A stretch of 64,000 bases of DNA from Lepiota brunneoincarnata (Eukaryota; Basidiomycota; Agaricomycetes; Agaricales; Agaricaceae). Position numbers and translations under genes: made by a program. Positions within the stretch are counted from its first letter, which is position 1; each line of letters begins with the position of its first letter. The notes beneath the pieces are model-generated. The model searched no databases, was not told where the DNA came from, and worked only from the letters and a program-made list of their open reading frames with translations. Below, piece after piece: positions 1-64,000 of this stretch. The stretch covers positions 186,001-250,000 of the forward strand of contig JAEBUN010000042.1 of assembly GCA_023014365.1 (NCBI GenBank), read 5' to 3'.

Positions 1-591
1 TGCCCTCCAACTCGGCCCTGACTCGCTCCGACCACAAACCCATTGCCCTGATCACGCAACCATCTCCGCACGTGCTGTGGTCACCTGACCCTTGGTGTTA
101 CTTTCCAGTTCTCCATTCTCCGTCTGTAACCAAGAGACGTTATCAGTCTCCATACCCGTACCAGTCTCCATTTCCTTCATAATCCATTTGTAATCCGTTC
201 GTAATCCATTTGTAACTATATCAGTCTCCGCTTCGCTCCGCACGTAGTCAGTACAAGTCATAGTTCGTAAGGCCAGTAGTATATATACCATAGGTACTTG
301 GCTTGTACTCTTCAGTCTGATAATCGAATCGAGCAGCGGACCAGCTCCCTGTTCTCTATCCTCTCCTCTCTTCTGCCTCGCTCCGCTTCGGCCCCGACTT
401 CCTGAAATATGGACTAGGACAGTAGGAGGGCACAGCACATACGCTGAGGCTGCAAGTCCAACCCCCCGCCCAACGTACTCCGCCTCGGTCCCGAAGTCTA
501 CGTACTGACTTTGCCCTGTCCCCCAGTTACCTTATATCAAGGTTACCACCCCGACCCTCCGCCTTGGTCCCAACCCGCACCGGCTCTAACA
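1..591 (+). repeat. Ty3/gypsy LTR, cut by the left window edge
   Basis: This is the same LTR family as the 661-bp LTRs at 35362-36022, 45661-46321 and 53816-54476, so about 70 bp of the 5' end lie outside the window. It ends in GGCTCTAACA at 591. It contains a TATATATA promoter box near 280 and the start of the predicted R region (AGTCTGATAAT) near 313. The sequence after it is not gag leader but a hAT-like gene, so this is either the 3' LTR of an element lying to the left or a solo LTR. Positions 592-596 (CGCAC) should be its target-site duplication. The LTR is clearly older or more mutated than the gypsy-A pair. Confidence 0.9.
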
Positions 592-1265
592 CGCACCATG
601 TAAGATTTCATCTCCCCAACACAGTTGCACATGCTTGCGAAGGTTTCCCGTTGAATTTCGATCAGATGTATCAAGGTAACGTCGGATCATTCTTGGGTTT
701 TTGCTACGTCCCTTACAATTTGATGCAGTGCACCTGAATTTGTGGACATGCCATCCATCAACTGTCACAATGGAAGGAGTTGGCTGGAAGAACGCATAGA
801 TTGGAGCCATCCACTCATCAGATAGTCGTTCTAATGGGGAAATTGGGTGAGCCAGGGTTCAGTGTTCTCACCACGTTTTGTTTGACTCACTGTGTTGTTC
901 TTCTGCCGTCTCAATGGGTTTAGTTACCTCTGGCTCAACTTCGTCATCGTCATCCTCTTTATCATTGTCCTTTTTGTCGTCATCCTCTTCGAAGTCCTCG
1001 GGTGCTGGAGCTGGATTGTTATCTAGCATGTCAACATCATCACTTCCATCGGCAGCCTCAAGAACGGCATTCTGGTTTTTTGGTGGGTTATTCATGGATG
1101 TACTGTCCTCATCCTTGACGTCCTCAACTGATGGTTGCCTATGTTGACGTTTTGCAGCTGCAGTCTGTGCAGCATCGGCTGACAGCTTGAGATGCTTGGT
1201 GACAATGTTGCTCTCTGCACCAACAAAGTTTTCATCAGTTATTCTAGAAGAGGCTTTCCTTTTCT
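592..1265 (-). pseudogene. hAT-like transposase N-terminal fragment with BED-type zinc finger
   Basis: Two minus-strand open segments are visible. The upstream one (868 to about 1265) is hydrophilic and ends in an acidic Asp/Glu/Lys tract. The downstream one (592-810) has the pattern WHVHKFRCTASNC ... RRYLDTSD ... STGNLRKHVQLCWGDE, typical of the BED-like DNA-binding domain of basidiomycete hAT transposases (C-x5-C, H, C). A short stretch with GTGAGA near its start and TTAG at its end separates them and looks like an intron. Simple splicing does not keep the frame, so the gene is probably broken. The gene is cut at 592 by the LTR, and no initiator Met is visible upstream. The hAT assignment is by motif memory only. 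Confidence 0.6.
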
Positions 1266-1753
1266 GTCATGTAGTTATCTCAGGTTGGGTTGTGAGACAC
1301 GTTGTGAGTTTTGATAGAGCTGGAGCCATTCTGATGGGAGTCAACTGTCTCGAAAATATTTGTGGTGTAAACTGTACAGTAGCGGTGATTAGAATAATAG
1401 TGCCTCAAAAAAACCCACCAGACCTGCACCACAGGTACGGGTTTCATGCGGGTACCTGATGTTGGACCCACACCTGCACCTGGCCAACCCATACCCATGT
1501 ACCTGCGCGGGTTTGCATACCTGTGATGTGCACTACTGTTGGCTCCCACAACGACCTGGGACAGATCCTTGACTGGAGGCCTAGGGCCCACAAACAGGAT
1601 GACAACCTAGTGCCTAGTGGGGCTAGAGGTAGTGTTGTGAGGCCTCTTGTGGGGCCTCCCACATGATGGAGTGGGGGACCCCCTACCAACGGTATGGAGG
1701 ATGTCCGCAGGGGAGAGGTGGGGGAAGGCCCTTGCCATGGCAGTGATAGCCTC
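1266..1753. other. Non-coding stretch, possible hAT subterminal region
   Basis: I find no gene here. Around 1430-1530 there are several GGGTAC, GGGTACC and CGGGTTTG-like motifs in both orientations, which resemble the short subterminal repeats of hAT elements next to the hAT-like gene. I cannot locate a terminal inverted repeat. Positions 1531-1740 show nothing I recognise. Positions 1741-1753 (CAGTGATAGCCTC) adjoin the poly-T of LINE A1 and would be its target-site duplication, but I cannot find the partner copy. Confidence 0.3.
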
Positions 1754-2302
1754 TTTTTTTTTTTTTTTTTTTAAATCTCCAATTTATTACACGGGCCATG
1801 TAGGGAGGCTGCATGCAGCAATGTACTACAGTACAAATGACCAAGCCGTACACTACAGGGTATCTGTACATACAATGCATGACCGCGGATGTAGGCATGT
1901 ATTTCCCCATGCCTAGGATGAAGCCACCCCAAACAAACAGAGGTGGGAAGACAGTTACTGCCCAGCACATGGCGCGGGAACCAAACTGGGGTGAGGTCCC
2001 CCCCCTTATCGGGAGTTAGGGGTCAATTCCCATGTAAATCCCTACACACCGCCCAAAGGTGGCAGGGGAATAACCAATGCCCCAGCCCAGTCCCAACCAG
2101 GTGCCAGGCAGAGCCACTAACCAACACCCCCTGGGGGGGGCCTGGCCCTCTCAGCGAACGTGAACGCCGTCAGTAACGCCTCGAGGAAAGCAATGAGGGC
2201 CTCAACCATAGCTAGGACCCCTGCCATGGAGTGCCTAGGGCAGCTCTGGAACATGTGCTCACAAGTCTCTTCCCGAAATCCACAGCGATAGGAGTAATCC
2301 TC

Positions 2303-2751
2303 CTATGGGAAAAAGTGCCTCTGATAGCTCCCTATCGGTGTGTGATTAAGAATAGCACATGTCATTCGGGCCATTACTGACACTGACTGAGCGTGCAGGA
2401 TCCAGGCCCCACTGTGGAGATATGTAGGCTGCAGGGGACAGTTGTCATCCCTGGTGAGTTGGAGGAAACCATGCCTGCGATGGTTAGGATCCTGGAACAA
2501 ATCGATCCAGTGGTCCTGACATGAACATACTTCCTCTTTGTGGAGGTAGTCAAGCGAGGCCCAGGGACAAGCCCCTACCCCAACGGGAGGCAACGACCAC
2601 GCAAAGTCATGCACCTGAGTGTGGGAAGGCCACTTCGCATGCAAAGGGACCTCCCAGAAATGGACCGAGTGGGCCGGACCTCCAGCGAACCACCCAGCAA
2701 GAAGGTGGCAGACCACCAAGGAATGACCCTGAGCGGAGTGCACTGATGGGT
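2303..2751 (-). pseudogene. LINE A1 ORF2 C-terminal fragment
   Basis: This is the distal continuation of the LINE A1 ORF2 beyond element X. It begins at the histidine-containing SAQGHSLVV block after the RNase H Asp and runs through the conserved VHFWEVPLHAKWP region towards the C terminus. It is degraded by stops and frame changes compared with copies A3 and A10. The C-terminal zinc-like motif (CxC x8 H x4 C) is encoded just downstream at about 2220-2300 in a disturbed frame. Confidence 0.75.
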
Positions 2752-2979
2752 TGGCTGCAACACCGCTTTTTCGGACATGGCCCTAATTGCTCTTTGGAGT
2801 AATTGGGCTGTGTACCACATATTTCTTGGGTGCTTAGCACCTAATTTTATGGGTGTGTAGTGCACATTAGTGCGCTTCCGTCCTATTATTTGTGTGGGAA
2901 TGTGACCAGCAGTTCCCTTGCAATTTGCCAAGAGGTTGTTCCCTCTTGATTATCAACTTCCACCACCATGGAGTTCTCT

Positions 2980-4626
2980 GTGGACTTGGGGTTTCCCCTG
3001 TTCACTGGTGCTACCCCTCTTTGGCCCAAGACCTACTGGAGGTATCTGGGCTTCTATTTTGATTGTGCCCTTACGTTTAAGGAGCATGTTCGCTTCTACT
3101 CTACCAAGGCTATTTCCATGGTCAAGGCCATGGGGATGCTTGGTAACTCTGTCCGGGGGCTTCTGCCAGACCAGAAGCGCCTACTTTATCGGTCATGCAT
3201 GGTTCCTATAGCCACATATGGCTTTTGCTTGTGGTTCTACCGGGGCGCCAGGTGTAAGGGCACTTTGGACCACTTTTGCTGGATAGAGCATCAGACTGCA
3301 CTCTGGATTACCGGCGCCTTTAGGACGTTGCCCAATGGGGGGGTCGGGGCCATTGCGGGCCTGATTCCCATTCATCTTCATCTCTGGAAGCTTCGTGACC
3401 ACGCTGAATTGCAGTATGCCACGCTTGCTCTGGGTCATCCTGTTCGGGCCCTCCTTGGCTGGGGCTACAGCAGAGATCTCTGGTCTCATATCCAGTCCAT
3501 AGCCAGGCTCCCTCCCCGAGAGTTGGTCAAGGTAAAGGGGCCCATTGTCGACGCTAACCAGTGTCTTGCTGCCCTTGCTGGGCCTTTCAATGCTGTTGCG
3601 CCAGAGGCTTGGCTGGGGCATTGTCTCTTGGATGTGTACCTGGGCCAGGTCCACTTCCATTCGTATGACCAGGGGGTGGAGGACGCCCTTATGGCCCATG
3701 TCATGGCTCTCGACCGGGTTTTTGCCCAGGTGCAGGCCAATCCGGAGGTTCTAGTGGCAGTGACAGACGCGAGTCTGCCGCCCCACCAGGCCCACCAGGC
3801 GGTTTTGGCTGCCCAGATTTTCCGGGGGCTTGGCTGCATCCATGCAGTCCAGCTTCTGGGGGGGAAGGTTACAGCTCCCAAGGCTGAGCTTTTCACCATT
3901 CGGCTGGCAGTGTCCAAGGCAGTTACTGTCAAAGGCGCTGCTGGCCTCGTCCTGTTCACCAACTTGATGGCTTCAGCCAGGCGGGCGGTAGACCCATCGG
4001 TGCACTCCACCCAGGGTCATTCCTTGGTGGTCTGCCGCCTTCTCGCCGAATGGTTTGCTGGGGGTCCGGCCTGCTTGGTTCATTTCTGGGAGGTCCCTTC
4101 GCATGCAAAGTGGCCTTTCTATACTCAGGTGCACAACTTCGCACGGTTGTTGCCTCCCGTTGGGGTAGGGGCACGTCCCCAGGCCTTGCTTGACTACCTC
4201 TGTAAGAAGGAAGTATGTTCGTATCAGGACCGCTGGATCGATTTGTTCCAGGATCCTGACCATTGCAGGCATGGTTTCCTCCAGCTTGCCAGGGACGATG
4301 ACCATCCCCTGCAGCCCACATACCTCCATGGTGGGGCCTGGATCCTGCATGCTCATTCGGTGTCTCTGATGGCCCGGATGATGTGCGCTATTCTTAGCCA
4401 CATGCCAATAGGGAGCTATTGGAGGCGCTTTTTCCCACAGGAAGACTACTCCTGTCGCTGTGGGTTTTGGGAGGAGACCCGTGAGCATGTGTTCTGGAGC
4501 TACCCTAGGCACTCCATGGCGGGGGTCCCGGCTATGGTCGAGGCCCTTATTGCTTTCCTTGAAGCGTCCCCAACTGCGTTCGCATTTGCTGAGAGGGCTG
4601 GGCCCCCCCTGGGGGGTATTGGCTAG
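2980..4626 (+). pseudogene. LINE A2 ORF2 C-terminal half (RT thumb, RNase H, zinc motif)
   Basis: The open frame runs from the RT region (KTYWRYLGFYFDCALTFKEH) through the connector to RNase H: Asp in VAVTDASLPP, Glu in APKAELFTI, Asn replacing the usual Asp in LFTNLM. It ends in the C-terminal CRCGFWEETREHVFWSYPRHS, where the last Cys of the CxC x8 H x4 C motif is Tyr. In this family ORF2 supplies endonuclease, RT and RNase H for target-primed reverse transcription; here the endonuclease and most of the RT are missing. The two residue losses fit neutral decay. Translation from the fused Met of element X is possible on paper but unlikely to matter. Confidence 0.85.
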
Positions 4627-4996
4627 TAGCTCTGCCTGGCGCCTGGCTGGGTCCAGGCCGGGGTACTGGTTATTCCCCCACTGTCCTCGGATGGCGTGTA
4701 GGGATTTACGTGGGAATTGACCCCTAACCCCCATTGGGGGGGGACTTTGCCCTGGTTTGGTTCCCGCGCTGTGCGCTGGGTGGCAGCCATCTTCCCGCCT
4801 CCGTTTGTTCAGGGCGGCTTTGTCCTGGGCATGGGGAAATGCATGCCCGCATCCGCGGTCACGTGTTGTATGTACAGATACCCTGTAGTGTACAGCTCAG
4901 TCGTTTGTACTGTAGTACATTGCTGCATGCGGCCTCCCTACGTGGCCTGTGTAATAAATTGGAGATTTAAAAAAAAAAAAAAGAAAAAAAAAAAAA
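2980..4996 (+). mobile_element. LINE family A copy A2, 5'-truncated, inserted in element X
   Basis: This LINE A copy is truncated in the RT palm (starts at VDLGFPLFTG) and ends in AATAAATTGGAGATTTA plus a poly-A interrupted by one G. The 15-bp duplication ACCATGGAGTTCTCT flanks it (2965-2979 and about 4996-5010). It therefore landed exactly on the start codon of the element X ORF and duplicated it. The frame stays open for 552 codons, so this is one of the better preserved C-terminal halves. Confidence 0.93.
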
Positions 4997-4998
4997 CC

Positions 4999-5603
4999 AT
5001 GGAGTTCTCTCTCAACAATGACTATGATCCATTTTTGGATGATGCTGTTGCTGATTTTATCCTGTCTGAGGCATCAGAGTGCTTTCTAGATCCCTCAGTT
5101 ACACACTCTATCCAGTTGCTGGACTCCAGTAACCTCGATACTGTCTCTCTTAGACAGGCATCACTGCAGGCAAATATGCAAAATGTTGCATATTTGCTCT
5201 GTGATACTTTCATCAGCAACAGCTACTCAGTTGCAGCTGCTGAGCCATCTACACTGCACTCCCGGGTATTGTACCCCCTGAGCAGGTGCATGCCGCTATT
5301 TCTCTCATTGACTAAATTACCCACTGGGTCCAACACACTGCACTTGCAAGGCCCCTCCCACCAGGAGGTGCTGAGCAACTTATGCTGGCAGCTATGGAAC
5401 TTCTTCAGGCTGTCACGTACTTCCCTCAGGCTCTGCCACTAGTTGAGCAGATAGAGGCTTATGCGGCACAGCAGAGTTCTCCTCCAGTGGGGGACTCTGG
5501 CTATGCCTCACTTTCACCAACGCATGCATCAGAGATATGCCCCAGCGAGGGGACATCTCATTCTCAAACAGGACGCCGGAGATCCCGGTGTCACCGTCTC
5601 TGA
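4999..5603 (+). pseudogene. Element X ORF, unrecognised protein, frame broken
   Basis: The ORF starts at ATG in the context ACCATGGAG and reads MEFSLNNDYDPFLDDAVADF, an acidic N terminus followed by predicted helical, Leu/Ala/Gln-rich sequence. After about 90 codons the coherent frame shifts near 5250-5270. It continues as PEQVHAAISLID, an in-frame TAA near 5315, then AEQLMLAAMELLQAV and EQIEAYAAQQSS, and ends SGRRRSRC-like at 5603. Total size would be about 200 residues with a basic C terminus. I do not recognise a family; no zinc knuckle, RT or endonuclease motif is visible. It could be an ORF1-like RNA-binding protein or a captured cellular mRNA. Confidence 0.6.
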
Positions 5604-6286
5604 CCTATATTAGAGGTGGTGTGTATTCCTGTGTCAACCACTGATAAAGTGGATGGGCTTCCACTACGTCCAGGTTGCCCTTTGTCACTGACATTGCGGT
5701 TGACCCTTTTCCCTTCCCTTTGGGAAGTTTACCTTGCTTCCATGGTTATTGTCCACCTACATGGGCATTTGCGGTGAATTAACATCGTCATGCTACGCGC
5801 ATGGGGACCATGGACCCTTGTTTATTTAGTAGGTCTTCAGACCTGCCCTTCTGCATTGGGCTCCCAGGGCCTGCAGATTTTATTCCCACAGGAATTCCCT
5901 GTGGTCTGCACTGGGCCCTTTTTAGGTTCCAGTATTTGTCCGGAGGGGAGTATGTAGTACATACTCCCTGCTCCAGCCACTGTCCTCTGGGAAGGTGTGG
6001 TAGCAGAGTGGGCTACTGGGTGGGACCCCATGCATCTGGTGCCCTTTGGGTGCAGGCATGTGCTAACCACTGGGTAGTCTCCCACTTGTTTCTCCACTTC
6101 TTATGGGTGGTTCCCTCCTGAGCTTGGGGTGATGCAAGCTTGCGTTGGCAGGCATGCCAGTATATAGGGTGGACTTTGTAGCTACTTGCCCCCTGTAGTA
6201 GGTAGTTGCACGTGGCCTCCCATCGCGGCCCACGTTATAAATTGCAGATTGAAAAAAAAAAAAAAAAAAAGAGTGCACTGATGGGT

Positions 6287-7143
6287 CCACTGCCCGCCTG
6301 GCTGAGGCCATCAAGTCCATGAACAAGGCAAGACCAGTGGCACCCTTGACAGTAACTGCCTTGGACACCACCAGCTGGATGGCGAAAAGCTTGGCCTCGG
6401 GGGCTGTAACCTTCCCCCCTGGAAGCCAGACTGCATGGACACAGTCCAGCCCCTGGAAAACCTGGGTGGCTGAGACCGCCTGGTGGACCTGGCAGGGTGG
6501 CAGACTTGCGTCCATTGCCACCACTAGAACCCCCGGATCGGCCTGTGCCTGGGTGAGAACCCGGTCAAGAGCCGCAATGTGGGCTGTAAGGACATCCTCT
6601 GCCCCCCAGTCATACAAGTGGAAGTGGACCCTCCCTGGGTACACATCCAAGAGACAACACCCCAGCCAAGCCTCCGGTGCAACAGTATCAAAAGGCCTGG
6701 CAAGGGCAGCAAGATGCTGGTTAGCATTGACAACAGGCCCCTTCACCTTGATCAACTCGTGGGGAGGGAGCCTGGCTATGGACCAGACATGAGACCAGAG
6801 ATCACTGCTGTAGCCCCAGCCAAGGAGGGCATGAACAGGGTGGCCCAGGGCAAGTGTGGCGTAGCTCAACTCAGCACAATCACGAAGCTTCCGGAGATGA
6901 AGATGAATGGGGACCAGGCCCGCAATGGCCCTGACCCCCCCATCGGGTAACGTCCTAAAGGCGCCGGTGATCCAGAGTGCAGCCTGACGCTGCATCCAGT
7001 GAAGGTAGTCCAAAGTGCCCTTACACCTGGCGCCCTGGTAATACCATAAGCGGAAGCCATACATGGTGATAGGAACCATACATGACTGATACAGGAGGCG
7101 CTTCTGGTCTGGCAGAAGTCCCTGGACAGAATTACCAAGCATG
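6287..7143 (-). pseudogene. LINE A1 ORF2 fragment: RT thumb to RNase H
   Basis: On the minus strand this encodes the end of the RT region (GLLPDQKRLLYQSCMVPI), the connector (LVPIHLHLRKLRD ... LLGWGYSSDLWSH) and an RNase H domain. The RNase H shows Asp in AMDASLPP, Glu in APEAKLFAI and Asp in LFMDLM. The frame then runs into the element X junction. The rest of the RNase H and the C-terminal CxC..H..C motif lie at 2303-2751. The copy is 5'-truncated and cannot encode an active protein. Confidence 0.85.
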
Positions 7144-9208
7144 GGGTGGGCTCGGGGGCTACGGACAAGCATTGTCGCCTTTGACATCGCTCAGTTCTTT
7201 CCTTTGCTTACCCATGATATGGTTCTTGCGGTGCTGTCACAGTTGGGGTTTGCGCCAGAGCTGGTGCGATTCTTTGGCTCTTACCTGGTTGGGAGGTCTA
7301 CCATGTACTTATGGAATTCTTTCCGGTCTGACCCCAGGCAGGTGGATGTAGGCATGGGGCAGGGCTCTGCTTTATCCCTGGTCTTATTGGCCTTGTATCT
7401 GGCCCCCCTGGTGTATCTCTACTACCAGAGGACCCCCGGCCTTGGCGTTGACATGCTTTCATATGTTGATGACGGGACCCTTATAGTCTAGTCCAAGACA
7501 TGGGAGGACAATGTTACTGCCCTGTAGGCGGTATATCGCTGCATGCATGGGCTCTTTGACTCTTTTGGCCTCACACTTGAGCACACCAAGTCTGAGGTCT
7601 TTCACTTCTCTTGCAATCCGAGGGATGCCAACCTGCCCATAGACCTGGGCTTCCATCTGTATATGGGGGACACCCCTTTGAGACCTAAGCCATTTTGGCG
7701 GTACTTGGGTTTCTATTTTGACCGTGCTCTCACTTTCTGTGAACATGTGCACTACTATTCCACCAAGGCTTTCTCCACGGTTGGAGTGATGGGGATGCTT
7801 GGTAATTCAACCCGGGGGCTGCTTCCTGATCAGAAGCACCTCCTCTATCGGTCCTGCATGGTTCCTATAGCCACATATGGATTTTGTATGTGGTATCATA
7901 AGGGCTTCTGCAATAAGGGAATCCTCAAGATGTTTAACTCCATGCAGCGGCGTGCTGCTAATTGGATCATCAGTGCTTTTTGCACGTCTCCCTCTGGGGG
8001 GGCAGAGGCCCTCGCGGGCCTTCTGCCCTTTAGGTTACATCTCAAGAAATTGGCCTCCCGAACAATATTCTGGGTTGCCACACTTGTGGCGAATCATCTG
8101 CTTTGGCCCTTGCTGGGCCATGAGTTCAGAGGGAGCACCCCTGCGCACCCTCAATCTGTTTTGTCTCTCACCTCGGTGCTTTGGCCCAAGGTGAGGAGTG
8201 CCCTCATGGAAGTACAGAATGTGCTCCTGCAACTTACTGAGCCATTCAGCCCATTCACAGACAAGAACAGGCCAGGTCTCTGGATTTTGGACTGCTTTTT
8301 GGAGCGGGTCAAATTCATGCTTTACACTGTTGATCCGGAGGGGGATTTGAAGCAATGGCATCTTGACGGACTGCACATCTCTATCCAGAGGGTGCAGGCC
8401 AACCCATCATCTGCTTGCATAGCGGCTGGTGCGCACCAGCTGCCGTGCAGGAGGCTGCAGGCCATCTCGGCAGCTTGCGTGTTTGCAGGTGGGCGCTTGG
8501 TCAGATAGGCCAGGCAGGCTGTGGGGAGAGTTCTGCTTGCTGATGCGGAGCTCCACTCCATTTGATTGGGGGTAGGCATGGTCCTGGATTGTGCTGAACA
8601 CACCAGCTCTGTGGGCTCCACCTGCAGAGCTGTTGATCCTTCTGTGTACCCCGGCCAGGCTCATTCCCTGGAGGTATGACGGTCTCTGGATTGCTGGTTG
8701 TCTGCCAAGGCACAGCGGACCGTCACTTTCTGGCAGGTGCCCTTGGGCTCTGTTGCAGAACTTCACTCCAATGCTGTTGCGATGGCGAAGGAGCTCCACA
8801 TCTTGTTGGGCATCCGCCCAGCAACCACCATTGATTCTCTTTGTGCTGAGGTCATGAGGGGGTGTATTGATGAGTGGGTGAATATGTTTCACTCACCCTT
8901 GTATTGAGGCAGGAACTTCCTCCCTCTGTTGGACTCCTTCGGGAAGTCTCTCCAACCCTTGTACCTCTCTGGAGGTACTTGGCTCCAAGAAATCGGCCCT
9001 CGGATGTCTGTTGCTGGCACGGCATGGACAGTCTGCATTATACTCAGTCACGCCCCTATAGGGGAGTACCGCGCTAGGTTTCACCCCCAGGAGGATCACT
9101 CCTGTCCCTGTGGGTTGTGGCTTGAAACCTGCACTCACATTCTCATCTCCTGTCCGGAGTACACACGGCGTGGCAGCTTACCCCGCAACCTCAATGCCCT
9201 TCTGGGCT
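7144..9208 (+). pseudogene. LINE B1 ORF2: RT, degenerate RNase H, zinc motif
   Basis: RT motifs are AFDIAQFF, GMGQGSALS and LSYVDDGT, so the catalytic Asp pair is intact. A stop follows at about 7489 and more stops occur at 7526, 8508 and 8668. The RNase H-like region keeps Glu (DAELHSI) but has IAAGAHQL where family A has ATDASLP. The C-terminal CPCGLWLETCTHILISCPEY matches CxC x8 H x4 C. The Thr/Arg and Trp/stop differences from copy B4 are mostly C-to-T or G-to-A. Endonuclease and ORF1 are absent through 5' truncation. Confidence 0.85.
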
Positions 9209-12200
9209 GCCCCCTTCAGATCACTGTCCCTCTGGAAGCCTTCGAGGAGGCTGTGCCCAGGCGCTCGCTGAAGCAGGGCTCAGACAAGGAGGCCAAGTTC
9301 CTAGCTGAGGTCTCGACAGGGCTTGTGGGCCTAGATTACCCAGACCTGGGCTCATCTGACAGGATTGACAAGGTGGCTCTGGCTATCTCTGTGGTCTTCT
9401 CCGAGGCGTGGCTTACCCACTCCAAGGAGATCTGTGTTGTCTCATGATCTAAACCATGGTGGGATGACAAGTGCTTGCGCACTTATGCGGTGTATTCTCA
9501 GTCTCAGGACCAGGAGGATGCCCGCATGTTTAAGTGGACCTGGAAGGCCGCCAAATGCAAGTTCTTTGATGAGCGCATCAAGGAGGTTGCTTCTACCAAC
9601 AAGCACCCCTAGGACCTGATGGATTGGGTCAGGGCGTGCAAGTTACCCCCCTGTGAGGCAATCCGCTATCGGGATTGCTCCTACAACACTCTCAGGGAGC
9701 TCTGGGAGGGGCTCCACAGCTCTTATAACGCTGCTAACGACCACCCAGTCGATGTCGGGGTTCTTGATCAGATCGATCCGCTCCCACCATGGGAGTGGCC
9801 AGTCTTTTCCGGCTTGGAGATGCATGAGGCCTTGTGCACGTGCTCCTCTTTGTCGTCGCCCGGTCCAGACCACGTCACATGGATGCACCTCAAGTCTGTT
9901 CTGGCAGGCCCGACGGTTACCCATTTGGTCTGCCAGATCGCTGATGCCTGCATGGAGTGCGGGCATTGGCCTCGTCACTTTAAGGAGAGCGCATCGGTTA
10001 TCATACCAAAGCCTAGCAAGCCCTCCTATGCTACTCCAAAGGTGTTCAGACTGATCGTCCTTCTCAACACTCTTGGTAAACTTATCGAGAAAATGATCTT
10101 GTGCCGCTTGCAGTTCGAGGCTGTCAAGTTTGGTGTGTTTCATCCAAACTAGTTCAGAGGTGTGATCCAGCGGTCCACTGAAGATGCTGGTGCCTACCTT
10201 GTGCACCTTGTCCATGCTGGGTGGGCCCACAGGTTGAAGACGAGTGTTCTCGCCTTCGACATCGCACAGTTCTTCCCATCCCTGAACCATGGGATGCTTC
10301 TCGCAGTTCTGGCTCAGCAGGGGTTCTCCCCTTGTGTGGGCTGGTTCTTCGCTTCTTATCTCACGGGGAGGTTTACCAGCTACACCTGGAACTCCTTCCT
10401 GTCCGAACCGTTCTGGGCAGAGGTGGGGGTGGGCCAGGGGTCTGCCCTCTCACCTGTCCTGTCCAGCCTTTACCTGGCTCCCGCCATGTATATTATCGAG
10501 CGGGGGCTCCCTCAGCCAGGCCTCTCGCTCCTGTCTTATGTTGACAATGGTACCATTGTGGCGCAGGCCTGGGACCTGGACGCTAACTGTGTCCTGCTCC
10601 GCAGATTTTACGAGGTTGTCCATGACACCTTCACTCGGTTCACACTTGTCGTGGAGCACGATAAGTCCGAGCTCTTCCATTTCTCACAGGATCGTTCCAG
10701 TGAGAATCCCCCGGTGGACTTGGGGTTTCCCCCGTTCACTGGCACCACCCCTTGTCAGCCCAAGACCTATTGGAGGTACCTGGGTTTCTATTTCGACCAT
10801 GCCCTTACATTTAAGGAGCATGTTTGTTTCTACTCTACTAAGGCTATTTCCATGGTCAAGGCCATGGGGATGCTTGGTAACCCCATTCAGGGGCTTCTGC
10901 CAGACCAGAAGCACCTTCTTTATTGGTCATGTGTAGTTCCCATTGCTACGTACGGCTTCCACTTGTGGTATTACCAGGGCACCAGGTGTAAGGGCACTTT
11001 GGACCACCTCCGCTGGATGCAGCATTGGACTGCACTCTGGATTACTGGCGCCTTTAGGACGTTACCTGATGGGGGGGTTGGGGCCATTGTGGGCCTGATC
11101 CCCATTCATCTTCATCTCCGGAAGCTTCATGATCGTGCCAAGTTGTGGTACGCCATGCTTGCGCTGGGCCATCCCATTCATGCCCTCCTTGGCTGGGGCT
11201 ACAGCAGAAATCTCCGGTCTCACGTCCAGTCTATAGCCAGACTCCCTCCCTGTGAGTTGATCAAGGTGAGGGGGCCTGTTGTCGATGCTAACCAGCATCT
11301 TGCCGCCCTCACCGGGCCTTTCGATGCTGTTGCGCTGGAAGCCTGGCCAGGGCGCCACCTCTTGGATGTGTACCCGGGCAGGGTCCACTTCCACTCATAT
11401 GACCGGGGGGCAGAGGATGCCCTTATGGCCCATGTCGCAGCTCTCAACCAGGTTCTCACCCAGGTGCAGGCCGATCCGGGGGTTCTGGTGGCAGCGATGG
11501 ACGCAAGTCTGCCGCCCCGCCAGGTCCACCAGGCGGTCTCGGCCACCCAGGTTTTCCAGGGGCTGGACTGCATCCATGCAGTCCGGCTTCTGGGGGGGAA
11601 GGTCATGGCTCCCGAGGCCGAGCTTTTCGCCATCTGGCTGGCAGTGTCCAAGGCAGTTGCTATCAAGGGTGCTGCTGGCCTTGTCCTGTTCACCGACTTG
11701 ATGGCCTTGGCCAGGCAAGCAGTGGACCCATCGGTGCACTCCGCCCAGGATCACTCCTTGGTGGTCTGCCGCCTTCTTGCCAGGTGGTTTGCCAGGGGTC
11801 CGGCCTGCTCGGTTCACTTCTGGGAGGTCCCTTCTTGTGTGAGGTGGCCTTTCCATACTCAGGTGCATGACTTCGCATGGTCATTGCCTCCCATTGGGGT
11901 AGGGGCACATCCCCGGGCCTTGCTTGACTACCTCCATAAGGAGGAAGTACGTTCTTGTCAGGACCACTGGATCGATTTGTTCCAGGATTCTGACCATCGC
12001 AGGCATGGTTTCCTCCAGCTCGCCAGGGACGACGACCGTCCCCTGTGGCCCACGTACCTCCACAGTGGGGCCTGGATCCCGCACACTCATTCAGTGTCTT
12101 TGATGGCCTGGATGACACATGCTATTCTTAACCATGTGCCGATAGGGAGCTATCGGAGGTGCTTTTTCCCACAGGAAGACTATTCCTGTCACTGCGGGTT

Positions 12201-12360
12201 TCGGGAGGAGACTCACGAGCACGTGTTCTGGAGTTGCCCTAGGCACTCCATGATGGGGGTCCCGGCTACGGTCAAGGCTCCCATTGCTTTCCTCGAGGCA
12301 TCCCCGACTGCATTCACGTTTGCTGAGAGGGCCGGGCCCCCCCCGGGGGGTATCGGCTAG
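9209..12360 (+). pseudogene. LINE A3 ORF2: RT, RNase H and C-terminal zinc motif
   Basis: Stops lie at about 9445 (TGA), 9610 (TAG, Trp expected) and 10150 (TAG, Gln expected in HPNQF). The frame is then open from 10162 to 12360. RT motifs run in order AFDIAQFFPSLNHG, GVGQGSALSPV and LLSYVDNGT, so the second catalytic Asp (AAT at 10546-10548) is Asn. RNase H shows MDASLPP, EAELFAI and LFTDLM; the C terminus is CHCGFREETHEHVFWSCPRHS. Both TAG stops and the Asp-to-Asn change are explained by C-to-T or G-to-A transitions. The protein would act in target-primed reverse transcription but this copy is dead. Confidence 0.88.
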
Positions 12361-12699
12361 TAGCTCTGCCTGGCGCCCGGTTGGGTCCGGGCCGGGGTGT
12401 TGGTTATTCCCCCACCACCTTCGGATGGTGTGTAGGGATTTATGTGGGAATTGACCCCTAACCCCCATTAGGGGGGGGACCTCACCCCGGTTTGGCTTCC
12501 ATACTGCACGCTGGGCAGCAGCCATCTTCCTGCCTCCATTTGCTCAGGGCGGCTTTGTCCTGGGCATGGGGAAACGCATGCCTGCATCCACAGTCATGCA
12601 TTGTATGTACAGATACCCTGTAGTGTACGGCTCGGTCGTTTGTACTGTAGTACGTTGCTGCACGTGGCCTCCCTACGTGGCCCACGTAATAAATTGGAG

Positions 12700-12726
<27 letters not shown>
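9209..12726 (+). mobile_element. LINE family A copy A3, 5'-truncated, inserted in LINE B1
   Basis: The copy begins in the last motif of the APE endonuclease (CPLQITVPLEAFEEAVP) and ends at AATAAATTGGAGATTTA(A)n at 12726. It is flanked by the exact 13-bp duplication GCCCTTCTGGGCT. Of all family A copies in the window it has the longest uninterrupted ORF2 3' portion (732 codons). Confidence 0.93.
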
Positions 12727-12733
<7 letters not shown>

Positions 12734-13237
12734 TGGGCTTTCTGGAGTGCAATCCTTCCACGTTTGTGTTCCTATCCCGGCCCCAAGGGGTGGGATAACT
12801 GGGGAGGGCCTTCGGGTTATTCCCCCCTTGTGGGCTTTGGCCTCAAGGGGCTGACGGTTATTCACCCCCCGCCCTCTGGGCAGGGTGTAGCAATTTATGG
12901 AGAATTGACTCCTAATGCCCCTAGGGGTGGAGACCTGAAGCTCTTAGAGCCTTAGTCTGTGGGGTGTAGGGATTTACAGAGAACTGACTCCTAACCCCCT
13001 TTGGGGGGGGGACCTGTCGGCCCTATCCACCCCTCATCTGTCGTGCCCTGGTTTCTGTCGGGGCAGCGAGCTCTTCACCTATGCGCACTTCTTTATGAAG
13101 TGTAGCCTTTTGAGTCAGTGGGATTCTCTTCCCTACCTTCATTGGTAGTTATACCATGTATTAGTTGCTTTGTACATAGCTAATGCACATGGACTGCGTT
13201 CGAGCACCACGTTATAAATTGTTGATTTCAAAAAAAA

Positions 13238-15710
13238 GAGGCCCAAGCTGTTCTGGCGGTACTTGGGTTTCTATTTTGACTGTGCTCTCACTTTCCACGA
13301 GTATGTGCAGTACTATTCTACCAAGGCTTTCTCCATGGTTGGTGCAATGGGGATGTTTGGTAATTCAACCTGGGGGCTGCTTCCTGACCAGAAGTGCCTC
13401 CTTTACTGGTCCTGCATGGTTCCTATTGCCACATATGGATTCTGCATGTGGTATCATGAGGGTTTCCGTAACTCATACCTGAGCCAGGGAAGCCCTCGTA
13501 CTCCACGCCTACAGCCTTTCAGCCAATTGTGCTTTTGAACACATTGGGTAAGCTTATGGAGAAGATGATCTCCAATCACCTCCTGTTTGACTGCATCAAG
13601 TGGGGGGTATTTCATCCCAACTGGATTGGCAGTATCCACCAGAAGTCCACGGAGGATGCCAAGTTGATCCTCACCCATCTCATTTGTGCGGGGTGGACTA
13701 GGGGGCTGCAGATGAGCATTGTCACCTTCAACATTGCTCAGTTCTTTTCTTTACTGAATTATGACATGATTCTTGTGGTACTTTCTCAGTTGGGATTTGT
13801 GCCTGAGCTAGTGTGGTTCTTCAGCTCCTACCTGGTTGGGAGGTTTACCACTTACTTGTGGAATTCCTTCCGGTCGGATCCCAGACAGGCGGATGTGGGC
13901 GTGGGGTAGGGCTCTGCTCTGTCACCGGTCTTGTCGGCCTTGTATTTGGTCCCGCTGGTTTACCTGTATTACTAGGGGACCCCTAGCCTCAACGTTGACA
14001 TACTATTGTATGTTGATGACAGGACCCTTATAGTCCAGTCCAAGACATGGGAGGTTCTACCAAGGCTTTCTCCACAGTTGGTGCAATGGGGATGCTTGGT
14101 AATTCAACCTGGAGGTTGCTTCCCAATCAGAAGTGCCTCCTCTACCAGTCCTGCATGGTTCCTATTGCCATGTATGGATTCCGTATGTAGTATCATGAGG
14201 GTTTCCATAATAAGAGAATCCTCAAGATGTTCAACTCCATGCAGCGGCGTGCTGCTAATTGGATCATTGGTACATTTTGCATGTCCCTCTCTGGGGGGGC
14301 AGAGGCTCTTCTGGCTGCATCTCAAGAAGTTGGCTTCCTGAATGATATTCCGGGTCGCCATGCTTGCAGCAAATCACCTGCTTCAGCCCTTACTGGGCCA
14401 CAAGTTCAGGGGGAGCTCCCTGGAGCACTCTTGGTCTATCTCGTCTCTCATTCCAGTGCTTCGGCCTAAGGTGAAGAGCGCTCTCATGGAGGTACAGGAC
14501 ATGCTTCTGCAGCTTACTGAGCCGTTCAGCCCGTTTGCGGATGAGAACAGGCCAGTGGAGCTCCACTCCATCCGGTTGGGAGTAGGCATGGTCCTGGATC
14601 ATGCTGAAACTGACCACATCTTTATTTACACCAGCTCTGTGGATGGAGCCTGCGGAGCTGTTGATCCTTCTGTGCACACCGGCCAGGCTCATTCCCTGGA
14701 GACGTGCCGATCTCTGGATCGCTGGTTGTCTGCCAAGGCCCAGCGGACTGTCACCTTCTGGTAGGTGCCCTCGGGCTCTGTTGCAGAGCTTCACGGCTTG
14801 CTGGGCATTCACCCGATGACCACTATTGACTCCCTCCAGGCTGAGGTCATGAGGGGGTGCATCAACAAGTGGGTGAATATGTTTTGCTTGCCCTTGTATA
14901 GGGGTAGGAATTTCCTGCCCCTGCTGGACTTCCTCAGAAAGCCACTACAACCCTCATACCTCTCTGGAGGTACCTGGCTCTGAGAAATTGGCCCCCAGAT
15001 GTCCATTGCTGGCATGGCGCAGGCAGTCCACACTATACTCGGTCATGCTCCTATAGGGGAGTACTGCACTAGATTCCATCCCCAGGAGGATCACTCCTGT
15101 CCCTGTGGGTTGTGGCTTGAAACCCACACGCACATTCTCACCTCCTGTCTAGAGTACACACAACATGGTGGCTTACCCCACAACCTCAACGCCCTTTTGG
15201 GCTTTCTGGAATGCAATCCCACCACGTTTGCATTCCTATCCTGGCCTCAAGGGGTGGGATAACTGGGGAGGCCTTTGGGTTGTTCCCCCCTCATGGGCTT
15301 CAGCCTTGAGGAGCCAATGGTTATTCACCCCCTGCCCAGAGGGCAGGGTGTAGCGATTTATGGAGAATTGACTTCTAGTGCCCTTAGGGGCAGAGACCTG
15401 AAGCTCTTAGAGCCTTAGTCTGCAGGATGTAGGGATTTATGGAGAAATGACTCCTAACCCCCTTCAGGGGGGGGGACCTGTTGGCCCTATCCACCCCTTG
15501 TCTGTTGTGCCCTGGTTTCCGTTGGAGCAGCAAGCTTGTCACTCATGCGCACTTCTTTATGGAGTGTAGCCTTTCGAGTTAGCGGGACTCTCTTCCCTAC
15601 CTTCATTGGTAGTTATACCATGTATTAGTTGCCTTGTACGTAGCTAGTGCACGCAGACTGCGTTCAAGCACCGCATTATAAATTGTTGATTTTTTTTTAA
15701 AAAAAAAAAA
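13238..15710 (+). mobile_element. LINE family B copies B2/B3, rearranged with internal deletions
   Basis: The stretch 13238-13471 is the RT thumb region of one copy (B2). At 13471/13472 the sequence jumps back to an earlier RT position (IPEPGKPSYSTP), so a second copy (B3) starts there. B3 has three internal deletions relative to B4, near 14054, 14556 and 14796. It ends with the B-type tail at about 15688 followed by T8 and A12. The 3' UTR is at 15260-15690. I found no clean duplication for either copy. Confidence 0.8.
13472..15262 (+). pseudogene. LINE B3 ORF2 remnant with internal deletions
   Basis: RT fragments are visible: NTLGKLMEKM, TFNIAQFF and LLYVDDRT (Gly after the Asp pair is Arg, a CG-to-CA change). 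Then comes a jump to the thumb (STKAFSTVGAMGMLGN), a jump into RNase H (VELHSIRLGVG, FIYTSS) and the C-terminal CPCGLWLETHTHILTSC motif. Stops lie at about 13908, 13973, 14190 and 14763. It cannot be functional. The deletions are not bounded by GT..AG, so they are not unspliced introns of other copies. Confidence 0.8.
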
Positions 15711-15723
15711 GACTATCACCATC

Positions 15724-16357
15724 TTTTTTTTTTTTTTTTAAATCTCCAATTTATAACGCAGGCCACATAGGGAGGCCGTGTGCAGCTACTAACTATGGTA
15801 CAACCCGAGCTGTAAGCCACAAGGTATCTGTACATACAACATGTGACTGCGGACGTGGGCATGCGTTCCCCCATGCCCAGGATGAAGCCACCCTGAATGA
15901 ACGGAGGCGGGAAGACGGCTACTGCCCAGCGTGGGAACCAGACCGGAGCGAGGTCCCCCCCCTAATGGGGGTTAGGGGTCAATTCCCATGTAAATCCCTA
16001 CATGCCGTCCAAGGATAGTGGGGGAATAACCAACACTCTGGCCTAGACCCAACCGGGTGCCAGGCAGAGCCACTAGCCGATACCCCCTGGGGGGGGCCCA
16101 GCCCTTTCGGCAAATGCGAACACAGTTGGCAACACCTCGAGGAAAGCAATGAGGGCCTCAACCATAGCTGGTACCCCTGCCATGGAGTGCCTAGGACAGC
16201 TCTGGAACACATGCTCACAGGTCTCCTCCCAAAACCCGCAGTGACAGGAATAATCCTCCTGTGGGAAAAAGTGCCTCTGATAGCTCCCTATCGGCACATG
16301 ATTAAGAATAGCACGCAACATCTGGGCCATTACTGACACCAAGTGAGCATGCGGGGA
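15724..16357 (-). mobile_element. LINE family A copy A4, short 5'-truncated copy
   Basis: Only the last 630 bp are present: the ORF2 C-terminal motif (CHCGFWEETCEHVFQSCPRHS, about 16220-16280) and the 3' UTR with poly-T at 15724-15739. The near-identical 13-bp duplications GACTATCACCATC (15711-15723) and GACTGTCACCATC (16358-16370) flank it. It is inserted in a minus-strand LINE ORF1 fragment that continues at 16371-16680. Confidence 0.9.
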
Positions 16358-16370
16358 GACTGTCACCATC

Positions 16371-16680
16371 CGGTTTGGTGGCTAAGTCAACCTGCAGGGG
16401 GGAGATCGCAGGGGGGGCAAAGAGGGGGTGTCCCCCTTTGCTGGAGTTACGTTGCAGTCACTTGGATGATGACTGAGATTCGTTAGAAAACGCAGAGAGG
16501 CGGGAGACAGGACAAGCCTGCTGTGGCGTCTCCACCAGGTTGACGGCTATCCCATGAGGTGGGGAAACTGCTGCATGCATGCTTGCCATTGTACCGTAGT
16601 GGCCAGCAGGCTCTTGAAGAGGGCTCCTCGGGGAGCCAGGGGACAGGACGTCCAGTGGGTTGGTGGAGGGGGTAGGGAGA
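16371..16680 (-). pseudogene. LINE ORF1 5' fragment, minus strand (continues 20488-20703)
   Basis: Together with 20504-20703 this forms the 5' part of a LINE ORF1 on the minus strand. The frame passes through LLDLVLLPATCTATTTLSLN, a Pro/Ser/Thr-rich region, and SCPLAPRGALFKSLLATTVQ towards a stop near 16547. It is split by LINE copies A5 and A6, which reused the target GAGGGGGTAGGGGGAGA. The ORF1 N terminus is low in complexity and I recognise no domain in it. Its 5' end at 20703 coincides with the 5' end of the plus-strand LINE at 20847. Confidence 0.55.
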
Positions 16681-17301
16681 GGCCTGGATGACGTGTGCTA
16701 TTCTTAACCATGTGCCGATAGGGAGCTATCAGAGGTGCTTTTTCCCACAGGAAGACTACTCCTGTTGCTGCGGGTTTCGGGAGGAGACCTGTGAGCATGT
16801 GTTCCGGAGCTGCCCTAGGCACTCCATGGCGGGAGTCCCGGCTATGGTCGAGGCTCTCATTGCTTTCCTCAAGGCATCCCCGACCGCGTTTGTGTTCGCT
16901 GAGAGGGCTGGGCCCCCCCCAGGGGGTATTGGCTAGTGGCTCTGCCTGGTGCCCAATTGGGGCTGGGCCAGGGCGTTGGTTATTCCCCCGCTGCCTTCGG
17001 GCGGTGTGTAGGGATTTATGTGGGAATTGACCCCTAACCCCCATTAGGGGGGGGACCTCGCTCCGGTCTGGTTCCTGCGCCGCGCGCTGGGCAGTAGTCA
17101 TCTTCCTGCCTCCATTCATTTGGGGTGGCTTCATCCTGGGCATGGGGGAACGCATGCCCACATCTGCGGTCACACATTGTATGTACAGATACCCTGTAGT
17201 GTATGGCTCGGTTGTTTGTACTGTAGTACGTTACTGCATGCGGCCTCCCTACACAGCCCACGTAATAAATTGGAGATTTAAAAAAAAAAAAAAAAAAAAA
17301 A
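16681..17301 (+). mobile_element. LINE family A copy A5, short 5'-truncated copy
   Basis: It covers the ORF2 C terminus (AILNHVPIGSYQRCFFPQEDY, CCCGFREETCEHVFRSCPRHS) and the 3' UTR to AATAAATTGGAGATTTA(A)n. Left duplication GAGGGGGTAGGGAGA (16666-16680), right duplication GAGGGGGTAGGGGGAGA (17302-17318). The right one is also the left duplication of A6, so two LINE insertions used one target. Confidence 0.9.
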
Positions 17302-17318
17302 GAGGGGGTAGGGGGAGA

Positions 17319-20134
17319 AGGCCACCAAGTGCAGGTTCTTCAATGAGTGCATCGAGGAGATTGCTTCTACCAACAAGTGCCCCTGGGACCTGATGGATTG
17401 GGTCAGGGCACGCAAGTTGCCTCCCTGCAAGGCGATCTGCTATCGGGATTGCCCCTGCAACACTCTCAAGGAGCTCTGGGAAGGGCTCCACGGTTCTTAC
17501 AATGCCGCCAATGACCACCCAGTTGATGTTGGGATTCTTGATCAGATTGATCTGCTCCCACCACGGGAGTGGCTGGTCTTCTCCGACTTGGAGATGCACG
17601 AGGCTCTGTGTGCGTGCTCCTCTTTGTCCTCGCCCAGTCCGGACCACATCATGTAGATGCACCTCAAGTCCGTTCTGGCGGGCCCAACGGTTACGTGTTT
17701 GGTCTGTCGGATCGCCGATGCCTGCATGGAGTGCGGGCATTGGCCTCATCACTTTAAGGAGAGCATGTCGGTTATCATACCAAAGCCTGGCAAGCCCTCC
17801 TATTCCACCCTGAAGGCATTCAGACCGATTGTCCTTCTCAACACTCTCAGTAAACTTATCAAGAAAATGATCTTGTGCCGCTTGCAGTTTGAGGCTGTCA
17901 AGTTTGGCGTGTTCCATCCAAACTAGTTTGGCAGTGTGATCCAGCAGTCCACCGAAGATGCTGGTGCCTACCTCATGCACCTTGTCTGTGCCGGGTGGGC
18001 CCGTGGGTTGAAGATAAGTGTTCTCGCCTTCGACATTGCACAGTTCTTCCCATCCCTGAACCATGGGATGCTCCTCGCGGTTCTGGCTCAGCAGGGGTTC
18101 TCCCCTTGTGTGGGCCGGTTCTTCGCTTCTTATCTCACGGGGAGGTTTACCAGCTACGCATGGAACTCCTTCCTGTCTGAACCGTTCTGGGCGGAGGTGG
18201 GGGTGGGCCAGGGGTCTGCCCTCTCACCTGTCCTATCCAGCCTTTACCTGGCTCCTGCCATGTATATTATTGAGCGGAGGCTCCCTCAGCCAGGCCTCTC
18301 ACTCCTATCTTACGTCGATGATGGCACCATCATGGCGCAGGCCTGGGACCTGGTCGCTAACTGCATCCTTCTCCGCAGATCTTACAAGGTTGTCCATGAC
18401 ACCTTTACTTGGTTTGTGCTAGTTGTGGAGCATGACAAGTCCGAACTCTTCCATTTCTCATGGGATTGTTCCGGTGAGAATCCTCCGGTGGACTTGGGGT
18501 TTCCCCCATTCACTGGCACTACCCCTCTTCGGCCCAAGACCTATTGGAGGTATCTGGGCTTCTATTTTGATCCTGCCCTTACATTTAAGGAACACGTTCA
18601 CTTCTACTCTACTAAGGCTATTTCCACAGTCAAGGCCATGGGGATGCTTGGTAATTCTGTCTGGGGGCTTCTGCCAGACCAGAAGCACCTTCTGTATTGG
18701 TCGTGCGTGGTACCCATCGCTACGTACGGCTTCCACTTGTGGTACTACCAGGGCGCCAGGTGTAAGGGCGCTTTGGACCACCTTCGCCGGATGCAGCGTC
18801 GGGCTGCACTCTGGATTACCGGCACCTTTAGGATGTCACCCAATGGGGGGGTTGGGGCCATTGCGGGCCTGATCCCTATTCATCTTCATCTCCAGAAGCT
18901 TTGTGACCATGCTGAACTGTGGTATGCCACGCTTGCTCCAGGTCATCCCGTTTGGGCCCTCCTTGGCTGGGGCTACAGTGGAGATCTCCGGTCTCACGTC
19001 CGGTCCATAGCCAGGCTCCCTCCCCGAGAGTTGGTCAAGGTGAAGGGGCCTGTTGTCGATGCTAACCAGCGTCTTGCTGCCCTCACTGGGCCTTTCAACG
19101 CTGTTGCACCAGAGGCTTGGCCAGGGCGTCGTCTCTTGGATGTGTACCCAGGCTGGGTCCACTTCCACTCATATGACCAGGGGGCGGAGGACACCCTTGT
19201 GGCCCATGTCATGGCTCTTGACCGGGTTCTCGCCCAGGCGCAGGCCAATCCAGGGGTTCTGGTAGCAGCAACAGACGTAAGTCTGCCGCCCTGCCAGGTT
19301 CACCAGGTGGTTTCAGCCACCCAGATTTTCCAGGGGCTGGGCTGTGTTCACACGGTCCGGCTCCCGGGGGGGAAGGTTACGGCCCCCAAGGCCAAGCTGT
19401 TTGCCATCCGGTTGGTGGTGTCCAAGGCAGTTACTGTCGAGGGCGCTGCTGGCCTAGTCCTGTTCACTGACTCGATGGCTTCGGCCAGACAGGCAGTGGA
19501 CCTGTCGGTGCACTCTGCCCAGGGTCATTCCTTGGTGGTCTGTCGCCTTCTTGCTGAGTGGTTTGCCAGGGGTCCAGCCCACTTGGGTCATTTCTGCAAG
19601 GTCCCTTAGTGTGCGAAGTGGCCTTTCCATACTCAGGTGCACAACTTTGTGTGGTCGTTGCCTCCTGTTGGGGTAGGGGCACATCCCCAGGCCTCGCTTG
19701 ACTACCTCCGCAGAGAGGAAGTACATTCGTGTCAGGACCGCTGGATCGATTTGTTCCAGGATCCTGACCATTGTGGGCATGGTTTCCTCCAGCTTGCCAG
19801 GGACGATGACCATCCCTTGCACCCCATGTACCTCCACAGTGGGGCTTGGATCCCGCACGCTCATTCGGTGTCTCTGATGGCCCGGATGATGCATGCTATT
19901 CTTAACCATGCACCGATAGGGAGCTATCAGAGCTGCTTTTTCCCACAGGAGGATTACTCCTGTTGCTGTGGGTTTCGGGAGGAGACCCATGAGCATGTGT
20001 TCCGGAGCTGCCCCAGGCACTCCATGGCAGGGGTCCTGGCTACAGTTGAGGCCCTCACTGCTTTCCTCGAGGCGTCCCTGACCACATTTGCATTTGCTGA
20101 GAGGGCCGGGCCCCCCCCGGGGGGTATTGGCTAG
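17319..20134 (+). pseudogene. LINE A6 ORF2: RT with intact YVDD, RNase H, zinc motif
   Basis: RT motifs AFDIAQFFPSLNHG, GVGQGSALSPV and LLSYVDDGT (18311-18325) are intact, and this is the only family A copy here that keeps both Asp. Stops at about 17654 (Trp expected), 17924 (Gln expected) and 19607 break the frame. RNase H reads ATDVSLPP, KAKLFAI (Glu replaced by Lys-Leu context) and LFTDSM. The C terminus is CCCGFREETHEHVFRSCPRHS. It lacks ORF1 and endonuclease. Confidence 0.87.
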
Positions 20135-20487
20135 TAGCTCTGCCTGGTGCCCAGTTGGGACTGGGCCAGGGTGTTGGTTATTCCCCCACTGTCTCTGGGC
20201 AACGTGTAGGGATTTATGTGGGAATTGACCCCTAACCTCCATTAGGGGGGGGACCTTGCTCTGGTCTGGTTCCTGTGCCGCGCACTGGGCGGCAGCCACC
20301 TTCCCGCCTCCGTTCTTTCGGGGCAGCTTCATCCTGGGCATGGGGAAATGCATGCTTGCATCTATGGTTGCATGTTGTATGTACAGATACCCTGTAGTTT
20401 ATGGCTCGGATTGTACCGTAGTTAGTAGCTGCACACAGCCTCCCTACATGGCCTGTGTTATAAATTGGAGATATAAAAAAAAAAAAA
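17319..20487 (+). mobile_element. LINE family A copy A6, 5'-truncated
   Basis: The copy starts between endonuclease and RT (AKCRFFNECIEEIASTNKCPW) and ends at TATAAATTGGAGATATA(A)n at 20487. Duplications are at 17302-17318 and 20488-20503 (GAGGGGGTAGGGGGAG). It lies directly behind A5 with only the duplicated target between them. Confidence 0.92.
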
Positions 20488-20579
20488 GAGGGGGTAGGGG
20501 GAGGACCACAGCCTGAACCATGGGATCTGCCACAATCTGCCCCTCCTCACGCTGCCTGTTGAGAGGCTGAGGAGGAGGA

Positions 20580-20970
20580 CATGTGAGGGTGCAAGTACTA
20601 CTGGAGGGATCTAACAGTGGGGGTGCGCAGGACGAGAGGTTGAGCGACAAAGTGGTTGTGGCTGTGCACGTTGCTGGTAGTAGTACCAGATCAAGAAGCA
20701 ATGTGGGCTAGGGGGGCCCTTCATCTAACTTCCCCTCACATTCCAACTCCAATCCAGGATTTACTCCTCCACCCACTGCACCAACTCTATTACTACCCAC
20801 CTCTCTGCATTCTAAGGGAGTACCACCTCTTGATGGTGAGGGGGTGCATTGCTTCTTGATCTGGTACTACCACCAGCAACATGCACAGCCACACCCACCT
20901 CGATGCTTTATCTCTTGTCCTGTGCACCCCTAATGTTGGATCCCTCCAGTAGTACTTGCACCCTCACATG
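20580..20970. repeat. Inverted repeat of two LINE 5' ends around a 143-bp spacer
   Basis: The arms 20580-20703 and 20847-20970 (124 nt each, roughly 90% identical by eye) are the first 124 nt of a LINE in opposite orientations. Both begin exactly with CATTGCTTCTTGATCTGG, which defines the LINE 5' terminus. The spacer 20704-20846 holds the first 14-18 bp of the SINE target side and a copia-2 fragment. The spacer orientation is opposite to what the duplications at 34086 and 35153 demand, which suggests it flipped between the arms. Confidence 0.8.
20718..20846 (+). pseudogene. Copia-2 fragment (region between integrase and RT), flipped
   Basis: The sequence matches copia-1 at about 60975-61102 (linker rich in Pro and Ser after the integrase, before RT) at about 90% by eye. 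Positions 20722-20735 are the reverse complement of GGGGAAGTTAGATG, the target duplicated around the SINE (partner at 35153-35166). This fragment is the continuation of the copia-2 piece at 35153-35361 on the far side of the SINE. Confidence 0.8.
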
Positions 20971-23108
20971 AGATACAGCCTCTGACTCCAATGCTACCTT
21001 GGCTGCAGTGACAGGTGGGGCCAAGTCCTCCGGGTCCAAGGGCAAGGGCAAGGCCTCCCCTCCTCCTGTGCTGCTGCCTAACCCTGTAGGGCCAGGCCCA
21101 TCACAAGCAGGCATGTCCTATGTACGGATGGTGTTCCTGCCACTGCCGAAGGTCAATCTCTCCACCAAGCCCAGGGATGCTAAGTGCTCTTTTGCTCAGG
21201 TGGCTGCCTCCTCCCTGGTCTCAAGGGATGGTGATACCAAGGTTGCAGAGGCTATTACTGCCACATCCCTTCTTGGACTTCAACTGTCAACAACTCACTT
21301 GCACAGCCACAGCCTTCCCCTACACCGTCCTCTGCAACAAGCTCTATTGTCCTGATCTATGATCTTAAAGTCCTATGTGCATGCCTCCAAGGTCTACTTG
21401 CTCTTCTCAGGGGGCAGGGGCTCCTCCGCCACCGGATCCTTCATTGCTGGACCCCCTCGCCATGGCTTCTTCTCGTACTCAGGCTGCCCCCCCTGGCTCC
21501 TACCAACCCAGCTACAGCTCTACATCGCAGGCTGTGGTCCCTGCTCCGGCTGCCAAGGCCCCCAAAAGGTCTTGTGAGTCTGTTGTTTATCCGGATGACA
21601 CTCTGGTGACCCCCCATCCCAAGCGCACCCGCACGCCCAAGCCCTCCACCTCCCTCAGGCAGGAGCTCAACCTCAAATCAGTCTCCGGTTCGGCCAGGAT
21701 GGTGGTTGACACCCCTGGCCCCAAGCCATCCTCCAGCCCTACCTTTGTCACAGATGAGGAGGAGGATCCCAACTTCGTCCCCACCTTTCTTACCCTTTCC
21801 CACAGTCTTGCGGATGTAGAGGGTGAGACTGGGATTGTGGCGGATGCACTCAACATGGTCGCCTTTTGGCTGGAGAGAGCCAAGAGGGCACATCTTTCTG
21901 AGGGCAGCAGCGCAGAGGTCGCCCGTTCCCTGGCCAGGCTCTTCCACAAGGTGGAGGAGCATGACTGGGAGAATATCCCCTTTACGGGGGGCAAGCGCAC
22001 CCATAGGCTTCATGAGTGGGCCTCTGAGGTGTATGGTCCATCTGGGCCAAGCACCCCCACCCCTGTGCAAGGGAAGGGCAAACAGCCGGACTCTGCTGCA
22101 GCTGCTGCTCCTGCTGGGGTGGTGGGCAGTATGCACACCCCTTCTTCTAGGGCCTCCGTGGCTCCTATGGAGGTGGATGGTGCTTTGCAGGCTGGTGGCT
22201 CTCGCCGCCCCCCTGTGGAGGGTAACCTCCCCCTACCTCCCCCACCGGTGGAGGATTTGGGGCATTTTCCTGCGGGGTATGCACATCTGGCACCTACCCA
22301 GCAATTCTTCAGGAATCTGGCCCACACATGGTTGGGCAATCCTGTCCTAGTGGCCCGTAACCCCAGGGCGGGGCAGTAACCATCTCACATCAGGGCGGCG
22401 CATGCCACCCTTGTTCCCCCGCTGTCAGCAGCAGACAGGGCTCGGCTGGCTGCCAGGCTGTCCCCTGGTCTCCCCCCACCATGCATCAACCTGGCTACCA
22501 AGCCTCGTTCCCTGTCCCGCTCCTATGCGGCTGTGGCTGTCTCTTCCCCGTCGGGTCTCATCGACCTGGCGTGTGCTCTTCCGGGGCTGCCTTCCCACAA
22601 GGTAGTCTCATTTCATCGGCAGGCAGCAGCTGCCCAGCAGCCACCCAAGACTCCCAAGCCTAGGATGACCACATCTGGACCTTCATGCAAGCAGGTCATG
22701 CTCACCCTCGTGGGGGGCGGTCTCCCAGTTAACCTGGGTCCCATCATCTGTGCAGAAATTCATTGAGTGGCTGCTGCCGCTCTAGCTTCTGCAGGCTTGA
22801 TTGTTTGTATCAAGCGGGTCCAGCAGATAGATGCGCATGTAGCTTGCTACACCACCGCCATGCCTAGCAAACTAGACATTGGCACCATCAGGAATGCGGT
22901 CCACGCAAACTGGCCTCAGGCCATCGTGGACGTGAACCTTCCTCGGTCAAAGAGCTACCTTAAGCTCCTCGATGCGCCTATGTTCCGGGGTGGTTAGCCC
23001 TGGCTCACATCAGACAGGGTTGTTGAGGCCATGCAGCACTCTGTATGGTCTGAGTATTTTGTGCTGGCCACCAGGCTGCGCATTGTCAAGAACCGGAGGG
23101 CTGCTGAT

Positions 23109-24359
23109 ATGGTGAAAAGGTGGAAACATTTGTGGGTTTTAATATAGATAAATGGCTTGTTCTCACTAAGCTTAGTCGAAATTCAATAAGCTTAAGTTAA
23201 TACAAATAGTATGAGATAGATAATGAACAGTTTTGTCTTTTAGGGTGTTCTGGGGGTGCATTCTGACAGCGAAATTCAAGAGAATAGTGTTTTTAGAGGT
23301 TAATGAACAGCCGTTGAAGTTATCTTAGCTGTACAGTGCAACAGTGAAAGGACAATCCCTGTCAATTCAAAGCCCAGGGTCTCTAGTCTCTAGTCTCTGG
23401 TCTCTGAACTCTGTTCTCTGTCTCTGTCTCTGGGTTGGTCAACGACCAAAGAAATCACACTTAATGACGCACACTAAATAGTCCTCTGAAACCGTTCTTG
23501 ATCACGGCTTGCAGACTTGCGTGTGGAAGCAGGGGTGAGACCTCTTGCTTCTCCACAAACAAGCGCAACCATATTTATATTGTTTAGATACATGCAAGAG
23601 ATAGTAAATATGAAATAGAAAACAATAAGCTTAATTGTTACAGGTACTGCAGAATATTTTGGAAGGTTTGGCAGCATTTCTACCTTGCCCTGGGTTATGG
23701 GTTTTTCTCTGATTGATGAATGGCAATCCAGCCAGATGTGTTCCATGCTCATCTGCATTATTCTGCATCCATGCGAGTGCATTAAGCCTCCGGATCAATT
23801 ATGATCGGAATGTATGGTGTATGTACAATCCCTTGATCCATTGTAATTAATCTCAGTCAGGCAGTATGCTGAGGTGCTGGGACCCACAAAGCACTTGTTA
23901 ATTATGAGTCTTTGATATGTCTAGGGTTTTTGGGCATCAGGTGTCACCTCCCAAACGTTGGACATTCTGTTCTGTGGTCTGGTCATCATTATTGGGCTTG
24001 CTATGGGCGTAATACCCCTGCAACAGCCGCTATGTGCATTCTTTAGGTTCCAACAAATCCAAGTTCATCAGAAAACTGCTTGTAAGGTCCCTTGATGTGA
24101 CCAGAGTATACTCGATAGGCTATGTAAAGTCCAGAATCCCTCCGGAGAGCATTCTGATAGCTTGGTTCACTAAGCTTAGTGATAATGAGCTGGTTTGAAC
24201 ACTTCTGAGGCTCAAATATCCTCAGTTTGGTCAAACTGGCTACTACGGGACATAGTACCAATCCTCTATAGGGTTCTTTAATGATATAGCCAATGATTCT
24301 ATGTAGAGAATCGTTCCGGAGTACGGAATTCATGTATAGGCGTGAAATTGGCGTATCAC
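23109..24359. mobile_element. Unclassified AT-rich insertion inside LINE ORF1
   Basis: Comparison with LINE A10 (47735-47755) shows that about 1250 bp are inserted between GCTGATA and GCCACCATGTTC. The insert begins TGGTGAAAAGG and ends GTATCACCA, so TGGTGA/TCACCA is inverted at the ends. It is AT-richer than the LINEs. It contains a run of TCTCT/GTCTC repeats (23390-23432) and AAGCTTA motifs. One minus-strand open stretch (24043 to about 24320) reads like real protein (RIIGYIIKEPYRGLVLCPVVA) but I do not recognise it. I see no target duplication, so class is open: DNA transposon or LTR-like. Confidence 0.5.
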
Positions 24360-24828
24360 CAGCCACCATGTTCTTTGAAATCTGGGACTCTCAACAGGGC
24401 TCCAATGTGAAGACCGTCTCTCAGCAAGTCATCACTATCAATGGCACTCCATGCAGGATCATTCCTGCAAAGGCCAACCCCAGTGTCCCCCTCTGCCAGC
24501 ACTGCTGGAAGTGGGGGCACCCCTCTCTAGCCTGCTGGTGCGAGGCTATCCGCTGCTTGCACTGCGGCGGTCCGCACTCCCCAACTAACCATTGGGCATT
24601 TGCTTCATGCTGCAAGGGCCAGCCCAACCATAGGCCACCCATTGCCCCTACCCCCACTGACTATCCCTACCCCCACACCCCTGTGTGTGTGAACTGTGGC
24701 GGCACTCATGCTGCATCGGCTTTGGCCTACCCATTCTGGGCCCACCGCTTTGATCGGGGGTGGATCGAACATCGGTATGATTCTCCAGTAAGGGTTCCTT
24801 CCCCACCACATCAACCTCGCTTACCCCA

Positions 24829-24832
24829 ATGA
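24829..24832 (+). promoter_or_regulatory. ATGA stop-start overlap of LINE ORF1 and ORF2 (A7)
   Basis: The ORF1 stop TGA (24830-24832) overlaps the ORF2 ATG (24829-24831). The same ATGA is at 48217-48220 in copy A10. Such overlaps allow reinitiation by the terminating ribosome in other non-LTR elements. In A7 the ORF2 frame hits TAG after 12 codons, in A10 it stays open for 107. Confidence 0.65.
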
Positions 24833-27800
24833 ATAGGGACCATCAGGAACCTAGGAGATTGAGGTAGGCTTGTCATATCTGGTCTCAGAATGTATTTTGT
24901 AGTTACATTCTTGTAGACTCCTTACTCAAACAATTCAAGGGTGACATGGATATGTTCTTACTGCAGGAGCTGCCTTGGTGCTCCATCTGCCATGTTCTGT
25001 CTTTCTCTGACCCTAATGGGGACGAGGTTGTCAGGGCACCCAAGCATCCGGAGTGGCTGTGCTTGTTCCGCCCTCCTTCTTCCCTGGATCAGCCCCCTTG
25101 GGTTATGGCATATGTGCATAACCGGATGATGTGGCTCTGGCCCTTGCTTTGATGTGACATTGTCGATCACCATGACATCATGGCCATCTCTATGTTTTTG
25201 CATGGGGAGGCCATGTACTTTCTCAATGTCTATTTGGACAACAGGCAGTTGGGCATCCGCTATCTGGTGGATGCCGTTGACTCTCTCCCACAGTGTGCCC
25301 TCATGTTGGGGGACTTCAACTGCTGCATGCTGCAGTGGGACCCATGGGCTCCCCACAACCCCACTACTGCTGCCTCCCTGCTGGAAATGGCAGACTCGTT
25401 GGGCCTGAACCTCTTGCTTCCTGAGAACCCTGGCCCTACACACTTCCCCTTTGAGGAAGGGCTTGCTTCTACCATGATCGACCTTGTGTTTGTGAGGGTG
25501 GCTGCAGGCCATCTGCCACTTCCCATGCAGTGTCCCAATCTGCAGGGTCAATCTGACCATTGCCCCCTTCAGATCACTATCCCCCTGGAGGCCTTTGAGG
25601 AGGCTGTGCCCAGGCGCTTGCTGAAGCGGGACTTGGACGAGGAGGCCAAGTTCCTTGCTGAGGTTTCGATGGGGCTTATGGGTCTGGACTTCCCAGACCT
25701 GGGTTCATCCAGCAGGATCGACGAGGTGGCTCTGGCTATCTCTGTGATCTTCTCCGGGGTGTGGCTTGCCCACTCCAAGGAGATATGCATCATCTCACAG
25801 TCTAAACTGTGGTGGGACAACGAGTGCTCTCACACCTACATGGTGTATTCTTGGTCTCGGGACCAGGAGGATGCTCGCACATTTAAGTGGACCTGGAAGG
25901 CCGCCAAGCACAAGTTCTTTGATGAGCACATCGAGGAGATTGCTTCTACTAACAAGTGCCCCTGGGATCTGATGGACTGGGTCAGGGCATGCAAGTTACC
26001 TTCCTGCAAGGTGATCCACTATCACGACTGCCCCTGCAACACTCTCGAGGAGCTCTGGGAAGGGCTCCATGGCTCCTACAACACTGCCAACAATTGTCCG
26101 ATTGATGTTGGTGTTCTTGATCAGATCAATCCACTCCCATTGTGGGAGTGGCCAGTCTTCTCTGATCTGGAGTTGCACGAGGCCTTGTGCGCATGCTCCT
26201 CCTTATCTTCACCCAGTCTGGACCATGTCATGTGGATGCACCTCAAGTCCGTTCTGGCAGGCCCAACAGTTACCCGTTTGGTCTGTTGGATCACCGATGC
26301 CTGCATGGAGTGTGGGCATTGGCCTCGTCACTTTAAGGAGAGCGTATCGGTTATTATACTGAAGCCTGGCAAGCCCTCCTATGCTACCCTGAAGGTGTTC
26401 AGACTGATCATCCTTCTCAATACTCTCAGTAAACTTATCAAGAAAATGATCTTGCACTGCTTGCAGTTTGAGGCTGTCAAGTTCAGCATGTTCCATCTGA
26501 ACCAGTTCAGTGGTGTGATCCAGCGGTCCACCGAGGATGCTGGTGCCTACCTTGTGTACTTGGTCCATGCTGGGTGGGCCCGGGGGTTGAAGACAAGTGT
26601 TCTTGCCTTCAATATTGCACAGTTCTTCCCATCCCTGAACTATGGGATGCTTCTCGCGATTCTTGCCTGGCAGGGGTTTTCCCCTTGTATTGGCAGGTTC
26701 TTTGCTTGATATCGCACAGGAAGGTTTACCAGCTATGCCTGGAATTCCTTCCTGTCTGAACTGTTCCAGGCAGAGGTGGGGGTGGGCCAGGGGTCTGCCC
26801 TCTCACCTGTCCTGTCTGGCCTCTATCTGGCTCCAGCCATGTATATTATTGAATGGGGGCTCCCTTAGCTGGGCCTCTCACTCCTGTCTTACGTCAACGA
26901 TGGTACCATCGTGGTGCAGGCCTGGGACCTGGATGCTAACTGCGTCCTGCTCTGCAGATCTTACAAGGTAGTCCGTGACACCTTCACTTGGTTCACACTC
27001 ATCGTGGAACACAACAAATTCAAGCTCTTCCATTTCTCATGGGATCATTCCAGTGAGAATCCCCCAGTGGACTTGGGGTTTCCCCTGTTCACTGGCGCTA
27101 CCCTTCTTCAGCCCAAGACCTATTGGAGGTACTTGGGTTTCTATTTCAATCGTGCCCTTACGTTTAAGGAGCATGTTCGGTTCTATTCCACCAAGGCTAT
27201 TTCCATGGTCAAGGCCATGGGGATGCTTGGTAATTCTGTCCAGGGACTTCTGCCAGACCAGATGCACCTCCTGTATTGGTCATGCGTGGTTCCTATCGCC
27301 ATGTATGGCTTCTGCTTGTGGTATTACCGGGGCGCCAGGTATAAGGGCGCTTTGGACCACCTTCACTGGATGCAGCGTCGGGCTGCACTCTGGATCACCG
27401 GCACCTTTAGGACGTCACCCGATGGGGGGGTCAGGGCTATTGCGGGCCTGGTCCCCATTCATCTTCATCTCTGGAAGCTTCATGATCGTGCTGAGTTGTG
27501 GTATGCCATGCTTGCTCCGGGCCACCCCATTTGTGCCCTCCTTGGCTGGGGCTACAGCAGCAATCTCCAGTCTCATGTCCGGTCCATAGCCAGGCTCCCT
27601 CCCCACAAGCTGATCAAGGTGAAGGGGCCTGTTGTTGAAACTAACCAGTGTCTTGCTGCCCTCGCTGGGCCTTTCAATGCTGTTGCGCCGGAGGCTTGGC
27701 CAGGGTGTCATCTCTTGGATGTGTACCTGGGGAGGGTTCACTTCCACTCATACAACCAGGGGGCAGAGGATGCCCTTATGGCCCACGTTGCAGCTCTCGA

Positions 27801-28713
27801 CCGGGTTCTTGCCTGGGCACAGGCCGATCCAGGGGTTCTGGTGGTGGCGATGGATGTGAGTCTGCCGCCCTGCCAGGTCCACCAGGTGGTCTCGGCCACC
27901 CAGGTTTTCCAGGGGCTGGACTGTGTCCATGCAGTCTGGCTTGCAGGGGGGAAGGTTACAGCCCCCGAGGCCAAGCTTTTCGCCATCCAGCTGGTAGTGT
28001 CCAAGGCAGTTACTGTCAAGGGCACCGCCGGTCTTGCCTTGTTCATGGACTCGATGGCCTCAGCCAGGCAGGCAGTGGACCCATCAGTGCACTCTGCCCA
28101 GGGTCATTCCTTGGTGGTCTGCCACCTTCTTGCTGGGTGGTTTGCTGGAGGTCTGGCCTGCTTGATCCATTTCTGGGAGGTCCCTTTGCATGCGAAGTGG
28201 CCTTCTCACACTCAGGTGCACAACTTCGCACGGTTGTTGCCTCCTGTTGGGGTAGGGGCTTGTCCCTGGGCCTTGCTTGACTACCTCTGCAAGGAGAAAG
28301 TACGTTCATGTCAGGACTGCTGGATTGATTTGTTCCAGGATCCTGACCATTGCAGGCACGGTTTCCTCCAACTTGCCAGGGATGATAACCATCCCCTGCA
28401 GCCCACGTATCTCCACAGTGGGGCCTGGATCCCGCACGCTCACTTGGTGTCAGTAATGGCCCGGATGACATGTGCTATTCTTAATCACACGCTGATAGGG
28501 AGCTATCAGAGGTGCTTTTTCCCACAGGAGGATTACTCCTGTCACTGTGGATTTCGGGAGGAGACTTGCGAGCACGTGTTCCGGAGCTGTCCTAGGCACT
28601 CCATGGCAGGGGTCTCGGCTACGGTTGAGGCCCTCATTGCTTTCCTCAAGGCGTTGCTGATGGCATTCATGTTCACTGAGAGGGCTGGGCCCCCCCTGGG
28701 GGGTGTCGGCTAG
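24829..28713 (+). pseudogene. LINE A7 ORF2: APE endonuclease, RT, RNase H
   Basis: Endonuclease motifs: FLLQELPW (Glu), FLNVYLDN, LMLGDFNCCMLQWD, STMIDLVF and QSDHCPL. RT motifs: AFNIAQFFPSLN, GVGQGSALSPV and LLSYVNDGT, where the first Asp is Asn (GTCAAC from GTCGAC, 26893-26898). RNase H: AMDVSLPP, EAKLFAI, LFMDSM; C terminus CHCGFREETCEHVFRSCPRHS. Stops at 24865, about 25150, 26707 and about 26867 break the frame. Expected roles are nicking the target, target-primed reverse transcription and removal of template RNA. This copy is inactive but shows the full domain order. Confidence 0.87.
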
Positions 28714-29075
28714 TGGCTCTGCCTGGTGCCTGGTTGGGACCAGGCTGGGGCGTTGGTTATTCCCCTGCCGCCTTCAGGCGGTGTGTAGGGATTTATGTGG
28801 GAATTGACCCCTAACCCCTGATAAGGGGGGGACCTTGCCCCAGTTTGGTTCCCACGCTGCATGCTGGGCAGTAGCTGTCTTCCCGCCTCCATTCGTTCAG
28901 GGCAGCTTCATCCTGGGCATGGGGAAATGCATGCCCACATCTGCAGTCACGCATTGTATGTACAGATACCCTGTAGTGTATGGCTCAGTCATTTGTACTG
29001 TAGTATGTTGCTGCACGTGGCCTCCCTATGCGGCCCATGTAATAAATTGGAGATATAAAAAAACAAAAAAAAAAA

Positions 29076-30732
29076 GGATCCCAGACAGGCTGATGTAGGT
29101 GTGGGGCAGGGCTCAGCTCTGTCTCCAGTCTTGTCGGCCTTGTATCTGGCCCCCCTGGTTTATCTTTATTACAAGAGGACCCCCGGCCTTGGCGTTGATA
29201 TGCTGTCATATGTTGACAATGGGACCCTTATAGTTCAGACCAAAACTTGGGGGGACAACGTATTTGCCCTGCAGGTGGCCTATCGCTGCATGCAAGAGCT
29301 CTTTGACTCCTTCAGCCTCACACTTGAGCATACCAAGTCTGAGGTCTTTCACTTCTCTCGCAACCCAAGGGATGCCAACCCACCCATTGACCTGGGCTTC
29401 CATCTGTATATGGGGGACACCCCTTTGAGACCTAAGCTGTTTTGGCAGTACTTGGGTTTCTATTTTGACCATGCTCTCACTTTCTGCAAGCATGTATGCT
29501 ACTATTCTACCAAGGTGTTCTCCATGGTTGGAGCGATGGGGATGCTTGGTAATTCAACTTGGGGACTGCTTCCTGATCAGAAGCGCCTCCTCTAACGGTC
29601 CTGCATGGTTCCCATTGCCACATATGGATTCCGTATGTGGTATCATGAGGGTTTCCGTAACAAGGGAATCCTCAAGATGTTCAACTCCATGCAGCAGCAT
29701 GCCACTAATTGGATCATTGGTGTGTTTTGCACATCCCCCTCTGGGAGGGCAGAGGCCCTTGCGGGCCGTCTGCCCTTCCCGCTGCATCTCAAGAAGCTAG
29801 CTTCCCAAATGATATTCCACATTGCCACACTTGCAGCAAATCATCCACTTCAGCCCTTGCTGGGCCACAAGTTCAGGGGGAGCACCCCAGCACACCCTTG
29901 CTCTATTTCATCTCTCACCCCGGTGCTTCAGCCCAAGGTGAAGAGTGCCCTCATGGAGGTACAGAATGTACTTCTGCAGCTTACTGAGCCGTTCAGTCCA
30001 TTCATGGACAAGAACAGGCCAGGTCTCCAACTTTTGGACCGCTTCTTGGAGTGGATCAAATTCATGCTTTACACCGTTGATCCGGAGGGGGATTTGAAGC
30101 AACAGCATCTCAACGGATTGCACACCTCTATCCGGAGGGCGCAGGCCGACCTGTCATCTGCTTGCATAGTGGCTGGTACCCACCAGCTGCCGTGCAGGAG
30201 ACTGCAGGCTGTTTTGGCGGCTTGTGTGTTTGCAGGTGGGTGCTTGGTCAGGCAGGCCAGGCAGGCTGCGGGGAGAGTTCTGCTCACTGATGTGGAGCTC
30301 CACTCCATTCGATTGGGAGTAGGCATGGTCTTGGATTGTGCTGAAACCGATCACATTTTTATATACACCAGCTGCACGGGCTCCGTCCACAGAGCTGTTG
30401 ATCCCTCTGTGCATGCTGGCCAGGCTTACTCCCTGGAAGTATGTCGGTCTCTGGATCGCTGGTTGTCTGCCAAGGCCCAGCGGACCATCACTTTCTGGCA
30501 GGTGCCTTTAGGCTCTGTTGCAGAGCTTCACTCCGATACCGTTGCAATGGTGAAGGAGCTCTGTGTCTCGTTGGGCATTTGCCCAGCAACTACAATTGAC
30601 TCCCTCCATGCTGCGGTCATGAGGGGGTGCATCGACAAGTGGGTGAACATGTTTTGCTCACCCTTGTATAGGGATAGGAATTTCCTCCCCCTGTTGGACT
30701 CCCTCAGGAAGCCTTTCCAACCCTCATACCTC
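29076..30732 (+). pseudogene. LINE B4 ORF2: RT palm to RNase H-like region
   Basis: The trace shows GQGSALSPVLSALYLAPL and LSYVDNGT (second Asp changed to Asn, GACAAT at 29214-29219), the thumb (STKVFSMVGAMGMLGN), one TAA at about 29594 and a connector. The RNase H-like part follows: IVAGTHQLPCRR, DVELHSIRLG, IFIYTSC. The first and third RNase H Asp are replaced by Ala-Gly and Thr-Ser in the same way as in B1, so the loss looks family-wide. The frame is open for 380 codons up to the A8 insertion. The C-terminal zinc motif resumes at about 33340-33530. Confidence 0.82.
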
Positions 30733-33322
30733 TTTTTTTTTTTTTTTTTTCAAATCTCCAATTTATAATGCAGGCCACGTAGGGAGGCTGCATGCAGCTA
30801 CTAACTACAGTACAACCTGAGCCATAAGCCACAGGCTATCTGTACATACAACACGTGACCGTGGATGCGGGCATGCATTTCCCCATGCCCAGGACAAAGC
30901 CGCCCCAAACAAATGGAGGTGGGAAGATGGCTGCTGCCCAGCATGTGGTGCAAGAACCAAACTGGGGTGAGGTCCCCCCTCTTATTGGGGGTTAGGGGTC
31001 AATTCCCACGTAAATCCCTACACGCCATCCGAGGACAGCAGGGGAATAACCAATGCCCCGGCCCAGACCCAACTGGGCACCAGGCAGAGCCACTAGCTGA
31101 TATCCCCTGGGGGGGGCCCAGCCCTTTCGGCGAACGCGAACGCAGTTGGCAACGCCTCAAGGAAAGCAATGAGGGCCTCAACTGTAGCCGGTACCCCCGC
31201 CATGGAGTGCCTAGGACAGCTCCAGAACACATGCTCACAGGTCTCCTCCCGAAACCTGCAGCGATAGGAATAATCCTCCTGTGGGAAAAAGCACCTCTGA
31301 TAGCTCCCTATCGGCATGTGATTAAGAATAGCACACAACATCCAGGCCATTACTGACACCAAGTGAGCATGCGGGATCCAGGCCCCACCATGGAGATACG
31401 TGGGCTGCAGGGGACGGTCATTGTCCCTGGCAAGCTGGAGGAAACCATGCCTGCGATAGTCAGGATCCTGGAATGAGTCGATCCAGTGGTTCTGACATGA
31501 ACGTACCTCCTCCTTACAGAGGTAGTCAAGTGAGGCCTGGGAACAAGCCCCTACCCCAACAGGAGGTAACGACCTAGCAAAGTCGTGCACCTGAGTATGG
31601 AAAGGCCACTTCGCATGTGAAGGGACCTCCCAGAAATGGACCAAGCAGGCCAGACCCCCAGCAAACCACTTGGCAAGAAGGCAGCAGATTACCAAGGAGT
31701 GACCCTGGGCAGAATGCACCAACAGGTCCACCACCCACCTGGCTGAGGCCAACGAGTCAGTGAACAAGACAAGACCAGCGGCGCCCTTGACAGTAACTGC
31801 CTTGGACACTGCCTGGTGGACCTGGCAGGGCAGCAGACTCGTGTCTGTTGCAGCCACCAGAACCTCTGGATCAGCCTGCACCTGGGCAAGAACCTGGTCG
31901 AGAGCCGTAACATGGGCTGCAAGGGCATCCTCCGTCCCCCGGTTGTACAAGTGGAAGTGAACCCTCCCCAGGTACACATCCAAGAGACAACACCCTGGCC
32001 AAGCCTCTGGCACAACAGCATTGAAGGGCCCAGCAAGGGCAGCAAGACACTGGTTAGCATCGACAACAGGTCCCTTCACCTTGATCAGCTCACAGGGAGG
32101 GAGCCTGGCTATAGACCGGATGTGGGACTGGAGATCACCGCTGTAGCCCCAGCCAAGGAGGGCATGAATGGGGTGGTCCGGTGCAAGTGTGGCATACCTC
32201 AACTTGGCACGATCACGAAGCTTCCAGAGATGAAGATGAATGGGGATCAGGCCCGCAATGGCCCCAACCCCCCCATCGGGCAACATCTTAAAGGTGCCAG
32301 TGATCCAGAGTGCAGCCTGACACTGCATCCAGCAAAGGTGGTCCAATGTGCCCTTATACCTGGTACCCCGGTAATACCATAAGCAAAAGTCATACGTGGC
32401 GATAGGAACCATGCACAACTGATACAGAAGGTGCTTCTGGTCTGGCAGAAGCCCCTGGACAGAGTTACCAAGCATCCCCATAGCCTTGACTGTGGAAATA
32501 GCCTTGGTAGAATAGAAGCAAACATGCTCCTTAAACGTAAGGGCATGATCAAAATAGAAGCCCAAGTACCTCCAATAGGTCTTGGGCCAAAGGGGGGTAG
32601 CGCCAGTGAATGGGGGAAACCCCAAGTCTACTGGGGGGTTCTCACCAGAGTGATCCTGTGAGAAATGGAAGAGCTCGGACTTGTCATGCTCCACGACCAG
32701 TGTGAGCTGAGTAATGGTGTCATGGACCACCTCATAAGATCTGCGGAGCAAGATGCAGTTAGCATCCAGGTCCCAGGCCTGCACCATGATGGTACCATTG
32801 TCAACATAAGATAGGAGCGATAGGCCTGGCTGAGGGAGCCTCCGCTCGATAATGTACATGGCAGGAGCCAGGTAAAGGCCAGACAGGACAGGTGAGAGGG
32901 CAGACCCCTGGCCCACCCCCACCTCTGCCCGGAACGGTTCGGACAGGAAGGAGTTCCAGGTGTAGCTGGTAAACCTCCCCATGAGATAAGAAGCAAAGAA
33001 CTGGCCCACACAAGGGGAAAACCCCTGCTGAGCCAGAACCGTGAGAAGCATCCCATGATTCAGGGATGGGAAGAACTGTGTGATGTCGAAGGCAAGAACA
33101 CTCGTCTTCAACCTGCAGGCCCACCTGGCACAGACAAGATGCACAAGGTAGGTGCCAGCATCTTTGGTGGACTGTTGGATCACACTGCTAAACTGGTTTG
33201 GATGGAACACACCAAACTTGACAGCCTCAAACTGCAAGTGGCACGAGATCATTTCTCAATAAGTTTACTGAGAGTGTTAAGAAGGATGATCAGTCTGAAC
33301 GCCTTCGGTGTAGCATAGGAGG
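30733..33322 (-). mobile_element. LINE family A copy A8, 5'-truncated, inserted in LINE B4
   Basis: The poly-T is at 30733-30750, the 3' UTR at 30751-31090 and the ORF2 at 31093-33252 on the minus strand. Flanking duplications AACCCTCATACCTC (30719-30732) and ACCCTCGTACCTC (33323-33335) differ at one position. The 5' end is truncated before the RT. Confidence 0.93.
31093..33252 (-). pseudogene. LINE A8 ORF2: open for 719 codons, RT motif mutated
   Basis: The minus-strand frame is open from FEAVKFGVFHPNQF to the C terminus. RT motifs are AFDITQFFPSLNHG, GVGQGSALSPV and LLSYVDNGT (Asp to Asn, about 32794-32808). RNase H has ATDTSLLP, then an in-frame deletion of about 40 residues that removes the Glu motif region, then LFTDSL. 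The zinc-like C terminus is YRCRFREETCEHVFWSC, with the first Cys changed to Tyr. The open frame despite dead active sites suggests decay by substitution rather than indels. It lacks endonuclease and ORF1. Confidence 0.87.
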
Positions 33323-34085
33323 ACCCTCGTACCTCTCCGGAGGTACCTGGCTCTGAGAAATCGGCCCTCAGATGTCTGTTGCTAGCATGGTGCGGGCAGT
33401 CCACACCATACTTGGTCACACCCCTATAGGAGAGTACCGCGCTAGATTCCACCCCTAGGAGGATCACTCCTGTCCCTGTGGGTTGCAGCTTGAAACCCGC
33501 ACTCACATACTCACTTCCTATCCAATAGTACATGCGACGTGGTGGTTTACCCCGTGACCTCAATGCCCTTCTGGGCTTTCTGGAATGCAATCCTTCCGTG
33601 TTTGCATTCCTATCCCAGCCCCAAGGGGTGGGATAACTGGGGAGGGCCTTCAGGTTATTCCCCCCTCATGGGTTTCGGCCTCACGGAGCCGATGGTTATT
33701 TGCCCCCCGCCCTTGGGTGGGGTGTAGCAATTTATGGAGAATTGACTCCTAACACCCGATAAGGGCAGAGACCCAAAGCTCTTAGAGCCTTAGCTTGCAG
33801 GGTGTAGGGATTTACGGAGAATTGACTCCTAACCCCCTCAGGGGGGGGGACCTGTTGGCCCTATCCACCCCTTGTCTGTTGCGCCCTGGTTTTTGTCGGG
33901 ACAGCAAGCTCTTCACCCATGCACACTTCTTTACAAAGTGTAGCCTTTCGAGTCAGCAGGACTCTCTTCCCTACTTTTAGTGGTAGTTATACCCTGTATT
34001 AGTTGCCTTGTACATAGCTAGTGCACGCAGACTGCGTTCGAGCACTGCATTATAAATTGTTGATTTGAAAAAAAAAAAAAAAAAA

Positions 34086-35152
34086 GCCCCCCTAGCCCAG
34101 TGGTTTTGATCACTAAAGATGGGGAGAGGTGGCTGCGCATGGCTGCTGGAAAGGTTGGGGGTTTGATTCCCTCTCATCCTCCATACCTGTGAAGTGGGGA
34201 AAGGTCGCACAGTTGTCATCAGATACTACCGTGTGCTCGGTTCTTTGGGTGGGTAAACTATCTCTGAGGAAAGTCGATGGTCTCCTTGATCTCAGTTCTC
34301 AATTTGGCATCTGGCAATTGCTGATTTGGGGTAAATCTGGGGGAGAGATTGTTGGAGCCCAAAGTGGCGGATCTGGATCAATCTCAATCAGACTAGATCA
34401 GCTGTGCCCAATAAGGGAGCGAAAGCACAGTAAGTGGGGAAAGATAACAAAAACAGGTCGAATGTCCCAATTGGGGCCAGGCAACCCCCCACATTGGAAA
34501 AGCCCAGTCTGGTGTGCTGCTGGCATACCCCAGGTGAGTACCGGTTGTTAGTCCATGGTAGTAGGTTCCTGGGTCTGTGGCAAAGGGTGGGGCGCTGGGT
34601 GTTCTGTGGTGACCCACAGCTTCCCTTAGGGGTTGCTAATTGGGGAGGTCCGCCATCCGCACCATGGACTCCTGGGTGGGACCGCATCTGGGCATGCTCT
34701 GGGTTCGATCCCCAAATGGGTGTTCCACATGACAGTGTGTGGCACAGGCTTAGGGCTGAAACAACTCCATGCTAGGGGTTTATGGACCTCTGGAAGTGCA
34801 ATGTGGTTGGCTGTGGGCAAGGCAGAGACCTGGGACAGGTGGGGATCTGCACTGGTTGGCATCAGCGAACCACCTGCCTGGGGACGGGAACCCCAGTAGC
34901 CAGGGCTCTATACGAACTCCCTGGTGAAGCGTGGGCCGTAGCAGGCTGGGACAGTCTCCCACGATCTGGCTAGAGTGCACTAAATCCTCTGTCAGTTCTC
35001 CTGGCTGACTAAGTCAGGTTAGAGTCTAAGTTAATTCCGGGGACTGGTGCATTATCCGGTGCTTGCCTTGCAAGAGCACAAAGCAATAGGGTCCTCCCTC
35101 ATGGGAGAGCCCTATATCTCATAAATTGGAGATTTAAGAAAAAAAAAAAAAA
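34086..35152 (+). mobile_element. tRNA-derived SINE with LINE-type 3' tail, unusually long
   Basis: The 5' region has a Pol III A-box-like TAGCCCAGTGG (34093-34103) and a B-box-like GGTTTGATTCC (34160-34170). A second perfect B box GGTTCGATCCC lies at 34702-34712, hinting at a dimer. The 3' end is CATAAATTGGAGATTTA plus poly-A, the same as LINE family A, which would let the LINE RT recognise it. The duplication GGGGAAGTTAGATG (35153-35166) has its partner, reverse-complemented, at 20722-20735. At about 1.07 kb it is longer than usual SINEs, and it has no long ORF. Confidence 0.7.
34093..34170 (+). promoter_or_regulatory. Internal Pol III promoter of the SINE (A and B boxes)
   Basis: TAGCCCAGTGG at 34093 and GGTTTGATTCC at 34160 fit the A- and B-box consensus. 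The spacing of about 56 nt between them is longer than in a standard tRNA gene and would fit a long variable arm or an intron-like insertion. I cannot fold a clean cloverleaf by eye. Confidence 0.55.
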
Positions 35153-35361
35153 GGGGAAGTTAGATGGAGCAGATAGGACAGCCAGTGGACGTAGTGCAGT
35201 TATCTGCACACTAGACAGTCCAGGGAAGTGCTGTTCGTCAAAGTCAGCTCTCTCTGAGATCACAACTTGTTTAGTCACAGGATTGTAAAACCTCCATGCC
35301 TTGTAGCCAATAGGATAGCCAATAAATACACACCATTGCATGTGTGGTCCAAGTGACATCC
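35153..35361 (-). pseudogene. Copia-2 fragment (end of integrase region)
   Basis: The minus strand reads SLGPHMQWCVFIGYPIGYKA and WRFYNPVTKQVVISERADFD, as in copia-1 at about 60785-60990. It ends at 35361 where the gypsy-A LTR begins, with CATCC (35357-35361) as target duplication. The other side of this target is 53768-53815, where the same copia frame stops at GGATG (53811-53815). Confidence 0.9.
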
Positions 35362-36022
35362 TGTTAGAGCCGGTGTGGGTCGGGACTGAGGCGGAGGGTC
35401 GGGGTGGTAACCTTGTTATAAGGTAACTGGGGGACAGGGCGAAGTCAGTACGTAGACTTCGGGACTGAGGCGGAGTACGTCGGGTGGGGGGTTGGACTTG
35501 CGGCCTCAGCCTATGTGCTGTGCCCTCCTACTGTCCTAGTCCGTATTTCAGGAAGTCGGGGCCAAAGCGGAGCGAGGCAGAAGAGAGGAGAAGATAGAGA
35601 ACAGGGAGCTGGCCCGCTGCTCAATTCGATTATCAGACTGAGGAGTACAAGCCAAGTACCTACGGTATATATACTACTGGCCTTACGAACTATGACTCGT
35701 ACTGACTACGTGCGGAGCGGAGCAGAGACCGATCTAGTTACAAACGGATTACGAACGGATTACGAATGGAATGGAAACGGGTACAGGTATGGAGACTAAT
35801 AACGTATCTTGACTACGGACAGGAAATGGAGACGGGGGTATGAGACACCGAGGGCCAGGTGACCACGGCATGTGTGGAGGTGGTTGCGTGATCGGGGCAG
35901 GGGGTTGCAGTCGGAGCAGGTTGGGGCCGAGTCGGAAGGCAGAGGGTTGTTGTGTGGAACACACGTGGAGTCGAGAAGCCGAAGTTTAAATGATTAGACT
36001 CTGAGTTGGCATGGATATGACA
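35362..36022 (-). repeat. gypsy-A 3' LTR (661 bp)
   Basis: The minus strand begins TGTCATATCC and ends GGCTCTAACA. It is almost identical to the LTR at 53816-54476 and clearly more different from that at 45661-46321, so it pairs with 53816. The outer flank CATCC is the inverse of GGATG at 53811-53815. It carries the same TATA box and R start as the other copies. Confidence 0.95.
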
Positions 36023-36035
36023 GTGCCCCCCCTTT
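36023..36035 (-). other. Polypurine tract of gypsy-A
   Basis: On the minus strand AAAGGGGGGGCAC lies directly before the 3' LTR. In LTR retrotransposons such a tract resists RNase H and primes plus-strand DNA. Confidence 0.7.
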
Positions 36036-36097
36036 AGGGCCGAGCCTCAAGGCCCAAGACGGTCTAGGCCAGGGCCCATCGGAAAGTTCCGGCAGGG

Positions 36098-36105
36098 TAT
36101 AAAAA
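36098..36105 (+). promoter_or_regulatory. TATA box of the antisense Zn2Cys6 gene
   Basis: TATAAAAA lies 49 bp upstream of the ATG at 36154, between the polypurine tract and the gene. This places a likely transcription start near 36128-36135 and makes the gene independent of the LTR promoter, which points the other way. Confidence 0.55.
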
Positions 36106-36153
36106 CGGTGAACTGGTTCAATTCCAAAAAACACAACTTGACCTCTTACTCCC

Positions 36154-37217
36154 ATGAGCAGACAACCCTCCCGACAACCGACCGCCGCGGAGCGCAAGGT
36201 GCAATTGTTGAGGGAGAAGGCGGAGCGAGAGGAGCGAGAGCGGTTGGAAATCGAGAGGCTGGAGGAGGAGGAGCAACAAGAGGAGGAGGAGCGGCAGCGG
36301 ATGATAGCGCTGCGCCAGCGACAAGCGGAGGAGCGGGCGAGAGAGCGTATGGCGGAAGATATCAGGCGGCAACAAGATGAGGCTGCCGAGGCAGAGCGTC
36401 GGGCGATCCGGGCCCGACTCATCACAACGACTACAGGGGCCTCGTCGAGCCGTCCGTCGGAAGAACCGATGCAGGTAGATACTGAGGAGTCAGATTCCGA
36501 ATACACGGATAGGGACGAGGCGGAAAATGAGGAGGAGGAGGACGAGGACGAGGACTCCAGGGACACAGGGGGTAAGGGAAAAGCAAGGGCGAGGGCAGCC
36601 CCGCGACGGGGCCATGCGAACATATTCGGGGGTGAGAACCCCTGCTGGAGGTGCGAGCGAGATGGGGTCCAGTGTGAGGTTGCCGGCAGGTAAGTCATTT
36701 TAAGGGTTTCCAGGCTACATACTGATAGTTTTTTAGTAACACCAGGAGTTGCCGTCGGTGCAGCAAAATGAAAAAATGGTGCGGGGGTCAAGAGGAGATG
36801 GAGCCGAGCGGGGCTGGGGGGATGTCGGGCCAACAATTTGAAGGTGAGTGAGGAATTTCTGACTGCGAGGTTTGCTGACCAAATGATCCCGTAGAGCTGA
36901 AGCGACTTATCGAGGAGGGGCACCAGAAGACCCTCAAGCGGGTCAATATCATGGAGGTGCGGCTTGCACAGGCCATCACTCGATTGGGGGAGAGGGTGGA
37001 CAAGGTCGAGCTGACGGCTGGCCGCTATGAACAGTTACGGCGTTGGGAGGCGCAGGTGGATGGTAACTGGTCAAGTAGGGGTATTATGGAGACAGAGGAG
37101 ATGGAGGAGTCGGAGGAGTCGGAGAGCATCGGAGGTATTTCGGAAGAGGAGGTGCGAGGTATGATGGAGGATGCGGCGGCACCGCCCCGTACCTCTGGGA
37201 ACGATACGGACAAGTAG
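36154..37217 (+). CDS. Antisense three-exon Zn2Cys6-type gene carried by gypsy-A
   Basis: Exons 36154-36689, 36746-36843 and 36895-37217 are separated by introns of 56 nt (GTAAGT..CAG) and 51 nt (GTGAGT..TAG). Spliced length is 318 codons. Residues 1-100 are a charged Glu/Arg-rich helix (likely coiled coil), followed by an acidic stretch. The cluster CWRCERDGVQC (exon 1) joins SCRRCSKMKKWC (exon 2) into CX2CX6CX6CX2CX6C, the canonical spacing of fungal Zn(II)2Cys6 DNA-binding domains. A second helix (LKRLIEEGHQKTLKRV) and an acidic tail follow. It lies opposite to pol, 59 bp from the pol stop. The gypsy-B copy keeps the same introns and cysteines. Function is unknown: a DNA-binding regulator of the element or of host genes is inference. 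Confidence 0.75.
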
Positions 37218-37276
37218 TTTGTACTTGTCCAATAATATTTTTTGTTTCTTGGTGTGGTGGGTGGTCAGCGGAAGAT

Positions 37277-38716
37277 TCAGAGTGAATGGAGGGGACCAGG
37301 CTTAGAGGGGTAAGAGGAGTGGAAAGCCTCTACTAGATCGGTAGCGTGTTCAAGCTCGGTTGCCGGTAACCACGAGGATTCTTCTTCAGTATCTTCATAA
37401 CCTAACCAGATGACTTTATAGAGGAGCTTGCATGCACGGCGCCGATCAATCTTCAAATTGACGATGCGGGCAATCTCGTATTCTGGTTCACCGTCAATAG
37501 AAACTGGCGCAGGTGGCGGTTCCGATCGGGCGGGTATGGTGTTAGGTGTAGCCGGTTCGAGCATGGAAACATGGAAGACGGGGTGTACCCCACGCATGGA
37601 ATCAGGAAGTTGGAGTGTAAAGGAATGGGTACCTGCTTGTGCAATGATCTCATAAGGCCCAAGGAACTTTTCGGAGAGTTTTTTGGAAGGACGGGTGGTG
37701 CGGAAGAATTGGGCTTTCACGAATACCTTTTGTCCAACCTTGAAGTCCGGGGCGGGGAGTCGGCGGGCGTCGGCGGAGGTCTGATACCGTTGCTGGGCTA
37801 GCAATATTTCAGACTTCAAGGTGGTATGTAGGTCGTCGAGGTCAACAGCAAAATGGCGGGCCCGAGCGGAGGCGAGATCGCGTTCAGGATGAACTGTGAT
37901 GTTCGGATGGTATCCTTTATTAGCGAAGAACGGGGAGATACTGGTGGTGGCACTAGGAGCATTGTTGTAAGCAAACTCAGCTAGTGGTAGTAATTCAGAC
38001 CCAGAGATATTGTTCCAGGGTCTGGTTGGTGTGTTCCGTCTGTCCGTCGCCTTCTGGATGGTAGCCCGAAGTGAAATGTAACTTCATATTGAGGGCTTGT
38101 CCCAATGAGCGGAAGAAGTGGGAGACGAATTCGGAGCCACGGTCGGAGGTAACATGTTCGGGTACGCCGTGCTTGGAGAAGACGTGGAGGACGAATAGGC
38201 GGGCGAGGTCGGAGGAGGTGACGGTATCATAAGTCGGAATGAAGAGGGATTGCTTGGTGAGTCTGTCAACGATTACTAGGATGGCGTCGTAGCCGGAGGA
38301 GGTGGGGAGTTTTTCGATGAAGTCCATGGAGATTGAATTCCAAGGGCGTTCGGGAATGGGGAGTTGTTTGAGGAGACCGTAGGGACGGTGGCGCTGGGGT
38401 TTAGACCTCATACAGGTGACACAAGACTTACAGAAATCCTTGACGAAGGTGCGGACACTAGGCCAGGTGTACTCACGCCGGATGAGCTCCAGCGTTTTAT
38501 TCTGACCGAAGTGGCCGGCTAGGACATGATCATGCTTGTACTGGAGGACCTGAAGTCGGAGATTGTTGGCATCAGGGACGTAGATTCTGTCGTCTAAGAG
38601 GAGGAAACCTTTATCATTAACTGACCAACAGCCTTCTGGGCTGGCAAGATGGGCGGAAGCGGTCGGATCTGCTGGTAGGGCGGTGAGGATATCGCAGTGT
38701 AGCTGATCGAGGTCCA
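37277..38716 (-). pseudogene. gypsy-A pol, 3' part: integrase and chromodomain
   Basis: The minus strand resumes pol at MDLDQLHCDILTALPADP after the copia-1 insertion. It includes the integrase zinc domain (HVLAGHFGQ ... CKSCVTC) and the DDE core (Asp in SMDFIEK, Asp in SDRGSEF, Glu in DGQTEHTN). It ends in a chromodomain (EYEIARIVNLKIDRRR ... YKVIWLGYEDTEEESSW). Compared with gypsy-B, 29 bp are deleted near 38001 between two GACC repeats, which shifts the frame. In chromoviruses the chromodomain directs integration to marked chromatin. Confidence 0.92.
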
Positions 38717-38721
38717 TGACT
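38717..38721 (-). other. Copia-1 target duplication, right copy (AGTCA)
   Basis: The minus strand reads AGTCA immediately after the end of the copia LTR (CAACA). Its partner is 58257-58261, immediately before the copia 5' LTR on the plus strand. The two copies of one duplication are now 19.5 kb apart and inverted. Confidence 0.9.
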
Positions 38722-39056
38722 TGTTGAAGCAGGAGCGTTGGGGGACTGGTAAGGAGTCCTAACAGCGAAGGAACGAGTGTATTACGCGAAGGGAACGACT
38801 AGAAACGAAAGGAACAAGCTGTGGACAGCTGTGAGAGACTGGAGTGGAGATAGAACTAACTACTCACCTGTGGACAGCTGTGAGAGACTGGAAGTCCCAA
38901 AAGCGTCCACAGGTGCAAGTCCATGTCTAGATCACATGACTAGCTACCAAAAGCGTCCAGGCCTATCTACAAGTCCACAAACACAACAACAAACAAGTGG
39001 GACTGTTCAGAGCACAATAAGACAAGTGCACACTGCTCACCACAGGAGTGCATATA
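38722..39056 (-). repeat. Copia-1 3' LTR, distal 335 bp
   Basis: This is the reverse complement of the last 335 bp of the copia LTR and, by eye, identical to 58296-58630. It stops at the dinucleotide TA (39055-39056) flanking the mariner. The missing first 36 bp are at 62988-63023, and 335+36 minus the shared TA gives the full 369 bp. Confidence 0.93.
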
Positions 39057-39264
39057 CAGTGACCCACAAAACCGTTCCAATGTTTTGTACTTTTGACTTA
39101 AAGTAGTAATAGCTCAGTAAATAAAATAGCTAAATTTGTGAATATATTTATAAACATAGCCAAATATGTCATATCTGACCCTGCAAAGTCGCGTTATGTA
39201 ATACTTCTAAATGAGGCAATTATGAATTTTGTAATCATTTTAAGTCATTGGAATGGTTTTGTCA
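39057..39264 (+). repeat. Left terminal inverted repeat of the mariner
   Basis: The outer tip CCCACAAAACCGTTCCAATG and inner CATTGGAATGGTTTTGTCA (39246-39264) are inverted copies. The repeat matches 40456-40663 with about eight differences by eye. Two transposase sites per end would resemble IR/DR-type Tc1 elements, though here the inner site is inverted. Confidence 0.88.
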
Positions 39265-39405
39265 ATAGTAATTTTTAATACTAATCCAAGCAATCACATG
39301 ACTCCGTTGATTGTGAATCAACAAGATCATGTGACCACATGTCTTTGACATATAAATAGATGTGCTGACAGCCATGTCCCATCATTCTCAACCCCCCTAC
39401 CTACC

Positions 39406-40423
39406 ATGAAGCCATTATCTTCTACTCTAAAGCAAACCATCCTCTCTTTGCTAAATTCTCATCATTCCTATACTAAAATTGAGGCAATTACTGGTGTTGG
39501 GCGCAGTACCATATCCAGGCTAGCCTCTAAAAATTGTTCCAGCCTTACTAAATCACTTGGAGGACGTCCTTCAAAACTCTCTACCACTAATATTCGGCAT
39601 GCTATCCATCTTATCTCTGCTGGCAAGGCTGAAACTGCTGTAGATATAGCCAAATCTCTTGCTCCCATCATTGGGACATCAGTCTCTTCACAGACTGTAG
39701 CAAGGCATCTCAAACAGGCAGGAATGAAGGCTGTAGTCAAGCAAAAAAAGCCTTTACTCTCTGACAAGCATAGGAGGGCTAGGCTGGATTTTGCTCTGAC
39801 ACACCAGCATTGGACTATGGAGGACTGGAAGCTGGTTGTATGGTCTGATGAGACCAAAATTAATTGTTTGGGGTCAGATGGGAGGAAGTGGGGATGGAAA
39901 AAGAAGGGAGAGGGGCTTAGTGAAAGATTGGTCAAGGGAACTCTGAAGTATGGAGGAGGATCAGTGATGGTTTGGGGCTGTATGCTGTGGGATGGCCCAG
40001 GCTATGCAGTGAGGATTGATGGAAGGATGGATGCAGAGTTGTTTGTGCAAATTTTGGAGGAAGATTTGAAGAAGAGTCTCCGGTGGTACAAGCTTAAACC
40101 CCGAGATATTATCTTTCAGCAAGATAATGACCCCAAACACAAGAGTACACTGGCCAAAGAATGGTTTCAAAAAAAATCATTTTAGGCTCCTAACCTGGCC
40201 AGCACAGTCACCTGACCTCAATCCCATTGAACACTTATGGGAATATGTGAAGAGAAAGTTGGGAGAGTATGAATCTCCTCCCAAGGGTATGGAGGAGTTG
40301 TGGCAGAGGGTAGAAAAGGAGTGGGATGCTATTCCAGCTTCTGAGTGTCAGAAGTTAATTGAAAGTATGCCTAGAAGAGTAGCAGCTGTACTCAAAGCCA
40401 GGGGGGGCTACTCTAAGTACTAG
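39406..40423 (+). pseudogene. Tc1-type transposase, one frameshift before the catalytic Glu
   Basis: The N-terminal helix-turn-helix (KIEAITGVGRSTISRL, about residues 24-40) and GGRPSKL linker precede a second helical DNA-binding region. The DDE domain has Asp148 in VVWSDETK and Asp240 in FQQDNDPKH. The frame ends at 40185 after a run of eight A (40169-40176). With seven A it would continue into NHFRLLTWPAQSPDLNPIEHLW, placing Glu 35 residues after Asp240 (DD34E, as in Tc1). The C-terminal frame closes at 40423. The indel lies in a homopolymer, so recent mutation or slippage are both possible. Confidence 0.9.
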
Positions 40424-40455
40424 AAATAATAGGATAGCCTAGTATAATATGTCAT

Positions 40456-40663
40456 TGACAAAACCGTTCCAATGACTTAAGATGATTACAAAATTCATAA
40501 TTGCCTAATTTGGAAGTATTACATGACGCAACTTTGCAGAGTCAGATATGACATATTTGGCTATGTTTATAAATATATTCACAAATATGGCTATTTTATT
40601 TACTGAGCTATTACTACTTTAAGTCAAAAGTACAAAACATTGGAACGGTTTTGTGGGTCACTG
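40456..40663 (-). repeat. Right terminal inverted repeat of the mariner
   Basis: This is the reverse complement partner of 39057-39264, with the inner motif at 40456-40474 and the tip at 40638-40663. Confidence 0.88.
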
Positions 40664-40665
40664 TA

Positions 40666-43600
40666 GGTGTGGCTGGTTCGAGCATGGAAACATGGAAGAC
40701 TGGGTGTACTCCACGCATGGAGTCGGGAAGTCGGAGTGTAAGGGAGTGAGTACCTGCTTGTGCAATGATCTCATAAGGCCCAAGGTACTTTTCGGAGAGT
40801 TTTTTGGAGGGACGGGTGGTGCGGAAGAATTGGGCTTTCACGAATACCTTTTGTCCAACCTTGAAGTCCGGGGCGGGGAGTCGGCGGGCGTCGGCGGAGG
40901 TCTGATAACGTTGCTGGGCTAGCGCTATTTCGGACTTCAGGGTGGTATGTAGGTCGTCGAGATCAACAGCAAAATGGCGGGCCCGGGCGGAGGCAAGATC
41001 GCGTTCAGGATGAACTGTGATGTTCGGATGGTATCCTTTATTAGCAAAGAATGGGGAGATACCAGTGGTGGCACTAGGAGCGTTGTTGTAAGCAAACTCA
41101 GCTAGGGGTAGTAATTCGGACCAATTGTCCTGTTGGTAGTTACAATAGACCCGAAGGTATTGTTCGAGGGTCTGGTTGGTGCGTTCCGTTTGTCCGTCGC
41201 CTTCTGGATGGTAGCCCGAGGTGAAATGTAGCTTCATGTCAAGGGCTTGTCCCAATGAGCGGAAGAAGTGGGAGACGAATTTGGAGCCGCGGTCGGAGGT
41301 AACATGTTCGGGCACGCCGTGCTTAGAGAAGACGTGGAGGACGAATAGGCGGGCGAGGTCGGAGGAAGTGACGGTATCATAAGTCGGAATGAAGAGGGAT
41401 TGTTTGGTGAGTCTGTCAACGATTACCAGGATGGCGTCATAGCCGGAGGAGGCGGGAAGTTTTTCGATGAAGTCCATGGAGATTGAATTCCAAGGGCATT
41501 CGGGGATGGGGAGTTGCTTAAGGAGACCGTAGGGGCGATGGCGCTGGGGTTTAGACCTCATACAGGTGACGCAAGACTTACAGAAATCCTTGACGAAGGT
41601 GCGGACGCTAGGCCAGGTGTATTCGCACCGGATGAGTTCCAGCGTTTTATTCTGACCGAAGTGGCCGGCTAGGACGTGATCATGCTTGTACTGGAGGACC
41701 CGAAGTCGGAGATTGTCGGCGTCAGGGACGTAGATTCTGTCGTCTAAGAGGAGGAAACCTTTATCATTAACTGACCAACGGCCTTCTGGGCTGGCAAGAT
41801 GGGCGGAAGCGGTCGGATCCGCTGGTAGGGCGGCGAGAATATCGCGGTGTAGCTGATCGAGGTCCATGACTACAGCTGCGCGAAGGGAAGGGGCGTAAAG
41901 AGTGGTGGCACGGACGGAGGCCGTGAGCTGTTCGTGAGTGAACACAGGCCGGAAGTTGTGCGGGTTGACTGATGCATAGTCGCTATTCCCCCCTTTAGGG
42001 TAGACGTCCCATCGTCTAGTTAGGGCGTCAGGCTTGGTGCTGAGGCGGCCGGGTCGGAAACGGATGACAAGGTGGAATTGGGATAGGAACTCGGACCAAC
42101 GAGCTTGGCGGCAAGTCAGGATCTTGGTGGTGCAGAAGTATTCGAGGTTCTTGTGGTCAGTGACCACATCAATAGCAAGGGGGGCACCTTCGAGATAGTG
42201 CTGCCAGATGCGAAAGGCTTCGAATATCGCCAGGAGTTCCTTGTCGTGAGTGTCATAGTTGAGTTCAGCCGTGTTAAAGGTGCGGGAATGGAATGCAACG
42301 GGATGGACTTCCCCATCGTCGGTGACGATAGAGAGGATTGCCGCAAGGGCGTAGTCGGAGGCGTCGGTCTCGACAATGATCTGAGCGTCGGGGACCCAAG
42401 GAGTGAGGACGGGGGCGGAGATAAATGCTTCCTTCAGGGAGTTAAAGGCCTCGCGACAATCATCAGTAAAATTCCACTTCACATCTTTGCAGGTGAGGCG
42501 AGTGAGTGGAACGACGATGTCGGAGTATCCGTGAATGAAGCGACGGTAGAAATTGGCGAAGCCTAAGAAGGACTGGATGTCCTTGACTTTCTTAGGCTCA
42601 GGCCACTCCTGGATGGTCTTGACCTTAGATTGGTCCATTCGGAGGCCGTCGGGGGAGAGAATGTAGCCGAGATATTCCACTGTGTCAGAGTGGAACTGGC
42701 ATTTGTCAGGGCAGGCGTATAGACCGTGTTGGCGGAGCCGCTTGAGGACCTCCTTGACTTGGTCACGATGGATACTATGGTTGTCGGAGTATATCAGAAT
42801 GTCGTCAAGGTAGATAGTAACACAGACGTCGAGCATGTCCTTGAATATATCGTTCATGAACCGCTGGAAGGTGGCGGGGGCATTGGTGAGGCCGAAAGGC
42901 ATAACCATCCATTCGAAGGAGCCGTAGCGGGTCCGAAAGGCGGTCTTCCATTCGTCGCCGTCAGCAACACGGACAAGATGGTAGGCGTGGCGGAGGTCGA
43001 TCTTGGTATATACGCGAGCTTTGCGAGGGGAGTCTAAGAGGTCGGAGATGAGCGGAAGGGGATAGCGGTCCTTCTTGGTAATATGGTTGAGACCTCTAAA
43101 ATCAACGCATAAGCGGAGGGAGCCGTCCTTTTTCTTGACGAAGAGGACCGGGGCTCCATGAGGGGAAGTGGAGGGGCGGATGAAACCAATAGATAAATGT
43201 TCGTCAATAAAATCACGTAGAGCTCCAAGCTCCGATTGTGAAAGGGAGTAAATGGTACCGACCGGAGGCTGACCGCCATCCTCTAGGTTAATCTGGAGGT
43301 TGTAAGGGCGGTGTGGAGCAAGTGTGTCAGCACGCGATTTACTGAAAACGTCAGCGAACTCGTGGTATTCCTCAGGGATGGACGAGAGGTCAGGCGGTTC
43401 CTCGGAGACAGAAGAGGACGTGGCCGATGCGGAGGCGGCGGAAAGATTGATTCGGAATTGTTGGGAGCCAGGGAGCTTGGCAGCGCGGATAAAGGCAGGA
43501 GCGTTTATCAAGGAGATGTGCGGTTTCGCAAGGGGGACAGATTGGGACGAGGTCCCGGACAGGGGTGGTGAACCTAGGTCAGGAGAGTCAGGGGCGGCCA

Positions 43601-44197
43601 TAGGCGGAGCCGATGCGGGTGCGACGCAGGTAGAGACGGAAGCAGGATTCTCGAGTAGGGATGGCCGGAAAGTAATACTGCCCAAAGCCCAGTCAATCAA
43701 TGGATTGTAGTGGGTGAGCCAGTTGTGTCCTAAGACCACAGAACAGGAAGAGTCGAGCTGGGTGACATAAGTGTCCAAAATGATAGATTCACCGGAGGGG
43801 AAGGATACAGGCAGTTGCGCAAGCTCTGTAATGTAGGCGTTTGAGGTCCCATCAAATAACCGAAGTTCAATAGCCGGGATGGACGAGGTTGGAATACTAT
43901 GAGAACGAACGAAAGAAGAGTCCACAAAACAGTGAGTAGAACCACTATCAACAAGAGCTTTGAAAGGAGAAAAAGAAGAAGAAAAGTCAGAACTAACTAC
44001 ATTGTCCGTTGTAGAAAGCGGGTCCAAAGCGGAGAGTACAGGAGCGGAAACAGAGGGTAACAAAGTAACTAAAGGAGAAGTTAATGTAATATGAAGAGAG
44101 TTTGGATCGGAAAGAGCGGACGCATTGAGATGGAAACTCTCTGGAGCACAGCAGAGTTCAATGCGATCCTCAGTCTGTGCAGAGGCCTGAGGACCGC
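40666..44197 (-). pseudogene. gypsy-B pol (protease, RT, RNase H, integrase), cut by the inversion
   Basis: The minus-strand frame is open from the gag stop region to the mariner junction. In order it shows aspartic protease (ALVDSGSTHCFVD), RT (LCVDFRGLN, YLDDILIYS intact), RNase H (VETDASDYALAAIL), integrase zinc domain (HVLAGHFGQ ... CKSCVTC) and integrase core (SMDFIEK, SDRGSKF, DGQTERTN). It has no early ATG (the first long Met-like codon is TTG at 44063) and lies in the -1 frame after gag, so expression by frameshift is likely. It ends after HVSMLEPATP at the mariner; the missing chromodomain is at 63026-63293 on the plus strand. Confidence 0.95.
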
Positions 44198-44210
44198 CGA
44201 CTATTTTTCC
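44198..44210 (-). promoter_or_regulatory. Candidate -1 frameshift site at the gypsy-B gag stop
   Basis: The gag frame ends TCG GAA AAA TAG. Slipping back one base gives GGA AAA ATA GTC, which opens the pol frame. The A5 run touching the stop is identical in gypsy-A (55922-55931). No canonical X XXY YYZ heptamer is present, so the mechanism is inferred. Confidence 0.45.
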
Positions 44211-45607
44211 GAGCTCGGGAGAGCCGGCGCGTCTGTCTCGGAAATCTGAGCCTGTCGGCCTTTAGCCTTGGCGTCAGGGAATTTCTTCTTGTCGCAGTTG
44301 GCAGCCCTGTGATTGGGATCTGCGCAGACAAGGCAGAGGTTATTGTCAAAACGTCGTTGACGTTCCTCGGGGGTTAATTTACCGTCCTTACCAAGTTTAC
44401 TAGTAAGGTCGGACTTTGGCGGGGCCGATTTCTGACCGGCGGACGGGTTGGGCGGATTGCCCTTGAAGATGTTATTACTGGGGGTGCTGCCTTTGTTGTT
44501 ACTGTTGGCAGGCTTGGCGGCAGGTTGATGGTTTGTCGCGGTGGAAGGGGATGGGTTGCCTCCAGGTTTCCTAGAGGCGGTCGGGTCCGAAGCGGCTTTG
44601 GTGCGGGCCTTCTCGCGTTGGCGTTCCCAGTAGCGAGCATCGATCTTCATCGCTGCTGCTCGCATTTCGATGAAGGTGTCGGGCTTGCCGTCGGGCCGAT
44701 TGGACAGAATGTCCTGGATGCGGTCGGGGAGGCCTTTGTAGTAGCGGTGACAGAATACCTCATCACCCCAGCGGAGTTGGCCGGCCAGACGGAGAAAGTC
44801 GACGTTGTAGATGGCGATCTTTTCGTCATAGCGCATTCGGAGGGAGTCAAGCTGCTCAGCAGCTTCTCTGGTCAGATCTGCGGGACCGAAATTGGTCTGC
44901 AGTTCCAGGGTGAACTGATCCCAGTCCTCGATCCAATCGTGCATTATTCCGTGGTTGTCGGCCTCGTCGAGGCCGATTTCGAAGTGTTGCTGGGCCACGC
45001 CGGTAAGGTACGTCAACGCGAAGTTGACCTTGGTGGCGGGGATAGCGAACTGGGCCGGGTTAGTACGGAAGTAGAGTCGACATTGGAAGAGGAAAGGTTT
45101 GAGTTTGGTGGGGTCGGAACCTGTAAAGATGTCAGGTTCGCGAGCCTTGGTACGGGGGGTTTGGGGAGGCTGTGGGGGTTGAGAGTTCCCACGGCCGTCC
45201 ATTTGATCGGCTATTTGTTGGAAAACTCGGAGCAGGAGTTGGTCATGGTCATTTTGGGTGTTGCCAGGCGGAATGTTGTTATTGTTGTCGTTGTTGTCTG
45301 ACGGTTCGTCGTCGTCCGGGGGTCCGTCCCCATTGTCAGGGTAGTCGTCGGGATCACCAGGGTCGCTGGGATCGGGATTTGGGTCGGGGCCACCGTCGGG
45401 GCCGTCGGGAGTCTGGAATAGTGAAGGTTGAATATCTTCACTGAACCGGTCTGGAGTTGAGGGCACGATGGATTGTTGGCGAGGGGGAGAAACCCTCGGG
45501 GGGTCGGGTTGTAATTCCTTGGAAGGAGATTGTCGAATGATGCGTTTGCTACAGCGAGCGGCTGGAGTTACCCGAGTGCGGGGACGGGTGACTGTTCGAG
45601 AGACCAT
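44201..45607 (-). CDS. gag: gypsy-B gag, 468 residues
   Basis: The frame opens at ATG 45607 (CCATGGTC) and is uninterrupted. The N-terminal 120 residues are Pro/Asp/Asn-rich and likely disordered. The retrotransposon gag core follows (KLKPFLFQCRLYFRTNPAQF ... TYLTGVAQQHFE ... YDEKIAIYNVDFLRLAGQL). The C terminus has one CCHC knuckle CLVCADPNHRAANC (CX2CX4HX4C), which binds RNA during particle assembly. It ends 3 nt before the pol frame overlap. With intact gag and YLDD, gypsy-B would have been close to competent before the rearrangement. Confidence 0.93.
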   Translation of the reverse strand: MVSRTVTRPRTRVTPAARCSKRIIRQSPSKELQPDPPRVSPPRQQSIVPSTPDRFSEDIQPSLFQTPDGPDGGPDPNPDPSDPGDPDDYPDNGDGPPDDDEPSDNNDNNNNIPPGNTQNDHDQLLLRVFQQIADQMDGRGNSQPPQPPQTPRTKAREPDIFTGSDPTKLKPFLFQCRLYFRTNPAQFAIPATKVNFALTYLTGVAQQHFEIGLDEADNHGIMHDWIEDWDQFTLELQTNFGPADLTREAAEQLDSLRMRYDEKIAIYNVDFLRLAGQLRWGDEVFCHRYYKGLPDRIQDILSNRPDGKPDTFIEMRAAAMKIDARYWERQREKARTKAASDPTASRKPGGNPSPSTATNHQPAAKPANSNNKGSTPSNNIFKGNPPNPSAGQKSAPPKSDLTSKLGKDGKLTPEERQRRFDNNLCLVCADPNHRAANCDKKKFPDAKAKGRQAQISETDAPALPSSEK

Positions 45608-45660
45608 GGTTAGAAAGGATTAGAGTGTAATGGACAGGAGGAGTTTCAGTCTGATAATAC

Positions 45661-46321
45661 TGTTAGAGCCAGTGCGGGTCGGAACCGAAGCGGAGGGTCG
45701 GGGTGGTATCCTTGGTATAAGGTAACCGGGGGACGGGACGACGTCAGTACGTAGACGGCGGGACCGAGGCGGAGTACTTCGGGCGGAGAGTGGACTTGCG
45801 GCCTCAGCTTATGTGCTGTGCCCTCCTACTGTCCGAGTCCGTATTTCAGGAAGTCGGGGCCAAAGCGGAGCGAGGCAGAGAGAGAGGAGGATAGGGAACA
45901 GGGGACTGGTCCGCTGCTCGATTCGATTATCAGACTGAGGAGTACAAGCCAAGTGCCTACGGTATATATACTACTAGCTCGACGAATTATGACTTGTACT
46001 GACTACATGCGGAGCGAAGCGGAGACCCATATGGTTACAAGCGGATTACGAATAATTTCGAATGGAATGGAGACCGGTATGGGTATGGAGACTGGTAACG
46101 TATTCTGATTACGGACGGAGAATGGAGAACTGGACAATGGGAGCACCGAGGGTCAGGTGATCGTGGCACGTGTAGAGGTAGGTCGCGTGATCGGGGTGAA
46201 GGGTTGCGGTCGGAGCCAGTCGGGGCCGAGTCGGAGGGCATAGGGTTGTCGTGTGGAGCACACGTGGAGTCGAGAAGCCGAAGCCTAATGGTTAAGCTCT
46301 AGGTTTGGTGTGGATATGACA
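45661..46321 (-). repeat. gypsy-B 5' LTR (661 bp)
   Basis: The minus strand starts TGTCATATCC at 46321 and ends GGCTCTAACA at 45661. The outer flank AATGG (46322-46326) is LINE A9 sequence and should be the target duplication. The partner LTR is not in the window; by the inversion model it lies to the right of 64000. The self-priming motif pair (R start and ATTATCAGACT at 45648-45658 on the minus strand) is conserved. Confidence 0.93.
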
Positions 46322-47093
46322 AATGGCCCCAACCCCCCCATCAGGTGACATCCTAAAGGCGCCGGTAATCCAGAGTGCAGCCTGACACTGCATCTGGCAG
46401 AGATGGTCCAGTGCGCCCTTACACCTAGCACCCCAGTAATACCACAAGCGAAAGCCATATGTGGCTATAGGAACCACACATGACTGATAAAGAAGGCGCT
46501 TCTGATCAGGCAGAAGCCCCCGGATGGAATTACCAAGCATTCCCATAGCCTTAAACGTCAAGACAGCCTTGGTAGAGTAGAAGCAGACGTGCTCCTTGAA
46601 TGTAAGGGCATGATCGAAATAGAAACCCAAGTACCTCCAATAGGTCTTGGGCCAAAGGGGGGTAGTGCCAGTGAACGGGGGAAACCCCAAGTCCACTGGG
46701 GGATTTTCACTAGAGTAGTCCCATGAGAAATGGAAGAGCTTGGACTTGTTGTGCTCCACAACAAGTGCAAACCAAGTAAAGGTGTCATGGACCACCTTGT
46801 AAGATCTGCAGAGCAGGATGCAATTAGCGTCCAGGTTCCAGGCCTGTGCCACGATGGTGCTATTGTCGATGTAAGACAGGAGCAAGAGGCCTGGTCGAGG
46901 GAGCCCCCGCTCGATAATATACATGGCCAGAGCCAGATAGAGGCTGGACAGGACGGGTGAGAGGACAGACCCCTGGCCCACCCCCACCTCCGCCCAGAAC
47001 GGTTCAGACAGGAAGGAATTCCAGGCATAGCTGGTAAACCTCCCCGTGAGATATGAAGCGAAGAACTTGCCAACACAAGGGGAGAGCCCCTGC
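46322..47093 (-). pseudogene. LINE family A copy A9, RT fragment
   Basis: On the minus strand it runs from GLSPCVGKFFASYLTGRF through GVGQGSVLSPV and LLSYIDNST (Asp to Asn) to SPDGGVGAI, where gypsy-B is inserted. At about 47093 it meets the plus-strand LINE A10 head to head with a few bases of microhomology. It is not twin priming of A10, because this RT segment lies downstream, not upstream, of the A10 start. Confidence 0.85.
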
Positions 47094-48220
47094 ATCCCTT
47101 CTTGGAAGTCAACCACCACCAACTTGCTTGCACAGCCACAAGCCTACCCCTTCATCATCCTATACAACGAGCTCTAGTAGTCTGATCCTCGATCTTAACT
47201 TCCTACGTGCATGCCTCCTAGGTCTACTTGCTCTTCTCAGGGAGCGGGGCTCCTCCACCGGCGGATCCTTCGTCACCGGACCCCCTTGCTATGGCTATCG
47301 TTTGCACTCAGGATGCCCCCCCCGGCTCCTCTCGACCTGGCTACAGCTCTGCCTCGCAGGCTGCTGCCCCTGCTCTGGCTGCTGATGCCCCCAAAAGGCC
47401 TCATGAGTCCACCATCTACCCGGATGATGCCCTGGTGACTCCCCGTCCCAAGTGCACCTGCACGCCTGAGCCGTCTGCCTCTTTCGGGCAGGACCTTGAC
47501 CTCGAATCGGTCTCCGGTTCAGCCAGGATGGCAATTGACACTCCTGGCCCTGAGCTGTCCCCCGGCCCCGCAAACCTTCCTCGGTCAAAGAGCTACCTCA
47601 AGCTCCTTGACGCGCCTATGTTCTGGGGCAGCCAGCCCTGGCTCACGCCCAACAGGGGTGTCGAGGCCATGCAGCGCTCTGTATGGTCTGAGTATTTCGT
47701 GCTGGCCACCAGGCCGTGCATCGTCAAGAACTCGAGGGCCGCTGACACAGCCACCATGTTCTTTGAGATATGGGACTCTCAACAGGGTTCCAATGTGAAG
47801 ACGGTCTCACGACACGTCATCACTATCGACGGCACACTGTGCAGGATTATCCCTGCTAAGGCCAACCTGGGTGTTCTCCTCTGCCAGCACTGCTGGAAGT
47901 GGGGTCACCCCTCTCTAGCCTGCTGACACAAGGCTATCCACTGCTCTCATTGCAGCAGCCCACACTCCCCAACTAACCATCGGGCATTTGTGTCATGTTA
48001 CAAGGGGCAGCCCAACCACAGGCCGCCCATTGCCCCCACCCCTGCTGACTGTCCCTGCCCTCACGCACCCATATGCATGAACTGCAGCGGTGCTCACGCT
48101 GCATCGGCTTCAGCCTGCCCATTCTGGGCTCACCGCTTCGACCAGGAGTGGATTGAGTGCTGGTACGGTTCTCCGGTAAGGGTCCGTTCCCCACTGCGTC
48201 AACCCCGCTTACCCCAATGA
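47094..48220 (+). pseudogene. LINE A10 ORF1 with internal deletion
   Basis: The trace passes through SAPPADPSSPDPLAMA-like sequence and PRPKCTCTPEPSAS. At about 47575 it jumps to NLPRSKSYLKLLDAPMFWG, skipping about 1.2 kb present in A7, in frame. It continues to ATMFFEIWDSQQGSNVKTVS and CQHCWKWGHPSLAC, a TGA at about 47925 where Trp is expected, then CMNCSGAHAASASACPF. It lacks the 1.25-kb insertion of A7 and so shows the empty site. It ends at TGA 48218-48220. Confidence 0.78.
48217..48220 (+). promoter_or_regulatory. ATGA overlap of LINE ORF1 stop and ORF2 start (A10)
   Basis: The ORF2 ATG (48217-48219) overlaps the ORF1 TGA (48218-48220) as in A7. The ORF2 frame then reads MKRDHQEPRRLRRACRVWSQ. 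Confidence 0.65.
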
Positions 48221-51200
48221 AGAGGGACCATCAGGAACCTAGGAGATTGAGGAGAGCATGCCGTGTCTGGTCGCAGAATGTATTCCGTAGTTACATTCTT
48301 GTCGACTCTTTACTCAAACAATTCAAAGACATTGTGGATATGTTCCTACTGCAGGAGCCACCCTGGCACTCCATCCGCCACATTCGGTCTTCCTCTGACC
48401 CTGATGGGGATGAGGTTGTCAGGGCGCCTAAGCATCCAGAGTGGCTGTGTTTGTTCCGCCCTCCTTCTTCCCCAGATCAGCCTCCTTGGGTTATGGCATA
48501 TGTACATAACCGGATGATGCAGCTCCATCCATCACTTTGACGTGATGTCATCAATCACTGTGACATCATGGCCGTCTCCATGTTCCTGCATGGGGAGGCT
48601 GTGTACTTTCTCAATGTCTACTCAGATGACAGGCAGTCGGGCATTCGCTATCTGGCAGATGCCGCTGACTCTCTCCCGCAGTGCACCCTCATGTTGGGGG
48701 ACTTTAACTGCCGTTCGCCACAGTGGGACCTGTGGGCTCCCCACAATCCCGCTGCTACTGCCTCCCTGCTGGAAATGGTGGACTCGCTGGGCCTGGACCT
48801 CTCGCTCACTGAGAACCTGGGCCCCACACACTTCCCCTTTGAGGAGGGGCTTGCTTCTACCATGATCGACCTCGTGTTTGCGAGGGCGGCTGCGGGCCAT
48901 CTGCCGCTTCCCACGCGGTGTCCTGATCTGCGGGGTCAATCTGACCATTGCCCCCTTTGGATCACTGTCCCTCTGGAAGCCTTTGAGGAGGCTGTGCCCA
49001 GGCGCTCGCTGAAGTGGGGCTCGGATGAGGAGGCCGAGTTCCTAGCTGAGGTCTTGACGGGGCTTGTGGGCCTGGATTACCCAGACCTGGGCTCATCTGA
49101 CAGGATCGACAAGGTGGCTCTGGCTATCTCTGTGGTCTTCTCCGAGGCGTGGCTTACCCACTCCAAGGAGATCTGCGTTGTCTCACAATCTATGTAAACT
49201 GTGGTGGAACGACGAGTGCTTGCGCACTTACACAGTGTATTCTCGGTCTCGGGACCAGGAGGATGCCCGCACATTTAAGCGAACCTGGAAGGCTGCCAAA
49301 CGCAAGTTCTTCGATGAGCGCATCGAGGAGGTTGCTTCTACCAACAAGCGCCCCTGGGACCTGATGGATTGGGTCAGGGTGCACAAGTTACCCCCCTGTG
49401 AGGTGATCTGCTATTGGGATCACCCCTGCAACACTCTCAGGGAGCTCTGGGAGGGGCTCCACGGCTCTTACAACACCGCTAACAACCGCCCGGTCGATGT
49501 CGGGGTTCTTGATCAGATCGATCCGCTCCTACCGTAGGAGTGGCTGGTCTTTTCCGACTTGGAGATGCACAAGGCCTTGCGTGCATGCTCCTCTTTGTCA
49601 TCGCCTGGTCCGGACCACATCACGTGGATGTACCTCAAGTCCATTCTGGCAGGCCCGATGGTTACCCATTTGGTCTGTCAGATTGCTGATGCCTGCATGG
49701 AGTGTGGGCATTGGCCTCGTCACTTTAAGGAGAGTGTGTTGGTTATCATACCAAAGCCTGGCAAGCTCTCCTATGCTACTCCGAAGGCATTCAGACTGAT
49801 TGTCCTTCTCAACACTCTCAGTAAACTTATCAAGAAAATGATCTCGTGCCACTTGCAGTTCGAGGCTGTCAAGTTTGGCGTGTTTCATCCAAACCAGTTT
49901 GGAGGTGTGATCCAGCAGTCCACTGAAGATGCTGGTGCCTACCTCGTGCACCTTGTCCATGCTGGGTGGGCCTGCAGGTTGAAGACGAGTGTTCTCACCT
50001 TCGACATTGCACAGTTCTTCCCATCCCTGAACCATGGGATGCTTCTCGCAGTTCTGGCTCGGCAGGGGTTCTCCTCTTGTGTGGGCTGGTTTTTCGCTTC
50101 TTATCTCACAGGGAGGTTCACCAGCTACACCTGGAACTCCTTTCTGTCTGAACCATTCTGGGCGGAGGTGGGGGTGGGCCAGGGGTCCGCCCTCTCACCC
50201 GTCCTGTCTGGCCTTTACCTGGCTCCCACCATGTATATTATCAAGCAGGGGCTCCCTCAGCCAGGCCTCTTGCTCCTGTCTTATGTTGACAATGGTACCA
50301 TTGTGGTGCAGGCCTGGGACCTGGATGCTAACTGCGTCCTGCTCTGCAGATCTTACAAGGTTGTCCATGACACCTTCACTCAGTTTGCACTTGTCGTGGA
50401 GCATGATAAGTCCGAGCTCTTCCATTTCTCATGGGATCGTTCCAGTGAGAATCCCCTGGTGGACTTGGGGTTTCCCCTGTTCACTGGCGCCACCCCTCTT
50501 CGGCCCAAGACCTATTGGAGGTACCTGGGTTTCTATTTCAATTGTGCCCTTACGTTTAAGGAGCATGTTTGTTTCTACTCTACTAAGGCTATTTCCACGG
50601 TCAAGGCCATGGGGATGCTTGGTAACTCTGTCCAGGGGCTTCTGCCAGACCAGAAGTGCCTTCTTTATCGGTCATGCGTGGTTCCCATTGCTATGTATGG
50701 CTTCCGCTTGTGGTATTACCAGGGCGCTAGGTGTAAGGGCGCTTTGGACTACCTCCGCTGGATGCAGCGTTGGGCTGCACTCTGGATTACTGGTGCCTTT
50801 AGGACGTCGCCCGATGGGGGGGTTGGGGCCATTGCAGGCCTGATCCCCATTCATCTTCATCTCCGGAAGCTTTGTGATCGTGCTGAGTTGCAGTATGCCA
50901 TGCTTCTGCCAGGCCATCCCATTCATGCCCTCCTTGGCTGGGGCTACAGTGGAAATCTCCGGTCTCACGTCCGGTCTATAGCCAGACTCCCTCCCCGTGA
51001 GTTGATCAAGGTGAGGGGGCCTGTTGTCGACGCTAACCAGTGTCTTGCTGCCCTCGCTGGGCCTTTCGACACTGTTGCGCCAGAAGCCTAGCCAGGGCGC
51101 TGCCTCTTGGATGTGTACCCGGGCAGGGTCCACTTCTACTTGTACAACCGAGGGGCAGAGGATGCCCTTACAGCCCATGTCGCAGCTCTCGACCGGGTTC

Positions 51201-52105
51201 TTGCCCAGGCGCAGGCCGATCCGGGGGTTCTGGTGGCAGCAATGGATGCAAGTCTGCCGCCCCACCAGGCCCACCAGGCAGTTTCAGCCGCCCAAATTTT
51301 CCAGGGGCTGGACTGCATCCATGCGGTCCAGCTTCTGGGGGGGAAGGTCACAGCTCCCGAGGCCGAGCTTTTCGCCATCCAGCTGGCAGTGTCCAAGGCA
51401 GTTGCTGTCGAGGGCGCCACTGGCCTTGTCCTGTTCACCGACTTGATGGCCTCAGCCAGGTGGACAGTGGACCCGTTGGTGCACTCCGCCCAGGGTCACT
51501 CCTTGGTGGTCTGCTGCCTTCTTGCCAGGTGGTTTGCCGGGGGTCCAGCCTGCTCAGTTTACTTCTGGGAGGTCCCTTCGCATGCGAGGTGGCCTTTCCA
51601 TACTCGGGTGCACAACTTTGCGCGGTTGTTGCCTCCCATTGGGGTAGGGGCACGTTCCCAGGCCTTGCTTGACTACCTCCATAAGGAGGAAGTATGTTCT
51701 TGTCAGGACCGCTGGATTGATTTGTTCCAGGATCCTGACCATCGCAGGCATGGTTTCCTCCAGCTTGCCAGGGATGACGACCATCCCCTGCGGCCCACGT
51801 ACCTCCACAGTGGGGCCTGGATCCCGCACACTCATTCGGTGTCTTTGATGGCCCAGATGATGCATGCTATTCTTAACCACGTGCCGATAGGGAGCTATCG
51901 GAGGCGCTTTTTCCCACAGGAAGATTATTCCTGTCGCTGCAGGTTTTGGGAGGAGACTCGCAAGCACATGTTCCGGAGTTGCCCTAGGCACTCCATGATG
52001 GGGGTCCTGGCTATAGTTGAGGCTCTCATTGCTTTCCTTGAGGTGTCCCCAACTGCATTCATGTTCGCTGAGAGGGCTGGGCTCCCTCCGGGGGGTATCG
52101 GCTAG
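48217..52105 (+). pseudogene. LINE A10 ORF2: endonuclease, RT, RNase H, zinc motif
   Basis: Endonuclease: FLLQEPPW, FLNVYSDD, LMLGDFNCRSPQWD, STMIDLVFA, QSDHCPLW. RT: TFDIAQFFPSLNHG, GVGQGSALSPV, LLSYVDNGT (Asp to Asn near 50288). RNase H: AMDASLPP, EAELFAI, LFTDLM, all intact. C terminus CRCRFWEETRKHMFRSCPRHS. Frame breaks: TGA at 48538 (also in A7), an insertion/TAA near 49196, TAG near 49537 and TAG at 51089. It is the best single copy for the domain order and spacing of family A ORF2. Confidence 0.9.
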
Positions 52106-52292
52106 TAGCTCTGCCTGGCACCCAGTTGGGTCTGGGCCGGGGCGTTGGTTATTCCCCCGCTACCTTCGGATGGTGTGTAGGGATTGATGTGGGAATTAAC
52201 CCCTAACCCCTATTAGGGGGGGGACCTTGCCCCAGTTTGGTTTCTGTACCATGCGCTGGCCTCCCTACGCAGCCTGCATAATAAATTGGAGA

Positions 52293-52324
<32 letters not shown>

Positions 52325-52326
<2 letters not shown>

Positions 52327-52551
52327 AGTCACAGCATGAGAGCTGCCCTGGAGTTTGGGTGATCCCTACTAATGTCCTGCACCTGGCTAAGCTTTACTCA
52401 CTTGGAATACAGGAGGGGGGTGGCCTGTCCTCTCGGTCGGCTTGTTTTCACAGCTATGCCCCCTCTTACCGTCCCCTATCCTCTCGGTCCCTTGCAGGCA
52501 TGCCCTTGTTTTCAAGCTGGAGACTCCCTACTCACGAGGGGGTATTTGGGG
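52325..52551 (+). other. Unexplained stretch between LINE A10 and copia-2
   Basis: No similarity to the other elements in the window is visible. A run of open codons (MSCTWLSFTHLEYRRG...) exists but I see no domain. It may be the remains of an older insertion in copia-2, since copia-2 resumes abruptly at 52552. Confidence 0.35.
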
Positions 52552-53815
52552 GCTTGAGGGAGTTACCATTGCTTCCCAGCTTGCTTCTGCAGCCTCTATC
52601 TCTCTCCCTCTTGACTTGTCACTCTGGCACAGAAGGCTCATCCACCAGAACTATGCTGATGTGAAGAAGATGATCTCCCAGCAATTGGTGACTGGTCTCA
52701 CTCTCACCTCTCAGACACCTCCTGATCCTGTTTGTGAACCTTGCTTGGCTAGCAAGATACATGCTCCCTCATTTCCTCCCTCGACCAATCATACACACGC
52801 ACTACTTGATCTCGTGCACTCAGATCTTCATGAACCACTCCCTGTACCTACCAATCAAGGTTACAAGTACTGGATCATGTTCATTGATGACTCAACATGA
52901 TTCCAAGCAGCTTACTTCCTAAAGAAGAAATCAGAGGCATTTGATGCATTTCACACTTTCAAGTCTTGGGCAGAAAACCAGCTCTCCTGCAAGATTCGTG
53001 CACTTCAGGATGATAAAGGGGGTGAATACATGTCTAATGCCTTCATCAAATTCACCACTGACTGTGGGATTGAGTGGAGACACTCTGCACACAACCGGCC
53101 CCAACAGAATGGTTTGGCCGAATGCACTAATCAGACGATGGGTGAACGTATCACTGTGATGCTTGCTGAAGCCCATCTCCCTCCTTCATTTTGGGGCGAG
53201 TGCCTCACTGCAATGATTCATATCTGGAATCGCCTCCCTACTGCTCCCCTTCCCAACACCACTCCTTATGAGGCCTTTTACAAACGTAAGCCTGATGTTG
53301 CTCACTTACGAGTCTGGGGGTGCAATCATTGCTTTCCTCAAGGCGTCACCAACCGCGTTCGCATTTGCTGAGAGGGCTGGACCCCCTCCGGGGGGTATCG
53401 GCTAGTGGCTCTGCCTGGCGCCCAGTTGGGTTCGGGCTGGGGCTTTGGTTATTCCCCCGCTGCCTTTGGGTGGCGTGTAGGGATTTACGTGGGAATTGAC
53501 CCCTAACCCCTGGCAAGGGGGGGGACCTTGCCCCAGTTTGGTTCCTGCGCCATGCGCTGGGTGGCAGTTGTCTTCCTGCCTCTGTTTGCTCGGGGCGGCT
53601 TTGTCCTAGGCATGGGGAAATGCATGCCCACATCTGCAGTCACATGTTATATGTACAGATACCCTGTAGTGTACAGCTCGGTCATTTGTACTGTAGTATG
53701 TTGCTACACCCAGCCTCCCTACGTGGCCCATGTAATAAATTGGAGATTTAAAAAAAAAAAAAAAAAAGTCTGGGGGTGCACTGTGTACATTCATGTGCAG
53801 AGAGACAAGCGGATG
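52552..53815 (+). pseudogene. Copia-2 integrase region, split by LINE A11
   Basis: The plus-strand frame matches copia-1 from 59970 on: LSLWHRRLIHQNY ... CEPCLASK (zinc domain), LVHSDLHEP, FIDDST followed by a TGA, DDKGGEYMSN and NGLAECTNQT (Glu conserved). LINE A11 interrupts it at 53325-53767 with the duplication GTCTGGGGGTGCA (53312-53324, 53768-53780). It ends at GGATG 53811-53815, where gypsy-A is inserted. In the copia frame the next bases are at 35361 and downwards on the minus strand. It is clearly older than copia-1. Confidence 0.92.
53325..53767 (+). mobile_element. LINE family A copy A11, very short
   Basis: The last 440 bp of family A (end of ORF2 IIAFLKASPTAFAFAERAG-like, 3' UTR, poly-A) with the perfect 13-bp duplication GTCTGGGGGTGCA. 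Inserted in copia-2. Confidence 0.95.
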
Positions 53816-54476
53816 TGTCATATCCATGCCAACTCAGAGTCTAATCATTTAAACTTCGGCTTCTCGACTCCACGTGTGTTCCACACAACAACCCTCTGCC
53901 CTCCGACTCGGCCCCGACCTGCTCCGACCGCAACCCCCTGCCCCGATCACGCGACCACCTCCACACGTGCCGTGGTCACCTGGCCCTTGGTGTCTCATAC
54001 CCCCGTCTCCATTTCCCGTCCATAGTCAAGATACGTTATTAGTCTCCATACCTGTACCCGTTTCCATTCCATTCGTAATCCGTTCGTAATCCGTTTGTAA
54101 CTAGATCGGTCTCCGCTCCGCTCTGCACGTAGTCAGTACGAGTCATAGTTCGTAAGGCCAGTAGTATATATACCGTAGGTACTTGGCTTGTACTCCTCAG
54201 TCTGATAATCGAATTGAGCAGCGGGCCAGCTCCCTGTTCTCTATCTTCTCCTCTCTTCTGCCTCGCTCCGCTTTGGCCCCAACTTCCTGAAATACGGACT
54301 AGGACAGTAGGAGGGCACAGCACATACGCTGAGGCCGCAAGTCCAACCCCCCGCCCGACGTACTCCACCTTGGTCCCGAAGTCTACGTACTGACTTCGCC
54401 CTGTCCCCCGGTTACCTTATAACAAGGTTACCACCCCAACCCTCCGCCTCGGTCCCGACCCACACCAGCTCTAACA
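53816..54476 (+). repeat. gypsy-A 5' LTR (661 bp)
   Basis: TGTCATATCC to GGCTCTAACA. TATATATA at 54165-54172 lies 34 bp before AGTCTGATAAT (54199-54209), the presumed transcript start. Nearly identical to 35362-36022. The outer flank GGATG is the inverse of CATCC at 35357-35361, the expected sign of one insertion whose ends were later inverted. Confidence 0.95.
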
Positions 54477-54478
54477 GT

Positions 54479-54489
54479 ATTATCAGACT
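54479..54489 (+). other. Self-priming PBS of gypsy-A
   Basis: ATTATCAGACT, 2 nt after the LTR, is the exact reverse complement of AGTCTGATAAT in the LTR (54199-54209). In Tf1/sushi elements the first 11 nt of the transcript fold back and prime minus-strand DNA. I see no tRNA-complementary PBS here. Confidence 0.75.
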
Positions 54490-54529
54490 CACACTCCTCC
54501 TGTCCACCACACTCTGAATCTTTCTAACC

Positions 54530-55930
54530 ATGGTCTCTCGAACAGTTACCCGTACTCGCACTCTGGTAACTCCAGCCGCTTGCCATAGCAAACGCATCAC
54601 TCGACAACCTCCTTCCGAGGAACTGCAACCCGACTCCCCAAGGGCTTCTCACTCTCACCAACAATCTATCGCGCCCTCGACCCCAGACCGGTTCTCTGAA
54701 GATATACAACCTTCAGTATTCCAGACTCCCGACAGCCCCGACAACGGCCCCGACCCCAATCCTGATCCCAGCGACCCTGGTGATCCCGATGACTATCCTG
54801 ACAACGGGGACGGGCCCCCGGGCGACGACGAACCATCAGACAACAGCGACAACAACAACAACATTCCACCTGGCAACACCTGAGACAACCATGATAGACT
54901 CATACTCCGAGTTTTCCAACGCATAGCCAATCAAATGGACGGCCGTGGGAACTCTCAAGCCCCACAGCCTCCTCGAACTCCCCGTACCAAAGCTCGCGAG
55001 CCTGACATCTTTACAGGTTCCAATCCCGCCAAACTCAAACCCTTCCTCTTCCAATGCCGACTCTATTTCCGTACCAACCCAGCCCAGTTTGCTATCCCCG
55101 CCACCAAGGTCAACTTCGGGTTGACATACCTCACAGGCGTGGCACAGCAACACTTCAAAATCGGCCTCGATGAGGCTGACAACCACGGAATAATGCACAA
55201 CTGGATCGAGGACTGGGACCAGTTCACCCTGGAGCTGCAGACCAATTTCGGTCCCGCGGATCCGACCAGAGAAGCTGCTGAGCAGCTCGACTCCCTCCGA
55301 ATGCGCTACGATGAGAAGATCGCCATCTACAACGTCGACTTTCTCCGCCTGGCTGGCCAACTCCGCTGGGGTGACAAAGTATTTTGTCACTGCTACTACA
55401 AAGGCCTCCCCGACCACATCCAGGACATTCTGTCCAATCGGCCCAACGGCAAGCCCGACACCTTCATCAAAATGCGAGCAGCAGCAATGAAGATCGACGC
55501 TCGCTACTGGGAGCGCCAACGCGAGAAGGCCCGCGCCAAATCCGCTTCGGACCCGACCGCCTCTAGGAAACCTGGAGGTAACCCATCCCCTTCCACCTCG
55601 ACCAACCCGCAACCTGCCGCCAAGCCTGCCAATAATAACAGGGGCAGCACGCCCAACACCAGCTTCAAGGGCAATCTGCCCAACCCGTCCGCCAGTCAGA
55701 AATTGGCGCCACCCAAATCCGACCTTACTAGTAAACTTGGTAAGGACGGTAAATTAACCCCCGAGGAACGTCAACGACGTTTCGACAATAACCTCTGCCT
55801 TGTCTGCGCAGATCCCAATCACAGGGCTGCTAACTGCGACAAGAAAAAATTCCCTGATGCCAAGGCTAAAGGCCGACAGGCTCAGCTCCCTGAAACAGAC
55901 GCGCCGGCTCTCCCGAGCTCGGAAAAATAG
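54530..55930 (+). pseudogene. gag: gypsy-A gag with one internal stop
   Basis: The ATG at 54530 opens the same protein as gypsy-B gag. A TGA at 54881-54883 (Gln region in gypsy-B) interrupts it after 117 codons, and the rest (to 55930) is open. The CCHC knuckle CLVCADPNHRAANC is intact. The protein is about 90% identical to gypsy-B gag by eye. Confidence 0.92.
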
Positions 55931-58261
55931 TCGGCGGTCCTCAGGCCTCTGCACAGACTGAGGATCGCATTGAACTCTGCTGTGCCCCAGAGAGTTTCCG
56001 TCTCAATGCGTCCGCTCTTTCTGACCCGAACTCCTTTCATATCACATTAACTTCTCCTTTAATTACTTCTGTATCTTCTGTCTCCGCTTCCGTACTCTCC
56101 GCTTCGGACCCGATTTCTACAACGGACAATGTAGTTAGTTCTGATTTCTCTTCTCTTTCTCCTTTCAAAGCTCTTGTTGATAGTGGTTCTACTCACTGTT
56201 TTGTGGACTCATCTTTTGTTCGTTCTCATAGTATTCCAACTTCGCCCATCCCAGCTATTGAACTTCGGTTATTTGATGGGACCTCAAATGCCTACATTAC
56301 GGAGCTTGCGCAACTGCCTGTATCTTTCCCCTCCGGTGAATCTATCATTTTGGACACTTATGTCACCCAGCTCGACTCTTCCTGTTCTGTGGTCTTAGGA
56401 CACAACTGGCTCACCCACTACAATCCGTTGATTGACTGGGTTTTGGGCAGTATTACTTTCCGGCCATCCCTACTCGAGAATCCTGCTTCCATCTCTACCT
56501 GCGTCGCACCCGCATCGGCCCCGCCTATGGCCACCCCTGACTCTCCTGACCTAGGTTCACCACCCCTGTCCAGGACCTCGTCCCAACCTGTCCCCATTGC
56601 GAAACCGCATATCTCCCTGATAAACGCTCCTGCCTTTATCCACGCTGCCAAGCTCCCTGGCTCCCAACAATTCCGAATCAACCTCTCCGCCGCCTCCGCA
56701 TCGGCCACATCTTCTTCTGTCTCCGATGACCCGGCTGACCTCTCGTCCATCCCCAAGGAATACCACAAGTTCGCTGACGTTTTCAGTAAATTGCGTGCTG
56801 ACACACTCACTCCACACCGCCCTTACGACCTCCAGATTAACCTAGAGGACGGTGGTCAACCTCCGGTCGGTACCATTTATTCCCTTTCACAATCAGAGCT
56901 TGGAGCTCTACGTGATTTTATTGACGAACATTTGTCCATTGGTTTCATTCGCCCTTCCACTTCTCCTCATGGAGCCCCGGTCCTCTTCGTCAAGAAAAAG
57001 GACGGCTCCCTCCGCTTATGTGTTGATTTTAGAGGTCTCAACCGTATTACCAAGAAGGATCGCTACCCCCTTCCGCTCATCTCCGACCTCTTAGACTCCC
57101 CTCGCAAAGCTCGCGTATATACCAAAATCGACCTCCATCACGCTTACCATCTAGTCCGCGTTGCTGACGGCGACGAATGGAAGACCGCCTTTCGGACCCG
57201 CTACGGCTCCTTCGAATGGATGGTTATGCCTTTCGGCCTCACCAACGCCCCCGCCACCTTCCAGCGGTTCATGAACGATATATTCAAGGACATGCTCGAT
57301 GTCTGTGTTACTATCTACCTTGACAACATTCTGATATACTCCGACAATCACAGTATCCATCGTGACCAAGTCAAGGAGGTCCTCAAGCGGCTCCGCCAGC
57401 ACGGTCTATACGCCCGCCCTGACAAATGCCAGTTCCACTCCGACACAGTGGAATATCTTGGCTACATTCTTTCCCCCGATGGTCTCCGAATGGACCAATC
57501 TAAGGTCAAGACCATCCAGGAGTGGCCGGAGCCCAAGAAAGTCAAGGACATCCAGTCCTTCTTAGGTTTCGCCAACTTCTACCATCGCTTCATTCACGGT
57601 TACTCCGACATCGTTGTTCCGCTCACTCGCCTCACCCGCAAAGACGTGAAATGGAATTTCACTGACGAATGTCGCGAAGCCTTTAACTCTCTGAAGGAAG
57701 CATTCATATCCACTCCCGTCCTCACTCCTTGGGCCCCCGACGCTCAGATCATTGTCGAGACCGACGCCTCCGACTACGCCCTTGTGGCTATCCTCTCTAT
57801 CATCACTGATGATGGGGAGGTTCACCCCGTTGCATTCCATTCCCGCACCTTTAACACGGCCGAACTTAATTATGACACCCACGACAAGGAACTCTTGGCG
57901 ATATTCGAGGCTTTTCGTATCTGGCGGCACTATCTTGAGGGTGCCCCTCTTACTATTGATGTAGTCACCGACCACAAAAACCTTGAATACTTCTGCACCA
58001 CCAAAATCCTCACTCGCCGCCAAGCTCATTGGTCCAAGTTCCTATCCCAATTCCACCTCGTCATCCGGTTCCAACCCGGCTGCCTCAGCACCAAGCCTGA
58101 TGCCCTAACTAGACGATGGGACGTCTACCCTAAAGGGGGGAATAGCGACTATGCATCAGTCAACCCGCACAACTTCCGGCCTGTGTTCACTCATGAACAA
58201 CTCGCGGCCTCCGTCCGTGCCACCACTCTTTACGCTCCTTCCCTTCACGCAGCTGTAGTCA
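55922..58261 (+). pseudogene. pol: gypsy-A pol, 5' part: protease, RT, RNase H
   Basis: Opened by the -1 frame at the gag stop (KIVGGPQASAQTEDRIELCC), with no ATG before 56203. Domains: protease ALVDSGSTHCFVD, RT LCVDFRGLN and IYLDNILIYS (YLDD changed to YLDN; GACAAC at 57322-57327), RNase H VETDASDYALVAIL. The frame ends at the copia-1 LTR, within AGTCA. The integrase and chromodomain are at 37277-38716 on the minus strand. Confidence 0.92.
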
Positions 58262-58630
58262 TGTTAGGAGTGCCCTGTGACATGCCAGGATGTGCTATAT
58301 GCACTCCTGTGGTGAGCAGTGTGCACTTGTCTTATTGTGCTCTGAACAGTCCCACTTGTTTGTTGTTGTGTTTGTGGACTTGTAGATAGGCCTGGACGCT
58401 TTTGGTAGCTAGTCATGTGATCTAGACATGGACTTGCACCTGTGGACGCTTTTGGGACTTCCAGTCTCTCACAGCTGTCCACAGGTGAGTAGTTAGTTCT
58501 ATCTCCACTCCAGTCTCTCACAGCTGTCCACAGCTTGTTCCTTTCGTTTCTAGTCGTTCCCTTCGCGTAATACACTCGTTCCTTCGCTGTTAGGACTCCT
58601 TACCAGTCCCCCAACGCTCCTGCTTCAACA
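58262..58630 (+). repeat. Copia-1 5' LTR (369 bp)
   Basis: TGTTAGGAGTG to CTGCTTCAACA. It contains two direct repeats of GTCTCTCACAGCTGTCCACAG near 58465 and 58515. The left duplication AGTCA is at 58257-58261. It appears identical to the split 3' LTR, implying a recent insertion. Confidence 0.96.
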
Positions 58631-58645
58631 GGTTATGGGCCCCAG
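58631..58645 (+). other. Copia-1 PBS, half-tRNA initiator Met type
   Basis: GGTTATGGGCCCCAG directly follows the LTR. GGTTATGGGCCC is complementary to the anticodon stem-loop of initiator tRNA-Met (GGGCCCATAACC), as in copia elements that prime with an internally cleaved tRNA. Confidence 0.65.
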
Positions 58646-58700
58646 GCTATAACAGCTTCAAAACGCGTTTTTACCCTTTCACTCATTTCTGCCTCTCCCA

Positions 58701-61700
58701 ATGGCTTCCAGCACTCCCCATTTCGACAAATTGAACGCTTCCAACTACCCCACATGGTCTGGAGAGATGGAGGCGTGGTTTCGAGCTTTTGGGCTGTGGA
58801 GAGTGGTATCTGGTTCTATGCTAAGTCCCTCACTCTCATCTCCCCCCACCAAAGAAGAATATCAGGCTAAGGAAGCTTGGGAGGCTAAAGCGGACAAGGC
58901 AGCTGGCTGGCTGTTTCTAATGGTGGAACCTGACCAAAGGATCCATTTCAACTCGATTCAGGACGATCCTGTGAAGATGTGGAAGGCCCTAGAGCAAATA
59001 CACCTCCAAAAGCGTGCTGGGACGCGTTTTAACGCGTATGACGACTTATTCAGCATCAGGAAGCAAGAGGACGAGTCCCTGCAGGCTCTGATGAACAGGG
59101 TGGACGAAAATACTCGAAAAATCGCGAATCTCCGCCCCTCTGGATTCACACTAGCCCAGCTGGATGAAGAACTGGCCTCCATGGCTCTCATTAGAGCCCT
59201 CCCTGCTGAGGAATTCTCCTCATTCACCTCTTCCCTCCTGCTCATGGACAAACTTGACAAGGCTTCTGTGCACCAGGCTTTCGTCACAGAGGATATTCAA
59301 CGTCGTAGACATGCTGGGGACACTGCAGGCTCCTCCCAGGCACTGGCAACACGCTCTGCACCCACTCCTTCATCTGGAAAATGCGAATTTTGTGACAAGC
59401 CTGGCCACACACTGCTCAAGTGCTACTCCTTTTTGGATGCCCAGAAGGATGCACGCGAAAACACATCAAAATCGCGCTCTAGACGGCCCAGGAACTGTGC
59501 CAACAAGGCCCAGGACGTGTCACAAGACTCCCTGCCCTCTCCTGCATCCGAAAACGCGCTCAGCACCACAGAATTCGCTGGAAACGTGAGTATAACCTCC
59601 CCCACACCTTCCCAGCTCTCCTCTGACGTTGATTGGCTTGCAGACTCAGGGGCTACTTCTCATATGACCCCACATCGTCACTGGATGCATTCCTATGCTC
59701 CCCTTTGCATTCCTGTCCGGTTAGCTGATGATTCAGTCATTTACTCAGCTGGGGTGGGCTCTGTGGTGTTTCAGCCAGTTGTAGGGGGAAAAGCGATGAG
59801 TGCAGTGCAGTTTTCACAAGTTCTCCATGTTCCTCAGCTTCAGAGCAATCTCTTGTCTTGCCTCTACCTTACTAGGCATAAAGGCCTTAATATACACATC
59901 TCTGCTTCGTTTATGGACTTCCAGAGGGATAGGAAGACTCTGTTCTGTGCTAGGATCCGTTCTAACAACACTGCTGTGCTTGAGGGAGTCACCATTGCTT
60001 CCCAGCTCGCTTCTGCAGCCTCTATCTCTCTCCCTCTTGACTTGTCGCTCTGGCACAGAAGGCTCATCCACCAGAACTATGCTGATGTGAAGAAGATGAT
60101 CTCCCAGCAATTGGTGACTGGTCTCACTCTCACCTCTCAGACACCTCCCGATCCTGTTTGTAAACCTTGCTTGGCTGGCAAGATGCATGCTCCCTCATTT
60201 CCTCCCTCGACCAATCATACACGCGCACCACTTGACCTTGTGCACTCAGATCTTCATGGACCACTCCCTGTACCTACCAATCGAGGTTACAAGTACTGGA
60301 TCACGTTCATTGACGACTCAACACGATTCCGAGCAGCTTACTTCCTAAAGAAGAAATCAGAGGCATTTGATGCATTTCGTACTTTCAAGTCTTGGGCAGA
60401 GAACCAGCTCTCCCGCAAGATTCGTGCACTTCAGGATGATAAAGGGGGTGAATACATGTCTAATGCCTTCATCAAATTCACCACTGACTGTGGGATTGAG
60501 TGGAGACACTCTGCACGCAACTGGCCCCAACAGAATGGTTTGGCTGAACGCGCTAATCGGACAATGGGTGAGCGTATCACTGCGATGCTTGCTGAAGCCC
60601 ATCTCCCTCCTTCATTTTGGGGCGAGTGCCTCACTGCAATGATTCATGTCTGGAATCGCCTCCCTACTGCTCCCCTTCCCAACACCACTCCTTATGAGGC
60701 CTTTTACAAACGTAAGCCTGATGTTGCTCACCTACGAGTCTGGGGGTGCACTGCATATGTTCATGTGCAGAGAGACAAGCGGACGTCACTTGGACCACAC
60801 ATGCAACGGTGTATATTCATTGGCTATCCTATTGGCTACAAGGCATGGAGGTTTTACAATCCTGTGACTAAACAAGTTGTGATCTCAGAGAGAGCCGACT
60901 TTGACGAACGGCACTTCCCTGGACTGTCTAGTGTGCAGATGACTGCACCACGTCCACTGGCTGTCCCATCTGCTCCGTCTAACTTTCCCTCACATTCCAA
61001 CTCCAATCCAGGATTTACTTCTCCACCCACTGCACCAACTCCATTACCACCCTCCTCTCCACATTCTAAGGGAGTACCACCTCTTGACGATGAGGGGGTG
61101 TCTCCAGTCATTCCATCCATTCCTATTCATCCTCCTCAAGATGTACCACTCCCTACTCCACCTCCTATCATTCCTCCTGTTCCTGCGCCTCCTCTTGATG
61201 TTGCGCCACCTCCTGTACCACCATTGCTCCCAACTGCTCCACGACGCTCTGCACGTGTGAGACGGTCACCTGGTGAGTGGTGGAAGGTCAGAGATCCTCC
61301 ACCTCCTGTCCCTGACAGTGATGATGAGGAGGAAGCTGATCTAGCTGTTGAGGATGGCTTTCAAGACGTTGAGTTTGCTGGCAACACAGAGGACCCAGGC
61401 TTCCGTACCTTCAAGGCTGCAATGTCTGCACCTGATGGGACTCAATGGCGAGGTGCTTGCAATGACGAGATGATGTCTTTAATGGGTAACAACACTTGGA
61501 AAATTGTTGAGCTCCCTCCTGGCAAGACAGCTATCAACTCAGGTTGGGTGTTCCGAGTCAAGCTCAAGGCTGATGGCTCTGTGGAGCGCTACAAGGCTAG
61601 GTTGGTCGCAAAAGGGTACTCTCAACGCCCTGGATTTGACTATACTGAAGTCTTTGCTCCCACATATCGCCCTGCATCCCTACGCCTCATTCTGGCCTTG

Positions 61701-62957
61701 GCAGCCAAAGAAGGCTATTCACTTCGTTCTGTTGACATTTCATCTGCCTTCACTTATGGGGACTTGGATGAAGAAATCTACATGCGCCAACCTGAAGGCT
61801 ACCACGAGGGAGGTCCTAACCATGTTTGCAAGCTCACCAAGTCGCTCTATGGCCTCAAACAGGCTGCTAGACAGTGGAACAAGAAGCTACATGATGTCTT
61901 TAGCTCTTTGGACTACACCAAGCTCAAGTCAGACAACTCTGTGTATGTTTACAGCAAGGGTGACGTTCGTGTTATTGTTCCCATCTTCATTGACGACATC
62001 ACACTTGTGTCCAAGAACAATCAAGCCATGGACAGAACAGTAGCTGAGCTGTCAAAACACTTCAAACTCCGTGATCTTGGTCTCACCTCCTTTCTTCTCA
62101 ACATCCAGATCACTCAGGATATCCCCAACCGCACCATCTCCCTTTCCCAATTGCACTATATTGATTCTATGCTCAAACAGTTTGGTATGGATGACTGCAA
62201 TCCTGTGAAGACTCCTATGAGTCCAGGAATTGACTTAGCCAACATCACAATCTCCCCTGCAGAACAAGACCAGATGCGCTCTATTCCCTATCTCAGTGCT
62301 GTGGGTGCACTCCAGTACTTGGCCACGATGACTCGTCCCGACATTGCATTTGCTGTTGCTTATCTGGGGCGGTTTAATCACAATCCTGGCCCCCAGCACT
62401 GGGCAGCTGTCAAACACCTCTTCCGTTACCTCAAAGGCACTGCTGACTACAAGCTAGTCTACAGAGGGAACAATGATGACAAGTTGTTTATAACCTACTC
62501 AGATGCCTCTCATGGTGATTGCAAGGAGACAGGACGAGCAACAGGTGGATATGTAACTCTGGTGTGTGGTGGCGCTGTAGGATGGTCCTCAAAGCGTCAG
62601 GGATTGGTAACACTGTCTACTACTGAAGCTGAGTATGTTGCAGCAGTTGAAGCAGGCAAGGAGATCATGTGGATGCGCAACATTCTCTCAGAGATTGGAC
62701 ACATCATTTCCTTCCCTTCGACACTCTATGTTGACAACAAGTCAGGAATACAGGTTGCAAAGAATCCAGAACACCATGGACAAATGAAGCACCTAGACCT
62801 TCGACTCTACTGGCTCCGTGATGCAGTGGAGGCTAGAATGATTGATCCAGTGCATGTACCAACCACTGAGCAGTTGGCCGACATCCTCACCAAGCCTGTT
62901 CCTGTGTCGATTGTGGAGTCCACAGTACCTCTTTTAGGTCTGCGACGGCATGTCTAA
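58701..62957 (+). CDS. Copia-1 gag-pol polyprotein, intact, 1418 residues
   Basis: One uninterrupted frame from ATG 58701 (CCAATGGCT). Domains: copia-type gag (residues 1-220), CCHC knuckle CEFCDKPGHTLLKC (about 227), protease WLADSGATSH (about 312), integrase zinc domain (LWHRRLIHQNY ... CKPCLAGK, about 446-490), core with Asp in LVHSDLHG (about 515), Asp in DDKGGEY and Glu in NGLAERAN. RT follows (SGWVFRVKL, about 947) with VPIFIDDITLV (about 1096), then RNase H (TYSDASHGD, STTEAEYVAA, LYVDNKSG, about 1265-1370). FIDD replaces the usual YVDD but both Asp remain. All motifs are present, so the element could be active apart from its broken 3' LTR. Confidence 0.97.
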   Translation: MASSTPHFDKLNASNYPTWSGEMEAWFRAFGLWRVVSGSMLSPSLSSPPTKEEYQAKEAWEAKADKAAGWLFLMVEPDQRIHFNSIQDDPVKMWKALEQIHLQKRAGTRFNAYDDLFSIRKQEDESLQALMNRVDENTRKIANLRPSGFTLAQLDEELASMALIRALPAEEFSSFTSSLLLMDKLDKASVHQAFVTEDIQRRRHAGDTAGSSQALATRSAPTPSSGKCEFCDKPGHTLLKCYSFLDAQKDARENTSKSRSRRPRNCANKAQDVSQDSLPSPASENALSTTEFAGNVSITSPTPSQLSSDVDWLADSGATSHMTPHRHWMHSYAPLCIPVRLADDSVIYSAGVGSVVFQPVVGGKAMSAVQFSQVLHVPQLQSNLLSCLYLTRHKGLNIHISASFMDFQRDRKTLFCARIRSNNTAVLEGVTIASQLASAASISLPLDLSLWHRRLIHQNYADVKKMISQQLVTGLTLTSQTPPDPVCKPCLAGKMHAPSFPPSTNHTRAPLDLVHSDLHGPLPVPTNRGYKYWITFIDDSTRFRAAYFLKKKSEAFDAFRTFKSWAENQLSRKIRALQDDKGGEYMSNAFIKFTTDCGIEWRHSARNWPQQNGLAERANRTMGERITAMLAEAHLPPSFWGECLTAMIHVWNRLPTAPLPNTTPYEAFYKRKPDVAHLRVWGCTAYVHVQRDKRTSLGPHMQRCIFIGYPIGYKAWRFYNPVTKQVVISERADFDERHFPGLSSVQMTAPRPLAVPSAPSNFPSHSNSNPGFTSPPTAPTPLPPSSPHSKGVPPLDDEGVSPVIPSIPIHPPQDVPLPTPPPIIPPVPAPPLDVAPPPVPPLLPTAPRRSARVRRSPGEWWKVRDPPPPVPDSDDEEEADLAVEDGFQDVEFAGNTEDPGFRTFKAAMSAPDGTQWRGACNDEMMSLMGNNTWKIVELPPGKTAINSGWVFRVKLKADGSVERYKARLVAKGYSQRPGFDYTEVFAPTYRPASLRLILALAAKEGYSLRSVDISSAFTYGDLDEEIYMRQPEGYHEGGPNHVCKLTKSLYGLKQAARQWNKKLHDVFSSLDYTKLKSDNSVYVYSKGDVRVIVPIFIDDITLVSKNNQAMDRTVAELSKHFKLRDLGLTSFLLNIQITQDIPNRTISLSQLHYIDSMLKQFGMDDCNPVKTPMSPGIDLANITISPAEQDQMRSIPYLSAVGALQYLATMTRPDIAFAVAYLGRFNHNPGPQHWAAVKHLFRYLKGTADYKLVYRGNNDDKLFITYSDASHGDCKETGRATGGYVTLVCGGAVGWSSKRQGLVTLSTTEAEYVAAVEAGKEIMWMRNILSEIGHIISFPSTLYVDNKSGIQVAKNPEHHGQMKHLDLRLYWLRDAVEARMIDPVHVPTTEQLADILTKPVPVSIVESTVPLLGLRRHV

Positions 62958-62977
62958 TGCAGTAGGACTTGTCAGAT

Positions 62978-62987
62978 CAAGGGGGTG
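62978..62987 (+). other. Copia-1 polypurine tract
   Basis: AAGGGGGTG-type purine run directly before the 3' LTR start at 62988. Confidence 0.6.
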
Positions 62988-63023
62988 TGTTAGGAGTGCC
63001 CTGTGACATGCCAGGATGTGCTA
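62988..63023 (+). repeat. Copia-1 3' LTR, first 36 bp
   Basis: TGTTAGGAGTG to GATGTGCTA, then the LTR stops. The remaining 335 bp are at 38722-39056 on the minus strand. The break is at a TA. Confidence 0.95.
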
Positions 63024-63027
63024 CATA
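63022..63027. other. TACATA mariner-type footprint at the second inversion breakpoint
   Basis: The bases TA-CA-TA join the copia LTR (GTGC|TA) to gypsy-B pol (TA|ACACC). CA equals the first two bases of the mariner tip (CAGTG). Tc1/mariner excision usually leaves 2-3 bases of the element tip between two TA. Confidence 0.8.
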
Positions 63028-63293
63028 ACACCATACCCGCCCGATCGGATCCGCCGCCCGCGCCAGTTTCCATTGACGGTGAACCAGAATACGAGATTGC
63101 CCGCATCGTCGACTCTAAGATCGATCGGCGCCGCGCGTGCAAGCTCCTCTATAAAGTCATCTGGTTAGGTTACGAAGACACTGAAGAAGAGTCCTCGTGG
63201 TTGCCAGCCACCGAGCTTGAACATGCTATAGATCTCGTAGAGGTTTTTCATTCCTCTTACCCTGCAAAGCCTGGTCCTCTTCACTCACTTTGA
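63026..63293 (+). pseudogene. gypsy-B pol C terminus (chromodomain), separated fragment
   Basis: The frame NTIPARSDPPPAPVSIDGEP leads into the chromodomain EYEIARIVDSKIDRRRACKL ... VIWLGYEDTEEESSW and stops at 63293. By the inversion model it continues the frame that ends at 40666. Differences from the gypsy-A chromodomain (NLK to DSK, AFHS to VFHS) fit its assignment to gypsy-B rather than gypsy-A. Confidence 0.9.
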
Positions 63294-63362
63294 GTTACTG
63301 ACCACACATCACACCAAGAAACAACCATGTATTAAACAAACCCAAAAAACAACCCCGTACAA

Positions 63363-64000
63363 CTACCTATCGGTGTCGTCTCCAGAGAGCCCGGGCGACC
63401 CATTCACTTCTTCCATCAAATCCTGCACCTCCTCCTCCGAAGCGGGCCCGACACTCCCCTCCGAACCCTCCGTCTCCGAAAAATTTCCACTCAACCAATT
63501 TCCGTCCACCTGAGCCTCCCAACGCCGTAGTTGCTCGTAGCGGCCAGCAAGCGACCCCATCTTGTCGACCTTTTCCCCCAACCGAGCGATGGACCGCTCA
63601 ATTCGCACCTCCAGGATGTAGATTTTCTTGACGGTCTCCTGGTGCCTTTCTTCGATGAGCCGTTTCAACTCTACAAGGTCCATCAATTGGCATCCATCAT
63701 AATACAGGATTCCTTACTCACCTTCGAATTGCTGGCCCAACAAACCACCGGCCCCGCTCGGCTCCGTCTCCTCTTGACCCCCGCACCGTTTTTTCATTTT
63801 GCTGCACCGACGGCAACTCCTGGTGTTACTAAGAAACTATCAGTATGTAGTCCGGAAATCCTCCAAAATGACTTACCCGCCGGCCACCTCACATGGGACC
63901 CCGTCTCGCTGGCACCTCCAGCAGGGATTCTCGCCCCCGAATATGTGCACATTGCCCTGTCGCAGGGCCGCCCTCGCCTTTGCCTTCCCCTTACCCTTAC
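63363..64000 (-). CDS. Antisense three-exon Zn2Cys6-type gene of gypsy-B, cut by the window edge
   Basis: Exon 3 63363-63670, intron 63671-63721 (51 nt, GTGAGT..TAG), exon 2 63722-63819 (98 nt, same length as in gypsy-A), intron 63820-63876 (57 nt, GTAAGT..CAG), exon 1 from 63877 beyond 64000. The cysteine cluster CWRCQRDGVPC plus SCRRCSKMKKRC keeps CX2CX6CX6CX2CX6C. The C-terminal helix and acidic tail are conserved, with several indels (for example in the MEESEESE region) that keep the frame. Splice sites, cysteines and frame are kept in both diverged copies, which argues for selection. Confidence 0.75.

What the first reader, a model, noticed from the sequence alone, without database searches (positions are those of the whole stretch)
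39055..63027. A mariner-associated inversion of about 22-24 kb, with the mariner at one breakpoint and its footprint at the other
At 39055-40665 the mariner has copia-1 LTR on its left and gypsy-B pol on its right. At 63022-63027 copia-1 LTR joins gypsy-B pol through TACATA. The breaks are reciprocal: the LTR is split after GTGCTA (36 bp at 62988-63023, 335 bp at 38722-39056) and pol is split at CACACC-TA-ACACC. Reversing the interval restores a 369-bp LTR and an open pol frame. Either two inverted mariner copies recombined and one later excised, or an aberrant transposition joined two TA sites.
Basis: partly seen in the sequence, partly recalled or inferred. Interest (0 to 1): 0.93.

Follow-up and report, generated by a model that had tools for sequence, protein, structure and literature searches.

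The report
Inversion flanked by transposon and scar
In what is probably a fungal genome, a 22-kb stretch of DNA has been flipped with a recently mobile transposon sitting at one end of the flip and a transposon excision scar at the other, which makes it a well-preserved, recent example of jumping genes rearranging a chromosome.

Summary
The window (contig C39 of a 55.6-Mb genome) is a nest of retroelements in which 40664-63023 is inverted. Three target-site duplications, each split by the event, agree: copia AGTCA, gypsy-Q GGATG, gypsy-P CCATT (P ends just beyond the window). The split copia LTR equals its own 5' LTR at 369 of 369 positions, so the event is young. One breakpoint carries a 1,607-bp TA-flanked Tc1-like element; the other is TA-CA-TA. 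In 352 kb compared, 8 of 18 four-base insertions are TA-NN-TA with NN only CA or TG (about six places), so TA-CA-TA looks like the local excision scar. Of 40 near-identical copies, 21 have a contiguous empty-site relative, three are discordant (this one and two others), 16 could not be judged. One of the other two, on C19, is a 17-kb inversion with element ends at both breakpoints, the stage that 'recombine, then excise' predicts. Most likely: recombination between two inverted copies, then excision of one. One-step single-ended transposition is not excluded. Both processes are known; the preservation and recurrence are the interest.

The parts
39057..40663 (+). Tc1-like (Tc1/mariner superfamily) element, 1,607 bp, at breakpoint A; reading frame cut short by a one-base length difference
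   Evidence: Sequence; 39 other full-length copies at 98.1-99.75% identity, all 40 TA-flanked; Pfam HTH_Tnp_Tc3_2 in this copy, and DDE_3 below its cut-off here but above it in copy L002; ORF stops after 259 aa against 338 aa in 26 of 40 copies
39057..39266 (+). left terminal inverted repeat, 210 bp
   Evidence: about 96% to the right TIR
40454..40663 (-). right terminal inverted repeat, 210 bp
39055..39056 (.). TA at left edge, from the copia LTR
40664..40665 (.). TA at right edge, from gypsy-P pol
40664..63023 (-). inverted segment (22,360 bp)
   Evidence: Three split TSDs and LTR pairs
63022..63027 (+). TA-CA-TA junction at breakpoint B, read as an excision scar
   Evidence: TA-NN-TA insertions held carry only CA or TG
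62988..63023 (+). first 36 bp of the copia 3' LTR
38722..39056 (-). rest of the copia 3' LTR, 335 bp including the duplicated TA
58262..58630 (+). copia 5' LTR, uninterrupted counterpart of the split 3' LTR
   Evidence: 369 of 369 identical
58257..58261 (+). copia TSD AGTCA, 5' side
38717..38721 (-). copia TSD AGTCA, 3' side, now 19.5 kb away and inverted
53816..58261 (+). gypsy Q, 5' part (host of the copia)
   Evidence: TSD GGATG at 53811-53815
35362..38721 (-). gypsy Q, 3' part with 3' LTR
   Evidence: TSD GGATG at 35357-35361
40664..46321 (-). gypsy P, 5' LTR to pol break
   Evidence: TSD CCATT at 46322-46326
63026..64000 (+). gypsy P, remainder of pol (chromodomain) running out of the window to its 3' LTR at L021:584-1244

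Best explanation
Shown: segment 40664-63023 was inverted after the copia had inserted into gypsy Q; one breakpoint is a complete Tc1-like element and the other has the form of that type's excision scar. Inferred: two near-identical copies stood in opposite orientation, one in the copia 3' LTR (first TA of GTGCTATATGC) and one in gypsy-P pol (TA of CACACCTAACACC). Homologous recombination between them, possibly started by a transposase-made break, flipped the DNA between and left one chimeric copy at each end. Transposase then cut out the copy at 63023/63026 and end-joining kept two transposon bases, giving TA-CA-TA.
For: Three independent split TSDs plus matching LTR pairs. The junction has the local scar form: of 18 distinct 4-bp insertions between repeat copies in 352 kb, 8 are TA-NN-TA and NN is CA (4) or TG (4) only; some share a site, leaving about six places, four of them clean by eye; for 3-, 5- and 6-bp insertions the counts are 1 of 27, 0 of 2 and 0 of 6. 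The predicted intermediate exists: on C19 repeats J and M are each split at a TA and swapped across about 17 kb, with element ends at both breakpoints, oriented as a crossover between inverted copies requires. The two C19 copies differ at 3 of 275 left-end positions and 0 of 271 right-end positions, so they are not identical twins. Substrate is available: 182 places carry the element's core; among the 100 places listed, 9 pairs lie within 40 kb, 5 of them inverted, the C19 pair included. 26 of 40 copies keep a 338-aa transposase frame.
Against: No second copy is present at 63023; its former existence is inferred. Chimerism of the surviving copy could not be shown: its first 275 bases are shared with four other examined copies and its last 271 carry one private base, and about half of the variable columns (22 of 43 listed) are CpG changes that recur. 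Recombination needs two prior insertions and then an excision, against one event in the single-ended model. No other strain or haplotype was available (among 40 of 287 candidates scored, only the window's own place spans the Q-copia junction).
Confidence: 0.6

Rival explanations
1. One-step single-ended (half) transposition by one element. The copy sat only in the copia LTR. Its right end was cut and joined to the TA in P pol while its left end stayed attached; the freed LTR end, carrying the two left-behind bases CA, was joined to the other side of the opened TA. That gives an element with TA on both sides and TA-CA-TA at the far junction in one event.
For: Explains the junction bases with one element and one event; the scar being CA rather than TG would then place the original copy in the LTR (inference from the Tc1-type cleavage pattern, recalled). 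Single-ended transposition is described for piggyBac, and stated there to have been seen for Mos1 mariner under suboptimal conditions (PMC3952818, passages); rearrangement by non-standard transposition is cited for impala in Fusarium and Sleeping Beauty in mice (PMC8225341 section 15).
Against: The C19 case has element ends at both breakpoints and needs no such event. PMC3952818 says true single-ended events could not be convincingly demonstrated.
Confidence: 0.25
2. Hybrid-element transposition between sister chromatids, or joint cleavage of ends from two copies with misjoining, made the inversion with an element at both ends; one was later excised.
For: Delprat et al. note that hybrid insertion gives an outcome strikingly like ectopic recombination, except that the two flanking copies are identical (PMC2775673, passages).
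Against: At C19 the two copies are not identical at the left end (3 of 275), though later gene conversion could do that. Reversed-ends transposition loses the DNA between the two elements (PMC8225341 section 15); here neither the LTR nor the pol site shows a loss.
Confidence: 0.1
3. Assembly artefact: a misjoin through one of the many near-identical repeat copies.
For: The element's core is present in 182 places, copia and gypsy are repeats too, and no reads were available.
Against: Junction B contains no element copy, yet has the scar form; all three TSDs and the P 3' LTR fall as an inversion predicts.
Confidence: 0.04

Closest known systems
Galileo-mediated inversions of Drosophila buzzatii (Delprat et al. 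2009, PMC2775673; passages read)
   Same: DNA transposon copies at inversion breakpoints; flanks exchanged; ectopic recombination between inverted copies. The C19 inversion here has the same layout.
   Different: There both copies persist with exchanged, distinguishable TSDs and are chimeric. In the window one copy is gone, a scar remains, and the TA TSD is uninformative.
Ac/Ds reversed-ends transposition inversions of maize (PMC8225341; passages and section 15 read)
   Same: A cut-and-paste element can itself drive an inversion.
   Different: Needs two directly oriented copies and loses the DNA between them; no loss is seen here.
impala aberrant transposition in Fusarium oxysporum (Hua-Van et al. 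2002; seen only as a citation in PMC8225341 and PMC1952172)
   Same: A Tc1/mariner element in a fungus linked to rearrangement.
   Different: Paper not read; details not compared.
Tc1 of C. elegans and relatives (Tc1 details recalled; review PMC2874221, passages)
   Same: TA target and a scar of transposon bases flanked by TA after end-joining; CAGT ends (recalled).
   Different: 210-bp TIRs. Sleeping Beauty leaves three bases, CAG or CTG (PMC3952818); the scars seen here have two.

Membership tests
Tc1/mariner superfamily, Tc1-like | TA target duplicated on insertion | tested here: met
   40 of 40 examined copies have TA on both sides; single TA in relatives of the P-pol and LTR sites
Tc1/mariner superfamily, Tc1-like | Transposase with HTH and DDE domains | tested here: met
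   PF01498 at 9.1e-17 and PF13358 at 3.1e-16 in copy L002; in the window copy, cut short, PF13358 is below its cut-off
Tc1/mariner superfamily, Tc1-like | Catalytic spacing DD34E (Tc1) rather than DD34D (mariner proper); the rule is recalled | tested here: met
   D240 and E275 with 34 residues between, in copy L002; catalytic roles assigned by motif, not tested
Tc1/mariner superfamily, Tc1-like | Two-base excision scar between TAs | tested here: met
   8 of 18 four-base insertions are TA-NN-TA, NN only CA or TG, about six places; which element made them is inferred
Inversion by ectopic recombination between transposons | Two copies in inverted orientation, one at each breakpoint | tested here: not met
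   Window: one copy and one scar. The C19 inversion has element ends at both
Inversion by ectopic recombination between transposons | Flanking sequences exchanged between the two sites | tested here: met
   LTR and pol halves swapped reciprocally
Inversion by ectopic recombination between transposons | Chimeric element copies | tested here: inconclusive
   Copies too alike, and about half the variable columns are recurrent CpG change
Reversed-ends transposition | Loss of the DNA between the two elements; element at each breakpoint | tested here: not met
   LTR matched at 369 of 369 and pol site ungapped at the break; only one breakpoint has an element
Single-ended transposition | One end moved to a new target, the other left at the donor, donor flank with transposon bases | tested here: inconclusive
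   Junction sequences compatible; the prior state is not available

The most novel reading that the evidence does not exclude
A natural one-step inversion by single-ended transposition of one Tc1-like element: the element moved one end to a TA 22 kb away while the other stayed put, and the scar bases reveal which site was the donor. If the other discordant copies arose likewise, this genome has a transposase that reshapes its chromosomes at an appreciable rate per insertion.
Probability: 0.22. Interest if true: 0.72.

Novelty: new member of a known kind. Interest (0 to 1): 0.5.

Why it matters
Transposons are often blamed for inversions, but breakpoints are usually too old to show how. Here nested young retroelements with intact target duplications fix the ancestral order base by base, and the scar suggests that a copy can leave a breakpoint after (or while) making it, so surveys that require a transposon at both ends would miss such inversions. 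Of the 24 element copies that could be judged here, 3 sit on rearrangement junctions, which makes the frequency of transposon-linked rearrangement directly measurable in this genome.

Tried and rejected
Mosaic test of the surviving element: compared with 39 other copies; inconclusive because the copies are nearly identical and about half of the variable columns listed (22 of 43, counted from the output) are CpG changes shared by unrelated sets of copies.

Second haplotype or uninverted copy in the assembly: a search with the Q-copia junction (query 1-700, copia from 300) found only the window's own place across it; the other 41 matches begin at 289 or later (40 of 287 candidates scored). No relatives are held for this genome.

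Reciprocal junction of L011: patterns for N-left or K-right followed by CA gave no such hit among the places listed (first 100 of 119 and of 230). Possibly a deletion product; unresolved.

L043 looked discordant at first, but its repeat match stops before the TA and an internal deletion would explain it as well; not counted. In all, 16 of the 40 copies, L043 among them, were left out of the count because no repeat relative crossed the point and both flanks could not be followed in repeats up to it.

Recombination between gypsy P and gypsy Q themselves: rejected, since P and Q each keep their own LTR pair and TSD. Reversed-ends transposition: rejected, since no loss is seen. Later chance insertion of the element at an existing junction: rejected, since both element edges coincide exactly with the split TAs.

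Literature: searches (listings seen; one search found none) showed no paper in the held library describing a Tc1/mariner inversion with an element at one breakpoint and its scar at the other; papers outside the library were not seen.
Full report
What was claimed. An inversion of 22-24 kb with a mariner at one breakpoint and its footprint at the other.

Setting. The window is C39:186001-250000 of a 55.6-Mb, 95-contig genome for which no relatives are held. Content (chromodomain gypsy, copia, Tc1-like element) and the one transposase relative in the listing of 120 that carries an organism name, Serendipita at 62% identity, suggest a fungus, probably a basidiomycete; this is inference. The stretch is a nest of retroelements: gypsy P and gypsy Q, in opposite orientation, and a copia inserted in Q.

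The junctions. Breakpoint A: copia LTR, TA, element 39057-40663, TA, gypsy-P pol. Breakpoint B: copia LTR ending GGATGTGC-TA, then CA, then TA-ACACC of P pol.

Evidence of inversion. If 40664-63023 is turned back, three elements become whole at once. (i) Copia: its 5' LTR is preceded by AGTCA, and the far end of its 3' LTR, now on the minus strand at 38722, is followed by AGTCA; the two pieces of 3' LTR equal the 5' LTR at 369 of 369 positions. (ii) Gypsy Q: 5' LTR at 53816 and 3' LTR ending at 35362, 96.8% identical, both bordered by GGATG. (iii) Gypsy P: 5' LTR at 46321, 3' LTR at L021:584-1244 beyond the window, 98.6% identical, both bordered by CCATT, with the host repeat continuing on either side. 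The LTR ends fix each TSD without freedom of offset, so chance agreement of three 5-bp TSDs is about 4^-15, one in 10^9 (hand calculation, equal base frequencies). The P-pol site joined at one TA aligns without a gap at the break to the same place in Q.

Age. The copia LTRs are identical, so the copia is young, and the inversion splits it and is younger. The element family is young too: 40 scored copies of 340 candidates are 98-100% identical; 26 of 40 keep a 338-aa frame; the window copy stops after 259 aa because of a one-base length difference shared with L037. The core motif occurs at 182 places with up to 3 mismatches.

The element. TA-flanked in 40 of 40 copies, CAGTGACC ends, 210-bp TIRs, Pfam HTH_Tnp_Tc3_2 and DDE_3 (in the window's shortened copy DDE_3 falls below its cut-off), 34 residues between the second D and the E: Tc1-like.

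Is TA-CA-TA a scar? Among repeat pairs in the sequences held (352 kb), 18 distinct 4-bp insertions passed the filters; 8 contain TA-NN-TA at the insertion and NN is CA (4) or TG (4) and nothing else. For insertions of 3, 5 and 6 bp the corresponding form was seen in 1 of 27, 0 of 2 and 0 of 6. Some of the eight share a site (L025 twice and L005) or lie in a short tandem stretch (L030); those that look clean by eye are L036:5007, L043:5731, L003:3400 and window 49193. CA and TG are what a two-base overhang of a CAGT end would leave. So breakpoint B bears what looks like the local scar; that this element family, and not a relative, made the other scars is inferred.

Is the case alone? Of 40 copies, the joined flanks of 21 match a repeat copy straight across the insertion point (at least 20 bp on either side) in the small reference held; 19 do not. 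Of the 19, three have both flanks following repeat families up to the TA while those families continue elsewhere: the window copy, L009 and L011. Repeat J runs on through the point in 12 of 20 scored candidates, M in 32 of 40 listed matches, K in all 40 scored places (40 of 357 candidates), N in 5 of 5 copies read. The other 16 could not be judged. So 3 of 24 judged copies are discordant. The 40 are the best scored of 340 candidates, so this is not a random sample.

The C19 case (L009). Repeat J is split at a TA into a part beside the element (C19:780865-781062, minus) and a part at C19:807822-808024 (plus). Repeat M is split at a TA into a part on the other side of the element (C19:779067-779263, minus) and a part at C19:797825-798025 (plus). 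M-left is followed directly by the element's left end and J-right is preceded directly by its right end. Both rejoined sites align to their relatives without a gap at the break. The second element spans 9.8 kb; the position of its core at C19:806936 fits a continuous right part from position 721 to the end, so an insert of about 8.2 kb should lie between positions 275 and 721 (interior not read). Turning back 780865-798025 restores M and brings the J halves to the two ends of that element. This is an inversion with element ends at both breakpoints in the orientation that a crossover between inverted copies gives. The two copies differ at 3 of 275 left-end positions and 0 of 271 right-end positions.

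The third case (L011). K repeat to the left (..GTATA, normally followed by GATCG) and N repeat to the right (normally preceded by CTCAACC), joined by the element at exact TAs; the reciprocal junction was not found.

Mechanism. The window equals the C19 layout minus one element plus its scar, so recombination between inverted copies followed by excision is the best-supported path (0.6). A single-ended transposition from the LTR site would yield the same bases in one step: the cut right end leaves CA on the LTR flank, the free end joins one side of the P-pol TA, and the LTR flank joins the other (0.25). Under that path a TG scar would have meant that the element began in pol; as either scar was possible under both paths, the CA does not discriminate between them. 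Hybrid-element insertion plus excision is possible (0.1). Artefact is unlikely (0.04).

Known or new. Transposon-mediated inversion by recombination is known (Galileo, PMC2775673, passages), transposase-driven inversion is known (Ac/Ds, PMC8225341, section 15), and single-ended events are reported (PMC3952818, passages). I found no held paper with the element-plus-scar layout for a Tc1/mariner inversion (listings). It is a new, unusually well-preserved member of a known kind.

Noticed in passing
L009 (C19:779259-780864) with L048 and L049: Second element-linked inversion, about 17 kb, with element ends at both breakpoints, one copy apparently carrying an insert of about 8.2 kb.
   Followed up: partly
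L011 (C20:448083-449688): Third discordant copy: repeat K on the left and repeat N on the right, joined at exact TA sites; reciprocal junction not found.
   Followed up: partly
C20:425440-425639 and C20:433618-433802: Another copy of repeat M is interrupted at the same point (query 196-202) by about 8 kb, both parts on the plus strand; possibly a further element with an insert.
   Followed up: no
window 49193; L036:5007; L043:5731; L003:3400: TA-TG-TA or TA-CA-TA insertions relative to other repeat copies, read as excision scars of the same type.
   Followed up: partly
Element copies L001-L020 and L024-L043: About half of the variable columns listed (22 of 43) are CpG sites (C to T, G to A); seven copies share a 232-aa truncation at one (window position 40102). 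This could be methylation-linked decay acting on a young family.
   Followed up: no
window 39057-39266 and 40454-40663: Each 210-bp TIR carries near its inner end a near-copy, in inverted orientation, of the outer ACAAAACCGTTCCAATG motif, a possible second transposase site.
   Followed up: no
C25:2660883 and 2668351: Two element cores 7.5 kb apart in inverted orientation, a ready substrate for a further inversion.
   Followed up: no
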